Part shown: piece after piece, positions 1-64,000 of the stretch
Numbering within the stretch: the first letter of the stretch is position 1
How the letters are laid out: every line of letters starts with the position of its first letter
Assembly: GCA_030386875.1 (NCBI GenBank)
Contig: CM059560.1
Coordinates: 49,394,757-49,458,756 of the forward strand
Direction of reading: 5' to 3'
Length of the DNA stretch: 64,000 nt
From: Morinoia aosen
Taxonomy: Eukaryota > Arthropoda > Malacostraca > Amphipoda > Talitridae
The notes under the pieces: generated by a model
What the model was told of the DNA's origin: nothing
The model's input: only the letters and a program-made list of their open reading frames with translations
Databases searched by the model: none
Made by a program: the position numbers and the translations under genes

Positions 1-1051
1 ATTTGACCCGTGAAAACATTTGCTCCTTTAAATTTTTTATTGCTCCATTTAAAATGATTTAGTACATATAGTAACTTTTAGTTGAATAACTTAAAAATAA
101 ACATTTCTACGTTCAAAGTTTTTAATAAGCGTTTTTTGACTTCTGAGTTAGAGGTCACCTTTTTACATGTGTGTTTAATTTATGTTACATTCTCCTGTGT
201 AATTACTATCTAATAACTGGGCCTGTTTATTGCTTGACATTACCGAGTGGAGTTGTGTGTTTTGCATGCTTGAGTTTTTATGTTCCTGCTAATGGAGAAA
301 ATTTGGTGGTAGAGTAGGGGAGGTTCATCGTGTACATACATATGACAAGGTATTTCTGCGGTTGTGGGGCTTCATATGCAGAAAGTATGTAAATAAAATA
401 ACTATCGCTTGTAAATAGCTGCGATTAGTTGTGCTTGTACAGCTTTGCTTATCGTGCAGAGGTGTGTTGGACTGTTCTTTTTAGGTCGCCAACCCTTTAT
501 TTATGCCGACGTTGAATCATTAGTGTTAGGACTTGTGGCTTCGTCTTGTTTTTCGGTGAACCGTATTTACATCCTTTGCGGCACTGATAAAGGTGAGCAA
601 TCGATACTGATTTTGTTTGGATCTGCATTTATGTAGCTCGAGAATGAATTTTCAAATTCGGAATGTGTGGGACTTGGTGAGTCGTTATGTGAGCGTTAAC
701 TCGAGTCGTGCTTCCAAAATGTTTATGAAATATCATGTACTCTAAATTATTAGTTGAGTCCTTACTCTTGACCATGTTGGGATGTCAGTCAACGCAGGTG
801 CGCATTTAACGTATAGGTTGACTGAACGTACCCTATTCAAAGGTAAATCAACACGTTTGCTGTATCTTCTGTGGGAATTTCGAAAATATTTCAGTTTAGA
901 TATTGGTACTGTCTTTGATATATTTTGATGCTTTGGACGTTTTGTGTCCACGTTAGGCGAAGTGGCTTTCTTCTCTTAATACTGTAAAAGAATTAGTCTG
1001 GAAACGAAGTATTTTTTACCCCTTCACGTTAGCCTAGCAATAATACTTGGG
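1..1051. other. Non-coding, AT-rich; nothing recognised
   Basis: Only short chance frames on either strand and no splice-consistent coding blocks. It lies beyond the Usp47 3' end and may be intergenic. Confidence 0.6.
30..30. other. Remaining Usp47 introns (note)
   Basis: Placeholder for intronic stretches not listed separately: 21421-21667, 21764-22773, 24019-24483, 24656-25100, 26109-27252, 27778-28111, 28926-29577, 31779-32877 and 33002-33944. They are AT-rich with no gene or clear mobile element, apart from the candidate exon at 33589-33711. Confidence 0.5.
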
Positions 1052-1065
1052 TGTAACCGGCGACG

Positions 1066-1150
1066 CTCCTAGTGACTAAGTGTGGTGATTGTGGCCTGCT
1101 GTCGGCTACCCTCCCATAGGGAGGATAAGCCCGGTAAATGTATGTATGTA
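1066..1150 (+). mobile_element. 85-bp 3' tail of a different non-LTR element
   Basis: The segment contains GGCTACCCTCCCATAGGGAGG and ends in AAATGTATGTATGTA, a (TGTA)n-type tail. It is flanked by a 14-bp duplication with one mismatch (TGTAACCGGCGACG at 1052-1065, TGTAACCGGCGGCG at 1151-1164). This identifies it as a severely 5'-truncated retrotransposon insertion on the plus strand. The clade cannot be named from so short a piece. Confidence 0.75.
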
Positions 1151-1164
1151 TGTAACCGGCGGCG

Positions 1165-3524
1165 CAACTTCATTTTAGTCATAAAATCTATGGTTCACCA
1201 TAACAGAGGTGCCTGGTCTCCAGTATTGGTAAATTATCAAGCATTGCAAGCAACTTCTTGAAATTCGCGATTGATAGCAGCAAGGAATGCTCGACATATC
1301 CCGGGAAATAATGTTCTCGAATACTCGTATTTCACGATATTCAAGTCACTAAATGGCGTTACTGTAACTTCAAAATGGGCATTCGACGAGTTTGCGGTTA
1401 TAAAAAGTTTACGGGCAAGCCGGTTTATATCGCTGCTTACTCCTACCTTGTTGCTAATTTTTACGAGACAGCAAAGCACAAGACAAGCATTTAAGCTGAC
1501 CTACAACTATTCGTGTCCATTTATGCTTTTATTTTGATTTGAACACGTTACGTATATATGATTTATGCAATGCCTTACAAGCATTCTGTAAAGTCTGAAT
1601 AATGAACATAATATTGATGAAATGAACGGGAATGAGATGACGCGTGTGCAGAAGTAGAAAAGGACATCCAAGTTGAATTTTAAATTGCTGAATAAATTAT
1701 TCACAGTCGATTCCTACTGGGGTCACAAGTTCTCTGCCACTAAATGAGAAATTTTTGTTAATTACATATCGAAGAGTTGCTATATAATTAATCTCCTTGC
1801 GATCGTTTAGTTCTCAACTTATGAAATGAAAATGCAACTACATACACTGAGGGGTGAACAATTGATTCTGAGTGAAGCCATTAATACCGACAAATTTTGT
1901 AGATGTCCTCACTGTAGCACCTACAAACTCGCATCGCGCTAAGCAGAAATCAATGCAATATAGGAAATCAGCAACTAAAATCTAATGACGAACTTAAGGG
2001 GCTCAGGTAAACACAGGAAATTCAATCCAATGTACCATGATAAAATGAAAGGGTTCATTCTTTTATAAGCGCCGAAACATAAATTGTCGAATTGAAAAGG
2101 AGAGAAATGTTTGGCATTGAAGCTTGACCGATTTAATCGACTGAACAAAGCCAGCTCGAGCACACTCCGACAATATCGTGGTGTCCTTCAAACAAGCGAC
2201 TGCTGACACATGCTATTCTTACACGAATACTTGAACTTGCCACAGTAACAGTTTTATTTCAGTAACGCTAATTCAGTGTCTGTCACAGCTCTTTCCTTAC
2301 GACAGCATTAACAACCTCGTCTCTTCATACAAAACAGTAATCTATAAAACAATAAGAACTGAAATAAGACGATCCATTCAAGCGTTTGAACAATATTGCA
2401 AATAAAACTTAATAACGACCATTTAGCAACACAGCAACGAAGCAGTGGGAAGCCACTGATTAATAGAATCTTTCCGACATTCTCAACACATAAAACGAAA
2501 CAGCTACGATTAGGACCTGAACCAAATCATAGAGAGGCAGCAAAAACATTCAGTAAAATCTAATCTCTTCAACCTAAGAGTCCTTCCACGCGAGAGAGGG
2601 CTTCGAATGAGCTTTTCTCAAGTGTAATCCTTCCACTGTTGACAACGATAGAATAACATAGGTTTTACACGGTTTGTGATACTTCATAAGGTGGATTTCA
2701 ATTGATATTCAATTTCCTTCTAGAGTCATGGTAACTCATAAATAAAATGCCCCTTCATGGAGCGTGCTCCTTCCATTAGGTATCGCTGACTTAGAGAAAC
2801 GAACAATGACTCGACGCTCATTTGGCTGAGAAACAATCAACGACTTCCATATAAAATGACAGTTTCCTGAAGTGATAGCAAAGAAGATATTGTAAGGTAC
2901 ACGATAACTCAGTAAATATATGAAAAGAAATGGTATAACAGCCACGTATATAAATAATTGTCCGTTTGGTAGACGAGGTTCCCTAACGCATACTCCAGTA
3001 TACGGAGAAAACGCTTTGGTTTATTATTAATTTACGTAGCTTTATGTTATCTCAAGATCACGGCGGCATGCTTATTACGTTCGTCTAATAGTTTAACTTC
3101 ACCAAGTAACTCAAGTTTGACTTGAAGTGTACTCGCATTTTACAAAGGTCTTAGGCCTAGTACACGACTTTTACCACCTTAAACGCGTGAGATTTTCTTA
3201 ATTGGCAGTCTCGAGTGAAGCTTCATTCTTGAAAAGAAACGTAGGCACTCATTGATAGCCGCTGTTCTACAGTTGAACAGCTTTTAGTCTTTAAAAGCAG
3301 TGTGAAATAGAATACTTGGTAGAAGCAGCTATCTCGCTTCTTTTTCGAGCTATCCCACAGAAGTGAAATAGCCACTCCTGAAAACGACAAAGCTCTTTCC
3401 AACCAATTATCCTACGAGTGGAGATGCTAACTTTCACCATAAACTATATTTTTAACGACAGAGTAAAGGCTTTTCCATTACGTTCGATTCAGTTCGCAAA
3501 TCTTGTTCGAATAGGCCGCCGATA
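1165..3524. other. Usp47 3' UTR and intergenic DNA
   Basis: No convincing coding segment. The part next to 3525 should be Usp47 3' UTR; its end is unknown. Short frames here have no similarity I recognise and no domain features. Confidence 0.55.
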
Positions 3525-3687
3525 TCAGTCATTGTTGAAGTAGATCTTCAGCCCCTTCTCTCTCGCAGGTTTAGACGGCGCGGCAGTAGTTGTGAAAGGC
3601 AAGTCTTTGTTCAGGCGCTTATTTTCCGCCGCCTCGACCTCGCTCCTCTCGCTCTCTGTCAGTACTCCTAGAGGTTCTTCCTTATCC
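3525..3687 (-). CDS. Usp47: Usp47 terminal coding exon
   Basis: Acceptor TTTCTTTCAG, one base completing an Arg codon, then DKEEPLGVLTESERSEVEAA...KPAREKGLKIYFNND and a TGA at 3525-3527. The DK-E-L-x-E-L/R start and the RKEKALKIYL-like end match the USP47 C terminus. The 3' UTR runs to lower coordinates; one possible minus-strand AATAAA is near 3018-3023, but the poly(A) site cannot be fixed from sequence alone. Confidence 0.93.
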
Positions 3688-4089
3688 CTGAAAGAAATAA
3701 ATTGAAGAAAATGAAAAAACAAAGTTTCGGGTAAAAAAAAGAAAACTAACTACTGACAAATTGAATAAGGCACTAGAAAATTTTTCCAACAGTACTAATA
3801 ATACACGTATGATAAATTATTCAGTGGCAAAATCGCGCAAGCATAAATTAGAAATCCGTCTGCTTATTCAAGAAGCCCATTTTCCGGTCAAGTCCGATGT
3901 ACAAAGGCGAACCGCCTAAATCCATTCACTAGTATGCTCTTACTTGAAAATTCATCAATGTATTTTTTAATTTTTATAAATTCAAGTCCCCATACATATA
4001 TACCTAAATTTTGGTACATTTTCACATGGGCATTAATAAAGGTTCACACAAATTTTAAATTGATCTTTGTTTTCACGCTGTGGTTCATA

Positions 4090-7030
4090 GTAGTAGTAGT
4101 AGTAGTAGTAGTAGTAACAACATCAATTTGCTAGCGCTTCAGTGCCTGCATTATGTCGCGCCGAAGGTCTCGCAATTCAGGTTGTCTCCACTTCTCAAAT
4201 TTCGAGGTCTTACTGCCACAAACATCGCACCGCAAGTCACAGCAACTATTAAACAAACAAAGACGCGACAGCCACGAGCGTGATCTGAACAACACTTGAT
4301 TTCATTGGTGACAGTAGTAGTAGTAGCAGCGGCAGTAATAAAGGAGCTGCTAGTTCAATACCATACTCCTCATGCTTAGGGTTCAATCAGTTCATACAAT
4401 CATCTTAAGGTACATGCACAGTTTGCACATTGAGCAACAGCCTAACCCCCTAATGGGGGTCTCAGCTGCCCACCCAATTATGGCCGGGCGCCTTACCCGC
4501 GCTGAAACCCCCAGGGGCATTGCGCAGCGCGCCCGGCCATTTTACAGTTCAGTGTTTACATCGCATTACCATGCGTAGAATCTTCAGGCTAGATTTTTGA
4601 AGACAGATTACACGCTCCAATAAACGACTGCAGCGCTGTCACATTATAAGTTGACCGCTCAGCCTCCCCAAGTATTCCAGTCAAAACATCCTGTGCACAC
4701 CCGCGAAGGTGCGGAAAATGCAGATTCCTGGCAACAGCATTCAGGGGACACTCCGCGAGGAAGTGCTTTACAGTCAAAGGCACACGACACCGTTCGCACT
4801 GCGGCTGTGGTAGCCGCTCCATCAGGTGCCCGTGTGTTAGCCGCGTATGGCCAATACGGAGGCGACAAAGCATCACCTCTAACCGGCGACCACGACAACT
4901 GGACGATATCCACTCACGTATAGTGGGTTTAATGCTTCTTAATTTATTGTTATCGTTAGCAGCGCTGTCCCATTCATGCTGCCATCGTTCTCTCACTGCC
5001 GCTTTGATCCGAGGGTAATAATCTCGGAAAGGAACCATCAGATTTAGAGTCTCCTCGTTTGCCTCTGCGGCCCGTTTAGCCTCCTGGTCAGCTCTTTCAT
5101 TGCCAGACACTCCTACGTGGCCGGGCACCCAGCACAACGTCACAGATTTACGCTCACGTATTAAATTTATTAAGTTCATGACAATCTCACCAACGAGCGG
5201 ATGGGTGCTATTATGCTCTCGAGTGGCCTCCACCACACTTTTTGAATCCACAAAAATAGCAAAAGTATCATACACACAATGTTTAATTAGTCGGAGGGCC
5301 TCCAACACACCGTAAAGTTCCGCAGTGAAAATGGACGACTCTGGGAGCAATCTCTTGGCGCTCACCAGCTCCCCCGACACAGCGGCACACCCTACAGCGT
5401 CTCCCACCTTTGAGCCGTCGGTATAGAACTTCATCGCACGGGCATGTTTTTCGACAATATGGTCCAAAAAGATCCCCTTTAGTATGTGTGTGGGCATAGA
5501 ATCCTTCTTAGGCATTTGACATCCCGGACAAAAACTCCCGATTGGGACACGCCACGTGGGAAAACTTTCCAAGAACACTGGTTGTATTCTCATTGGCCTC
5601 AGCTGCATTGCAGCCACGACTGCCGAATAATCTTCCGATGAGGGCAGAAAGTAAGGGAAAGGCAGATGTCGGCCTAGTGGCGCATGCACGCTGGTCCATG
5701 CAGGAGACAAGGGGACTTGTTCCAACCGCGCCAAGTACTGAAGGGTCAGCTGCACACGTCGGTGCCGTAAAGGAGGTTCACCGCTCTCCACACACAAGCT
5801 GCTGGAAGGGGACGACCTAAACGCGCCAGTGCAGATTCTGATAGCAGCATGATGCACAGGGTCCAGCTTCGAAAGTGAAGTCGCCTTAGCATATTGATAC
5901 ACTATGCAGCCGTAGTCTATTTTGCTTCTAATAAGAGTACGATATAGTCTCAGTAGGGTCATTCTGTCAGCCCCCCACGTCAGGCCGGCCAGGCTTTTTA
6001 GCAAGTTCAGCCTTCTGACGCAGTCAGCCTTGAGGGTGGCTAGGTAGGGCTTCCAAGAGAGCCTGTCATCAAGCGTCACCCCCAGAAACTTGGCGCTGTG
6101 TGAGAAACTCACTTGTCTTCCCTGCAGTGTGAGCTGTGGGGGATCACTACGGCCACGGCCCTGGAAGTAAAGTCCAACGGTTTTTTCGGGTGAAAAGTTG
6201 AAGCCATGTTCCTGAGCCCACTTATTAGCGTTATTGATGGCTAATTGCATTCTTCGCGTCAGAGCCGGAAGATGTGTTGATGAAGAGTATACCATAAAGT
6301 CGTCCACATATAAGGAGGCAACTGTTCCGGGAGGCAAGGTGGAGGTGATACCATTTAAGGCGACACTAAACAGTGTGCAGCTCATAACACTGCCCTGCGG
6401 TAAACCTTCGCACTGCAACTGCGAGGAAGAGAGGGTGCCACCGACCTTAACGCGGAAAGTTCTTTCACCAAGAAATTCTCGAATATACAGGGCCATGTTA
6501 CCACGGAGTCCATACTCATGTAGTGTCTTAAGTATTCCATATCTCCACACGGTGTCATAAGCTTTATGCATATCAAAGAAAAGACACATGGTTCGGCGAC
6601 GCTCGGCAAGGTTGGCCACCAGGTGGTTCTGTAAGCGGAGCAGAGCGTCTGTGGTCCCTCGAAGCTGCCGACTGCCAAATTGGACAGGGTTCAGTAGCTC
6701 CTCCGCCTCTAACCATCTGGTGAGTCGCGCATTGACCATTTTCTCCATCAATTTTCCAAGGCAACTAGTTAGGGCAATGGGTCGGTAGTTGTCAGGGTTG
6801 GATGGAGGTTTGTTGGGTTTTTCAAAAGCCATGATTGATGATGTGCGCCATTGTTGAGGATATGTATGCGTGATCCAGATTTTATTGAAAATATATAGCA
6901 AGAATTTAATGGCTGTAGTATGCATTTTCTTCAACATCCGGTAATGGATACCATCTGGTCCGGGAGCGGTATTTTTACATTTCTTCAGGGCGTTGTAAAA
7001 TTCAACCATTGTAAGGGGGTCATTATAAGA
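4090..7030 (-). mobile_element. 5'-truncated I-clade-like non-LTR retrotransposon
   Basis: Bounded by a perfect 12-bp target-site duplication, CTGTGGTTCATA, at 4078-4089 and 7031-7042. On the minus strand it starts inside ORF2, just before the RT domain, and ends in a (TAC)n tail at about 4090-4117. The 3' UTR (4118-4588) includes a strong 12-bp hairpin. It is a different family from the element at 9-15 kb, with similar architecture. It sits in the last Usp47 intron in sense orientation. The perfect duplication and intact frame suggest a fairly recent insertion. Confidence 0.93.
4589..7009 (-). CDS. Truncated retrotransposon ORF2: RT-RNase H, 806 codons open
   Basis: An uninterrupted frame to a stop at 4589. 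RT motifs: APGPDGIHYRMLKK, FFDMHKAYDTVW, GLPQGSVMSC, YVDD and FLGVTLDDRLSW. RNase H motifs: FYTDGSKVGDAVG, FTAELYGVLEAL, FVDSKSVVEA and WVPGHVGVSGNERAD. A C-terminal C-x2-C-x7-H-x4-C knuckle (CERCRVPLTVKHFLAEC) follows. The endonuclease domain is missing because of 5' truncation at 7030, so the apparent Met start is only the first ATG left inside the fragment. Not expected to be expressed as a functional protein. Confidence 0.9.
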   Translation of the reverse strand: MVEFYNALKKCKNTAPGPDGIHYRMLKKMHTTAIKFLLYIFNKIWITHTYPQQWRTSSIMAFEKPNKPPSNPDNYRPIALTSCLGKLMEKMVNARLTRWLEAEELLNPVQFGSRQLRGTTDALLRLQNHLVANLAERRRTMCLFFDMHKAYDTVWRYGILKTLHEYGLRGNMALYIREFLGERTFRVKVGGTLSSSQLQCEGLPQGSVMSCTLFSVALNGITSTLPPGTVASLYVDDFMVYSSSTHLPALTRRMQLAINNANKWAQEHGFNFSPEKTVGLYFQGRGRSDPPQLTLQGRQVSFSHSAKFLGVTLDDRLSWKPYLATLKADCVRRLNLLKSLAGLTWGADRMTLLRLYRTLIRSKIDYGCIVYQYAKATSLSKLDPVHHAAIRICTGAFRSSPSSSLCVESGEPPLRHRRVQLTLQYLARLEQVPLSPAWTSVHAPLGRHLPFPYFLPSSEDYSAVVAAMQLRPMRIQPVFLESFPTWRVPIGSFCPGCQMPKKDSMPTHILKGIFLDHIVEKHARAMKFYTDGSKVGDAVGCAAVSGELVSAKRLLPESSIFTAELYGVLEALRLIKHCVYDTFAIFVDSKSVVEATREHNSTHPLVGEIVMNLINLIRERKSVTLCWVPGHVGVSGNERADQEAKRAAEANEETLNLMVPFRDYYPRIKAAVRERWQHEWDSAANDNNKLRSIKPTIREWISSSCRGRRLEVMLCRLRIGHTRLTHGHLMERLPQPQCERCRVPLTVKHFLAECPLNAVARNLHFPHLRGCAQDVLTGILGEAERSTYNVTALQSFIGACNLSSKI

Positions 7031-7332
7031 CTGTGGTTCATAAAACTGAAGCTTATACAGCGAGCAAAATCCACCTCACCCAAGAAGTCTACATAAAGTT
7101 AAGCGTCAGAAAAATGCAGGAGCAGTCAAATGAAATTAGAGAAACATTGGCTGAAATAGACAAAAAATTAGCAGAAATATGAATAGAGAATAGGTATAAC
7201 GAACCGCAAGATCGGGTTCGGGTACCGCAAGATCGGATACCTACCTACACAAAAAAGTAAAAGTGAAACATTTTTAATATAAAACCGGCCAGGAAACTGA
7301 GCGGGTAGCCATCCAAGATAACGCTACCTTAA

Positions 7333-8128
7333 CTCTTTCCTTCCCGACGGGAACTCCAGTTCCCGTCGTGAACTCGTCTTCCAGTTTAGGGAAATTGACG
7401 AAATTTCAGGGTAATTCAACTAGTAGGGAAATAATTTGAGGTAAATGACAAAATTAGGACAATTAATAATATTCCTGCATTTATGTTTTAGACACTCCAG
7501 AAGTTTGACACGTGCAATTTGCTAATGATATCCACTCAATGTAAGCTTCATGGTCTATGCAATACATTTAATACTTTTTCATTTAACTTGAGGAAGTTTT
7601 TCATAAGAACATGTATTTACAGATGAAATAAAGCAAAATCTAAATTGACATCATTCTCAGATTTTTCGGCTAGTTTTTTGGCGTGGAAGCACACATTTTT
7701 GAAGTACAATTTTTTTTTTCAATATAATACTTTGACCACAGAGTGGGACAAATGTGTACCACTAGGTAAATTGTTCATACAAGCACCAATGTAAATGTAT
7801 AAAATTTCAAACCATTTTGCGACCTTTTTTGAGGGAATTTTATCATACCATAAAAATATTATTGAGCTTTTACATTTTGTACATTTCTTACAAAGGACGG
7901 AAACTTATTCCAGCAAATACATCGATATTACCAGTCTGTTTTTCACAACCTAGCCAACTCAACTTTACAACACGTGCAATCGTAGTCAACGTGTTACAAA
8001 GGAAGTAAGCACCTGCTTATGCAGAAAAAAAAACACGCTAGGGCAATTTTGCTGATATTTCAGGGTAATGACTGAAATTACCTTAGAAAATTTTTCCCTT
8101 AACAATTAAAGTGATGGGAAGGAAAGGG
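7333..8128. mobile_element. TTAA-flanked MITE with CCCTTTCCTTCCC ends
   Basis: TTAA at 7329-7332 and 8129-8132 flank 13-bp inverted termini (CTCTTTCCTTCCC and the complement of CCCTTTCCTTCCC, one mismatch). A perfect hairpin GACGGGAACT/AGTTCCCGTC follows the left end. TTAA targets with CCC-type termini are typical of the piggyBac superfamily. No transposase frame is present. Another MITE (7727-7993) is nested inside. Lies in the last Usp47 intron. Confidence 0.8.
7727..7993. mobile_element. CACGTTGAC-end MITE, family C, nested in a larger MITE
   Basis: Matches the other family C copies: an 'acaaatgtgtaccactaggtaaatt' block near the left end and GTCAACGTG followed by TTAC (mutated TTAA) at the right end. 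It interrupts the 7333-8128 element. No coding capacity. Confidence 0.75.
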
Positions 8129-8328
8129 TTAAACACTTCAGGAGTTGAAGGAAATGACGCGAACGAAACTTTATGAAATTATTCGCTTCAGCATAGCTTC
8201 GTATGTCTCATCAAAGTTGAAGCTGAAAATAACAAGTTTTTAGAAACCGCGTTGTAATAAACACAATATTTATGTACAAATTCGAAGTCTAAGCTTATAA
8301 CAAAGTAGTACGTCTCACTGCCCTTCAA

Positions 8329-8553
8329 CACTTTGACTGCGACGTGAGCCACCGGTGGTACACGGAGGGAATTTTCATAATGCTGCTGACCGACCAGCAG
8401 TCACTGACTCAATTCCTACAAATACTTGATCAAAACGAAGTGAAGGCACGATCCAGTTAATGCTTGCTATTTTTAACATTTCTTACTAAAATTGACTGTA
8501 TATTTGAGCTGAATATTGAACTCCACTCAGTTTTACCTGCCGCAGCCAACGTG
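8329..8553. mobile_element. CACGTTGAC-end MITE, family B, next to Usp47 exon
   Basis: Left end CACTTTGACTGCG after TCAA (mutated TTAA), a CCACCGGTGGT palindrome near the left end, right end CAACGTG followed by TTAA at 8554-8557. The right end is about 60 bp from the donor of the 8615-8793 exon. Confidence 0.82.
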
Positions 8554-8614
8554 TTAAATGCTACACAGAACAATTTTAATAATCTAGTTCAACTTGGTCG
8601 TGAAATCGCCTAAC

Positions 8615-8793
8615 CTGTAGTACAGCAGGACGCCATCGTACAGCACATTGTAGGGCCTGTCATCGAGAGGCCCGTCACCGGAGTGCCACGTCAGAGTGGT
8701 TGTGATGTCGAGCACGGACACGTCGTGCGGGAAGGGGCCCGTGCCTCGGGCGAACTCAATGTTCTCAGCGCTCACGCCGCTCAGCTCACCCAG
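8615..8793 (-). CDS. Usp47: Usp47 exon: penultimate, conserved C-terminal domain
   Basis: A 179-bp exon with acceptor TTAATTCAG, donor GTTAGG, phase 0 in and phase 2 out. It encodes LGELSGVSAENIEFARGTGP followed by FPHDVSVLDI...YNVLYDGVLLYY, matching the family's [20 protein letters not shown] block. The intron above it carries the full-length retrotransposon; a TTAA MITE lies about 60 bp below its donor. Confidence 0.94.
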
Positions 8794-8875
8794 CTGAATT
8801 AAGAATTCATCCATTTATTCAGCACAGTCGTGGAAAATATAAGTTAGTTCAAGTACCGGAACAAAGGCATTTATT

Positions 8876-9165
8876 TCAAAGAAAGGAAGGAACCATTTAG
8901 TATGGAGTAACGGGAACGCGGTATCTATGCACAAGGTGTGTTCCCACTCAAGATCCGCGCGCATAGAAACAAGTTTAAAAGAAGGCTATGAAACAAGGAT
9001 AATAGTTGAAGAAGAAACTAGAGGTGCTGAAACACAAGACAACAGTGAACCGAAAAAAAGCTCATCCTCAACAAAACAAACATTTCATTTCAATAAAAAG
9101 GCCTACCTAACTCTCAGCTCGGAACCTTAGATTTTTCCCTAGGAGCACTTAAGCTGCTCAGTTAC
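8876..9165 (-). mobile_element. SINE-like repeat, diverged copy
   Basis: Plus-strand text ACCATTTAGTATGGAG...GAATAGTTGAAGAAGAAACT-like...CCTACCTAACTCTCAGCTCGG follows the family consensus. It is 5' (head) incomplete compared with the TSD-bounded copies. In a Usp47 intron. Confidence 0.75.
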
Positions 9166-9210
9166 CAGACATAACTTATCACAATTGTGCCATCCCTACA
9201 AAGCATCATA

Positions 9211-9249
<39 letters not shown>

Positions 9250-9397
9250 GTAATTGTTTAACCACCGTTACCACTAACAAGTGATCCGCACAGTGAGTCG
9301 CAGTAGCGTATTACATTTGAAGCACAATTCAACCTAAAATTGTAACTGGCATCACTATTAATTTACATGGTCTTTATAATTTACAACTCGTGGTAGA

Positions 9398-12300
9398 TTA
9401 GATTACATAGAATAAGTCAGCTTCTTGGAGAAACCTATAGAGGGCTCCCCCCAATTCAACCGGGCCAGAGTCTCCCAGTAACTCGCTCATCACCACCTCG
9501 CTCTGACCGAAGTAACGGCGTCTTAGTGCAGCATATCGTTGGCACTTTGTGAGAATGTGTTTTACACTCACAGTAACTTGACACTGGTGACATTGCGGCG
9601 GCGCAGTCCTGTTCATCAAATACTCATGCGTTAGAAGTGTATGTCCACTACGGAGGCGACACAGCTTTATCTCCTACTCCCGGTTGGTCCAGCAGCTTGT
9701 TCGGAGGGGTTGTGTCGTGTCCTTAATTTCTCGGAGTTTGTTCTCAGTCACTTCACGCCAGTCATGATTCCAGTTTTGATGGACGAGTCTTTTAAAGGCA
9801 CATGCGAAGTCTCCGCGAGGCATTCCTTTGCGTATCTGGCGCTCTCGTTGGGTGGCAGACTGTGCAGCCTCGTCAGCTCTCTCGTTTCCCGCCACACCCA
9901 CATGGCTAGGCACCCAGCACAATGTATAATTTTTTCCGATCTCAGTCATCAGCGTTAAGATCTGCGTTATTATAGGATGGGTGTTGCAGGGTTTTATGAT
10001 ACTTTGTAGGGCGCTACGACAGTCTGAGACGATTGTGATCATACTCGTATCCACCGCTCGAGACGCGCGCACCGCGGACAGTATTGCACACAACTCAGCT
10101 GTGAACACCGAAGCCACTGATGAGAGTTTGACCGCTAGTATGTTTAACCCATGGACGGCTGCATATGCTGTGCCATGTTCAGTTTTAGATCCATCGGTAA
10201 AAAAGACAGCTGTTTCAGAGTGACGTACGAAGTGATCGAGGAAGAGGGCTCTGGATGGGGCCGCTCCAAGCAGTCGCTTACGCAGGTCAGCCAGTTCACT
10301 GCACACAGCTACTGGGGGAGAGACCCACGGCGCGATGGGGGAGACGCTCTCCGGAGCCACGCACTCCAGTGAGATGTCATAGTTCCTTAGTATAGTTTGC
10401 AGGCGAACATAAAATGGTTTGGGATTTCTTTCGTTTGCACGCAGGCGTCCCGAAGTACAGCGAATTTTTGAGAGAATTTGTTGAGCAGGATCAGTGAGCA
10501 GTCTAAGGTAGTAGTTTACGATCTTTATTTCCAGGTAATACGCTAAAGGTTTTATTCCGGTTTCTGCATGGAGTGATAAGATAGGTGAACTTTTGAACGC
10601 ACCAGTGGCCACACGAAGGGCAGAATTCTGCACAGTGTGCAATGAGTTCATTAGGGTAGCACATGCAGAGCTATAAGCTTCTGAGCCATAGTCCAATTTT
10701 GGCTTTAGTAGACCCATATAAAGACGGAGCAAGGTTTGCCGATCTGCTCCATACTGGGTATGGGATATGACTTTCATTAGGTTTATGTGTTGTGAACATG
10801 CTCGTTTGAGGGATTGGATGTGGGGCCGCCAGGTAAGGCTTGAGTCAAAGATTAATCCTAGATACTTGAATTGCTCAACATGTGGTAACACTGCATTGTT
10901 TAGATGAAGTTCGGGAGAGGCTTTCAGACAGCCACGAGTACGGCAGAAATGCATAGTCACTGTTTTGGATGGGGAGAATTGAAATCCAGTGGATGCTGTC
11001 CATTGCGTGAGGTGGTTAATAGCGATCTGCAATTGTCGTTTTAGGCACTCCGGTTTTTTGCCCGACACATAGATGACAAAGTCATCTACGTATAGAAGCC
11101 GCTGGACACTCTGCGGAATTTCATCAGCGATATCATTTATGGCAATAAGGAAACACACGCAGCTGAGGATACTTCCTTGAGGGACTCCTCCTTGGAGGCT
11201 TTTGGTTGACGAGTGGACATTCTGGAGACGGACTCTAATTTTTCTATTATTCATGAAGTTGCTTAGGAAAGCAAGAAGGTGCCCATGTATACCATATTTC
11301 TGAAGTTTCAGTAGGATTCCGTATGTCCATGCGGTGTCATATGCTTTCTGTAGATCAAAGAAGACGGCAATAAGATGATTCTTTGAAGTAATACTCGAAG
11401 CGATGTGTGATAACAGCGTCACCAAATGGTCGGTGGTACTTCGGTTCTTCCGGAAGCCAGATTGGATATTTACTATTTTTCTAGTTGATTCCAAAAACCA
11501 GACTAGTCTCCTGTTAACAATTTTTTCAAGCAGTTTGCTTAAGCATGAGGTGAGAGCAATTGGACGGTAACTATTTGGAGATGTCGGATCTTTACCAGTT
11601 TTTAAAATTGCTATTATAATCGTCAGTGACCAAGTTGCTGGAAATACCTGCTGGGACCATATTTTGTTGATGAGAGAGTGTCTCTCATCAACAAAATATG
11701 GAGGAAGGTTTCGTGGGCTTTTTTAATCATGCTTACGAGATGTCAACATGGCCAGCAGCGCTATCGCTGGTTGTGCGTAAGGCAGTTTTAAGTTCTGACA
11801 TGGTTAAGGGGCTATTGTATGCTTCTTTGTCTCCCCCCAAGCGCAGCGGTCTTCCTTCCCACCTTTCCTTATATCGCGTGAAGGACGCGTCGACGGTTGC
11901 GTTTTCACTCACTGATGAGAAGTGTCCCGCCAGCATCTCTGCAGCTTCCAGCAATGTTTCAGTCAGGTTGTTCGTACGGGGATCTCTCAATTTTGGGGTT
12001 GGAGTCAATTTAAATTTTCCGGACAGCTTTTGGACTTTTTTCCATACTAAGTTTAGGCTGGTTTTAGTATTTATACTACTGATGAAAGCTTTCCAGGATG
12101 TTTGTTTACTTGTCAGGAAGGTCTTCCGGCAGATTGCCTTTGCTCTATTGTATCGGATCCTGTTATACGCATTGTTACATCTTTCCAAGGCTCTTTCAGC
12201 TCGCGTACGCTCTCGTTTTGCAATTTCGCACTCAGAGTTCCACCACGGTACCGGAGGTCGCGGTAGAGAGCCGCTCTTGCGAGGTATGGATGTATCAGCA

Positions 12301-13112
12301 GCTTGCTGTAAGATGTTGGTCAAAGTAGCTGTGTGATCAACATTCTTTCCATTCAGCTGGTCGATATCCTCACTTGACAACTGGGTCAGTCTGCTAAACA
12401 GAGTCCAATTTCCTTTGTTTAGGTCATACCGTTCATATCTGGCTTGCATATTTTGAGGATGGACAGGATCGAGATGGATAGGGTAGTGATCGCTGTCATA
12501 AAGGTTTGCATTAACATGGTATTTAAAATCCAGATAGCAGTCAGGAGAGCATAGTGTTAAATCGATGACAGAGAGGGATCCCGTCTGCCTGTGAAAATGT
12601 GTAGGTTATCCGTCGTTCATGATACAGATGTTATTTTCTCTTACTATTCTTTCCATGAGTTGTCCTTTATCATTTACCACGTTGTCATTCCATAGTTGGT
12701 TTCGAGCATTGAAGTCCCCCATTATAATATACGGGGTAGGCAACTGGGAAATCAAATTTTCAACTTCTTGGTGTTGTACATTGATGTGCGGCAAGTAGAC
12801 CGAGCATATGGTGTATGTCCGGTGCAGATTAATACGTAGTGCTGCTGCTTGCAATGTGGTACGCAAGTCAATCCGGTGATGCGGTATTGTCCTGTGGATC
12901 AATATCGCAGCGCCCCGCTCGTGATCATCAGCGCGGGTCACACCAGAGGTATAGAGAGAGTACTGAGTGGGTGGTGTCACCGTTCTGTCCCGGAGCATGG
13001 TCTCTTGAAGGCAGACACATGCAGGGTGGTATAGATTGAGGAGTTGTTTAAGTTCACAGAATTTGGTTCGGTACGATTCTAAATTCCATTGAATAAATGA
13101 ATCAAAATTCAT
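9398..13112 (-). pseudogene. Retrotransposon ORF2 (endonuclease-RT-RNase H), with stops and frameshifts
   Basis: From the ATG at 13112. The endonuclease domain shows IQWNLES, LQET and GDFNARNQLWN. The RT domain shows FFDLQKAYDTAW, GGVPQGSILSC and YVDD. RNase H shows FFTDGSK, FTAEL, SDCRSAL and WVPSHVGVAGNERADEAA. The C terminus has CHQCQVTVSVKHILTKC. Lesions: a TAA at 12606-12608 just after the endonuclease; a frame change near 11733 and a second within the palindrome at 11657-11701, between endonuclease and RT; a TAG at 9674-9676 before the C-terminal knuckle. About 1,240 codons overall. The stops are consistent with C-to-T decay of Gln codons. Confidence 0.92.
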
Positions 13113-13142
13113 TTACAAATAGAGGTACTGGTTTGTTTTCTG

Positions 13143-14938
13143 TCAGGTTCCGATCACTTGAATTTTTTGGCTTTCTGCTGATCTCGATGCTCGGTCTCGG
13201 CTTCTTGATGGTGGCGATGTCGTCCGCTGTTTCTTGGTTGGCGCAGTAGGCTTTGGTTTGTAGGTCATTGAGTTTCTACTGGAGTTGCCATCGTCATCGT
13301 CGCTTCCATAGCCTTGGAGGTTTGTAAGGCTGGAAGTTGCCTCCCTCCGCTTGAAAGAGTATTTGGTGAGAGAAGCTGGCGTAGGTTTTTGGCCTTTCAC
13401 TGTTTTAGGGGGTTCTCCGTTTGGCTCCAGTTGTTTTTGTTGTCGGTTGTAGACTGTAGGCACCTTGGGCTTAGAGAGTGTGGCGTTATTTATTTCTTTT
13501 TGCGTCGTCCTTTTCGGTGAAATGATGGGTTGGGATACGGCAACTGTTGGAGTTCCTGAGCTTGTACTAATTGAATCGGTGGCCTTCGATTTTACATCAG
13601 CTGTAGCTGGAGTGGATTTAGCGTTGCGAGGAGTAGAATCAGTGCACGCAGTGGTTTGGTTAGGAGGTTGTTCATTGTTGTTTTTTGCCTGAACTGGCCT
13701 TATTTCTGGTTTAGCAGGTTCTTGTTCAGTGTGAGTCGGCTGTTGTGGCATATATTCCTGAGGAGCAGCAGGGTTGGGTTCTTCCGCAGGGGTACTCGTA
13801 TCTCCCCTAACTACCGCGCTATCCATCCACTCATGCTCCGGATGTTTCTCCAAAACGAGGTCCATGGCTTCTGAGCGAGAGGTCTTCAATCTCTGTTGAG
13901 TGGCTAAAATTTCACTTTCAATTTGATATTTTGGGCATTGTTTATCATTTGAGTAATGAGGCTGCCCGCAATGATAGCATCGGACGGCATTAGGACAGGA
14001 GCTCTTTTGATGCCCTTCCTGCCCACATCGGGAGCACGTGTCTGCTTCTCTGCGGCAGTATTTTGCAACGTGGCCATAGCGTTGGCATTTAAAGCATTGT
14101 TGCGGTCTTTCTTTATATTCTTCTACGAGCTCACTGTGCCAAGATGACAATTTCACAGCTCTTGGCACCGTGTGCTTTTGGAATGTCAGGATGTATGTGT
14201 CGGTAACAACTTTCTCGCCATCTCTCCTCAGCTCTATTCGCCGCAGGTCTATCACTCCCTGGTCAGCTAGGTGGTCCTTCAGTTCTGTCCGAAAGTCTTA
14301 CTTCGGACTACACCACGAACAGTGTTGAGTGACCGGTAGGGCTCTATTACTACTCCCTTTCCGCCAATGCGGTCCAGTTTCATCAGTTTATCTGATTGGG
14401 TCACACTATTTGTCTCTATGAGGAGACTGTTATAGCCAGATTTTACAATTTTCTTTGGAGTACCAATCGTCTTAGTAATGTCGCGTTCTGCCAGCAACAC
14501 GTTCAAATCTCTGGAGATATTGACCCCAGGGAATCGTACAGTATAATATTTGACATAGTATGGTATGGAGTTCTCGAACATTCCTTCCAGTCTCAGCATC
14601 TGACGCGCTCGCCGGTCATCTCGTCGTCTCCTCTTCACCTGTCGACGGTTCATCGTTTTCCAGATGCTCTGTTCATCTCCGGTCACAGCTTCCTCATCAT
14701 TGTTAGGCTCTCGGGTTGCCTCAGCTTCCACTGTTTTGGTCTTTGAAGCGTCTTCGTTACACAAGTTTCTCTCATTCGTCTGATTTTTTCCATTATTCAA
14801 CTCAGTCTCGGCACTCGCTCCTTGTGTGGGGTCCACACTTAGAGGAGGCAAATCGTTAGTCTGCATTAGAGCAGAACTAACAGTATCCATTTGAGTTTCA
14901 AGGTCGTCAGCGGCAGGTAGGGATTGATGGGTTTCCAT
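13143..14938 (-). pseudogene. Retrotransposon ORF1 (gag-like), frameshifted
   Basis: The nucleocapsid-like first ORF of the element. The likely start is the ATG at 14938 (METHQSLP...); an in-frame GTG lies further upstream. The frame runs to a stop at 14279, where a single-base shift breaks it, then resumes and ends at 13143. Residues shortly after the shift carry three zinc knuckles: CFKCQRYGHVAKYC, CSRCGQEGHQKSSC and a third CYHC-type. A long Pro/Thr/Gln/Lys-rich tail follows. ORF1 proteins of this type bind element RNA in the ribonucleoprotein. ORF2 begins about 30 bp after the stop. Confidence 0.9.
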
Positions 14939-15644
14939 CGCGTACTGGGGAGACCCCGGTTGGCTCCCCCTAGCACAATCGCTAGGGGGCACCTTGTAAC
15001 TGCTTACAAGCTCCTCAGATGATATTGGTTTAATAATCTACATAAAAGAACAAAATAATACAAAACCCCGATGGAGGGGGAGCCGCCTGCGTTGGTTCTA
15101 CCTACAACAAGCTATCAAGAATAATTAAATGAGGTCAGCCTGTTATTTTACATTAATTATCTAATGTATATCAAAGACAAGTAGGTATACTAATAGTACC
15201 ACCACGTAAAGGTGCAGGTCGACTAGATACACTCTAGTTAGAATGTACCTTCTATCAAATCCTTGTCAATATTCAGCAATGTTCCCTCCACACATATAAA
15301 CAAATACACTTGGTACCAGTAAAACGTGGTAAAGGGAACAGTGAAAATTCCACAAAGCATCATAAAGTATAACACCCAGTTGCCTAGCTACAAATTTAAT
15401 GTACAGCTCTTAACTATGCTACTAGAATGTTTACAGGTTATATTACAGTCTGTCATGAACAACAATGCTTCTGAGAAAGATTAAATAATCAAAATATAGT
15501 AAGTAATGACATTTAATAACAAAATTGAAAGGAGTAAGGAATTCAACGGGTTCTCAGGTGAACGTCAGGAACACACAACAAAAACTTTTGCCTTAGAAGA
15601 TGATTACTCTGAAACTGTATTGTTCGTATACTGGAAAGTCTTAC

Positions 15645-15785
15645 CTTTTCTCTGAGTGCCTCGGCAGTTTGGATGGTGAGAACGATTTCTTCCAGGGGCT
15701 CGAGCTGATAAAGCGAGGGGCGCCACCGCCGCACAAACAGAACAAGGTCATCCTCGCATACCTTCGGCTCCGCACCTTTACGCTC
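15645..15785 (-). CDS. Usp47: Usp47 exon: R-R-W-K/R-P segment
   Basis: A 141-bp exon (47 codons, phase 0 at both ends) with donor GTAAGA. The acceptor is AAG, preceded by a T-rich tract. It encodes ERKGAEPKVCEDDLVLFVRR followed by WRPSLYQLEPLEEIVL...AEALREK. The RRWxPS...LDPFQEVVL and LREK elements match USP47. Confidence 0.92.
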
Positions 15786-15825
15786 CTTCACAGAATGAAA
15801 AAATTAGCGCAGGTACAGCGTATAG

Positions 15826-16075
15826 AAGACACCATTTAGTATGGAGTTAAGAGAACGCGGAACCTATGCAGAAGGGGCGTAGAAACAGTAAGTTGAGAAA
15901 GAAGTTTATGACACAAGATAAAAGTTGAAGAAGAAAGGAGTAGGTGCTGAAAACCAGAACAGCAGTGAACCGAAAATAGGCGGTCCTTAACATAACAAAA
16001 AAAAAAAACATTCTATTCAATAAAAAGGCCTACTTAACTCACAGCTCGGGCCTTCACACGTTTTTCCTCAACTTT
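15826..16075 (-). mobile_element. SINE-like repeat, partial
   Basis: Contains CACCATTTAGTATGGAGTTA, AAAGTTGAAGAAGAAAGGAG and AACTCACAGCTCGGGCC. It starts shortly above the acceptor of the 15645-15785 Usp47 exon; the tail end is missing. Confidence 0.78.
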
Positions 16076-16327
16076 ACCATCATGTTTTTGATGCATTCCG
16101 AAGTCTTATCGAAATGTTTTTTAACATGGCCTGGCTGTACTGTTTCATGGCGAACTTCTATCTCATTGCCGCGAAAAAACTACTCTCACTTTATGGAGGG
16201 AGAGACAGTATGTCGATACATTACCATATAAAGATTTAGCATTTTAAATATAACAAAAAAAAATCATAAACTTTAAAAAAATTATAAAATAATGATGTAA
16301 GTTATTACTATTATTAGTTAATTAGTT

Positions 16328-16482
16328 TAAGACTCCCAAGCCGTACAAAATGCCATCACAAGAGAGTGAAGAGAAAGATCATTTAGTATGAACTGCAGAA
16401 AACGGGGAATTTATGCACAAGGTGAGTTCCCTCGCAGAATAACTTGCACATTGAAGTAGTGAATTAGGAATGAAAAGATAGA
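16328..16482 (-). mobile_element. SINE-like repeat, diverged fragment
   Basis: TTAAGACTCCCAAGCCG... and CATTTAGTATGAACTGCAGA...TTTATGCACAAGGTG align with the 3' half of the family. Confidence 0.6.
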
Positions 16483-16847
16483 AAAGACTATGAAATATGA
16501 GCACTGATAGAAAAACTCAACTTGAACCAATTGCGTAGCTTAAGTTTTATGAGGAAGTTAAACTCAAACTCTGCTGTAAAAGTTCATGAATATCAACATT
16601 TTTTCTTCCCAATTTTGGTGCACCCTGTACAAATGTTATTTCAGTGAAGAGGCGTCAGAATGAATAATCATATCGAACTTTATAAAAGCTAAACAACCTT
16701 TTTTGTTGCAAAAAGTAACATCATTTTTCAAAAAATGTAAGTAATGACTCGAAAATTTACCCAGGACGAAAGCATCAACTAGTCAGACTTGGTAAAAGAT
16801 TAACATGCAAAAATTTTCAAGTTTTTTCTCGACAATCAGGAAATTAA

Positions 16848-17069
16848 CAAGTTAACCGAGATGGGTTAAACTGAAGTCTAGCATTCAACTGAAATTCAAA
16901 GTCGAAAGTGATTAGCAAATTTATAAACACCAAACAATAACTGGGTCCATTAAATCCCATTAATTTAAAAAATATTGATAGAATTTCCCAAACGACCCAT
17001 CGAAGGGTAGTTTCGCAGCAGGAAAAACCTAAGCACGACCCACCGGCGGATCATATCGCAAGCAACATG
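16848..17069. mobile_element. CACGTTGAC-end MITE, family A, 9 nt from Usp47 donor site
   Basis: TTAA at 16844-16847 and TTGA at 17070-17073 flank the element. It contains the family A signature of a GACCCATCG...-type palindrome and GCAGGAAAAACCTAAGC. Only nine bases separate the duplicated target from exon base 17083, and these contain the GTACGT donor. Confidence 0.85.
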
Positions 17070-17082
17070 TTGAAAAACGTAC

Positions 17083-17310
17083 CTGCAGATAAAGCTCCCA
17101 GCTGTTGTGCAGGGCGATATCCCTCTCGCAGAACACCTGGTGGTCGAGGTAGACACTCTGTGGGTTCTTCCAACTCTTGCGCCGCAGCCTGACGTCTTCC
17201 ACGCGCAGAGTAAGTCCTAATCGCGCCTCCACCTCCGCCACGATGGCCGCTTTGGCTTGGCCAACAGTATCATTCTCCCGCAAGACAAACTCGATCAAAA
17301 ATTTGGCGGG
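17083..17310 (-). CDS. Usp47: Usp47 exon: next ubiquitin-like repeat
   Basis: A 228-bp exon (76 codons, phase 0 at both ends) with acceptor TCTTAACAG and donor GTACGT. It encodes PAKFLIEFVLRENDTVGQAK...VRLRRKSWKNPQSVYLDHQV...NSWELYLQ. The LRKKTWKNP-like motif is diagnostic for the family. A TTAA-type MITE ends only 9 nt into the intron from the donor. Confidence 0.95.
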
Positions 17311-20242
17311 CTGTTAAGAGAAATTTGCAATTAAACCGTGGTCACACGAGCTCAGATCTTCCTATGTGGGGCCCGAAGTTGGCTCTACTAAGAATCACAA
17401 TCAGACAAAAATTGAGCTGTAACAAATGAGGTTGAAGAATCAAAACAATCAAAAATTATGTAACTCACGAATCATAATTTCGATTTTTGGACCATAAACA
17501 GAAGGATCACTCCCCGCAACTAATACTTAAGAGGATTTTGAAACATGTATGGCGGTACCAACAATCAAGAAATCGGTATGTAACAGCGTAATATAAAAAC
17601 ATCCAAGTATCTGCTATCGTCATCTTGTACCAATAGTGAACAAAAATTCATTAGATTGCAGCGTGTCAGATCGCATGCAATTCAATTTTACATAAGTTAA
17701 AGAAAACCATAACATTTCATGTCTGCTAATACTGAATGCAATAACAAACCTTCAGTGGAGGCAGAAAATTTCACCATAAAATTTTACGTATAGATTTCAC
17801 TAGCGTTCTCATCTCACGAGAATTCAGAAACCCAACGATGACGCAGTTCACTACACCTCGCCTCCTACACTGTTCTCCAGCAGATTATGCTTTTAGTGAG
17901 TCCCAGGAGCTTAGTGAGCATTTTCTATACCCCTTCTCACTAATTTCCTGCACATCACCCAAGTTATAACGCCCATCACAGCAATTGTGAGGGGGGACTT
18001 CCGTGGATACAAGAGCAGAGGTGGCCTAATTCGAGTATTTTTGTTCCAACTTTCTATCGCTTCGATTTTTTACGCCCACTAAATAGCCATGTAACCAAAA
18101 TATCACTGGAATCAGTATACAGCCGTCACATATATGGCGCGCAGAGCTGCTGACCTCTTCGCTGTTGGTAAGGTCGAGCATGTAGACCTTGCCGCGATAT
18201 TCGCCGACTTGCAGCGCCCTGTCGAGCTTGGCAACAAGCTTGCAGCTATCACCAAAGTTCAGCTGCTCGCCCCCTCTGCTGCACTCAAACTCCTGACTGG
18301 AATGGGTAATGAAATTCCGTTGAATTAGCACAATAAAAACTTGATTTTGCAGTTACATATCTCAGCCCATTACAAAGAGACGTGAATGGCTGAACGCGTA
18401 TATTCATTATCCAAGTTATGGCTTCCTACAAACAGAAACGCTAGAAAGAAAGAATGCGTCTCGTGAACGGTATCTTCTCAGTATTCCTCGAAAAAGATTT
18501 GACACCGACTCGTCAGAGATATGTTTAACTCAGACGATAAAGCATCTAAACTATTTTCTTTACAATTCTTCCAATGTACAAATTCTTACTTCAAAAAGAG
18601 CAACGATCAATACAAGAAGAAATTTTTCTCATCGTAAAGGTTGTGACATCGATATCTGAATTTTTAAGAATCCTATTAAGAAACCCGTATCAACCTCGTA
18701 CTACCAAAGTCGCCAGCGCTGCTAAGCCCCTTCTTCAGTCTCCCCTCTCTACCAAAAGTAACTACAAGCATCATCTTCAAAAAAATAACTTTTCTCCCTT
18801 TCTTCATATCATTCGAGTTCTTCACTACCTTATAAGAGAATCTTCTATAAGGGAGAAGTTATAGGCAGCATAGGTGTATTTTGATAACATAGTCTAAATC
18901 TTGAAATATGTAGGTTTTGATTTCTTGAAATACTGACAGGACGCGTTGGCAACAATCACGCACGAGGCTTAGAAATGATTACCTTCACTTCAACCGAGAC
19001 AAGCTACGAAGCGCATCAGTAAAGGGATTTAATGCTAAGAGAGACTGCTAACACATGCAGTCTCTATCCCATTCCTATCTCTAAACACATTTGGAACACC
19101 TATCTCAAATGAATAGGTCACTGAATGCTCTTCATAGGTTCCTGCATAAGCAATGATGCAGATTACGGCAGAGAGAGAAAGTGTACGAAGCGCCTCCACC
19201 GAGTAGTGCGTCTGTTAAGGCGTACATCTACCATAATAGTAAGCCAATCAATATTGAAGATTCGGTCTCGCCCAAAATGATTTTCATCACTCATCACCAT
19301 CATATCATCAGCGTGTATCTTCAATATATCACGCACTCACTCTCATCATCGAACAGTGATTTGAAGAAGCATCGCAATGACACTTTGTTATAAAGTTTCA
19401 CGACATCGACAAAATAGAGATTACTACCTCAATCAGCTACATCATTGTTGATCCCCGGGACCTGTGAAGAGCATTCGACGTTCTGTCCATTCAAGATGAG
19501 CGTTTCCAATATGTTTAGAGATAGGACCGTGTTCCTTCTAGCTATTATCTTGAAATCACGCGTTAGCAGTTTCTTTTAGCAATAAATCACTTGAGCTTTT
19601 CCCGAGGGCCTTAATTACCTGTTTACTACAAGAAATACGGATATGGCTGTCTAATATTACTAATAATCGCTATCTGAAAACATGATCTTGTAAATAATGC
19701 TACTGAAACCTAAATTAAAATATCTCCATGTATTTAGGCAATCTGGATGGTGGCAGCAGATTCGTTAGTTGATTAATATTGAAAACCTGACATAGCAAAA
19801 TAAGATATAAAGTAATTTACGACTTTTTTCTTTGATGAAAAATACCATCGTGATGTTAATAAACAGGACGTCAAATAGCAACCCGAACAATTATGATAAC
19901 CCAAAATCCATATTTTCATACGAATTTTTGGGCTTCTCCCACGTTTGTTTCAATACTCAAGTTCTTTAGCTGAATACACACTACTAGTTTCGATACCAAT
20001 AGCAACGCTAAACAAGTACAAAATTTGTGCCCACTTTTTTATGGAAAATTGATTAGAGAGATTGCTGGAGAATAAAATTAATTTTTTACTCAATAATTTT
20101 CTGTAATGAAATAGGTTTTTACCATAGAATCAAAGATTTTCAATAGTATTAATGTTACTCACATGCATTTCTTGTAATTTCGTAATAGTATAAATGTTAC
20201 ATTTATGTCTTGGAATTTCGTAATAGTACTAATGTTACTCAC
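17311..20242. other. Usp47 introns without recognised elements
   Basis: Apart from the exon at 18155-18296 I see AT-rich intronic DNA, with no transposon ends and no further phase-consistent exons. Confidence 0.55.
18155..18296 (-). CDS. Usp47: Usp47 exon: C-terminal ubiquitin-like repeat, part 2
   Basis: A 142-bp exon with acceptor CCCATTCCAG, donor GTCAGC, phase 2 in and phase 0 out. It encodes IQEFECSRGGEQLNFGDS...LDRALQVGEYRGKVYML. The LGRALKKGEYRVKVY-like block is among the best-conserved parts of USP47. Confidence 0.93.
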
Positions 20243-20250
20243 ATGTATTT
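20143..20250. repeat. Degenerate tandem repeat spanning a Usp47 5' splice site
   Basis: Three units of about 40 bp built on TAATGTTACTCACATG and TTTCTTGTAATTTCGTAATA. The highest-coordinate unit contains the real exon end and donor; the lowest contains a second GTGAGT in the same context. Confidence 0.7.
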
Positions 20251-20351
20251 CTTGTATAGTTTGAAATGCTGTACCGCAACCCCGACGTACGGCTGAAGCT
20301 CCAGCTTCAATTGGTCCACAGTCATTCTCTTATCCACTCGGATCTGCAGTA
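20243..20351 (-). CDS. Usp47: Usp47 exon: C-terminal ubiquitin-like repeat, part 1
   Basis: A 109-bp exon with acceptor TTGTATCCAG, donor GTGAGT, phase 1 in and phase 2 out. It encodes VLQIRVDKRMTVDQLKLELQ followed by PYVGVAVQHFKLYKKY, clearly the H-V-D-K-R...L-x-P-F-V-G-V segment of USP47. The exon end and donor have degenerate extra copies in the adjoining intron (see the tandem repeat at 20143-20250). Confidence 0.93.
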
Positions 20352-20956
20352 CTGGATACAAAAATTTATTTGTTGTAAAAACGAGAAACAATTTACCAGG
20401 AAAATAGAGAATATTCTAAAATAACCATCGGGTATAATTTTTCAGAAAATGGCCATGACATTGCAAAGTAGGTTATTGGAAAATGACAACTTGTAACATT
20501 TCATAATCCAGTTCACCACGATGGTGAAATCAAGGGTTTTTGAAGAACTGTGGCCATCATCATGCACAGAGCGCTACTAGCCAGTGACGTCCACTGCAGC
20601 TTTATTTGTCAAGTTCACTTCATAGATCAATGAAGAGAACAAGGAGATAGAACTTACATGATCGACATCTAAGTCTGAGGTGAAAAGATTTAACTAAGCA
20701 AGCCTGTATCTAACGCCACTTGGTCCATTCAAATAGGAAACCCGCTACACACCCAGCTAATTATGGGATAACAATGCAAACAGGTGAGGACACGCATGGC
20801 GCTCATCAGAGTTCGGTTAATCATCTCATAAAAAAATATTTCATATGTAAAGGAACATGACGAATACAGGTATTAGAATCTTGCGAGGACTCGTGAGAAG
20901 GGCGGCAAATTTGTAGGTTGATTTAGCGCTAATTTAGAGAACAGAGACCAACACAC

Positions 20957-21104
20957 CTCTATTGTCCCCCTCCTCTGGCATGACTTGCGCCTTGAAATAT
21001 CGACGCACGGGCGAATCCTCTTCGTTCCACCAGCCGCGCGCGCTTGCTTCCTCTGAAGACCAGCAGCTCCCGCCACTTGCTGACCAACCGCACGCACCCA
21101 CCTC
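20957..21104 (-). CDS. Usp47: Usp47 exon: linker leading into C-terminal ubiquitin-like repeat
   Basis: A 148-bp exon with acceptor ATTATTTCAG, donor GTGTGT, phase 0 in and phase 1 out. It encodes EVGACGWSASGG...RRYFKAQVMPEEGDNR. The YFKA core matches the conserved Y-F-K-A site of the family, and the next exon continues the alignment. Confidence 0.85.
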
Positions 21105-21327
21105 CTGAAATAATCATATTCTTTATTCTAAAACTCTTCGCATCTCGCATATTCTTTATTCCACAATTCTACGCATCTCAAGATGAGATTTTTTGCCACC
21201 TTCACCCCCTGATTAATCATATTCTACAATCCTGCGCATCTCAAGATGAGTTGTTGCCACCTTCGCCTCCTGAATAATCATATTCTTTATTCTACAATCC
21301 TGCGCATCTTACGGTGTGAGTTATCTT

Positions 21328-21420
21328 AACCCCTTAACGTCAGGATTTTACCACTCATAATACTGTTATTATAACCATCATCATTAGACTTACTCTGGCC
21401 TCAAGTAGCGACCTACTAAT
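21328..21420. mobile_element. Partial family D MITE
   Basis: Begins TTAACCCCTTAACGTCAGG and continues with a stretch similar to the 36765 element (CACTCATAATAC..., ACCATCATCATTAGAC). No right terminus found. Confidence 0.5.
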
Positions 21421-21667
21421 TCAAAGAGCTAGGTTAAAATATTAAAAAATGGATACCAATCGTGAAAACTTGTTAACTAAACTGAGAAGTCCCTTGGGCA
21501 ACAATGCAGGTCTAACTTTTTGAGCGCACGCCACTCAGACTAGCAACGTCTCTTTTGGTAGCAATAGGATAGATAGCATTAGCTATTAATGGCAGTCAAT
21601 GAATGCAGCCCTATGTAGCAGGTGTATTCACCCAACTGTTACAACCACTTTAGCACCTTGGAATTCT

Positions 21668-21763
21668 TTATTAGATTAGATTATTAGTTGGTCTAAGCCT
21701 TCTTATCCGCAACAAATGCAATCCAAAGAAAGGAAGAAGGATGGCACCATTTAGTATGGAATT
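21668..21763 (-). mobile_element. SINE-like repeat, 3' fragment
   Basis: TTAGATTATTAGTTGGTCTA then GGCACCATTTAGTATGGAAT; only the 3' end (in minus orientation) is present. Confidence 0.7.
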
Positions 21764-22773
21764 ATTCATTACTTACTTCCGTAAGCGACATTGGTTTTAT
21801 TTTTTCCTCGGGATAATTTTGAACTCCTAAGCTTATTACAGCTCATTATGAAATTAACCATTGCAACAGGGCTACTTACAGTACGTAGGAGCAAACAAAT
21901 ATTTGCACGCCATGAAATTTTCTCTCAGACCGACAAAACCAGTTGACATTTGTGTTAGAATGCATAAAATATGCAAGGAAAATAAAAAAACTATTGAAGT
22001 GAGAATTTAAAATGTTTCTTCAAAAGGTGAAAGTGAAAAAGTATTCGTACAATACAAAATCAATACAGAATAAAGTTTGGGGACTATCTTGGCCACTCAA
22101 GTCGTTTTACATAATCCCTTAGTCATTTTCTCCGTAGATTTTCATTGTATGTTCAAGATCTTAATCTCGCTGTAGGATCCAACCTACTGGGAGCTTCAAT
22201 TTTGGTAATGAACCACGCAAGTTGGTGTTCATAATATCCTGGAATGGTTTGCGCATTAATTATGTATATATTACCACTTCCGATAGTAGAAAACATCTCC
22301 AGACCATGATGCTACTTTCGGCAACTTAACTTTACAGTAGGAATTGTGTTCTACGATGTATAGGTAGAATTGTCATTCCTCTAACAATAATTTTGCATAT
22401 TTTGAATAACTAATTCCATTTTGTACCGAACTGTGATACAGTGATGAAATACTGCACTTTTCAGCTACTGAGACCATTCCAGGAACAATTTAGAAAGCCC
22501 TGTACTAAGCGACATCAATAAGAAACAATTTAAGCCTTTTAAACGAAGAAACCCATTTTATACGGATTCTTTTACATCCCTAAATACACAAAAACAAGCA
22601 TACTTTCTTTAATCGTCAAACTCTCCTAATTTTCCAACATATCATCCTTTCCTACATTTTATCAATTAGTTTCACTTGAGTTCGCCAGAAATTTGTTTAA
22701 TGAAGAACTTTTGACGCACGAATATTGGTCTGCATGAGGGAAGTGACAAAGTAGCCATGGGCACGAGTCTCAC

Positions 22774-22882
22774 CACCTTAGCAGCGCCGTTGTTTTCCTC
22801 CGGCGAGGAGACGTTGTGGTAGTCGGGCGAGTTGCCGCCCTCTGACAGCCGGTCGTCATCTGGAGGGTCGCCCACCAACGTC
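22774..22882 (-). CDS. Usp47: Usp47 exon: acidic linker
   Basis: A 109-bp exon with acceptor CACCCACAG. It completes a split Arg codon and encodes TLVGDPPDDDRLSEGGNSP...EENNGAAKV. The donor is taken as GTGAGA below 22774; GTGGTG three bases earlier is an in-frame alternative. Phase 0 out. Confidence 0.82.
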
Positions 22883-23080
22883 CTGTGGGTGTGGGTAGTG
22901 ATAACAACGTACATTTGAATGGAAACATGACGGGATCCATCAAAATGTCAATTTTACAGCTCTCATTTCATTTCAGAATCAAACGTGGCTACTAAATTGA
23001 TATCAAAATCACCATTGTCTATGTGTAAAACGCGCGGTTCAGCCTAATTATCGGCAAAAAGCGAGTTCACATCAAATGCT

Positions 23081-23512
23081 TATGAAATCACAAAGTGCAC
23101 AATGAAATCACAAAGTGCACAATGAAATCACAAATTGCACAATGAAATCACAAAGTGCACAATGAAATCACAAAGTGCACAATGAAATCACAAAGTGCAC
23201 AATGAAATCACAAATTGCACAATGGGATCACAAATTGCACAATGGGATCACAAATTGCACAATGGGATCACAAATTGCACAATGGGATCACAAATTGCAC
23301 AATGGGATCACAAATTGCACAATGGGATCACAAATTGCACAATGGGATCACAAATTGCACAATGGGATCACAAATTGCACAATGGGATCACAAATTGCAC
23401 AATGGGATCACAAATTGCACAATGGGATCACAAATTACACAACGGGATCACAGAATACACAACGGGATCACAGAATACACAACGGGATCACAGAATACAC
23501 AACGGGACCTCA
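23081..23512. repeat. 20-bp minisatellite in Usp47 intron
   Basis: About 21 tandem copies of a unit such as AATGGGATCACAAATTGCAC. Early copies carry AATGAAATCACAAAGTGCAC; late copies drift to AACGGGATCACAGAATACAC. This ordered drift along the array points to growth by unequal exchange. All plus-strand frames read open as an artefact of the repeat. Confidence 0.95.
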
Positions 23513-23550
23513 TAAGTGAAGGTTTGACCACTGTGCTAGAAATAACTCAC

Positions 23551-23726
23551 CGATCCGAGTCGCTGGTGAGCGAGGAGTCCTCACTGGTGCTCTGATCGCT
23601 GCTGAGGGCAGAGTACGGTCCCCCCGACACGTCGCCGCCGTCCTCATCATCACTGAGGTTGGCTGTGGAACACACGTCAGCTGCGGGTGGTGCCGAGGGA
23701 GCATCGCCATACGGAGCACACGCCGC
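23551..23726 (-). CDS. Usp47: Usp47 exon: acidic Ser/Asp-rich linker
   Basis: A 176-bp exon, with acceptor ACGTTCAG, donor GTGAGT, phase 0 in and phase 2 out. It encodes a segment ending NLSDDEDGGDVSGG...SDQSTSEDSSLTSDSD. An acidic, serine-rich stretch with the STSS/SED pattern occurs at the same place in vertebrate USP47. A 20-bp minisatellite starts about 38 bp downstream of the donor. Confidence 0.85.
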
Positions 23727-23792
23727 CTGAACGTGGGCACGATGTTCATTTAGTATCGTATCGTGACCGCTCACTCGAGGTTAGGAATTTAA

Positions 23793-24014
23793 CACGTTGA
23801 CTGCAATGGGTTAAGCTGAAGTCCAATATTCAACTCAAATTTAAAGTTAAAAGTGATCAGCAAATTTATAAATACCAAATATTAAGTGAATCCATTAAAT
23901 ACCATTAATTTTAATAAGATTGTTAAAATTTTTCCAACAACCAATCGATGGGTCGTTTCGTAGCAGGAAAAACCTAAGCAGGACCCACTTATGGGCCGTA
24001 TCGCAAGCAACGTG
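23793..24014. mobile_element. MITE family A
   Basis: Starts CACGTTGACTGC after TTAA (23789-23792) and ends GCAACGTG before TGAA (mutated TTAA). It lies about 65 bp upstream of the acceptor of the 23551-23726 exon. Confidence 0.85.
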
Positions 24015-24483
24015 TGAACCATTGCAACAAGGTTACTATCAGTAGGAGCAAACAAATATTTGAACACCGCAAATTTTTTTGGCCCACGCGTTCTTGGGGC
24101 TGCGTTGTGAGGGCGTGAACGAAATTTTAGCAGGGCGGGCAAGCAACAACCTTTCATTTTGCAACTGCTGCAAAAAAGTTTATTTCATTCCAAACGAATT
24201 CAAAACTAAACAGGCTGTATGCCAAATCAGGAATTTTTATCGTTCTCAATTTTGTCTCCAAGAAAGTTTAGAACAAAAATTGTGTAAAATTTGATTATAA
24301 GAAGGCCTCTTGCAAGGCCTTCAAAGAGTAGAAATTATATAGATTTTTGAGACAGTAAGCTCCATTAATGAAAAGTACAGATTAAAATAACTACAAATCT
24401 GACATTTACAAGATGAATAATTGGGTTGACCACCACCAGCCCTAAATTTACAAGGATTTTGATGAATAGATTCTGCTCAAACG

Positions 24484-24655
24484 CAAAATTGAGACTACAT
24501 CACACCGTATGAAGCACTTTCTCTTTAGCCCTATATTGAATTTGGAGAACTGCCCATCGTGCTTATCCCCAAAATTGAGACTACATCACACCGTACGAAG
24601 CACTTTCTCTTTAGCCCTATATTGAATTTGGAGAACTGCCCATGGTGCTTATCCC
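24484..24655. repeat. 86-bp tandem duplication
   Basis: Two adjacent copies of an 86-bp unit beginning CAAAATTGAGACTACATCAC, differing at two positions. Intronic in Usp47. Confidence 0.92.
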
Positions 24656-25100
24656 CAAAATTGCTCCTCTGTTCTTAATTTTTGACATAAATAAACACTA
24701 AACAGTACAATTTTGTCCCATAAACAGTACAAATTTCGAGCTCTACCAAATGCGTAGTCACAAATGCTGTCTGAAGGTCACCGCATTTGATGATTTAATA
24801 AAAATAATTACTAATTGTTATCAAAAAATATTACACACCTTAAATTATCATTTAAACACGAAAGTAACCCCTAAATACACTATTGCACAACTCCTTTTAA
24901 AAAATGAAATAAACAACAGTCCCAGGGACAAAAAATGAAATAGTGGAACAAGCACCAACCAAGTGACAAACAATTGTCGGTCGTCCAAAATATGGTAGTT
25001 ACGTCTTACGTAAAAAAATCAAAAACAAAAAACACAAAACTTGCGTTACAAAGAGTTAGTGCACATAAATGATGACAATATAAACTTAGGAGACGATTAC

Positions 25101-26108
25101 ATTGGACACAGGGATCCTTGTGGCGTAGCCTACAGGCTTCTGAGCAGTGCCACTGGAGATGCCATTCTGACAGGCAGCTGAGTTCGAGATGCTACTTTTA
25201 GTGGTCGATCCGGAGGGTGGAGAAGACGTAGCGGAAGACACTTGGCCAGTCTTACTAGAGGCTGCGGTATGAACTGGCTGGGAGGCGCTAGATACTGCAC
25301 TAGTGATGCTCACAACTGTAGAAGTTGTCGGAGTATTGACGGCAGCAGAGCTCAGAGAAGCGGTATTGGGAAGCGATTCTTTAGCAGAGGTTGATTGAGA
25401 GGAACTAAATACTGTATCTGTGGTAATTACTGAAGTAGGAACCATAGGCGCGCTACACACAGAAGGTGTGCCAAAGGAGGATGTTTCAGACATAGAAGAG
25501 GAGTCAGAAGACAGTTTAACGCTATCACAGACGGTCGAACCGGATGAAGCGATGATAGCAGTGGAAGTGGTAACGTCGTCTGTTGCACTATTTACTGAGC
25601 AGTTTTGGGTCATAAGCAGCGGAGAAGTCCCGGAGGATCTTGCAGGACTTTGTGATAGCATGGCAGAAGTGGACACCGAGGTAGGAGTATTTGTTGGGAT
25701 AAGATCAGGCAGAGATGAAGAGAGGTTTGTCGTAGAAGCAGCCGTAGCAGCATCAGGATGAGTAGAAGCAGAAACAGCAGGAGAAGTTGCAGTAGAAGTA
25801 GAAGAAATAGTAAGAGAAGAAGTAGTAGAATGAGAAGAAGAAGTAGTAGGAAGAGAAGTAGCAGAAGTAAAAGAAGAAGTAATGGTAGGAGAAGTAAAAG
25901 TAGGTGCAGGAAGAGAAGCAGCAGCACTAAGAGAAGGAGAAGCAACAGGAGAAGGCCGAAGAGAAGGTTCAGAACTAAACGAAGGGGCAGAAACAGAAGT
26001 ATTGACCATGTCACTGGAAATGGCCGCAGCCAAATGGAGGTCTGTGTTAGGCGAGCTTACAACCACACCTACAGAGCTTCCTTCACACTCAGAACGAGGC
26101 TCTTCGGC
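25101..26108 (-). CDS. Usp47: Usp47 exon: Ser/Thr/Ala/Pro-rich low-complexity linker
   Basis: About 336 codons. The acceptor TTTGATTTCAG is good. The donor is less certain: three GT positions near 25101-25136 (GTAATC, GTGTCC, GTAGGC) all give phase 0, and a stop follows at 25086. Most residues are Ser, Thr, Ala, Pro or Val, so it is expected to be unstructured and heavily phosphorylated or O-glycosylated. Frame continuity with both neighbours supports an exon. It could be optional, since vertebrate USP47 has a much shorter linker here. Antisense frames read poly-Leu and Arg/Ser, which are shadows. Confidence 0.7.
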
Positions 26109-27252
26109 CTGAAATCAAAGAAATAAAAGAAAACGTAAAATATACAAATTAAAATAAATGCAAATTGTAAACCATTAAAAAAAAAATCTGCTTGGGTCAA
26201 CATAAAACCAAATTCAACAACTATAAAATCAGGAATGAGCTAAACAAGGCTATTTATACATAGAATGCAGAGACAACACAGATACAGACAATACAGTATG
26301 GCATTCCATGTTCATATTATGCGAAACACTCACGTGCGCTGTAACAAATACAATTTAAAACTTAGCCTGTATCTAGCAAAGGAAACTGGACCTGTATCCA
26401 GAGAAGGAAACGGACAAGGAACAAATACGAGCTTGACAAAAATGAACGCAGCTAATTTCCCAATCAACATGAATCTCTATGAACCTCTATCATAACGCCT
26501 AAATCATTCATGTAAAATCATTATTAAAGCTCTGCTTGTTCAAGAAAGATAACTGAATTTGTTTCAGACTGAACTCATGCAAACATGCCCCAGCTCCAGC
26601 CAGAAAATGAACATAAATCAACAAATAATAAAATTAAAACCGATGATGAGTCTCAGAACTTTGATCATGCACGAAAATAGGGTTTACACGTGGAAAGCAA
26701 AACTCAATTTTTGCACAGTTGTGCATTACAACGCACGCTAGCATACAAACATGGGTGACATCAAAAGCTCTGTACACTACCACAAACGAATCAGAGAGTA
26801 TATTGGATAAGTTTCCTTTGAACTGACATTAACAATACAGTAATAGCGAGCAAATTGCCCCTGAAAATATGCTTTCAATTTAGCAGACAGCGACTTGGCG
26901 AGTGTCGTAAGCTTCAAAAATCACTTGTACGTTGAAGAAAGTGCTTTCGGCAGATATGAAATTTACGGAGACGGTTAGTAGAGCATAACGTGATGATACT
27001 CGTGCATGAAATTAACCAACAGTTCGTGGAGTCGCATTGGACTGCTCAGGAGCCCACAATTTTTCCCTTGCTATTAACCCATGCTTCCTTTCACACCACA
27101 AGCAGCATGCGGTGGCTTCCACGCATTCAACTTGTGGAGAAATTCAATCGGTGAACTTATCCGAGTAAATGAAAGGCAACAGAAACAAACCGTAGGTTAA
27201 CTTTTAAAAGCATAAATGACTTAGATGTAAATACCACAAAAGCCCCACAGAC

Positions 27253-27329
27253 CTGAACTCCTGAGTTTGCTTGCGCAGGTGCAGGGCGGTCTTCCACATA
27301 CGGCGGGATGTTGAGCTCTTCTAAGATTG
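27253..27329 (-). CDS. Usp47: Usp47 exon: short linker exon
   Basis: A 77-bp exon between acceptor CGCATACAG and donor GTCTGT. It completes a split Ala codon and leaves in phase 0. It encodes AILEELNIPPYVEDRPAPAQ and a few more residues. This lies in the poorly conserved linker of USP47, so support rests on splice sites and phase rather than on similarity. Confidence 0.75.
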
Positions 27330-27599
27330 CTGTATGCGAGAAAAAGAATGCACGAATTGTTAATAAAACCTCTGAATTTGAAATGGAAAACAATTTTGCT
27401 GCGTTCGGGTTGACACAACAATTACTCTAATCTAGAAAACCGTACAAATCTAATTTATGGGCTTGAAGAAAGATGTAAGTTTTATTTTGGCTTGACAGAG
27501 CAGATCAGATAAATGCGCAAAGGGGCAACCACGTACCTAAGGTAATATTTATGACATTAACCAGGAAAAATTGGCATGAAGTGTGAATGTGGTACTGAC

Positions 27600-27723
27600 C
27601 CGGAGTTACAACAGGTAGGGTGCAGTAAAGCGTGATGGTGTTGTGGTAGCGCTCAATGATGTTTGCCATCTGAGACCCAACGTAGAAGTTGGTGCTCTCC
27701 TCACCAGAGGCCTCCACAAACAG
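27600..27723 (-). CDS. Usp47: Usp47 exon: segment after second ubiquitin-like repeat
   Basis: A 124-bp exon with acceptor TTCCCAG and donor GTCAGT, phase 0 in and phase 1 out. It encodes LFVEASGEESTNFYVGSQ...HNTITLYCTLPVVTP. This continues from ...SNK exactly where the family has its F-V-E-S/A-S junction, followed by the conserved R-x-x-N-T-I block. A SINE fragment begins within a few bases of the acceptor side. Confidence 0.92.
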
Positions 27724-27725
27724 CT

Positions 27726-27777
27726 GGGAAGATTAGATTATTAGTTAGTTTAAGCTCCCTACCCGCAACAAATGCGA
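27726..27777 (-). mobile_element. SINE-like repeat, short 3' fragment
   Basis: GATTAGATTATTAGTTAGTT then AAGCTCCCTACCCGCAAC; abuts the acceptor of the 27600-27723 Usp47 exon, so its tail overlaps the intron's last bases. Confidence 0.65.
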
Positions 27778-28111
27778 ACAGCTGGAAAGCATGAGACCGA
27801 TGTCACTGGCGCGACAATGTTTAGCGCACACAATGTTTCGCAATACTAAAGACTGCACAGAAAAAATTACACTCACACATGATTTAACTGATAAATCAGG
27901 TTTTAGTTTCGACCTCTGACAAATGGCGTACACCAACTTTCTTAATTAATATAAACTATCGAAAAAAAGTTGTACATGTTTTAACAAAGCGAAGGCGTTT
28001 CCAAAAGTTCAGCATGACTTAACAAGGATAAAAACCCGTATCAATAGAACATGCATCGTATTGGAGATTTAATCAGATGTTGATCGCTCATCAAAAGTAA
28101 GTAGATAACTG

Positions 28112-28440
28112 GGCATTAGGTTAGAAGTTGGTTGAAGCCCCCCCCCCCCCCCCTAACCACAACAATGGAGAGGAGGAATGCACCATTTATGCAGGAATTA
28201 AGAGAACGGGGAATTCATACACGTAGAGTGACCCCACATCCTGAACATAGACACAAAACGCTTGCAAGTTCAGCAACAGGTCAGCAGTGAACAGAAAAGA
28301 TGGTCCGTAACAAAAGAAAAAACGTATTCTATTACAACAAACTGAAAGTCTACCTGAACTCAAGCAGGAAATCTCGCACCCTCCCCCTAAGAGCGATAAT
28401 TTCCCTTTGATACAACAGGTGTATCCCTCTGATGGGCGAA
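28112..28440 (-). mobile_element. SINE-like repeat with poly-C tract
   Basis: Diverged family copy. The normal GCCTCCCTAACC site has become a run of 16 C at 28138-28153. The head retains GATACAACAGGTGTATCCCT. Confidence 0.7.
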
Positions 28441-28581
28441 AAACTGGAGATAAAACAGCGTATCATACAAATATAGACACCTTACCGATTATAATACTTA
28501 CCATGCGGGAGCTCGGAGCTCTCACAGAGAACGCTAATGCCCAGACGAGTACGTAACTGGATCAATGCGTGGTCACGTTTA

Positions 28582-28925
28582 TAGTTAGTTTAAGCCTCCC
28601 TATCCGCCACAAAGGCGATCCCAAAGAGAGGAAGGCACCATTTAGTATGGAGTTAAGAGAATGCAAAATCTATGCAGAAAGGGCATAGAAACAGTCAGTT
28701 GAGAAAGAAGATTATGGAACAAGATCAAAGTTGAAGAAGAAAGTAGTAAGTGCAGAAAAACAGGACAGCAGTGATCCGAAAAAAGGTCCATAACATAACA
28801 AAAACATTTTATTTCAACAAAAAGATGGGCACCTAACTCTCAGCTCGGCCCTCATACATTTTCCCCTGGGAATGCTAATTCCCATAGATACAATAGTTGT
28901 CTCCCCCCTGAGGGAATGCATGGTC
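28582..28925 (-). mobile_element. SINE-like repeat, nearly full
   Basis: TAGTTAGTTTAAGCCTCCCT at the 3' end through GATACAATAGTTGTC...CCTGAGGG at the head. In a Usp47 intron. Confidence 0.8.
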
Positions 28926-29577
28926 ACGTTTAAAGTTCATAAGTATCTCTACCTTCATGGCAATCCAGAATGTGTAACGGTAAAATTTTGACCATCAAGT
29001 TAACTACCACACGTATACCCGCGTAAAATACGATTTAACGAGCACCGAAGCTTCCTTTCCTTTCCTTTTCTCAAAATTTTTAGGATGAGAAAATACACTC
29101 AGAAAATAGACACTAAGTAAAAATATAATGGAATGTGTTTGCAAAATTCACACAATGGCCTTGATCGAAATACACAGTATTTCTACATTTTCACAAAACA
29201 AAAAGTTTCAGAGAATGTAAAAGTATTAACGCCAAAAAATTGCTGAAAGTGCTTCTTTTATATTACTTTCAGTGAACGAAAAAGCTTTTCCTAAAATCCC
29301 GTGAACTGGTATTAGCCTCTTCACGGCAGGTGTTTTACTGATGACCCCTCTGTAAGAGAACGTATACATATATGACGGCGTAGCAAAGAGATTGAATGAG
29401 AAACAAGTAAACATGATCCAAGATGAAAAAAAATTGGCACGATTCAGTACAAAGAAAGTCACACAGACGATTATAATGAAAGAATAATGAAAGCAGTAAG
29501 CGGACAGAACAATTAATGATGATACCAAATCAAACACAGTACAGATATTATTAAAGAATCTGAAATCACACCCTGAC

Positions 29578-31778
29578 CTTGTTGGATTTATAGAAGCCCT
29601 CAGAGCGCAGTAGTGCAGCATCATCAGACAGGAACTTCATCTCCTCATAGAAGCCTTCAGATGCCACCCTCATGGTGTCACTGTTGAGGTTGAGGGAGGC
29701 AGCAATAGCTTTCTTGAGGTCTGCCACGGTCATGGAGAGCAGCCCTCGCGTGATGAACGGTCCATCCACCTCGCCCTGTCCTGCTAAACTCACAATGAAG
29801 ACCTTGAAACTTACGCCGCCCGGCTGGTATGACTCAAACTGCTGGTGTTCCTCCCGAACTTCCATGAGCAAATCGAACTTGTAAGATGATTTGACACCAC
29901 CTAGAACTTCACTCATCGGTTTGTCGTCCTGGTCTTCAAACGAACTCTCTATGGAGTCATGGTATTCTTCATACTTGACCAGTCTGCAACGCTCAAGGGG
30001 CACGGACTTGTGCAGGTCAAGCAGCTCATGTGCTATTTTCGTAGCTTCTGCAAGCGTTGCGTCTTTGTGCACTCGCAGCTTCAAGTCAGAATGTTGAATT
30101 GCAGAAGGGTGCTGACAGAACAGTTTGATTGCACACGTGCATTTCTCTCTTTCTCGCGCTTCCTTTTCTAACTCTTCCTCCAAGATCAAATTCTCACAGA
30201 GCTTTTGGATATGTGAGGGGAAATTATCTTTGGCAAAAGGAAGAACGTTTCTCTGCTCGTTACACTGTCTGTACATGAGCATATAAGCGTTGGCACTAGC
30301 ACCATAGCCACTACCACCACGCCCACCTCCTCCATATGTTCTCTTTATTTCTTCATCACCAATACGAGTCACACTCTGATCATTGAAGCAAAACCAGTCA
30401 CCAGAGAGAAAGTCTCTAATATAAGCATAGTAATGGCCACCGGTGGCACTTCCTGAATGAATCATGATAGAAAATAACTGATAATTAGTATACACATCGT
30501 GATTGCTAGATTCGCTCTTGGTCACTGAATCGAGGCTCGTTTCTTCCCCAGGTGACTGAACAGACGCCTTAGGCCCATTCAAATCTAGTTTGGCAGAGGC
30601 AACTTTAGCGGTCGCACTCTTCAAACCCTCAGGCAACGCGCTCTTTTCCGTGTCCGAAGCACTAAGTTCAATACCCTCATCGTCCTCACAATTGTGAGTA
30701 GGAGCAAAGTCAACAGAGCTGTCTTCTGTGTCGAGCGCAGAGCCAGAATCGTCAGTAGCAGAGTCGTCTAAGGCACTCACAGCGGAGTCGCTTTTTGTAC
30801 TCGAGCTGCTTACTTTCGTCTCTGCAACTTTTTCGTCCTTGTCTTCCAAAAACTCACTTAAATCTAAAACGTTGGGGAAAATTACACGATCATTGAGTTT
30901 TATTCTGTGGAAAGTCTGATAATCAAAGTCGAACCTCTTGAGGTGTATTGTCAGTAGGTAAGGATATTTGGTGAACTTGAGGCCTTTGTGAGCATCACAC
31001 ATGGCATTGCACTTGGAACACTGGTACTGATTATTGCCGCTGAGCAGCTCAGGAGCAACGAACGCCCGGAGAGCTTCCTCCAAAGACTGATATGCAGTAG
31101 ATGACCCGAATGGTCGGATTGGTAACGGAATATCTAAGAAAGAGTCCATCCTAGCATTTTCATTACCACAGACAAGGCACTTAACGTAATCTTTCATTTT
31201 GCCTTGATAAAGCGTGTCAATAAGGTTAGCTTGGTCAGTGTTAGCGAATGACTGCTCTAAAGCCTCAAACATGACCCTACAGAGCTCCTGTATGTCATGC
31301 TGCTGCCACGCTTCGCTGCTGTCCCATCCAAAGCTCTTTGTAAGGCTCGTGGTCTCGATGGCGCTGCGGTCCGCCGTCTGTAGAAGCAGGAAGAGTTTCT
31401 GCAGCTGATATGGAATGCTCTTGCTGGCCTCTTCTTTGGAGCCCTTGAACTCCCACCTGTAGAGAGCGTTTCGGAACTCTGGAGTCATGAAGAGCGTTTG
31501 CAAGAGGCTGTTGAGGTAACAGGTCATGGCCTGGTTGACGAGACCCACGTACCCCGTGTCGTGCTTGGAAGAGAGTGAGCTGGTGCTGCTATAGCTCGTG
31601 TACTCGTGAGTGACCTCGCTGTCCACCGGCAGTCGCTTGCTGCGCGCGCTGTAGCTGCTGCAGCTGTCCTCTTTTGTGGCCGTGCTGCTGCTGCTGTACA
31701 TGCCGCTGTCTTCGCCCCCGCACGAGGAGGGAGAGGCTGACGCTCCCAATGCAAGGTCGTCGTCGCGCACCGATGTGC
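29578..31778 (-). CDS. Usp47: Usp47 exon: USP catalytic domain and following ubiquitin-like segments
   Basis: A 2,201-bp exon that enters with two bases completing a codon and leaves in phase 0 (AAG, then GTCAGG). It carries the whole peptidase C19 core. The Cys box GLVNQAMTCYLNSLLQ has its nucleophile codon at 31519-31521. The QQHDIQEL motif follows. Zinc-binding pairs are CLVC and CSKC. The His box is GSATGGHYYAY, with the His codon at 30433-30435, followed by FNDQSV. All catalytic residues are present, so the enzyme should be active. A Ser/Asp-rich insert sits before the His box, as in the family. The C-terminal third matches the ubiquitin-like repeats, ending SEGFYKSNK. This is the strongest evidence for naming the gene; in vertebrate USP47 this block is several exons, here it is one. 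Confidence 0.97.
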
Positions 31779-32877
31779 CTGCGTGACAATCAACTCGTTT
31801 CTAAAATAAATTTCTTCTTCTTCAAGTGCGCGGGAAATATTGTGTCAAGAGTAATTTAGGTTGCTCTTAGGTTGTCTCCATCACCCTCTATTGATTTAAG
31901 ATAAAATGACAGTTATTTTATGTGAAAAATAAAGGTCACAGAGGCAGCGTAAAACTGCACGCATTAACGATGATTTTATCATCAACCATAAAACAATCAG
32001 TGAAGATAAAGCATACCATATTTCTTGAGCAAAAACATTTGTTCAACTTTCAGTAATTTAGGGAGACTGAGAGCATATACATCTGATAGATTCTTTACAT
32101 AGGGGCTAAGAAAAATTTCTAAAATTAAAAAGAAAACTAACTTCAATGAACCCAAAAAGAGCGTCTCTAAACCACGAAAACTCCCATTCAAACAACACTG
32201 GAAAGTTTCAGGCTTAAAATGACTTATTCAGACACTGAAGAAGTTCTTATTAAGTCAAAGACATTGTAATTAGATTCTCTGGTCAGTTTATATCGCTCGA
32301 TTAAAATTTTGTAATATGCTAGCCGTCTCTCAAACTCAATAGCGGCGGTAATAAGAGGTTATCTTAGAACGACGCAAACGAAAAGGAGCCAAGTTCTTTC
32401 CGTCAGGTTAAACAGTAAAATATGATGCAAACACATGGGTCTCTCTTCATCTCACAATATTTGTACTACTTCACCAGATCGATCACCTTTGGAATTTCTG
32501 TAGCATCTCTTAGAGGTTACCTACGTTCTGAAGATTTCCGTGCATAAATACCATTATGCTACACCTAAAAAATTGCGTTCAAATGGGTTAATATCATTGT
32601 AACTCTTTGCAGCAATATCTAAACTGTATCAAATCGCCAATACCTAAACTGAAATTAGAAATGCAACGTAAGCCTAACAATTAGACCATAGTTCTTCATC
32701 AAAAAAGTATATTTCAAATCGCTCACTGAGAATAAAAGCTGTTCGTTGACTCAGTCCTAAAACCTGCAAGAGAAGTAGCCAAATTGTACACAAATGGTTG
32801 CCACACAAAGGCACAGCAGAGAAGTTCTATAATGACAGCTAATACCAGAGAAAGCAACGAGTAAGAGCGCGTCTTAC

Positions 32878-33001
32878 CAGAAGCATCAGTCCTCTTGGGC
32901 GGTCCATGTTTCAAGTCCATAAGAAGGAGGCTGTTGCGAGACACACCATCGATCTGAAAGCCGGCTTCTTCCAGCGTGGACCACGGACTTAACCGCTCCA
33001 G
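32878..33001 (-). CDS. Usp47: Usp47 exon: end of N-terminal ubiquitin-like segment
   Basis: A 124-bp exon with acceptor CCCCACAG and donor GTAAGA, entering in phase 0 and leaving in phase 1. It encodes LERLSPWSTLEEAGFQIDG...LLLMDLKHGPPKRTDAS, which follows the preceding exon in the same order as the vertebrate protein (a leucine-rich turn, then a short beta segment before the catalytic domain). Confidence 0.85.
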
Positions 33002-33588
33002 CTGTGGGGACAAAAACAATAGTGACTATTAAGCCTTGCTACCATGAACGTCGTCAACTGATGTTACATAGGAGTATCTAGCAATGTGGAAAACGTTACG
33101 CCAAAAGGTATTATATTTCATTATGTATATTTAAGCCATACATATTCTTCAGAGAAAAGACCAAACCTGCAATGCTAACGAAAAAATTATGAGAGACAGC
33201 GTGTGATAGAGCGTTTGTGTTTCACTCAAAATTTTAGGTCTTTAGCTTGCTAGCTACGCTGCATTCTTCGAAGGTTAGCTAAAAAGCCACTCTGGCTGAC
33301 TTGTCTTTTGTGTTGACTCAAGCTAAGCTTACTTTTCAGTTGAATTAGGTATATTAAGTTAAAATCAGGAAACTGGCACGCTCAACACCACCTCGTATAA
33401 AAAGCATTTAAATGAGAAAGAATAATTATACAAAGACCACCATCAAACACACTCCCCGACAAGACTATTTTTCCGATCGTCGTCACAATCTTGACTGGAG
33501 TGACCCAGTTAGTTAACTTCAAGACTGAACATCAAAAATACGGACACTTCAATAGCTACAACCTGGGTAATTGAGCACTTCTTATAAC

Positions 33589-33711
33589 CTGTTTATCACA
33601 GTCGACTATTACGACATAAACTCCAGGAGATGATGTCAAGAAAGAATAAATTCCAGAGCCATTAGGTAAATTTGAGCCATGGTAAGGAACGCAATTTTCC
33701 TCGTAAACGAG
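33589..33711 (-). CDS. Usp47: Candidate Usp47 cassette exon (uncertain)
   Basis: A 123-bp open stretch (41 codons, starting LVYEENCVPYHG and ending VVIVDCDKQ) lies between two exons that meet in phase 0. It has a good acceptor (pyrimidine tract, then ACAG) and a weaker donor (CAG then GTTATA). Including it would keep the frame. However, the flanking exons already align contiguously with the vertebrate N-terminal region, so the 41 residues would be an insertion. It could be an alternative exon or chance. Confidence 0.35.
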
Positions 33712-33944
33712 CTGTAAAAAATAAGAAATTAGGAAACAGAGTTAACTTAATTTTTATTATTACGCAAATTGATGAAGCACATTCCATTTAAGCACTATGT
33801 TTTAAAATAATAACTACAGCAAAACATCTTCAATGTAGAGACTCGAATCGATACCTACCGAAGTTCCCCACACAAAATGTGGGAAACGTTTCGCTAAAAC
33901 CTCGCCTAAAATTAAAAACACACAAGCCATAACCAATAACTTAC

Positions 33945-36089
33945 TGGGTCTGTGATTGTAGAACTCTGCAATACCAAAGAGAATGAGTCAGGCTCGTATC
34001 CAAACTTGTGTCCGACCTCAGCAAAAAGTGCCCCGATAGTCGATGACCCTGGGGCTTTGATTGTGGTCCTGTTTATGTTCGCGGCAATGGAACTCATGTC
34101 TCTGATGATAATAATCGCAGGATCGCCACAAATGCTCGTACTGATGGGTGGCAAAGCTGAGGTAGTGGTAGTAGAGGCGGCCGACGGGGATGTGCTGGCA
34201 GTGACGAAGCTAGTCGAGGTCTCTGGCGCAGCAGCGGCAGCGACCACGGAGGTGAGAGGGAGGGTTACGGTAGGAGGGGGCGACACGGATAAGTCAGAGG
34301 CCGATGTTGATATAGACGTAGAAAGCGTATCAGTGGCATTAGAAAGACTACAAACAGACTGCGATGATGATGAGGCGGCGGATAAACTACAAACAGGAGA
34401 TGATGAGGCGGTCGATACACTACATACAGACGAAGATATGTTCGAAAGACTGCTAACTGATGTTGAAGGCGATGAAGGCTGCACTGAGCGGGCTCGAGCG
34501 TCGGCGTCAGTCACGGTTTCGGTGAGGCCCGATGAAGAGCTTGATGCACAAACGTCAGGCGGCGCATGCGTAGGAGAGAACGCTACCTCTCCAGGTAACG
34601 AGCGCTTTAGGATGTCCGGCAGACTTTCAGGTGAGCCCCGAGATGCTGGTGTCTGGCCAGCCGCCATCTCGGCGGGTTTGTCCGTCATGCTCGTCGATTT
34701 CTGATTCCTTTTTGGTGGAATCGCGCGACACTTAACAACTGATTGAGTATCTACATTAGCACCATTATCCAGACTCTGGATATCTTTTGCAACCTCATTC
34801 TGAACTGATAGTAGTTTGCTCGTATCATTGGTGACGCTAGAACTGCAATTCTTCTTGGTTTTATCAGGAGCACGATCTGCCAAATTCTTCTCTTTTGCGT
34901 CGACAGAAACTTCTGCAACCTCGGAGGATTCAGAAGCACTTTCCAATATGATTGGAATTTCTATAACCTCTCCCTTAGGCTTCGTCTTTTTCTTTTTAAC
35001 AGTGCCGTCTGATAGTTTTTTGGTCTTCTTTCCACTTGAAGTGAGCTTAGCTTCTTGAACACTATCAGTTTGAGAAGCAATTGTGGGAATTTCAGTACTT
35101 TTGATGGTGGCTGATCTACAAAGGGAATTGCTAATCGCAAATGAAGGACTCTCCGAAGTATAAGTTTTTGAAAAGGAACTCACTACGGTCGTGGTACTGG
35201 TCACAGAATTACAGGCACTTTCTGCAACAGGAGTTTTTGATGATAATTTCAAGCAAGGGACTTGGTCTGACGATTCCGCAACTTTCTTTTTTACTTTTAC
35301 CTTCGATGTTACACTCATTGACGTGAGTTTTGACTTGGTAGTTTCAGAACGGTCTTTTGTATCCAAACTTTTATCCCGTTTCCTACTATCGGGGTCATTT
35401 TCCGTTTCTCTTTCCACAGGTATACGTCGAACGCGAGACTCCGTTTTACCAACAGAACTCAAAGAAGCTTTCTTCCCTTCACCATTAAGTTTACTTCCTA
35501 AAGGCTGACTCTCATTGCTGGTGGTCTCAACACCTTTGGTAGAAGAGTTAGAGTCAAGAGAAGAATCGCCTACCTTGGGCCCGTTTTCACTTAGCGATCT
35601 CGATTCTTTAGTTTCACTTTTCCCTTCCTCAGATTTTATTTCATCTGAAACAACCGTTTTACCGCCAGTATTTTTAGCTTTATCTTCCTGAACTGACGAG
35701 GAAGACACTTTCGAAACTTTCTTCAGTTTAATAGCTGTAAACTCAACACCAGTCGAAGCTGAATTATTTTCGAATTTCTTCAAGGACACAGAGCCGATTG
35801 AATCGCGACGCGGGCCAACGGAATCACGACGTGGACCGACGGAATCCCTACGGGGAGTGATCGAATCTTTCGAATCCCGACGTGCAGCGCTGAAGGGAGC
35901 GGGCTTCGGGAACACTGGGGTTGTGCCGCCGAATTTGGAAGCGATGGAGGTGGTGAAGGAGCCTTTGAGTTTGAGGACAGGAGCTCGAGCAACGTTGGGA
36001 GTGCCTTTGGAGGGGGAGGGCGAGGACCTGCCCACTGAGGAGCTCGAGTTGCTGCTCCGACCCTCGCTCGTGCTGCCGCTTTCTGTGCC
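33945..36089 (-). CDS. Usp47: Usp47 exon: long disordered N-terminal region plus start of N-terminal ubiquitin-like segment
   Basis: An open 715-codon exon, with acceptor ...TTTTTTTATGCAG just above 36089 and donor GTAAGT just below 33945, phase 0 at both ends. Roughly the first 650 residues are low complexity: Ser/Thr/Lys-rich, with tandem RRDS motifs (PRRDSVG repeated) near 35790-35885, a VLKLKG...SKFGG segment near the start, and basic and acidic patches. Only the last 60 or so residues (IIIIRDMSSIAAN...GHKFGYEPDSFSLVLQ) resemble the short N-terminal segment of vertebrate USP47. So the protein carries a very large N-terminal extension. Alternatively the 5' part could belong to a longer isoform. 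No in-frame ATG lies near the exon start, so translation must begin in an upstream exon. Confidence 0.85.
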
Positions 36090-36141
36090 CTGCATAAAAA
36101 AAATCATGTTACATAATCGATCAAATCACACGGGAATTTAA

Positions 36142-36358
36142 CACATTTATTGCAGTACGACCCGCCGGTGGGTCGTGCTTGAGTTTTTCCAGCTGTGAAA
36201 CGACCCATCGATGGGTCGTTCGAAAAATTTTTAACAATCTTTTTAAATTGATGGTATTATTTCCCCAGTTTATGGTAGCTATTTTTGAAATTTTCAACTT
36301 TTGACTTTAAATTTGAGTTGGATATTGGACTTCAGTTTAACCCATCGCAGTGAATGTG
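36142..36358. mobile_element. MITE family A, reverse orientation
   Basis: TTAA at 36138-36141 and TTGA at 36359-36362. Contains the GACCCATCGATGGGTC palindrome. It lies about 50 bp upstream of the acceptor of the large N-terminal Usp47 exon. Confidence 0.85.
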
Positions 36359-36481
36359 TTGATGACATGACAATTCCAAGTTCATTATAAAGCCTCCGTT
36401 GTAAGATACTAGTACTCTGAGCGCCCCTGAGAGCTGAAAACGAAGAATTGATGAGTCAAATAGCTAGTGATTTTTCATTAA

Positions 36482-36701
36482 AACATTTCTTGCGAAGTGA
36501 CCCACCGGTGGTCACTTTAGGTGATTTTCATAGTGCTGCTAACCGACCTGCAGTCCGTATCTTGTTTTTTATTATATTTAATGAAAGCTAAATGAAGGCC
36601 AGATCCAGTTAAAGTTTGCTATTTTAAAAATTGACTACCACAAATGACATTAAATTTGAATTGAATGTTGAACTTCAGTTTGACCCATCGCAGTTAATGC
36701 G
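36482..36701. mobile_element. MITE family B, diverged
   Basis: Carries the GACCCACCGGTGGTCAC palindrome near the left end and the GAACTTCAGTTTGACCCATCG block near the right end, as in other family B copies. Ends are diverged, with TTAA at the left and GTAA at the right. Confidence 0.7.
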
Positions 36702-36764
36702 GTAAGTAAAGCCTGAGCGTGCTGCGCACGGTTGTGAGACGAATCGACGCCAAGTAAAGCTTAA

Positions 36765-36985
36765 CCCTTTAACGTCCGAATTTTTGTACTCATATTACCG
36801 TTGACACAACCACCGTCACTAAACTGGCGCCGGCATCAGGCAGTCACCAAGGTCAGGATGGGATAGGAACTGCCACCCGGCAGAGAACTTGAAAGATCAC
36901 ATTAGGGAACTAATTGAACAAGAAATACAATATATTGAGGGTATTTTTGAAAGAGGACACTGGTGTCCTCTGGGACGTTAAAGGG
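36765..36985. mobile_element. TTAA-flanked MITE with CCCTTTAACGTCC ends (family D)
   Basis: TTAA at 36761-36764 and 36986-36989 flank perfect 13-bp inverted termini CCCTTTAACGTCC and GGACGTTAAAGGG. 221 bp, no coding capacity. The TTAA target and CCC start are piggyBac-like. A partial relative with CCCCTTAACGTCAGGATTTT starts near 21330. Confidence 0.88.
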
Positions 36986-37479
36986 TTAAGATTAGTTTAA
37001 CGGGAGGTACATAATTAGTCAAGACTCTTGTATGTCTCGCTTAGTGAGTGAACAAAACAAAAGGAATACTTGGTGCATTATTGAGATGTGAATAGTTACA
37101 TTGTAACAACTGGTGAGAATAGAGACGCCATCTTGAATCATTCCGAAGGCAGGGACTTCGTTCAAGCTTTCACTTAATGCAGTTTTTTTCTCATTAATTT
37201 GCATCAAGTGGGAATGAATTTATCTTCAGTCGTAATTTACTGCTTTTTCGAAGAGGCAAACAGGAGTTAAAAAGAAACTAAAATTAAATTCCGTAATAAA
37301 CCAGAACGGAATCTTATTCCAAATCGAACACGTAAATTAGTGAAAACATTACATTTTGAGCATTTTCAGCAAATCAGCTCAACTATTTTAAATTTAATAA
37401 TTACAGGAGATTAAATTATTCATGAATAAGCAGTAACGAGGAAATATTGTTCGCCGGCAGGGTGCAGCAAGAAAACCCG

Positions 37480-37730
37480 AAAGCGTAGCACGAAAATACC
37501 GCAAAAGCCCGAAGTCGTACCGCAAAACAACAAAAACAACATAGGGAGCATGAACAAGAAGATGCAGTAGCTCAAAAATCAGAGGAAGGGACGTTCAACT
37601 CAGCAATTCCCAGGAGCAAATTTGAAGAGGATGATCATTGTGAACATCGCCCTTTCTGTTTTGATGAGGATGAAACTACGCAGTTAGAAATACGTGACTT
37701 GACACGTTCACTGCGTATTGGTGCATGAAC
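37480..37730 (+). pseudogene. Coding-like fragment interrupted by a MITE
   Basis: An open frame without ATG. It includes EHEQEDAVAQKSEEGTFNSA and KFEEDDHCEHRPFCFDEDET, running into the family C MITE at 37703. Acidic, with a few Cys/His. Origin unknown; possibly a relic of a mobile element. Confidence 0.25.
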
Positions 37731-37957
37731 ACCACTTGCTAAATAGTTCATTTACGTACCAGTAGTAATGTATACCATTTCACTGCCTTTATTTAAATTA
37801 GGCTATGGCGTAAAGTTAAAATGTTATCGTGCAATTACTTGTTTCCGCTTGTTAGGAAGGATAAGAATGTAAGCATGCAGTAAAGATGACTTTTCAATTC
37901 TGTTTCTTGCAACCTAACCAAACCGACCGTGGCAACCGCGGAAGCGTAGTGAACGAG
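37703..37957. mobile_element. MITE family C
   Basis: CACGTTCACTGCG left end after TTGA (37699-37702), and GTGAACGAG right end before TTAA (37958-37961). The interior has TTTACGTACC and AACCAAACCGACCGTGGCAACC as in other copies. It interrupts a short coding-like plus-strand segment. Confidence 0.8.
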
Positions 37958-38063
37958 TTAAAACATCGTGCGAAAAGAGGGCCGGGGTAACAGCAGCAAG
38001 CAGGGCGTGCCAACTGACCACCGTAAAATTTTTCTATAGTGATGATAGTGTAAAATTGTTTTG

Positions 38064-38305
38064 GGATCTTTTCCAGATAAGCCCCGCCATTAATGCCACA
38101 CATAAGTTCACCACTTGTAACTTGCGAAATAATGCACCTATCGACTTTAAATTACTCTTATACAAAATATAAAAACTTTCTTTCGCTTGAGAGTAATTTG
38201 AAGTCGATAAATGCATTATTTCGAAAGTTACAAGTGGGTGAACTTATGTGTTGCAATAGTGGCGGGGCTTATCTGGTAGTGGCGGGGCTTATCTGGAAAA
38301 GATCC
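38064..38305. mobile_element. Foldback element with about 100-bp arms
   Basis: Left arm (GGATCTTTTCCAGATAAGCC onward, 38064-38160) is the near-exact inverted copy of the right arm, ending CTTATCTGGAAAAGATCC at 38305, with a loop of about 30 bp. A 20-bp piece (GGCGGGGCTTATCTGG...) is duplicated in the right arm only. Both strands show the same short frame, as expected of a palindrome. Confidence 0.85.
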
Positions 38306-38552
38306 TTGTTCTGTTTTACATGATGGGTGTGCAGTGCTACTCAAACGTAGTTTTCTGAGTGCTCAGCATCTAAATGCTTTGGTTGCGAGGCTACGCAAGA
38401 AAAATGCGTACGTCAAGCACTCAATCATAGAGCGTGAAAAAATTAATCATTTGGTTACCCATGTAGCGCGCTCATTCACATTGTTTTAAATAAACTCGCG
38501 TGTTTAATTTAAATCAAATAATTGAACCTCAGCAAGTCGTTATCAACCCCAG

Positions 38553-38932
38553 ATCAGATTAGATGTTAGTTTAAGCCTCCTTAACCGCAGTTCCAAAGAG
38601 AACAAAGAGGAAGGCACCATTTACTATGGAGTTAAGGTAACGCGAAATCTATGCAGAAGGGACATAGAAACAGTAAGTTGAGATAGATGTTCATGAAACA
38701 AGATAAAAGTTGAAGAGATTTGTAGGGGCTGAAAAATAGGACAACGATGCTCCGTAATGAAACAAAAAGATGGTCCGTAACAAAAAGATGGTCCGTAACA
38801 AAACGAAGGAAAATCTATTCTATTCTAACTAAAGGAAATCGTACCTAACCGTTAGCTCAGGACCTCACATACTCCTCCTGAGAGCGCTGATTCCAATAGA
38901 AACAATAGTTGTATCCCCCTGAGGGGCGTAAT
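38553..38932 (-). mobile_element. SINE-like repeat, nearly full
   Basis: GATCAGATTAGATGTTAGTT tail side, GAAACAATAGTTGTATCCCC head side and CTGAGGGG end. Contains a short duplication of AAAGATGGTCCGTAACAA. Confidence 0.8.
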
Positions 38933-39007
38933 TAACCCCATGTTGATCAAGCAAATCCAGTATGGGAAGATCTCTTTTTTATTTTTCAAATCCCTTAATC
39001 TCTTATT

Positions 39008-39022
39008 TCTCTCTCTCTCTCT
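39008..39022. repeat. Short (CT)n run
   Basis: TCTCTCTCTCTCTCT simple repeat. Confidence 0.9.
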
Positions 39023-39985
39023 GCGTACCTTTCCTCTCTAATTTCCCTACTTCTCTTTCCTTCCCTTATCGAGGATTTAAATCCTCTTGCTGTCAGCAGC
39101 CCCGGTATATTATGTGTTGCCGCGCTCTCAGCGCCGCATTTTGTCAAACTCTCCAGCATCAAGTACCATTAAACGCCGCAGCTCTCCAGTGCATCAATAT
39201 CCTTCGGTTCGCACATTGGTATTGGTGCACACATCCACACCTGACGCTATCTTTACACCAGTAAGGATGGACGTTAAGGCGCCGTGACTAAAGTCTCTCA
39301 CTGCTTTCAATCAGAACAAAAAGGATGTTCAGGAATGAAGTTTGTGGGCCTGAAGCTTCCATTCAGCATGAAGCTTCCATTCAGCAGCCCCGAATGAGCA
39401 CGATACAGAAATTATCTTGGGTCTATTGGAAGTAAACAATTAGAAATCCTCAACGTCAAGGTGAGCAGCATTGACAGAGTTGACAATGTCAACGCATGCT
39501 GTTCACTCAACATCAAACGTCGATATTCTCACCACCGGTGAGTTCTTGTACCATTTTCATTTAATTTAAAGTATGAAGATATCGAGCATTACGAACGCAT
39601 GTACTAAAGGATATTCCAGTACACTCCGACAACCAAACGATTAAATCGACAACCAAACGAACATTAATCTTCAACATTTCTCTACATACCAAGTAGCTCT
39701 TCGTGGCTCTGGTGATTTTTATGAATAATTAGAGTTCTGATATCTCCAACTGCTGTAGTAGTAACAAACTACATCTATGGATAATCTTTTCTTACGGTAG
39801 GTTTATTGCCTCGGATAACCTACACCGACAGCCGTTGCAACGGAAACCACACGCGTTTCAACGTTTCGCTCAGCACATTCCACTACCTCTTTCTAAACAC
39901 GTCAGTAAATATAAGAACACGGTATTTCTATTGCAATTATTTCTGTTTTCTATGTCAAAACTCTCCATGAAAATTCCATAGTTAA

Positions 39986-40202
39986 CACGATGGTCGGGAT
40001 ATGAGCCGCCGGTGTACTAGGATGGAATTTCTATAATGCTGATGACCTACCAGTAGTCACAAACTCAATTTTTATAAATACTTAAACATAGCTAAATAGA
40101 GGCACGATCCAGATGTTTGCTCTTTTCATAATTACTTACTACAAATGACTTTATATTAGAGTTGAATATTGAACTTCAGCTTAACCCATCGCAGCCAACA
40201 TG
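39986..40202. mobile_element. MITE family B
   Basis: TTAA at 39982-39985 and 40203-40206. Contains the GCCGCCGGTGT variant of the central palindrome, ATGCTGATGACC, and a right end CAGCCAACATG. Confidence 0.8.
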
Positions 40203-40989
40203 TTAAAGCAATCTGTCACAAAATTAGGATGTCCCCTACAAACAAAATGGTAGGCATAATTCGTTCCGAGAGTAAGTTCACTACGGGACACTCAGGCCCG
40301 GGCTCAAAACACAGTCTCTTTTAGTCTCAACGGAGCATAAGACCATGAGCGGATTATAAATTTAGCAAAAATATATTACCAGAACGCAGGTGGTCCTTTT
40401 TAAATGAAAATTTCCAACTATAATACACTAAAGATTATTCTAATTATGGTTATTACGCTTCAATAACCATAAACGCTTGCCAAGCGACTTGATAATGGAA
40501 CTCAGAATTTCTTGAATGAACTTAGATGGGGAATCTAAAACACAAGAGTTTTAATCAAAACAACTAGTGTGAAAGAGGATTAATAAGTGCAGTATTTTAT
40601 CACGGCTAGCTAGGACCCCAATGCGAGGGTAACAGTTCAGAGTGTTAAGTTTAGGAATCCTGGAATTATTTTATTCTTAGATAATCTTCTTACAGAAATA
40701 GCGTAGATCTAACAAACAATTTTCTTCACTCATAAAAAATTGACGATGTAATGAAAAAGTTTTCTGATTTATCTAGTTTTTTATTAGATCGCGAGCTGTG
40801 CCGAAAATGAGCTCTGGTTAATTGTCTTCCAGAAGACGAACACTAAAGAGAGAAGAAGAATCAAAAGGAGACATTCTTGCAGAAAAGATGTCATCAGAAA
40901 AGGTCTAATACAATAAAAAAAAAGCAAGAAAATTCCGCCAAAAAAGCGCTAAGGAGGCTCACACCACCTACAATGGAGCCAGTCTTCAA

Positions 40990-41254
40990 CGCGTTGGTTG
41001 ACGCATTGGTACAAATGTGTACCACAAAGTAAATTGTTCATTCATACACAAATGTAAACTAACAACATTTTAACCATTTTACGACTTTTTAAAATTAATT
41101 TTATCGTAGGAGGGAAATATTATTGTATACTTATACGTTGTATATTTCTTAAAAATGATAGAAACATATTCGAGCAGCAAAGTCGATTTTCCAATTCTGT
41201 TTCATACAACCCAGCCACATCAAGCGTACGATCCGCGCAAACGTGGTCAACGTG
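40990..41254. mobile_element. MITE family C with paralogous empty site
   Basis: Flanked by TCAA (40986-40989) and TTGA (41255-41258). A nearby duplicated copy of the flanking DNA (41440-41475) has an uninterrupted CAGTCTTTAATAGCAGC, which is the empty site. This fixes the element ends (CGCGTTGG...CAACGTG) and shows a TTAA target. Confidence 0.9.
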
Positions 41255-41258
41255 TTGA

Positions 41259-41580
41259 TAGCAGCGATAGCCCCATCAGACACCGACTCTCCTCGACAGA
41301 ATTTCTGCAAGAGAGAAGCTCGCCGCTCAACTAAAGGCTAAACGAGACGTTCGTAGATGCAGTAACTCAAATCAGAAAAATTCAAATACCATCATAATAT
41401 GTAAGAAAACCTCCGCTAAAAACGCGCTCAGGAAGCTCACAACACCCACAATGAACCCAGTCTTTAATAGCAGCGATAGCCCTATCAGACACCGACTCTC
41501 CTCGCCAGAATTTCTGCAAGAAGCTCGCAGCTCAACTAAAGGCTAAACGAGACGTTCGTTCCTGCTGCCCTAAATTCCGG
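41259..41580. repeat. Local tandem duplication of about 200 bp
   Basis: The segment GCAGCGATAGCCCCATCAG...ACGAGACGTTCG around 41261-41360 recurs at 41470-41560 with few changes. The sequence before it (AGGAGGCTCACACCACC...CCAGTCTT, about 40945-40985) recurs at 41420-41463. Family C MITE is inserted in only one of the two copies. Confidence 0.8.
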
Positions 41581-42608
41581 GGCGCTGTTTAGGTGCGATA
41601 GCGACACATGCACCAAAACGCGCCGTACTCGTCCAAACGGAGGGCACCTGCGTAAACCAGCACTCAGGGACACCCTGGGCAACCGAACGCTCAAAATGGC
41701 GCACCTTGAAATGTGAGGTAACCGGAAGCTCTGAATTCTTCTTACCACGTGAAGCCCGTGAATCTAGGATACGACAATGAAGACCGTTTTGAGGAAATGT
41801 GAAAACCGATACAAAAAATTGCACCCATTGTTTACGAGAAGCCCGTGAATCCAGGAAGAGAACATCAAGACCGTTTTAAGGAAAGGAGAAACCGACATAA
41901 AAAATTACACCCATTGCTTACGTGAAGTCAGCGAATCTAACAAAATAAAGACCGTTTTGAGGAAAGAACAAAGTGAAACCCGACATAAAAAATTGCACCC
42001 GTTGTTTTTTTCACGCGATGACCGACAGATGGGAAAGAAATGCGTAGCATTCAATGTGGCGGCTTACGGCACTGCGTGGGAGTGTCTCTATTTAAGATGT
42101 TCAAGTTGAGTAACAGAGTCGTAGTACTTGTGAAAAGATAAAATATAAGACGAAGAGCTGAGACAAATATGAAGACCTAACGTAATCGAATACACAGGTA
42201 CAGGGATTCTGAAGTGACAATTTTAGAGCTAGGGATGAGATATTAGGTCAAAGCTGCGCACAATTGCCTCAAATGCACGCACGCCGACTAAGCCTTGCCA
42301 AATGTAGAGCTGCCAAATACATGGAGCCGCGCCAAGTGAGCTCACACACACACACAGGCACAACTTAGTCACTCGGCTACGACCCCAACATTAATTAGCA
42401 TGTCGCCTCGCAAACGCTTCACAACTCTACACTCGCGCGCATGTGTCTCAAACTTAAAGAAGCCTCATTGCGCTGTAAATTTCAAGCTCACTCGTTACTG
42501 ATGATAACATAATACTATCGCGACAAAAATGATAAAGTTTTTACCACTCTAAGTAGGAAACCTAAAAAACACATTCCTACACTGCAGCACGCACATAGCA
42601 GCATCAAA
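41581..42608. other. Non-coding with short direct repeats; no gene seen
   Basis: A phrase containing GACCGTTTTGAGGAAA...AAAAATTACACCCATTG recurs about three times between 41770 and 42005. A (CA)n run is at 42335-42348. A GC-rich patch around 41570-41740 has no supportable reading frame. Confidence 0.5.
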
Positions 42609-42912
42609 GATTAGATTAGATTAGATTATACGTTAGTTTTAAGCCTCCCTAACCGCAAAAAAAAACGTTCCGTAGAGGGGAAGGAGGAAGGCACCATGTA
42701 ATATGGAGATATGGGAATGCGTAATCCATGCAGAGAAACAGTAAGTTGAGACAGAAGCTTATGAAATAAGCTAAAAGTTGAAGTAGAAAGTAGTAGGTGC
42801 TGATAAACAGAACAGCAGTGAACCAAAAAGAGTTGGTCCTTAACATAACAAAAAAAAATTTATTTCAACAAAAAGAAGGTCTACCTAACTCTCAGCTCGG
42901 GCCCTCGCAGCA
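42609..42912 (-). mobile_element. SINE-like repeat, head-truncated
   Basis: (GATTA)n tail with TACGTTAGTTTTAAGCCTCC, through CTCAGCTCGGGCCCTCGCAG; the hairpin head is absent. Confidence 0.8.
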
Positions 42913-43476
42913 TCAAAGCTGAGACCGCATTCGTTTTTCCCACTACAAGCGAATAGACGTCATTGCCTGACTACTTCGCCACTATGTAGCACGAGCGGCG
43001 TCCAACAACCCACACCCTGACCCATTCATCCCTTTGGCCCAAGCGCGCGCGAGTGAAGGGAGGGAGAGTAGAGATATTAATATCGCAACCCTCTTTCGGC
43101 AAGCAGTGCCAGTTCAGTAATGGAACGTAATATCGCCTGTTTTTCACAACTGTGGAATCATCCAAGAGAGGATTTGATTTACTATTTAACATTTCTGTTG
43201 ATCAGAAAAAATGAGCCAAGTCCATTTTACAAGATTTTTCAGAAGAGCTTTTTCTATGGAGTTTTCTGGAGTTGGAGCTTTTTTCATTACGTGAATAGCA
43301 CCTCCTACTACCACAACGGAACGGCAACTGTAAGTTTGAAGGGTGTCTTGCGCCTAAGAGAACCCAAATCTGTTACAAAATAAAAATTGATATTTCGCGA
43401 GTTGGCGCTTTTTTGTGTGCCGCAACAAAGAGGGTTCGAAAAAAGAGATGAATGAGGAAGGTTATTATTATTATTA

Positions 43477-43752
43477 TATAAGAAAGTTTTAGCCTCCCTT
43501 AACCACGACAAAGATGTTCCAAGAGAGGAAAGAGGAAGGCACCATTTAGTATGGAGTTAAAGTGAAAGCGGAATCTATGCACAAGGTGCACAGAAACATC
43601 AAGTCGAGAAAGAAGTTCATGAAACAAGATAGAAGTTGAAGAAGGAAGTAGTAGGTACTAAAAAACAGAGCAGCAGTGAACCAAAAATAGGTGGTCCGTA
43701 AAGAAACAAAAAACATATTATATTTCAACAAAAAAGGCCTACCTAACCTTAT
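43477..43752 (-). mobile_element. SINE-like repeat with (TAA)n tail, head-truncated
   Basis: An ATT run at about 43459-43478 reads as (TAA)n on the minus strand. The body TTTTAGCCTCCCTTAACCAC...GGCCTACCTAACCTT follows, then stops where the next copy's ATT tail begins. Confidence 0.8.
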
Positions 43753-43759
43753 TTTTAGA

Positions 43760-43762
<3 letters not shown>

Positions 43763-43813
<51 letters not shown>

Positions 43814-44160
43814 AGAAAGTTTTAGCCTCCCTTAACCACGACAAAGATGTTCCAAGAGAGGAAAAAGGAAGGCACCATTTAGTATGGAGTTGAGGGAACG
43901 TGGAATCTATGCACAAGGTGCACAGAAACAGTAAGCTAGGAAAGAAGTTCATGAAACAAGAAAAAAGTTGAAGAAGAAAGTAGTAGGTGCTGAAAAACAG
44001 GACAGCAGTGAACCGAAAAAAGATGGTCCGTAACAAAACAAAAACCTATTTTATTACAACAAAAAGGAAGCCTACCTAACCTTCAGCTCGGGCCCACACA
44101 TGGTTCCCCTGGGAGCGCTAATTCCCATAGATACAATAGTTGTATCCCTCCTGGGAGACC
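43763..44160 (-). mobile_element. SINE-like repeat with long (TAA)n tail
   Basis: About 16 ATT units at 43763-43810 form the minus-strand (TAA)n tail. The body runs to GATACAATAGTTGTATCCCT at the head. It is inserted directly beside the previous copy. Confidence 0.82.
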
Positions 44161-44179
44161 AGTACAAAGATAATCAAAA

Positions 44180-44700
44180 GATGAACAAACAAGCAACGCT
44201 CCAAGATATACAGCGAGCATTGGAGACACAAAGAAAACTATTAACAAGACAATGCAATGAAAGAGAGTTTAGTTTATTAGTTTATTAGTTAGTTTAAGCC
44301 TCCCTATCCTCAACAATGAGATGTAAAGAGAGGAAGGAAGAAGGCACCATTTAGTATGGAGTTAAGGGAACGTGGAATCTATGCAGAAAGGGCACAGAAA
44401 CAGAAAGCTAAGAAAGAAGTTCATGAAACAAGAAAAAGTTGAAGAAGAAAGTGGTAGGCGGTGAAAAACAGGACAGCAGTGAACCGAAAAAAAGATGGTC
44501 CGTAACACAACAAAACCTATTCTATTTTAACAAAAGAAAGCCTACCTAACCTTTAGCTCGGGCCCTCACATTGTCCCCCTGGGAGCGCTAGTTCCCATAG
44601 ATACAATAATTGTATCCCCCTGAGGGGTGCAATGAAAGAGATAAAGAGTTTGAATGCGATGAGTCCAATAACTCCCAAGTTTCACACAGAGGGCACTAAA
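44180..44700 (+). pseudogene. Short coiled-coil-like frame split by a SINE
   Basis: ATG then NKQATLQDIQRALETQRKLL..., broken at 44267 by the SINE. After the SINE and its target duplicate the same frame resumes for a few residues (KEFECDESNNSQ) to a stop at about 44697. The heptad-like Leu spacing suggests a coiled coil. Too short to name. Confidence 0.3.
44267..44627 (-). mobile_element. SINE-like repeat with 14-bp TSD
   Basis: Perfect duplication TGCAATGAAAGAGA at 44253-44266 and 44628-44641 bounds a 361-bp element. The minus-strand start is CCCCTCAGGGGG; the tail is made of TAATAAAC-like units. It interrupts a coding-like plus-strand segment. Confidence 0.9.
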
Positions 44701-45153
44701 TTTGGCGACCATAAGCGTATCCAAAATGAGAATGGCAGCAACGTTAGATAATTCCCGTCTCAGAAACACACGCCATATACTAAATTAACTTTTAACACCT
44801 GACTAATACTTACGCTACCAACAACTCTCGTCTCCTTCAAGACAGGGGCTAACTTTAAAATTCGCGTATGTAGCCAAGTTCTCACAACGGGGATGCTATG
44901 GGACGCAAAGGTCTTGTATCCACAATACGATTGCTGGAACTCGGCACTACCTACTTTCTTACAAAAAAAAAAGGACAAGAACGTCCGATAAAACTACATA
45001 TTGTATTTTTCAAGTGAACTACACAGATTGGCTCCCTCATCACACGATCTACCGCAGAACATGACGAACGTATGAAATTAAAAACACATATTCCTATGGT
45101 TAACTTTTGAACAACCCTTACCAGAACTTGCCCCTACGACCCATGTGTTCTTC

Positions 45154-45424
45154 CCACGGTGGAAGAAACAAGGTATGGTCAAACAAGTCTTTTTTTTTCG
45201 TCGACCGTGTGGCAATACTGACGTCATGTCAACGAACCAATAGCAGCGCTCACACTGCATCACGTAACACTGCTAGCCCCCAAATCGGGCACCGCTATTG
45301 GCCTAACAACATGTCGCAATGGTGACGTCATTAGGGTAGTTTGAAATAAAGCCATTCTATTGGCTAGCCGAACAACAGGTGTTTTTCCCATTGAAATGAC
45401 CCTACCTTGTTTCCTCTACCGTGG
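45154..45424. repeat. Large imperfect inverted repeat carrying CRE and CCAAT motifs
   Basis: 45154-45180 and 45398-45424 are inverted copies (24 of 27 bases). Further in, each arm carries TGACGTCA (45219-45226; 45323-45330) and CCAATAGC (from 45237; complement ending 45301). A third ATTGG is at 45359-45363. It could be a foldback transposon, or an inverted promoter-like module. No transcript start can be seen. Confidence 0.6.
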
Positions 45425-45439
45425 TTTTTCCCCAGGGTT

Positions 45440-47426
45440 GCCCGCCCCCACTCACCCGCTGATTAGAGGGCGCACCGCCCCCAGCGTCGTCCCTCTTAGG
45501 TGTGAGGCACATTGTAACTCTAATGGCACGGCTCACATGTCATCTTTCCGAACGACTAAACGCCACACCATTTTTTTCGTATGCACTAGTAATTTGGTTA
45601 TATTCAAAGACACCAATGCTCAGTTTTCACTAAACGAGTTGTTCGGATCTAAGGGAATGGGGAGGAATGTTTTATTTTTAGGTCATCACAATGCATGGTA
45701 TGGTGGTGAATGAGGTGCTTTTTTTGTATTATTAGAAAGTATATCAAAGTGTAAATTGAAGACGTTGTGATACCACCGTTTGAACGCGTATTTAATGATG
45801 GGCCTTATGTAACACTTCAAATGTTGCCACCTAAAAAATTTGAGTCTTTCGTTTGGAAGAACTTAGTCTGCAGCGTGCGCTTGATACGAGTAGTTCCACC
45901 ATATTAGGGTGATAAAATGATTTATGGAAAAAATAGATACTTTTCATTGATAAGGTCTATTAAATTTCACTAACTTTTAACTTCCCACATTGACATGAAT
46001 TACACTTTCGAGCAATTGCATTTTACGAGCGTGCGTTAAACACGAAAAAATATCTACGTGTTACGTGAAGTACTAAACGCTCTCAACAGAAGAAATAATA
46101 AATTTGACCAAAATTCACACCTCGGTCACAAACAAGGATCAAAACTACAAATATAGCAAATACAATGAGGATATATGAAGCCAAATGAAACAGGGTGCAT
46201 TTTATATGAAAACGTGCGATGCAAAACCAGGGTAAGACTTTTTCAACAAAACTTTTCTTAGCCGAAGTGAAAAACTATTTGACAGGAGGGTGATCATACA
46301 AATTTTAAAATAAAATAATCTTCAGCGCATTCACTTCATAAAAACATTTAGGAAGAACTCATGCAAGAATGATGATTTGCTACTATAAATGCAAATTAAA
46401 CCGCGTCATAATTAATATAACAGCTTCTGCATTTCGATCACTAATATGAACAGAATCGAAGATGAATTTTTTCAAACCTTTATGTTATTTCGGAATAACT
46501 AAACTCAAAGAAACTAATCTGAAAGCACTCAACTCATTCGCCAAAAGGAATACGCATAAAATAAAATTAAAACGTTCGTTCAGACGCATAGAGAGGCTAA
46601 GAGAGCTGTCAATCAACACCACAGGAAACGTTTGAATAACAAGTACGAATCTTTTATATAAACGGCGAAATCACAGGCTCTGTTTCTCCCTATACTGAAC
46701 GCACCTTCAAGCCAGAAAACATCTCTTGAAATTGAACAGCTTCTTTATAGCCGCTCTGATAATGGATCCATGACTACTGTGACATTTCATCGGTTCCAAT
46801 CTAACTTTGTCTCTTACATGCAATATGACTTCTATTGATTGCTAGAGACTTCTAACAATCTATGACTTCTATTGACGCACAATAGTTACTAAGCCACAAT
46901 GGACGTTGTCCGTAGCTCGTTTCTAAGCGTTTATGTTTCACAGGACTCGGTGCTTTTGATAGACATCACTACCCACAATCCGAGGCTACAGGGAGTTATA
47001 AAAAAAGTAACGCCCGACCATGCGCCTTTATTATATAATAGGTATCAGTAAGTAAGGCAACAGAAGAATGTTGCGTGCTGCAATTCAAATACTTTACGTA
47101 ATTCAATTTTGCAATTCGAAGAGCAACGTCCTAAATAAGCCTGTACTTCTACCGATACGCTAGCTCGTTTAGATACAAACAGCGTCTGCAGCAAGCAGAT
47201 GTGCTGTATTGAGGCTATCCATTATTGCTACGAAGTCTTAGATATAGTGATGCCTTCGCAAGCCCCGACTATGGGTTGAGGTAATTTTTCCTATCCATGA
47301 ATTCAACATGCATGTTTTTATAGAATTTAACGTTATCCTGGCATTTATAATAAAAATTTTCACTTTCACACACATTTATTCAAATACTACTACAAGACAG
47401 ACGCTAAGTCCCACACAAGTTGCGTA
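45440..47426. other. Gene-free AT-rich stretch
   Basis: A 117-codon plus frame at 45360-45713 overlaps the inverted repeat and shows no domain. The rest has only short frames. No transposon ends recognised. Confidence 0.5.
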
Positions 47427-47550
47427 GAACGCGTTGACTACGCATTGGGACACATGTGTGCCACTAGGTAAATTGCGTATTTGTATACCGGCATAAATGA
47501 ATGGCATTTCAATTATTTCACTCCTTTTTTCAAAATTGATTTCAGCGTAC

Positions 47551-47923
47551 TAGATTAGATTATAAGTTAGTTTAAGCCTCCCTAACCGCTACAAAAAAAG
47601 AGCGTATCGAAGAGAGGAAGAAATCAGGCACCAATTAGTATGGAGTTTAAGAGAATGCAAAATCTATGCAGAAAGGGCATAGAAACAGTCAGTTGAGAAA
47701 GAAGTTCATGAAATAAGATCAAAGATGAAGAAGTAGTAGGTGCTGAAAAACAGGACAGCAATGAACCGAAAAAAAGTGGTCCGTAGCATAACAAAAAATA
47801 CATTATATTTCAACAAAAAGAAGGCATACCTAACTCTCAGCTCGGGCTGAGAGTTAGGAGTGCTAATTTTCCCCCTAGAAGTGCTAATTCCCATAAATAC
47901 AATAGTTGTATCCCCCTGAGGGG
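47551..47923 (-). mobile_element. SINE-like repeat with 11-bp TSD, nested in MITE
   Basis: Perfect duplication TTTCAGCGTAC at 47540-47550 and 47924-47934 bounds a 373-bp element. It begins CCCCTCAGGGGG on the minus strand and ends in ATCTAATCTA. Contains a small duplication of the CTGAGAGTTAG segment. Confidence 0.92.
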
Positions 47924-47998
47924 TTTCAGCGTACGAGGTAAATATTACCGTGCAATAATACTTCTCCCGCTTTTTAGAAAGGATAAGAATGGATTCAA

Positions 47999-48219
47999 CA
48001 CGTTGACTGCGACTACTAAATATTAAGTTCAATACTAAACTGAAATTTAAAGTCAATTGTAGCAAGCTATTTTGAGAATACCAAACACGAACTGGATCGT
48101 GCCTTCATTTAGCTTTGATTAAGTACTTATGAAAATTGAGTTTGCGACTACTGGTCGGTCAGCAGAATTATGAAAATTACCTCCGTGTACCACCGGTGGT
48201 GCACGTCGCAGTCAAAGTG
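47999..48219. mobile_element. MITE family B, nested in family C
   Basis: TCAA at 47995-47998 and TTAA at 48220-48223 flank the element. Contains CTGGTCGGTCAGCAGAATTA and a CACCGGTGGTGCACG palindrome, in the reverse orientation to the copy at 8329. Confidence 0.85.
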
Positions 48220-48262
48220 TTAAGCAGTAGTCAGTTTTTAAATTTTGCTACTCACAACCTAA

Positions 48263-48791
48263 AGGCCCCGATACACTGGCGTTCATGACTCGAGAAATTG
48301 CGGCAGTGGATCCGTCCGCCAGTTGAAGTGAGAACTGGCGACATGATACACTCAGCACACAAGATGAAGCACCGCGGAATGCAATGCAAGGCGTCAGTCT
48401 GCCTCAGATTGTCGTACGGGTAGGTGCGCGCTAGCGACCAGCCGTATGGAGCGCAGGATCCAAACGAAGCGCACATTGCGCTGTGCTATAGCCTTCTGTA
48501 AGCGCTGCTTATCACATTCTGCAAGCGTCGAATTTTTTAAATGCGTCAATACAATTCAGTGTTCGAGTTTTGTCCACTCAATTGCGGAGCAAGACATTAC
48601 TGCGCACCACTCCCGTCAACGTTTAAACCTGTACTGCTCATCGCAGTGACGACCGTCCTAATCCAGACATGCTCGGATCGCTGAAAGCTCGGTGGCCACT
48701 CTGCCAACTGGCTGGTGTGCAGGGATGGGAGGCACATTGAGAGGCGTGCTGACGGTTATCACCGCGATTTTTGCCTAGTGTATCGGGGCCT
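48263..48791. mobile_element. TAA-flanked MITE with AGGCCCCGATACACT termini (PIF/Harbinger-like)
   Basis: Perfect 15-bp inverted termini AGGCCCCGATACACT, flanked by TAA at 48260-48262 and 48792-48794. A 3-bp TWA target and GGCC-rich ends are typical of PIF/Harbinger elements. 529 bp, no transposase frame. It sits inside a family C MITE, whose sequence continues in register on both sides. Confidence 0.85.
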
Positions 48792-48834
48792 TAACCGAAC
48801 CAACCGTAGCAGCCGCACAAACGTAGTGAACGTT

Positions 48835-51573
48835 TTCAGGCACTTGAAGAGCCTACACCTACGTCATTCAGGCAAACGGCAGTACATGCGCCTACCAAGA
48901 CCCTGACAATGAGCGCTAAGTGAGAAACCGAAAACTGAAAACCTGAGAAGGTGTGCTTTCTCCTGTCCATCACGAATCGCTGGTTAGGAACTGTTCATTT
49001 TCATACTATCGAATTTCGACGCATGAGTTCGAGCTCCAGCAAATACTCGAGCTCAAGGTGGTCAAAAGGTTCTATAGTATGCATGCTTTTATGCTTACCA
49101 ATTTAATTACAAGAATTTAAGCGGAAATAACATGCTTAAAAATGAATATCTTAGCTATCTTACTGAGTAAGAATATAAAATTCCCAGACTTAATACTCCC
49201 TCAAAGTGATAATTTTCAGGACACACGGATGCTATGCGAGCTAAAATGACGAGTGTTCTATCGACAAGGGTATTAACTCAAGTAATTGTACCAATTCTAA
49301 CCCATTTAGTACATTTAGAAGCGAACCAGCAGGAATTTAAGTTGAGCTTCACTCGACTACCACACACATCACAGAAACATTACATGGAAGTATCCCCGAA
49401 AGTTGTCGAGAAGCCGAAGTAAGCACAACAAAAAGGAGAATGCCAAGTATGCAACTTTCATCATTTCTGTTCAATTTTTGAGCCACAGCAAACCGAATCT
49501 GATGTGCACGGGAATTTTCTAACCACTATGGCCATTACCACTGAGCCAATAAGGGAAACCTGGAAAATATAGGATTATGTAACGAGAACTTATCTATTAC
49601 ACCTGTTTTAACCTCAACAGTATATCGAAATACCAAAAAATTATCTTCTCAAAAGTATACCACAAACGACGCCACAAAATGTTCGTAAATTTATTATGAA
49701 ATTTCGAATGACCTTTGAAAAGTCAACTTGCTTTCACTATGGAAAATTAAAATTAAGATTAAAATATTTCAAGAAGTATTTCGACACTAATTCCAACATC
49801 AACGTTCGACACAGTTAAAAATTGAATATCTGCCAAGTCCTTTGTAATCATTTAGTATCCAAACCAAGTTGGAAATATTCGAGCAGACGCTGGCTTGTTG
49901 GCTTAGTTATCTAAAACCAGAGTGCGCACAATACTGGAAAAGATTTCAAGAGAAAAAGTCCGGAGACCTTTACACTACTGGCTATCCTTGATTTAGAGCA
50001 AAATATAATTCTTTCTCCCTCATCGTAAATTTTACGCGTAACACATTTCAACAACATTAAATTTGTATGCAAGCGAAGTTGATCAAGCACGTTATTGAAG
50101 ATGTAATGTTGTTCAAGACCCTGCGCTTTTCTTTCATGGAAATGAAATAGACTACACTCTTAGCACTGAGAGCGAAGCCAAGACCTCCGCTATCACATTA
50201 CTTGATATTAGTTGTAAGGAGACACTACGCGTGATATTTAAATCTTCTCACTTCTAAATATGAAATAGCTGCAATTTACCTTAAGTAATTTTTGCCAATT
50301 CAATGAAGAATACAAACTTATCAGATCAGTAGCAATAGAGATGTCACCTAACAAACTATATCGTCCCCTAAAGGCAGCAACACAACTCTTTGCTAGCACA
50401 ACATGGGGAAAATCACTCCACTAAAACGATTTATAGAAATTCTTAACGTTGTATTACAACAGAAAAGTGATTCCGGCTTGGAAATTCTCCATATGCCAAC
50501 AAGTCGTCGTCCCTTCCCAAACTACACTGACTAAAAATGCAAATTACCAGTCATCTACTGGAAACAAAATAAACGTTTTTCACGGTCTCTAAAATAAATT
50601 CTTATTAACAGAAAAAGGTGAGGGTGTATAAAAAGCCTAAATACAAAAACCTTTAATTGTTGAAATACGTTTTTCGGTAGCATAAAATCAATCAGCATGA
50701 ATATAGAATTACTTCCTCTGTTGACTCCAAAACTCAACCTCGACACAAAACATCTGATTACTTGTTCTGCGACCGTCTGAACAATTAAACATCATTCAGA
50801 TATTTTTTATGCCGCGAGTTTGGTTAAACAAAACTGTCATGCAATCATTTCAGGGCAAATGATCAACGTACGCAAGCTAGATGGTATCGAAAAAGTACCT
50901 CATTTCAGGTTAAGATAGAGTAGGAAGATCGGAAAAGTTTCACGAGGTTCACTCTCTCTAATAGCCACCCTTCATCGCTACCCACTTCGCTTCGTTCTCC
51001 ACACTGAATCAAAACATGTCAACCATCTCTAAATGTGCAAATAATAGTGGGCTTCTGCGTTCCCTTTCCAAGTCCTAAAAATCTTCACGACTACCTCAGT
51101 CGCAGGACGAATTTTTGTCGGTAATTTATCAAGTGATGTGAACAAATTTTAGCGGTACATCAGCCATTCGAAAACGCGATATTTAGTGACAGGAATCACG
51201 ACAAATTTCATTTCAGATAATTTCATGGCATATCACCCAGTTGAAAATGCGATATTTTATTGCAGTGATAACCAATAATTTCATAAGCGGTGGGGAATCT
51301 ACCTAGAGTATTACAAAAAGGGGACACAAATAGAACAGTGCAACGCTAACAGGAAAGTGATAAGAAATCTATGCACAATTAAAACAAGCAAAGATCAACG
51401 TGTAGTTCAATCCAGGATTTCAATTTCAGCATTTCTTCTCGTGAATCTAGCACATTCAACTATAGTTTCCGATCACATTCCTAGTCACTTGAAACAAGGA
51501 TGTCGTTCGCACATTTTTCATAAGCAGTAATCTCGGAACTTTCTCATAAGCAGTAATCTGGGAGCTCCCGGAC
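48835..51573. other. Gene-free stretch
   Basis: Short unsupported frames only, and no terminal repeats or target duplications seen. Confidence 0.5.
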
Positions 51574-51688
51574 ATGCCATCCCCAAATAAACACACGACA
51601 TCAGAGACCGCGAGAACGGGAAGGAAGGCAGCGGCACACAACCGCGGCAGGCAGCGAGACGGAGCAACACTGCCAGCAGCAGACGCAG
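51574..51688 (+). other. CpG-containing segment with plus-strand ATG and strong donor
   Basis: A GC-rich island in AT-rich DNA. The plus strand has ATG, then MPSPNKHTTSETARTGRKAA..., ending CGCAG|GTACGT. The minus strand is also open for a while. It could be a first exon on either strand, or simply a GC-rich patch. Confidence 0.25.
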
Positions 51689-51740
51689 GTACGTCACTCC
51701 GCCCCATGGCTGCGGGCTGGGGCACTTTCAAACCATGGAT

Positions 51741-51955
51741 GATTTAAACCTAAATAGGCACCATTCACGATATAAACACAAATACATTGACAATATAAAC
51801 CTGCATAAGAGCCATGAACAATATAAACCTAAATAAGAGTCATTGGTAATATAAACCTAAATAAGAGCCATGAACAATATAAACCTAAATAAGAATCATT
51901 GGTAATATAAACCTAAATAAGAGTCATTGGTAATATAAACCTAAATAAGAGACAG
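51741..51955. repeat. 28-bp tandem repeat
   Basis: Several copies of a unit built on AATATAAACCTAAATAAGAG followed by YCATTGGT or CCATGAAC. The first copies are degenerate. Confidence 0.88.
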
Positions 51956-52499
51956 TGTTCGATTAAAATGGGCATTTAATAAGGAGTCGGTTGTAGAATT
52001 CCGTTAATTGAGGCCTGAAATTTTGCAGCGAGTTTGCGTGATTGAACATGTCTAAGTTAAGGCACATAAAACAGGATAACATTAGCAACACTACGCAAGT
52101 ATTGCCAGGGAAAAGGTATATCTTAGAACATATATTTACTTAATTTGACATGAGGTGACACAACGTTAACGAGACTAAATCCCACTAACTGAGAGAAATC
52201 ATTGAATGCTAACGCCAATTCTACAAACTAACAAAAACAAAACAAATGATCGGCGAGATTTACTAGGGGTACCTAGGTATATTAGGGTAGAATTTAATTT
52301 AAAAAAAAGCATAATCAGCGATACGCAAAGCGCCGTTTCCAGTTTCGTACAACAGCAGCACGAAGTCCATGACATTCAATGAGAAGTGGTACAATTTTAG
52401 CCCACATTTAATTAGACACCCCCTTATGTTGGGAGAAACATGTTTAAAGTAAAAATAAGTTAAAGGTAGAAATAAGTTACACCGAAGAATTATCTAGCA

Positions 52500-52700
52500 T
52501 TTAGCTTGAGAAGCAATTCAAGGAAAGCAGCGGCCGTCATTTGAAGAGCGCCGCGGCATTTGAGGACAGACACCAGCGACGACAGCACCACCACCACCAA
52601 CACGCCACACCGCCGTAAAAATAGCCGGCACCCGCACGCCGTCGTCGTCGCGTTGCTCCCCTCACAACTCGCCGTTGGAGACAGCATGTAGTATTTTGTT
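52500..52700. other. GC-rich segment, possible promoter or first exon
   Basis: CpG-rich with CAC/GTC triplet runs, unlike its surroundings. A minus-strand 65-codon frame (MLSPTASCEGSN...) covers it but has no supportable homology. It could hold a 5' exon or promoter of a minus-strand gene such as Usp47; this is a guess from composition. Confidence 0.25.
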
Positions 52701-52799
52701 TGCAGCCGCTACGGTGACGGAATATTCACTTACTTCGATTCATTTAGGACTTTGGTGTTTTGCTTCGTTTCACTTACGACTTTGGTATTTTACATCGAT

Positions 52800-52924
52800 T
52801 CGCTTCCAACTTTTCACACTTTTTAGAAAGGATATAAATGAATTTGAGCAATACAGTCGATTTTTCAATTCTAATACAACACAACCGAACCAACCATAGA
52901 AACGGCACCAACGTCGTCAACGTG
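52800..52924. mobile_element. Partial MITE family C (right half)
   Basis: Contains TTTTTAGAAAGGATATAAAT, GAGCAATACAGTCGATTTTT and ACACAACCGAACCAACCATAG, ending GTCAACGTG before TTGC. The left half is not recognisable. Confidence 0.65.
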
Positions 52925-53891
52925 TTGCGAGTGGGATAGCTGGATTTGAATTTTACCATTTGCCGTTCCTGTGTAACGTAGTTATGGTAACGCCATTGGT
53001 ATTTTGCAGCAGCTACGATGACGAAAATTAAAAAACACGAGGGTGACAGCGACCGTGTCATAAAATATGACAACGGTAATTCAAAGTTATGCACGAGGAG
53101 AGCAAGAGATTATTTTTATACAACTATTCTAAATAGAATTACCACATGAAATTGGTTGTAATTCGTCGACATATGAAATACTATACTCTAAAGAAAAACT
53201 TATAATGAGTGCTATTCGAAAGTAAATTAATCAACTGATAAATTAGAAAATTATAACACAAATTTTGTGTAAAGCAGTGAAGACTTACTCGGATAATAAC
53301 AGCGTAGCTTAGTTGAGATGTTAGATTGAGCTTTCCTAACCGCAGCAAAGGCGTTGCAACGGTAAGTAGGAGGCACTATTTAATTTTGAGCTAGGGAAAC
53401 GTGGAATGTATGCACAAGGTGCATATAAACAAAAAGTTGAGAAAGATTACTATTATTATTATATAAGAAAGTTTTAGCCTCCCTTAACCACGACAAAGAT
53501 GTTCTAAGAGAGGAAAGAGGAAGGCACCATTTAGTATGAAGTTGAGGGAACGCGGAATCTATGCACAAGGTGCACAGAAACAGTAAGCTAGGAAAGAAGT
53601 TCATGAAACAAGAAAAAGGTTGAAGAAGAAAGTAGTAGGTGCTTAAAAACAAGACAGCGGTAAATCGAAAAAAGATGGTCCATACACACAAAACAAAAAC
53701 ATATTTTATTACAACAAAAAGGAAGCCTACCTAACATTTAGCTCGGACCCTCACATGTTCCTCCAGGGAGTGCTAATTCCCATAGAAACATTAGTTGCAT
53801 CCCCCCCGAGGTAGAATAATAATATTACCAAAACTACGTTACACAGGAACGGCAAATGGTAAAATTCTAATCCAGCAATCCCACTCGCAAC
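52925..53891. repeat. Inverted duplication around SINE insertions
   Basis: 52925-52990 and 53824-53891 are inverted copies over about 66 bp (sharing CCATTTGCCGTTCCTGTGTA). Together with the adjoining family C MITE parts the arms reach roughly 190 bp, separated by about 830 bp. Confidence 0.75.
53310..53815 (-). mobile_element. SINE-like repeat inserted into an older copy
   Basis: 53310-53448 is a diverged 3' portion of the family. At about 53449 an ATT run starts a second, better preserved copy that extends to ACATTAGTTGCATCCCCCCC near 53815. Confidence 0.75.
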
Positions 53892-53908
53892 ATTGGCATC
53901 AATGTTAA

Positions 53909-54158
53909 CCCGTTGCTGCCGTTACTACGGTTGGTTCGGTTGTGTTGTGAGTAGAACTGAAAAGCCGACTGTACTGCTCAAATCCATTTTGATCCTTTTT
54001 AAAAAGTGAGAAAAATTTAATTACACGATATTTTAACCCGTATGCTAAAATCAATTTTGAAAAAGGTAGTGAAACAATTGAAACGCTATTCATTTACACC
54101 GGAATGGAAATAAGCAATTTACCTAGTGGTACACGTGTCCCAATACGGAGTCAACGTG
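53909..54158. mobile_element. MITE family C, reverse orientation
   Basis: TTAA at 53905-53908 and 54159-54162. CCGTTGCTGCCG left end, ACGGAGTCAACGTG right end, ACCTAGTGGTACACGTGTCC near the right end. Its left half is inverted relative to 52800-52924. Confidence 0.82.
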
Positions 54159-54203
54159 TTAAAATCATGCACCCTAAATTTCGCCCCTTTATTGAACGTT
54201 TAC

Positions 54204-54469
54204 CACGTTCACTGCCGATTTTCCACTAAGTAAATTGATCATTTACGTCTCGGTGTAAAAAAACAGCATTGCAATTATTTTGACATATTTTTCATAAGAG
54301 ATTTAAGCATTCGAGGTAAAACATGATCAAGCTATTACCCTGTCACACTTCTAAGGAAAGATACATTTTTTTTTCGAGCAGTAAAGTCGTTTTTTTAACT
54401 CTGCTTCTTACAACCGTTCTCAACATGAGACCACTGGACACAAATGTGCGTAAAGCTGCAGCGAACGTG
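54204..54469. mobile_element. MITE family C
   Basis: CACGTTCACTGCCG left end and GCGAACGTG right end before TTAA at 54470-54473. The interior CATTTACGTCTCGGTG matches other copies. Confidence 0.78.
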
Positions 54470-54954
54470 TTAACCATAGTAAAAGTACATAGTGCTGGGG
54501 AGGAGTTTTTACCCGTAATTAAGCACTCTTGCGTGCAAGGTCTGGCTGGGCATCATCACGTAGAGCGCCAGGGTCTACAGCGTCTACGGCCTTCGCATTT
54601 TTGTGAAGAAGCTCTAACGTAGCTCAGCTGTTCTGAATTGTGCGACTCGCAACCTGTTTCCCATAGGAGCTCACGTGACACATGAGCAGAAGTGAGGCAA
54701 CAAAGTAAAATTTCGCCTGTAAACAGCGTCAAAGTGTAAGGCAATACTTGCGTAATTAACTCCGAGGGTCGACCTAAGCAATTCCAACGACGTTCTGTTT
54801 AGCCAAACGTAAACGTAGGCATCTTGTTTTAAAATAAAAATGACATTAGAAGAAAGCCGGCCCTGAGTGATTCGCTTAATATGTCATCAAAGAGACGTGG
54901 ACACTATCAACGAAATTTTTACACGAACGATCTGAACACAATTGAAGGTTGATC

Positions 54955-56475
54955 TTAGAGACGTCGCTTGCGATACGACCCATCGGTAGGTCGTGCTTAG
55001 AGGAGATCGTCCCACTTTTTCAACCTTTTTCGTCCGATTCGTTTGAAAATTGGCCAGTATATGTATTTTGAGAAAGAAAACCTTTTTTACATCTGTCACT
55101 TTTTCGATTTAGGGCTTAGTTTTTTTTCGAAAAATTAGTTTTTTTGGTATATTTTATGGATATTTCAAGATGTATCTCCTCATTCAGTTTTGATGCTAGA
55201 ACAAAACCAAAGAGTTTTAGAATCCTTGGAACATTCCTAACAAACTCAAATGGGCTTTTTTCAAATTCAAGTTTTGTCTATATTTTCAATTTTTTTAAAA
55301 TTTCTAAAAACAGTAATTTTGTGGGTTTAGAGCTATATATTTTTTTGAAAAATTTGAATTTGTAAAAAAGCTCATTTGAGTTTGTTAGGAATGTTCCAAG
55401 GATTCTAAAACTGTCTTTGGTTTTGTTCTAGCATCAAAACTCGATGACTAGTCCCATTTTGAACGTTGAAAGTTAGAAGCGTTGGGCATAAGCATAAAAC
55501 GAAATTTTTTGTTGAAGTGTAATATAATGAATTTACGTAATTGAATGCAGTTTTCATTTTATTTCGATAATTTCCATACATAACTTCATATTCACGCTGT
55601 GAATTGTGATTTCCAAACCCCCACAAAAAAAGTTATATTTTCAAAAATATGAACTTTTTATTTTCAGTCTGATTCTTACAAAATTTGACTATGATATGTA
55701 ACTTCTGAAAAGAAACACAATTTATTCTATTAATTTTTTTGATTTAGGACTTAGTTTTTGAAAAAATTTGACACTGGTTTTTAGGTATTGATATTTCACT
55801 GGTATTGATATTTCAAAATATATCTCCTCATTCAGTTCTAATGCTAGAACAAAAAAAAAGACAGTTTTAGAATCCTTGGAACATTCCTAACAAACTCAAA
55901 AGTTTTTTTCTAATTCCTATTTGTTTTCCTTTTATATGGGGTTGAAATGGGCTCAAAATTAAAGATTTTGGTGCTTTTTCATTGACATTGATATTTCAAA
56001 ATGGGACTTGTCATCGAGTTTTAATGTTAGAACAAAAACAAAGACAGTTTTAGAATCCTTTGAACATTTCTACCTAACTCAATGGGCTTTTTTCCCATTT
56101 CCCATTTGTTCTCTTTTTATATGGGGTTGAAATGGGCTCAAAGTTGAAGATTTTGGTCCCTTACCCCCACCCTGGGGGGGGGGGATCTATTGTCTGTAGC
56201 GCCATAAAATTTTAAGACCAAATAGTCCACCACCTAAGGGTTCTTTTCCAACAATAACATGTAAAATGACCACCTGAGCCACAGGGGCCTGGGACGATCT
56301 CCTTAAGGTTTTCCTGCTACGAAACGACCTATCGATGGGTCATTTGAAAAAATTAAATAATCTTACAAAATTAAAGGTATTTAATGAACCCAGTTAATGT
56401 AGGCAATTTATAAAGTTTCAACTTTAAATTTGGGTTGAATATTGAATTTCAGTTTCACTCATTGCGGTCAACGTG
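54955..56475. mobile_element. MITE family A split by MITE family G
   Basis: The left piece (54955-55000) has GCTTGCGATACGACCCATCG; the right piece (56303-56475) resumes with AAGGTTTTCCTGCTACGAAA and ends GGTCAACGTG before TTAA at 56476-56479. The intervening 1.3 kb is a separate element. Confidence 0.82.
55001..56302. mobile_element. TTAA-type MITE family G with AGGAGATCGTCCCA termini
   Basis: Perfect inverted termini AGGAGATCGTCCCA (55001-55014) and TGGGACGATCTCC ending at 56302, followed by TTAA; the left flank is TTAG, probably a mutated TTAA. The interior is AT-rich. A block built on GATGCTAGAACAAAACCAAA recurs as an inverted copy (about 55192-55262 versus 55366-55446) and again as direct copies near 55840 and 56020. 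No transposase frame. Confidence 0.82.
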
Positions 56476-56861
56476 TTAAACCTATCGGACAAACATGAGA
56501 GGTGAAACACAACCCTTCGCAATGGTTAAAACTCAACAATTCAAACGGAAAAGCTGAAGAACACAACAAGGAAGAGATAGCAAATGAAATGAGATGACAC
56601 TGGGAATCGGTTAACAAGCGGAGTAGAACAATTTCAAGGCTGGATGTAGATCTCCAACTTTCAGTGTGAAAAGTAAAATTGTTATCTAAAGAAAAAAAGT
56701 TTAATACTCAACTGAATTGTTCTCATTCCTTTACGGCTATATAAATGGACACTTAACTAAGCTAACACACGAGGAACAAAACATTTCATAGAAAATCTGA
56801 AACTGATTGATACTCTTAGCAAACTTTTCCATGGGATAGCATACAAACTCTACCTTCTGAT

Positions 56862-57215
56862 TTGATAAGTTTATAAGTTAGTTTAAATCTTCCAGACCAA
56901 AACAAAGGTCTTCTCAAAAAGAAAAAGAATGCATCTAGCGTGGAATTACAAGAATAAGGGATCTATGCATAAGATGTATTCCCACACCAATCCCCTAAAA
57001 AACAGATTGGAAGAAGCTTATGAAACAAGATAAAAGTTAAGACAAAAATAATAGGTGTTGAAAGAAAGACAGCAGGAAACTGAAAAAAATATGTTCTGTA
57101 ACAAAACTAAAAACCTATTCTATTTCAACAAAACGCCTAACTAACCTCAAACTCTTATTTTTTCCCTGAAAGCACAAATTTCCATGGGTACAATAGTTGC
57201 ATCCTCTTCTAAGGA
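56862..57215 (-). mobile_element. SINE-like repeat, diverged full copy
   Basis: GTTTATAAGTTAGTTTAAAT at the tail side, TACAATAGTTGCATCCTCTT at the head; many substitutions. Confidence 0.72.
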
Positions 57216-59231
57216 GACTACTTTCATATCAGAGTCACACTTTCCCTTTAAACCAACTTTTGAGATCGATTATTTCAAATATACATATAAGCGAGCCAGC
57301 ATGAAAGAGAACAGGAGCTATGATTTTATCCTCAGATCAAATGTTATAAGGTGTTAAATATTCTATGTTATTTCCTTCAATATAAGGAGATACATATTTT
57401 GCAAGTTGAGTAATAAGTGAAAATCAGGAGAGCATAGATTGGGATATCTATAACAATAAAAAACTTGAATTTTGGTAGCAACTATATTACTTTTGTTTCC
57501 TCATAAAACCACCAGCTACCTACAAAGAACAATGCATGTGCAGTGTCACAGACCGTAAACATACATAGAATCAAACCATTAAAACGTATGACAAATACTA
57601 CAAGATATATTCTATCCATGACCAAAAAATCAATCAATGCCCATTGAACAACAAGTGTATTGGATTAAACACGCACACACAAAAAAAAAGAGGTATAATA
57701 AAAAGCCAATTCATGGAGATGCAAAGAGATACAGAGCATGAGGAGGTTAGCACAGCTAGGGTAGGTACTTACAGCAGGGATGCCACTCTGAGTGCTGCAG
57801 TGAGTGTTAAGTTCCTTCACAAAGTGTGAGATGTAAGCACCTTAGGATCTGTGAACTGTAAAGCTTGTTAGTTGCCACTCATAACACAGCAAAAATCCTG
57901 CCCAGCCACAAGCATTATTGTGTTAATTAAGATACTTGAAGATTAACAGAAAAAAATGTTTTTAGGAGATTTTAGGCATAATTTTAATTTAGTGACATTT
58001 TACAAGGTTGATAACACACAAAAACTGCAGGCAATTTGACATGTAAGATTATTACTCTCAACATCAAGTTTACATTGAAGTATTAAAAGTTAGCCCACAT
58101 ATCGGACAAAAATCATTGGCCGTGACTGTGAGTCAAATGCAAAGCTTTTAGAAATAAAAAATTGATTACTCATGGAGTACGGTATAATGCCAGTCATTCA
58201 AGGCAAACTTTCATAAAATAAGATATAATTTATTCACATTAGTCAGGCAACTACAACCCCAGACTTTATTTTTAGACAAAAGTAAATTTACTTAAGCACA
58301 TTTATTTTCAAAAAATCAAGCTTTTAAATCTCTCAAAGAGCAATAACAATAGAAAAAAATACAGCATTTCCACTCTCACTGTAAGGTGAACATGCAACTC
58401 AACTCATGTTTTGTTATAAATTCAACAGTAATGTTACTCTCTTTTCTTGAACACATACACAACACTGTACAACACTCTTTGTCCAGCCCAGCATGAGTGA
58501 ATGCCTACTTAAAAAGAGTTCAAGGCTATCCACCAGCATCCAAGAAAAATGGCACAAAGCAAGTAATGAGAAAGGTGTGATGAAAGAACTGTCTCGGATT
58601 TGTTGCTACATGGGAGACCAGGCAGTTACATTCAGGGGCATGAGCTTTCTTATTTCAAACTGAGACGGATAGACTTATCTTCAGTAATGCCAGCAGTTCT
58701 TGATGGATTATAAGAAATCATCACATCCCAATGGGAAATACCATGGTTCTGAGCAAGATTTTGTAAAATACTGTATGTGCTTTATCATCAACAGGAGTTT
58801 CAATAAAAATACTTAAGATAAAAGTTGCACATAGCACCTTTCATTATTTCTTTACTATAAAGCCAACTTTTAACCAATCTAAAAAGATCTAACTTCTCCA
58901 TTGTTTTTTTATAAGTGAAAAGAATGAGCCTGCACTAAAGTCACACAAAATTTTGTCGCCACTCATTAAAACTTCTCATAGTCTAAGGTTATCTATAATA
59001 TTTTCTATAGCATGATATATTGAGCAGAAGATTTACATGAAACAATGCAACAAATGGCTAAGGAGTAATGTCAAATGTTTTGTGTTACTTAACTAACAAA
59101 TCAGAAATATTCAAGTTATAGATCCTCTTGCACATAATATCCAAACATCTTAATACTAGGGTGCAAAGTTTGCTGATTGTTGAATTTGAATTTAAGTACA
59201 CAACAGAATAATTTATAAAACCACTTCCATG
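57216..59231. other. AT-rich stretch, probably intronic or intergenic
   Basis: Contains only the weak exon candidate at 57773-57840. No mobile element recognised. Confidence 0.45.
57773..57840 (-). CDS. Possible exon of unknown gene (maybe upstream Usp47 exon)
   Basis: A 68-bp minus-strand segment reads GAYISHFVKELNTHCSTQSG then IPA, ending at a strong donor, GTAAGTACC. The acceptor side (ATCCTAAG) is weak. It ends in phase 0, which would fit the phase-0 start of the first identified Usp47 exon at 36089, but nothing else links them and I do not recognise the peptide. Confidence 0.25.
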
Positions 59232-59235
59232 TTAA

Positions 59236-60060
59236 GGACAGCGTCCCCCATACGGACTTTTTTTTATTATTGAACCTAAAGCAATGAAATTTGGTATACT
59301 GAGAGCAAATGCAATTTAGAATCGTTTATCTTCTATCAAAAAATGCAATTTTCTTCAGGAAAACGAGATAGTCATAGAAAATGAAATTTTTGGGGGAGTT
59401 ATTCAAAATGCTTCTAGTCAGACAAATTTTAAGCTATAGTCATGATTTTGGTATCATTGGATGCAGAAAGACGTGGAAATTCCAAAAATCTATATGCTGT
59501 ACCCTAACTTTCCAGTTTTAAATAAAAAAATTAAAAAAATTGAAAGCAAATTTAGTTTTCCAAAAAATGTTGATTTATGTCATAAATTTTGAACAAAAAT
59601 TAAATTATCACATTTATATAGATTTCAGAAAAGCCCTTGTTATTCCGCATTTAATGATACCAAAATCATCACTGTAGCTCAAAAACTGTTGGAGATGAAT
59701 CATTTTGAAATCCTAAAGTCCGAGGTGTTCAGTATAGGCAAAACCAAGATATGTGAACAATTTTCATTAAAAATTTTGGTTTATGTTAGACCCCTGAAAT
59801 CATTATAGAGTAATACAGAGACATAGGAGATGATGTAGCAACGTCAAGCTGTGAAGAAAGTGCCATGAGGGAGGTGTAGCAGGAAAAAACACCACTTCCC
59901 CCTCCCCTCCCTCCCATTCTTCAAACCCCCGTAGCGGACGAACGAGTGAATGTACGAGTCTCATTTTTTCACAGGATGTACCTGACACTTCCTATTGCAG
60001 CAATAATCCCTACTTCTCCAGTGGTCGCCCAATCCTGTAACCCTATGGGGGACACTGTCC
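59236..60060. mobile_element. TTAA-flanked MITE with GGACAGCGTCCCCCATA termini (family F)
   Basis: TTAA at 59232-59235 and 60061-60064 flank 17-bp inverted termini (GGACAGCGTCCCCCATA versus GGACAGTGTCCCCCATA, one mismatch). 825 bp, AT-rich interior with no coding capacity. Confidence 0.85.
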
Positions 60061-60229
60061 TTAAACAACGTCAATGAAATACAAAAATTATCTCAGGATT
60101 CAAGTAAAATTTAAATAATTGAAGTTTTTTGTGTCTCCCAAGCCCCATCAATGAGGTAGAAGTTAACAGAAATGCTGCCCCACAATTAAGAGAATGAGAT
60201 GAGAATGAAGCAGCCAATTGCATATGAGC

Positions 60230-60835
60230 CACAATGGCGCAGGGAGAGAGGGCCACAATGGCGCAGGGAGAGAGGGCCACAATGGCGCAGGGAGAGAGGG
60301 CCACAATGGCGCAGGGAGAGAGGGCCACAATGGCACAGGGAGAGAGGGCCACAATGGCGCAGGGAGAGAGGGCCACAATGGCGCAGGGAGAGAGGGCCAC
60401 AATGGCGCAGGGAGAGAGGGCCACAATGGCGCAGGGAGAGAGGGCCACAATGGCGCAGGGAGAGAGGGCCACAATGGCGCAGGGAGAGAGGGCCACAATG
60501 GCGCAGGGAGAGAGGGCCACAATGGCGCAGGGAGAGAGGGCCACAATGGCGCAGGGAGAGAGGGCCACAATGGCGCAGGGAGAGAGGGCCACAATGGCGC
60601 AGGGAGAGAGGGCCACAATGGCGCAGGGAGAGAGGGCCACAATGGCGCAGGGAGAGAGGGCCACAATGGCGCAGGGAGAGAGGGCCACAATGGCGCAGGG
60701 AGAGAGGGCCACAATGGTGCAGGGAGAGAGGGCCACTACGGCGCAGGGAGGGCCACAATGGCACAGGGGGAGAAAGGCACTATGGCACAGGGGGAGAAAG
60801 GCACTATGGCACAGGGGGAGAAAGGCACTATGGCT
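60230..60835. repeat. 24-bp minisatellite open in all frames
   Basis: About 25 tandem copies of a 24-bp unit (CACAATGGCGCAGGGAGAGA plus GGGC). The first 20 or so are almost identical; the last ones change to CTATGGCACAGGGGGAGAAA. As the unit is a multiple of three without stop codons, long frames appear on both strands; these are not genes. Confidence 0.95.
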
Positions 60836-60890
60836 GGAAGAAAGGACCACAATAACAAGTTACACCACAATAAATGCACACATGTTGTGA

Positions 60891-61208
60891 TGGAATGGAC
60901 GACCAAAATGGTTTACTTGTCCTGTAATAGCATATGACGCTAAACTATACACCCATGGTGGAATGGATGCTTTATGGAATTATGATCATATTATTGAGTT
61001 AAAAACTCCCCAACTGCAAAAATGGCAACCTTCAGAGAGCAAAGTGAAGGAACCATTAAGTATAAACTCCATGAGCAAGAAGAAGAAAAAACAAAGAAGA
61101 CATAAAAACTGGAAAAGCATAGTGGGCACAAAAGACACAAGTTCTGAAGATATGTCTATAGCTGCTATACTTAACAGTTTATCCCCCTTAAGACACCAGC
61201 CCCTATAG
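60891..61208 (+). CDS. Unrecognised coding-like segment
   Basis: A 105-codon open frame without a start at its beginning. It reads WNGRPKWFTCPVIAYDAKLY and THGGMDALWNYDHIIELKTP, then a basic run KKKKKQRRHKNW, and ends in a stop. The composition (many Trp, Tyr, His) looks more like a real protein than the AT-rich surroundings. No family recognised. It follows the 24-bp minisatellite directly and may be an exon or a retrocopy fragment. Confidence 0.35.
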   Translation, partial: WNGRPKWFTCPVIAYDAKLYTHGGMDALWNYDHIIELKTPQLQKWQPSESKVKEPLSINSMSKKKKKQRRHKNWKSIVGTKDTSSEDMSIAAILNSLSPLRHQPL

Positions 61209-61272
61209 CATAAGATAGACAATCCTAACTAACCTATACCTGTGCCTATCCTATGCCTCCTGAGATGGATGC

Positions 61273-61491
61273 TTGATGGAAAAGAAAAGTCATTGTGGTA
61301 CCAGAAGACAAAACAAAATTAAAGTTGTAATGATGCTTTGGGTCATGATGGAAACAGGAAATAACAGCCAGACAGAAGTTTTCGTAAATAAAGAAGGCTA
61401 TCACTTCTGGACAGCCCACAAAGTAGGCCAATATGTGATGAAAATTTTGGGTCTACAAAATGCAATACCAATTGAAATGTCAGTATTCTAA
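61273..61491 (+). CDS. Unrecognised coding-like segment, possibly same relic
   Basis: A 72-codon frame from the ATG, including NNSQTEVFVNKEGYHFWTAH and KVGQYVMKILGLQNAIPIEM, ending in TAA just before a family G MITE. It lies 65 bp after the preceding segment on the same strand, in another frame. Together they may be pieces of one decayed gene. Confidence 0.3.
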   Translation: MMEKKSHCGTRRQNKIKVVMMLWVMMETGNNSQTEVFVNKEGYHFWTAHKVGQYVMKILGLQNAIPIEMSVF

Positions 61492-61512
61492 TTTGGGAAT
61501 ATTCTCTTTTAA

Positions 61513-61912
61513 GGAGATCATCCCACTTTTTCAACTTTTTTTGTCCGATTCGTTTGAAAATTGGCCAGTATATGTATTTTGTGAAAGTAAATCTTTTTTA
61601 CTCGTGTCATTTTTTCGATTTAGGCCTTAGTTTTTTTTTTCAAGAAAAATTAGTTTTTTGGTATATTTTGTGGATACTTCAAAATGGGACTCGTCATCGA
61701 GTTTTGATGCTAGAACAAAACCAAAGACAGTTTTAGAGTTCTTGAAACATTTCTAACAAACTCTCATGGAATTTTTTTCAAATTCAAATTTTTTCTTTTT
61801 TTTTTTATTTCTTAAAATTTCTAAAAACAGTATTTTTTTGGATTTAGAGCTCTAGATTTTTTCAAAAAATTTGAATTTGAAAAAAAGCCTGTGATAGTTT
61901 GTTAGAAATGTT
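61513..61912. mobile_element. Partial MITE family G
   Basis: Begins GGAGATCATCCCAC right after TTAA (61509-61512) and follows the 55001 element through TTGGCCAGTATATGTATTTT and the inverted GATGCTAGAACAAAACC block. No right terminus is seen before about 61912. Confidence 0.75.
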
Positions 61913-62861
61913 AGGGGCTCAAATAGGGGGCTCAATTTTTAGAAAAAAGTTCAAGGGACTAAAAAATTTGCAAAAATATTTCCAGAGCGTTACAGCAAAG
62001 AGTCTTTCAATGCTACAAACTAATGCAACAAGCACAACAAAAATGATGCACAAATTTCATAATTTTTTTTTGAAGCTTCTAACATACTCAGCAGTTAAAC
62101 CCATATAAATATTACATACATGAATATTGCATATTAAAATTTTCATAATCAATATTAACAAACTGTCAATTAGACAAAAAGTATCAACTCTCAAAAAAAA
62201 TTATTTTTCAACAGATTTGGGATCCCTTAGATGCAAGACACCCTCTAAACTTTCAGTTGCTGTTCTGATTTAGTGGTAGGAAATGCTAGTCATGTAATAA
62301 AAAACTCTAACTCCATAAAAAGAGCTCTCCTGAAAAATCCTGTGAAATGGACTTGGCACTTTTTTATCTGATCAACAAAACTAAGAACAACGCAAACTTC
62401 AAGTAGGTACTGAAGTTTGCTTTCAAAATTTCATCACCTACTAGATACACATATTTAACTATAATTTGGATGCCAGCCATTATCCAAAACAAAATTTGGC
62501 CACAAGGTTTTAATTCACTTGAAAAGAATATTTGGAATGCTAAAATAAAAACAATAAAAGCAACAACTTGAATTTTAATTCACTTCACTAACAAATCAAC
62601 ATAACTACGGTATTTTATGATCAAAGTGTGGTACCAGACGTACTACTGAATAAAAGACGTGTGTTTGGCAAACATAAAAATAATTCTGAAGTGTTGCACT
62701 AGTTTGTACTATAGGGACTTGGCCAACTCAAAAAAAAGATCTCATTTTTCATATCTAAGCCTGCACACAATACAATATTCTAGATCTCTCTCTATGACAG
62801 ACTATTCTGGCTACAAAAAATTGGAAAAGCAATAAATGCACATTGCATTTGAGGCTATATA
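61913..62861. other. AT-rich stretch without recognised content
   Basis: Short frames only; nothing supportable. Confidence 0.5.
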
Positions 62862-63432
62862 TTAGATAATAAGTTAATTTAAGCCCCTCTTACCACAAAA
62901 AAGTGTCCCAAAGAGAGGAAGGTAACATGAAGTATGGATTTGTAATGCCCTACCTTAGTTACCCCTAGAATCTCATTTCTAGTCATACAACTGTTCAGTA
63001 ATTCTAAAATGTGCCAATGTAAATTTATTCAACAAAAAATTCCCACTTCTCCGACACGTATCACCGATACCTAGAGCCGGAGAAGTATAAGAAAGGCCGC
63101 TGCTTCACTCGCCTCAGACGGAACTCAATGGCTAAAGCAGCAACACCTGGCCTTACAGATTAATTGAAACGGAATCTTTGCATGAGGTGTTTACAGGCAA
63201 TAGTTTCTTGTACATGCAACAAGTTGGGAAAGAGGTTAATGAAACAAGATAATTGTTCCAAAAGGAAGAAGTAGGTGATGAAAATTAGGACAGCAATTAA
63301 TTGAAATAGATTGGTCCTAAAAAACCATTAAACTTCAGCAAAACAATCTTTAGCTCAGGACTTTACATGTGCCTCCTGCAAGTGCCTGTTCCCATAAATA
63401 AATAGTTGTATTCAACTAGGAGGCACTTGAGG
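62862..63432 (-). mobile_element. SINE-like repeat interrupted by about 225 bp
   Basis: The tail part 62862-62940 (ATAATAAGTTAATTTAAGCC...GAAGTATGGATT) and the rest at 63165-63432 (GAATCTTTGCATGAGGTG...AATAGTTGTATTC) flank an unrelated insert at 62941-63164, whose origin I do not recognise. Confidence 0.65.
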
Positions 63433-63448
63433 TAGGAAAATTCCTTGA

Positions 63449-63651
63449 CATGTTTCTTGCAATAGGACCCATTGAAGGGTCATGCTCAAGTTTTTCCTGC
63501 TGGTTGTTTAAAAAAGTTTTAACAATCTTTCAAAAATTAGTGGTACTTTATGGACCTAGTTAATGTTTGGCATTTATAAAATTTCTAGCAACTTTTGAAT
63601 TCCCAAGTGAGTTGAATACTGAACTTCAGTTCAAGCTATTGCAGTCAACGT
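63449..63651. mobile_element. MITE family A
   Basis: TTGA before and TTAA after. Contains CTTGCAATAGGACCCATTG, GTTTTTCCTGCTGG and GCAGTCAACG, matching the reverse-oriented copy at 36142. Confidence 0.78.
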
Positions 63652-64000
63652 TTAAAATTACTGGGGCATAACTCTCACAGTTCTAACTTTGAAAAGCTAT
63701 TACTTCTACAGCTTAGAATCTAGGAAGATAATATAGATGAACAGCTTGTGATAAAATTCCTTTTTGGAAAATATTGCCTGTGTTTAATGATGTTTATGTT
63801 ACATTTGAACTTATACTGAAATAAATTAGACACTTAAAAACTTAAAAATAAAAAAAAATGATAAAACAAAATAAAATAAAAAAATTTTCAAAACTTTTAA
63901 GTTTGAAACATTTTAATACATGCATCCCAAAAAAAAAAACACATGCTCAAAATCAGTGATGAAATCCAATTATATTCAACAAAAAAATACAAAAAACTGA

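Follow-up and report, generated by a model that had tools for sequence, protein, structure and literature searches.

Three types of short repeat, A, B and C, found in the window (the whole 64-kb stretch of DNA analysed here) are attributed, with a probability of about 0.9, to non-autonomous piggyBac elements (TTAA MITEs) moved in trans by co-resident transposases of a clade with CAC[GT]TT tips. The attribution draws on what can be read from the DNA: the ends themselves, a TTAA duplication, the abundance of the ends, young copies of A that hardly differ from one another, and autonomous elements that bear this tip pattern and, in some families, have palindromes at matching positions. The elements belong to a large but ordinary piggyBac family, and the window copies are old.

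The window holds 12 full and 6 partial copies of these gene-less elements (Table 1), the full copies comprising three of A, four of B and five of C and spanning 225-274 bp. The copies reported in the first-pass annotation are real, with inverted ends and TTAA targets. Profiles for A, B and C were built with all 12 full copies as seeds. Pieces outside the seeds gave E-values from 2.7e-38 to 0.0026, the weakest being the C piece to the right of the nested B copy; in the backward-window control the best values were 0.0014 for A, 0.12 for B and 0.39 for C. Rfam at gathering scores gave no match in the window.

Table 1. Copies of the A, B and C repeats in the window
Element	Positions	Strand	Basis
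MITE A, full, palindrome end at 17073	16844..17073	-	profile match; 82.5% identity to young A
MITE A, full	23789..24018	-	profile match, flank table
MITE A, full, with GACCCGCCGGTGGGTC and GACCCATCGATGGGTC palindromes	36138..36362	+	profile match
MITE A, partial; palindrome tip unmatched	56256..56479	+	A model 23-230
MITE A, nearly full, TTAA degraded	63445..63656	+	A model 2-225
MITE A, end fragment	54956..55020	+	profile match, E 8e-07
MITE B, full	8325..8557	+	profile match, flank table
MITE B, full	36478..36705	+	profile match, flank table
MITE B, full, TTAA at either side	39982..40206	+	profile match, flank table
MITE B, full, nested within C copy	47995..48223	-	profile match, flanks
MITE C, full, ends degraded	7724..7997	+	profile match, flank table
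MITE C, full	37699..37961	+	profile match, flank table
MITE C, full	40986..41258	+	profile match, flank table
MITE C, full; tip at 53905 altered, TTAA there may be fortuitous	53905..54162	-	profile match
MITE C, full, internal insertion	54200..54473	+	profile match
MITE C, split by SINE-like repeat (~47551-47920) and MITE B (47995-48223)	47426..48271	+	C model 3-126, 108-186, 184-237
MITE C, one half	52809..52928	+	C model 149-271
MITE C, end fragment	48791..48836	+	profile match, E 1.3e-05

Alignments between the interiors of A and B lay 5.6-10.3 sd above shuffles in 12/12 comparisons, whereas those between A and C, for which two of the five C copies were used, remained at background in 6/6 (-0.9 to 1.0 sd). 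The earlier description of unrelated middles holds for A versus C and fails for A versus B; treating the three types as unrelated sequences was rejected for A and B, whose interiors are homologous. A and B form sister lineages, and C has only the ends in common with them.

The window repeats carry inverted CAC[GT]TTGACTGCG-like ends. With up to 3 mismatches allowed, CACGTTGACTGCG occurred 30 times in the window (mean 9.63 and largest value 16 in 100 shuffles), and TTAACACGTTGAC, with up to 2 mismatches, 19 times (shuffle mean 1.93). Copies of the 17-bp end in inverted orientation, separated by 150-450 bp, were counted as pairs in the window and in shuffles: 7 pairs were found with up to 4 mismatches versus none in 30 shuffles, 10 with up to 5 (shuffle mean 0.2, largest 2) and 29 with up to 6 (mean 8.0, largest 18), the last being a weak test. 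The C copies at 7724 and 40986 rest on homology, because their end pairs surface only at 6 mismatches. Throughout the 1.99-Gb genome the 17-bp end gave 18,034 + 17,617 = 35,651 near-matches versus 119 + 118 = 237 for its backward control, and an A-specific 29-mer gave 1,243 + 1,171 matches versus 0 + 0. Six of the eight loci from the end search contain young A copies, each 0-1 bases from their 230-base consensus. The repeats are short and gene-less, with inverted ends, target duplication and a high copy number (that of the end and of A), as expected of MITEs. The exact 12-mer CACGTTGACTGC was absent from the literature searched.

Many elements with a PF13843 (piggyBac) transposase are present in the same genome, where 116 of 2,398 candidates were scored. 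Transposase genes between TTAA and CAC[GT]TT tips, which the first-pass annotation had proposed to look for, do exist, and none of those seen has exact CACGTTGACTGCG at both ends. Paired CAC[GT]TT tips at TTAA surround the transposase at loci L016, L017, L018, L020, L021-L024 and L028, further at L045, L050, L054 and L055, and also at L061. Paired ends were recovered in 23/30 loci of a first set, in which L035 was set aside as a low-complexity match and L015, L019, L025, L036, L037 and L038 were unpaired, and in 8/20 of a second set, in which L048 was set aside as an internal repeat. Twenty further places yielded 14 two-ended candidates, in some of which one TTAA or both had changed; three places showed one end only (C13:29.14M, C14:23.77M, C15:50.26M) and the end search at another three (C6:8.63M, C4:44.26M, C1:6.61M) gave no clear end. 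In a tree of 18 transposases the CAC[GT]TT rows formed one clade with support of 100/98, including two rows without assigned ends, and a profile of six clade transposases retrieved piggyBat 9c0f (E 2.4e-86) and piggyBac 6x67 (2.2e-60). The third catalytic aspartate (6x67 chain position 447, numbered on the alignment to 6x67) is present in 5/6 aligned proteins and is Y in L036. Eight co-resident transposase families, F1, F5, F7 and F8 among them, have the tip pattern in common; in F7 and F8 two copies carry stops. Autonomous relatives with like ends encode a DDE_Tnp_1_7 transposase, and the MITEs themselves are gene-less. The first-pass reading of the repeats as a superfamily of TTAA-duplicating MITEs akin to piggyBac is supported.

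TTAA within one mismatch precedes 8/8 of the tips with at most one mismatch (exact in 4/8), 7/10 of those with two (exact in 2) and 5/12 of those with three (exact in 2), in counts made from the tip alone; the window background is 8.3% within one mismatch and 0.67% exact. Among the 12 full copies, 24/24 flanks are TTAA within one mismatch, 12 of them exactly, a count biased by the TTAA-bearing pattern through which the copies were found. All six young A copies have TTAA on both sides, one side having belonged to the search pattern.

A TTAA that is a component of the terminal repeat, and not a duplicated target, would also explain why 12/12 full copies have TTAA, or something close to it, just before their aligned ends, and alignment alone cannot decide between the two. 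Two insertions speak against it. At locus L002 an A element inside a SINE-like repeat (our own label for the host repeat) reads AGTTAGT-TTAA-[A]-TTAA-GCCTCCC, and the uninterrupted site, AGTTTAAGC, has one TTAA in 5/13 listed window copies. The B copy nested in C is surrounded by C sequence, the C model matches stopping at 186 and restarting at 184 with flanks TCAA and TTAA, although the C piece on the right matches only weakly (E 0.0026). Both cases support a TTAA duplication, a feature of piggyBac, and make a TTAA belonging to the repeat very unlikely. The TTAA target and the short size would fit Kolobok, another TTAA-targeting superfamily, to which the Xenopus T2-MITEs have been assigned (PMC6004289). 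However, the Kolobok ends given in that paper are AGGRR or RR, whereas the ends here are CAC[GT]TT, and PF13843 transposases with these tips reside in the same genome. Judged by the ends, Kolobok is disfavoured and is a highly improbable source of these repeats.

Within the preferred piggyBac reading, a single transposase for all three types, as first proposed, is unlikely. The tip is common to A, B and C and could suffice, cross-mobilisation via a short terminal motif has been proposed for coral piggyBac MITEs (PMC2872659), and the link from palindrome to transposase is weak, with 15/200 shuffles as good for six labelled families. However, eight families with the same tip live side by side, and the A ends are nearest to F5 in 4/4 cases, whereas of the four B ends three lie closest to F8 and the remaining one to F7, B not being uniform. 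One shared transposase is not indicated, since the closest family differs between A and B. The C ends agreed poorly with every family (16-21/40 bp for two of the three compared copies, 11-18 for the third), and CCC-tipped controls agreed with them at 9-17/40 bp. The A model matches L050 (F5) across positions 1-128 only. Beyond the tip, the second end of A agrees with autonomous elements, at their upstream ends, for no more than a few bases, too little to show that A arose by simple deletion. The search for parents covered 50 loci (L009-L058, where the elements at L037 and L036 appear a second time as L039 and L040), six further loci (L059-L064) and the flanks of 20 places drawn from 78 matches; in the loci examined the three profiles found no autonomous element that could be the exact parent of any of the three types, and no parent of B or C was found among the transposase loci.

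In young A, palindrome centres lie at 25.5 and 68.5 bp, measured from the tip, positions that recur in L045, L050 and L037, which represent three transposase families. A 43-bp period is seen in A, L045, L050, L037 and L046, several of the palindromes are perfect, and L046 carries twelve of them. This exact 43-bp spacing, together with the twelve-palindrome element, is the least ordinary detail of the system. Where the element has a gene, as in L016, L018, L045 and L050, the end with the palindrome is the one downstream of it. The other end of A has a weak palindrome too (0.050). Shuffle values were not significant for the B copy at 8325 (0.157) and the C copy at 40986 (0.063); the palindromes of the C copies at 53905 and 40986 are one base off 25.5, and none at 25.5 appeared within the top four palindromes of the copies at 37699 (C), 36478 and 39982 (both B). 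An even-palindrome scan of F1 detected none (L016 0.88, L021 0.84).

The piggyBac palindrome occupies bp 17-33, with its centre at about bp 25, and is bound by a dimer of the cysteine-rich domain (PMC7351741); piggyBat has repeated motifs at 11, 55 and 99, each followed after 3 bp by a palindrome (PMC11707139). In the mechanism proposed here, the transposase core would read the tip of about 14 bp, a dimer of C-terminal cysteine-rich domains would recognise the palindrome whose centre lies some 25 bp into one end, and the element would be excised at TTAA and then joined to a new TTAA. Clade transposases would move these MITEs, and the palindrome may help to choose which transposase moves which MITE. 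More tentatively, the families may have kept one tip pattern and a rigid 43-bp spacing of binding units while changing the palindrome, which would serve as an address partitioning the MITEs among transposases, and arrays of up to twelve units (L046) might act as natural high-affinity ends or as transposase sinks. In a laboratory construct one extra binding site raised integration about two-fold (PMC7351741), and the twelve-site array would be its natural counterpart. Several families with the same tip and different palindromes, alongside thousands of MITE ends, would allow a direct test of which of the two, tip or palindrome, sets the specificity of piggyBac transposases. An abundant genomic repeat is now named, along with the transposases that probably move it.

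Among known systems, the elements resemble the beetle piggyBac elements of PMC12732532 in their CACGTT tips, TTAA duplications and single transposase, some 500-725 aa long. That paper gives six tip motifs for beetle elements, CACGTT being one, and CAC tips have been reported from bees, so that the CAC start, at first taken as an anomaly, is none. Judged by motif rather than by a shared tree, the beetle CACGTT clade would be the same as the clade here. Unlike the beetle description, in whose main text MITE, non-autonomous, subterminal and palindrome go unmentioned, MITEs dominate here and palindrome positions are described. Bee piggyBac (PMC10140906) has a CAC tip in place of CCC and a TTAA target, and Kenshin (PMC4298943) a CAC tip and a 235-bp non-autonomous form, but in both the tips run CACTA and not CACGTT. 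The coral CMITEs (PMC2872659) are likewise short-ended piggyBac/TTAA MITEs, of which one genome contains several families; they differ in size (about 100 bp), in interiors more conserved than the ends and in their CC[C/T]T tips, where those here are CAC[GT]TT. We take the CC[C/T]T tip as common rather than defining, because CAC and CACGTT tips have been published for the superfamily. The ends of piggyBat and piggyBac have a similar layout, a tip followed by a palindrome centred at about 25 bp (PMC11707139, PMC7351741); in piggyBat the unit is repeated every 44 bp at one end only (PMC11707139), and here the period is 43 bp.

The 13-bp tip (outermost bases) of the MITEs, short gene-less TTAA repeats with CAC[GT]TT-like inverted ends, occurred 30 times in the window against 9.63 expected from shuffles. 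Inverted pairs of the 17-bp end with up to 4 mismatches were found 7 times, compared with none in 30 shuffles. Profiles for the three types A, B and C were built from 12 full window copies; searching the window with them revealed, beyond these seeds, two more A copies, an interrupted C, a half C and two fragments. The resulting total of 18 is near the fifteen or so copies estimated in the first-pass annotation. The flank of the half C (52923-52990) recurs inverted at 53825-53892 beside another C copy, with 96% complementarity. The three full A copies of the window were only 81-83% identical to young A (six copies elsewhere in the genome, 0-1 bases from a 230-base consensus), which indicates that the window insertions are old. 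In the whole assembly (1.99 Gb, 29 contigs), the 17-bp end, allowing 2 mismatches, matched at 35,651 places and the reversed pattern at 237; an A-specific 29-mer, allowing 3, gave 2,414 matches versus 0 in the control.

Other features of the window
Feature	Positions	Remarks
Tandem array	60228-60821	24-bp unit x 25, clean
Tandem array	23087-23507	20-bp unit x 21, clean
Reverse transcriptase, RNase H and endonuclease domain frames	4589-7009, 9674-11494, 12606-13112	LINE-like (our label)
Ubiquitin hydrolase frame	29566-31770	
Hairpin element	38049-38320	272 bp, GGCGGGGCTTATCTGG arms; no match to the A, B and C profiles

The A profile recovered full B copies and the B profile full A copies over nearly their whole length. 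With both ends removed, A and B interiors scored 5.6-10.3 sd over shuffles in 12 of 12 comparisons, whereas A and C interiors, with 2 of the 5 C copies included, stayed at background (-0.9 to 1.0 sd, 6/6). Judged from these interiors, A is a sister lineage of B, and C stands apart; the middles, initially described as unrelated throughout, are so for A versus C and not for A versus B.

Near-perfect tips, counted from the tip alone, were preceded by TTAA (at most 1 mismatch) in 8 of 8 cases, against a window background of 8.3%. Young A insertions had TTAA on both sides in 6/6, one side having belonged to the search pattern. Where a B is nested in a C copy, matches to the C model stop at 186 and restart at 184, and the B element is flanked by TCAA and TTAA; the C piece to the right is a short, weak match (E 0.0026). 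Locus L002 has a SINE-like repeat with an A element inserted at the repeat's own TTAA, and the uninterrupted repeat reads AGTTTAAGC with a single TTAA in 5 of the 13 window copies listed. This abundant repeat (AGTTTAAGCCTCCC; window copies e.g. at 28572, 38553, 44276 and 47554) perhaps served as target at L006 too. At L045:919-1148, an A copy lies precisely at the TTAA that flanks a piggyBac element starting at 1145.

A search of the genome for the piggyBac transposase family PF13843, not found in the search tool's 14 control genomes of unspecified kind, gave 116 scored matches among 2,398 candidates; element ends were inspected at 30 of these loci and 20 more. CAC[GT]TT tips defined families F1 (L016, L021 and relatives), F2 (L018, L020), F3 (L036, L045, L055), F4 (L037), F5 (L050, L061) and F6 (L015, one end only). 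The F5 protein as query gave 78 matches and added F7 (C17:14.45M, C21:77.84M) and F8 (C2:30.86M, C4:70.17M), whose matches of near-full coverage contain stops. Copies of F1-F6 have open frames of 578-606 aa; in L036 the frame is open with Y at the third catalytic (aspartate) position. Representatives of F1-F6 and L056 share about 37-55% identity with each other and 24-32% with the CCC-tipped L009, L026, L033 and L052, and form one clade (support 100/98) in an 18-row tree; the clade profile matches the piggyBat and piggyBac structures. The tip label CAC required two changes on this tree. Closest to the clade from outside are L058, with a CCC tip, and L030, a short fragment whose tip is CACATT; CAC as such is therefore not restricted to a single clade.

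In young A, a pair of perfect palindromes, each 22 bp long, has its centres at 25.5 and 68.5 bp counted from the tip; L045, L050 and L037 have palindromes at these two positions as well. A palindrome at 25.5 was also present in C47426 (shuffle value 0.010) and B47995 (0.023), and was less clear or absent in other copies. In F2 (L018) the centre lies at 24.5; an even-palindrome scan found none in F1, where by eye we read an imperfect odd palindrome around bp 25 on the printed sequence. L050 has its palindrome end downstream of the gene, and an upstream end with palindromes at 160.5 and 217.5. The F3 element at L046:699-1206 contains 12 perfect GTACCACCGGTGGTAC palindromes from 25.5 to 498.5 with exact 43-bp spacing.

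MITEs and families were compared over the outermost 40 bp of the palindrome-bearing end. All four A sequences were nearest to F5 (29-34 of 40 bp), three of four B sequences to F8 (28-30; F3 second, 25-29) and B36478 to F7 (29-30); C47426 reached at most 21 against any family, and CCC-tipped controls 11-17. One transposase mobilizing all families, as proposed at first pass, is thus disfavoured: with A ends nearest F5 and B ends nearest F8 or F7, several transposases seem likelier than one. No parent element of A, B or C was found among the transposase loci examined. Palindrome class tracks the transposase tree, grouping F1 with F8 and F4 with F5 (F7 is absent from the tree). Because 15 of 200 shuffles of the six labelled families agreed equally well, we offer a palindrome-transposase link only as a hypothesis.

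In piggyBac, a palindrome at bp 17-33 is bound by a dimer of cysteine-rich domains (PMC7351741). For piggyBat, PMC11707139 gives a motif-palindrome unit repeated at 11, 55 and 99 at one end only; by subtraction, its first palindrome would lie at 19-32. The exact 43-bp period and twelve-unit array were not described in those parts of the piggyBac literature that were compared. Six tip motifs are listed for piggyBac elements of beetles (PMC12732532), CACGTT among them, and CAC tips are reported for bee piggyBac (PMC10140906) and Kenshin (PMC4298943). As such tips are already in print, A, B, C and their relatives are a large and probably recently active example of an already described type.
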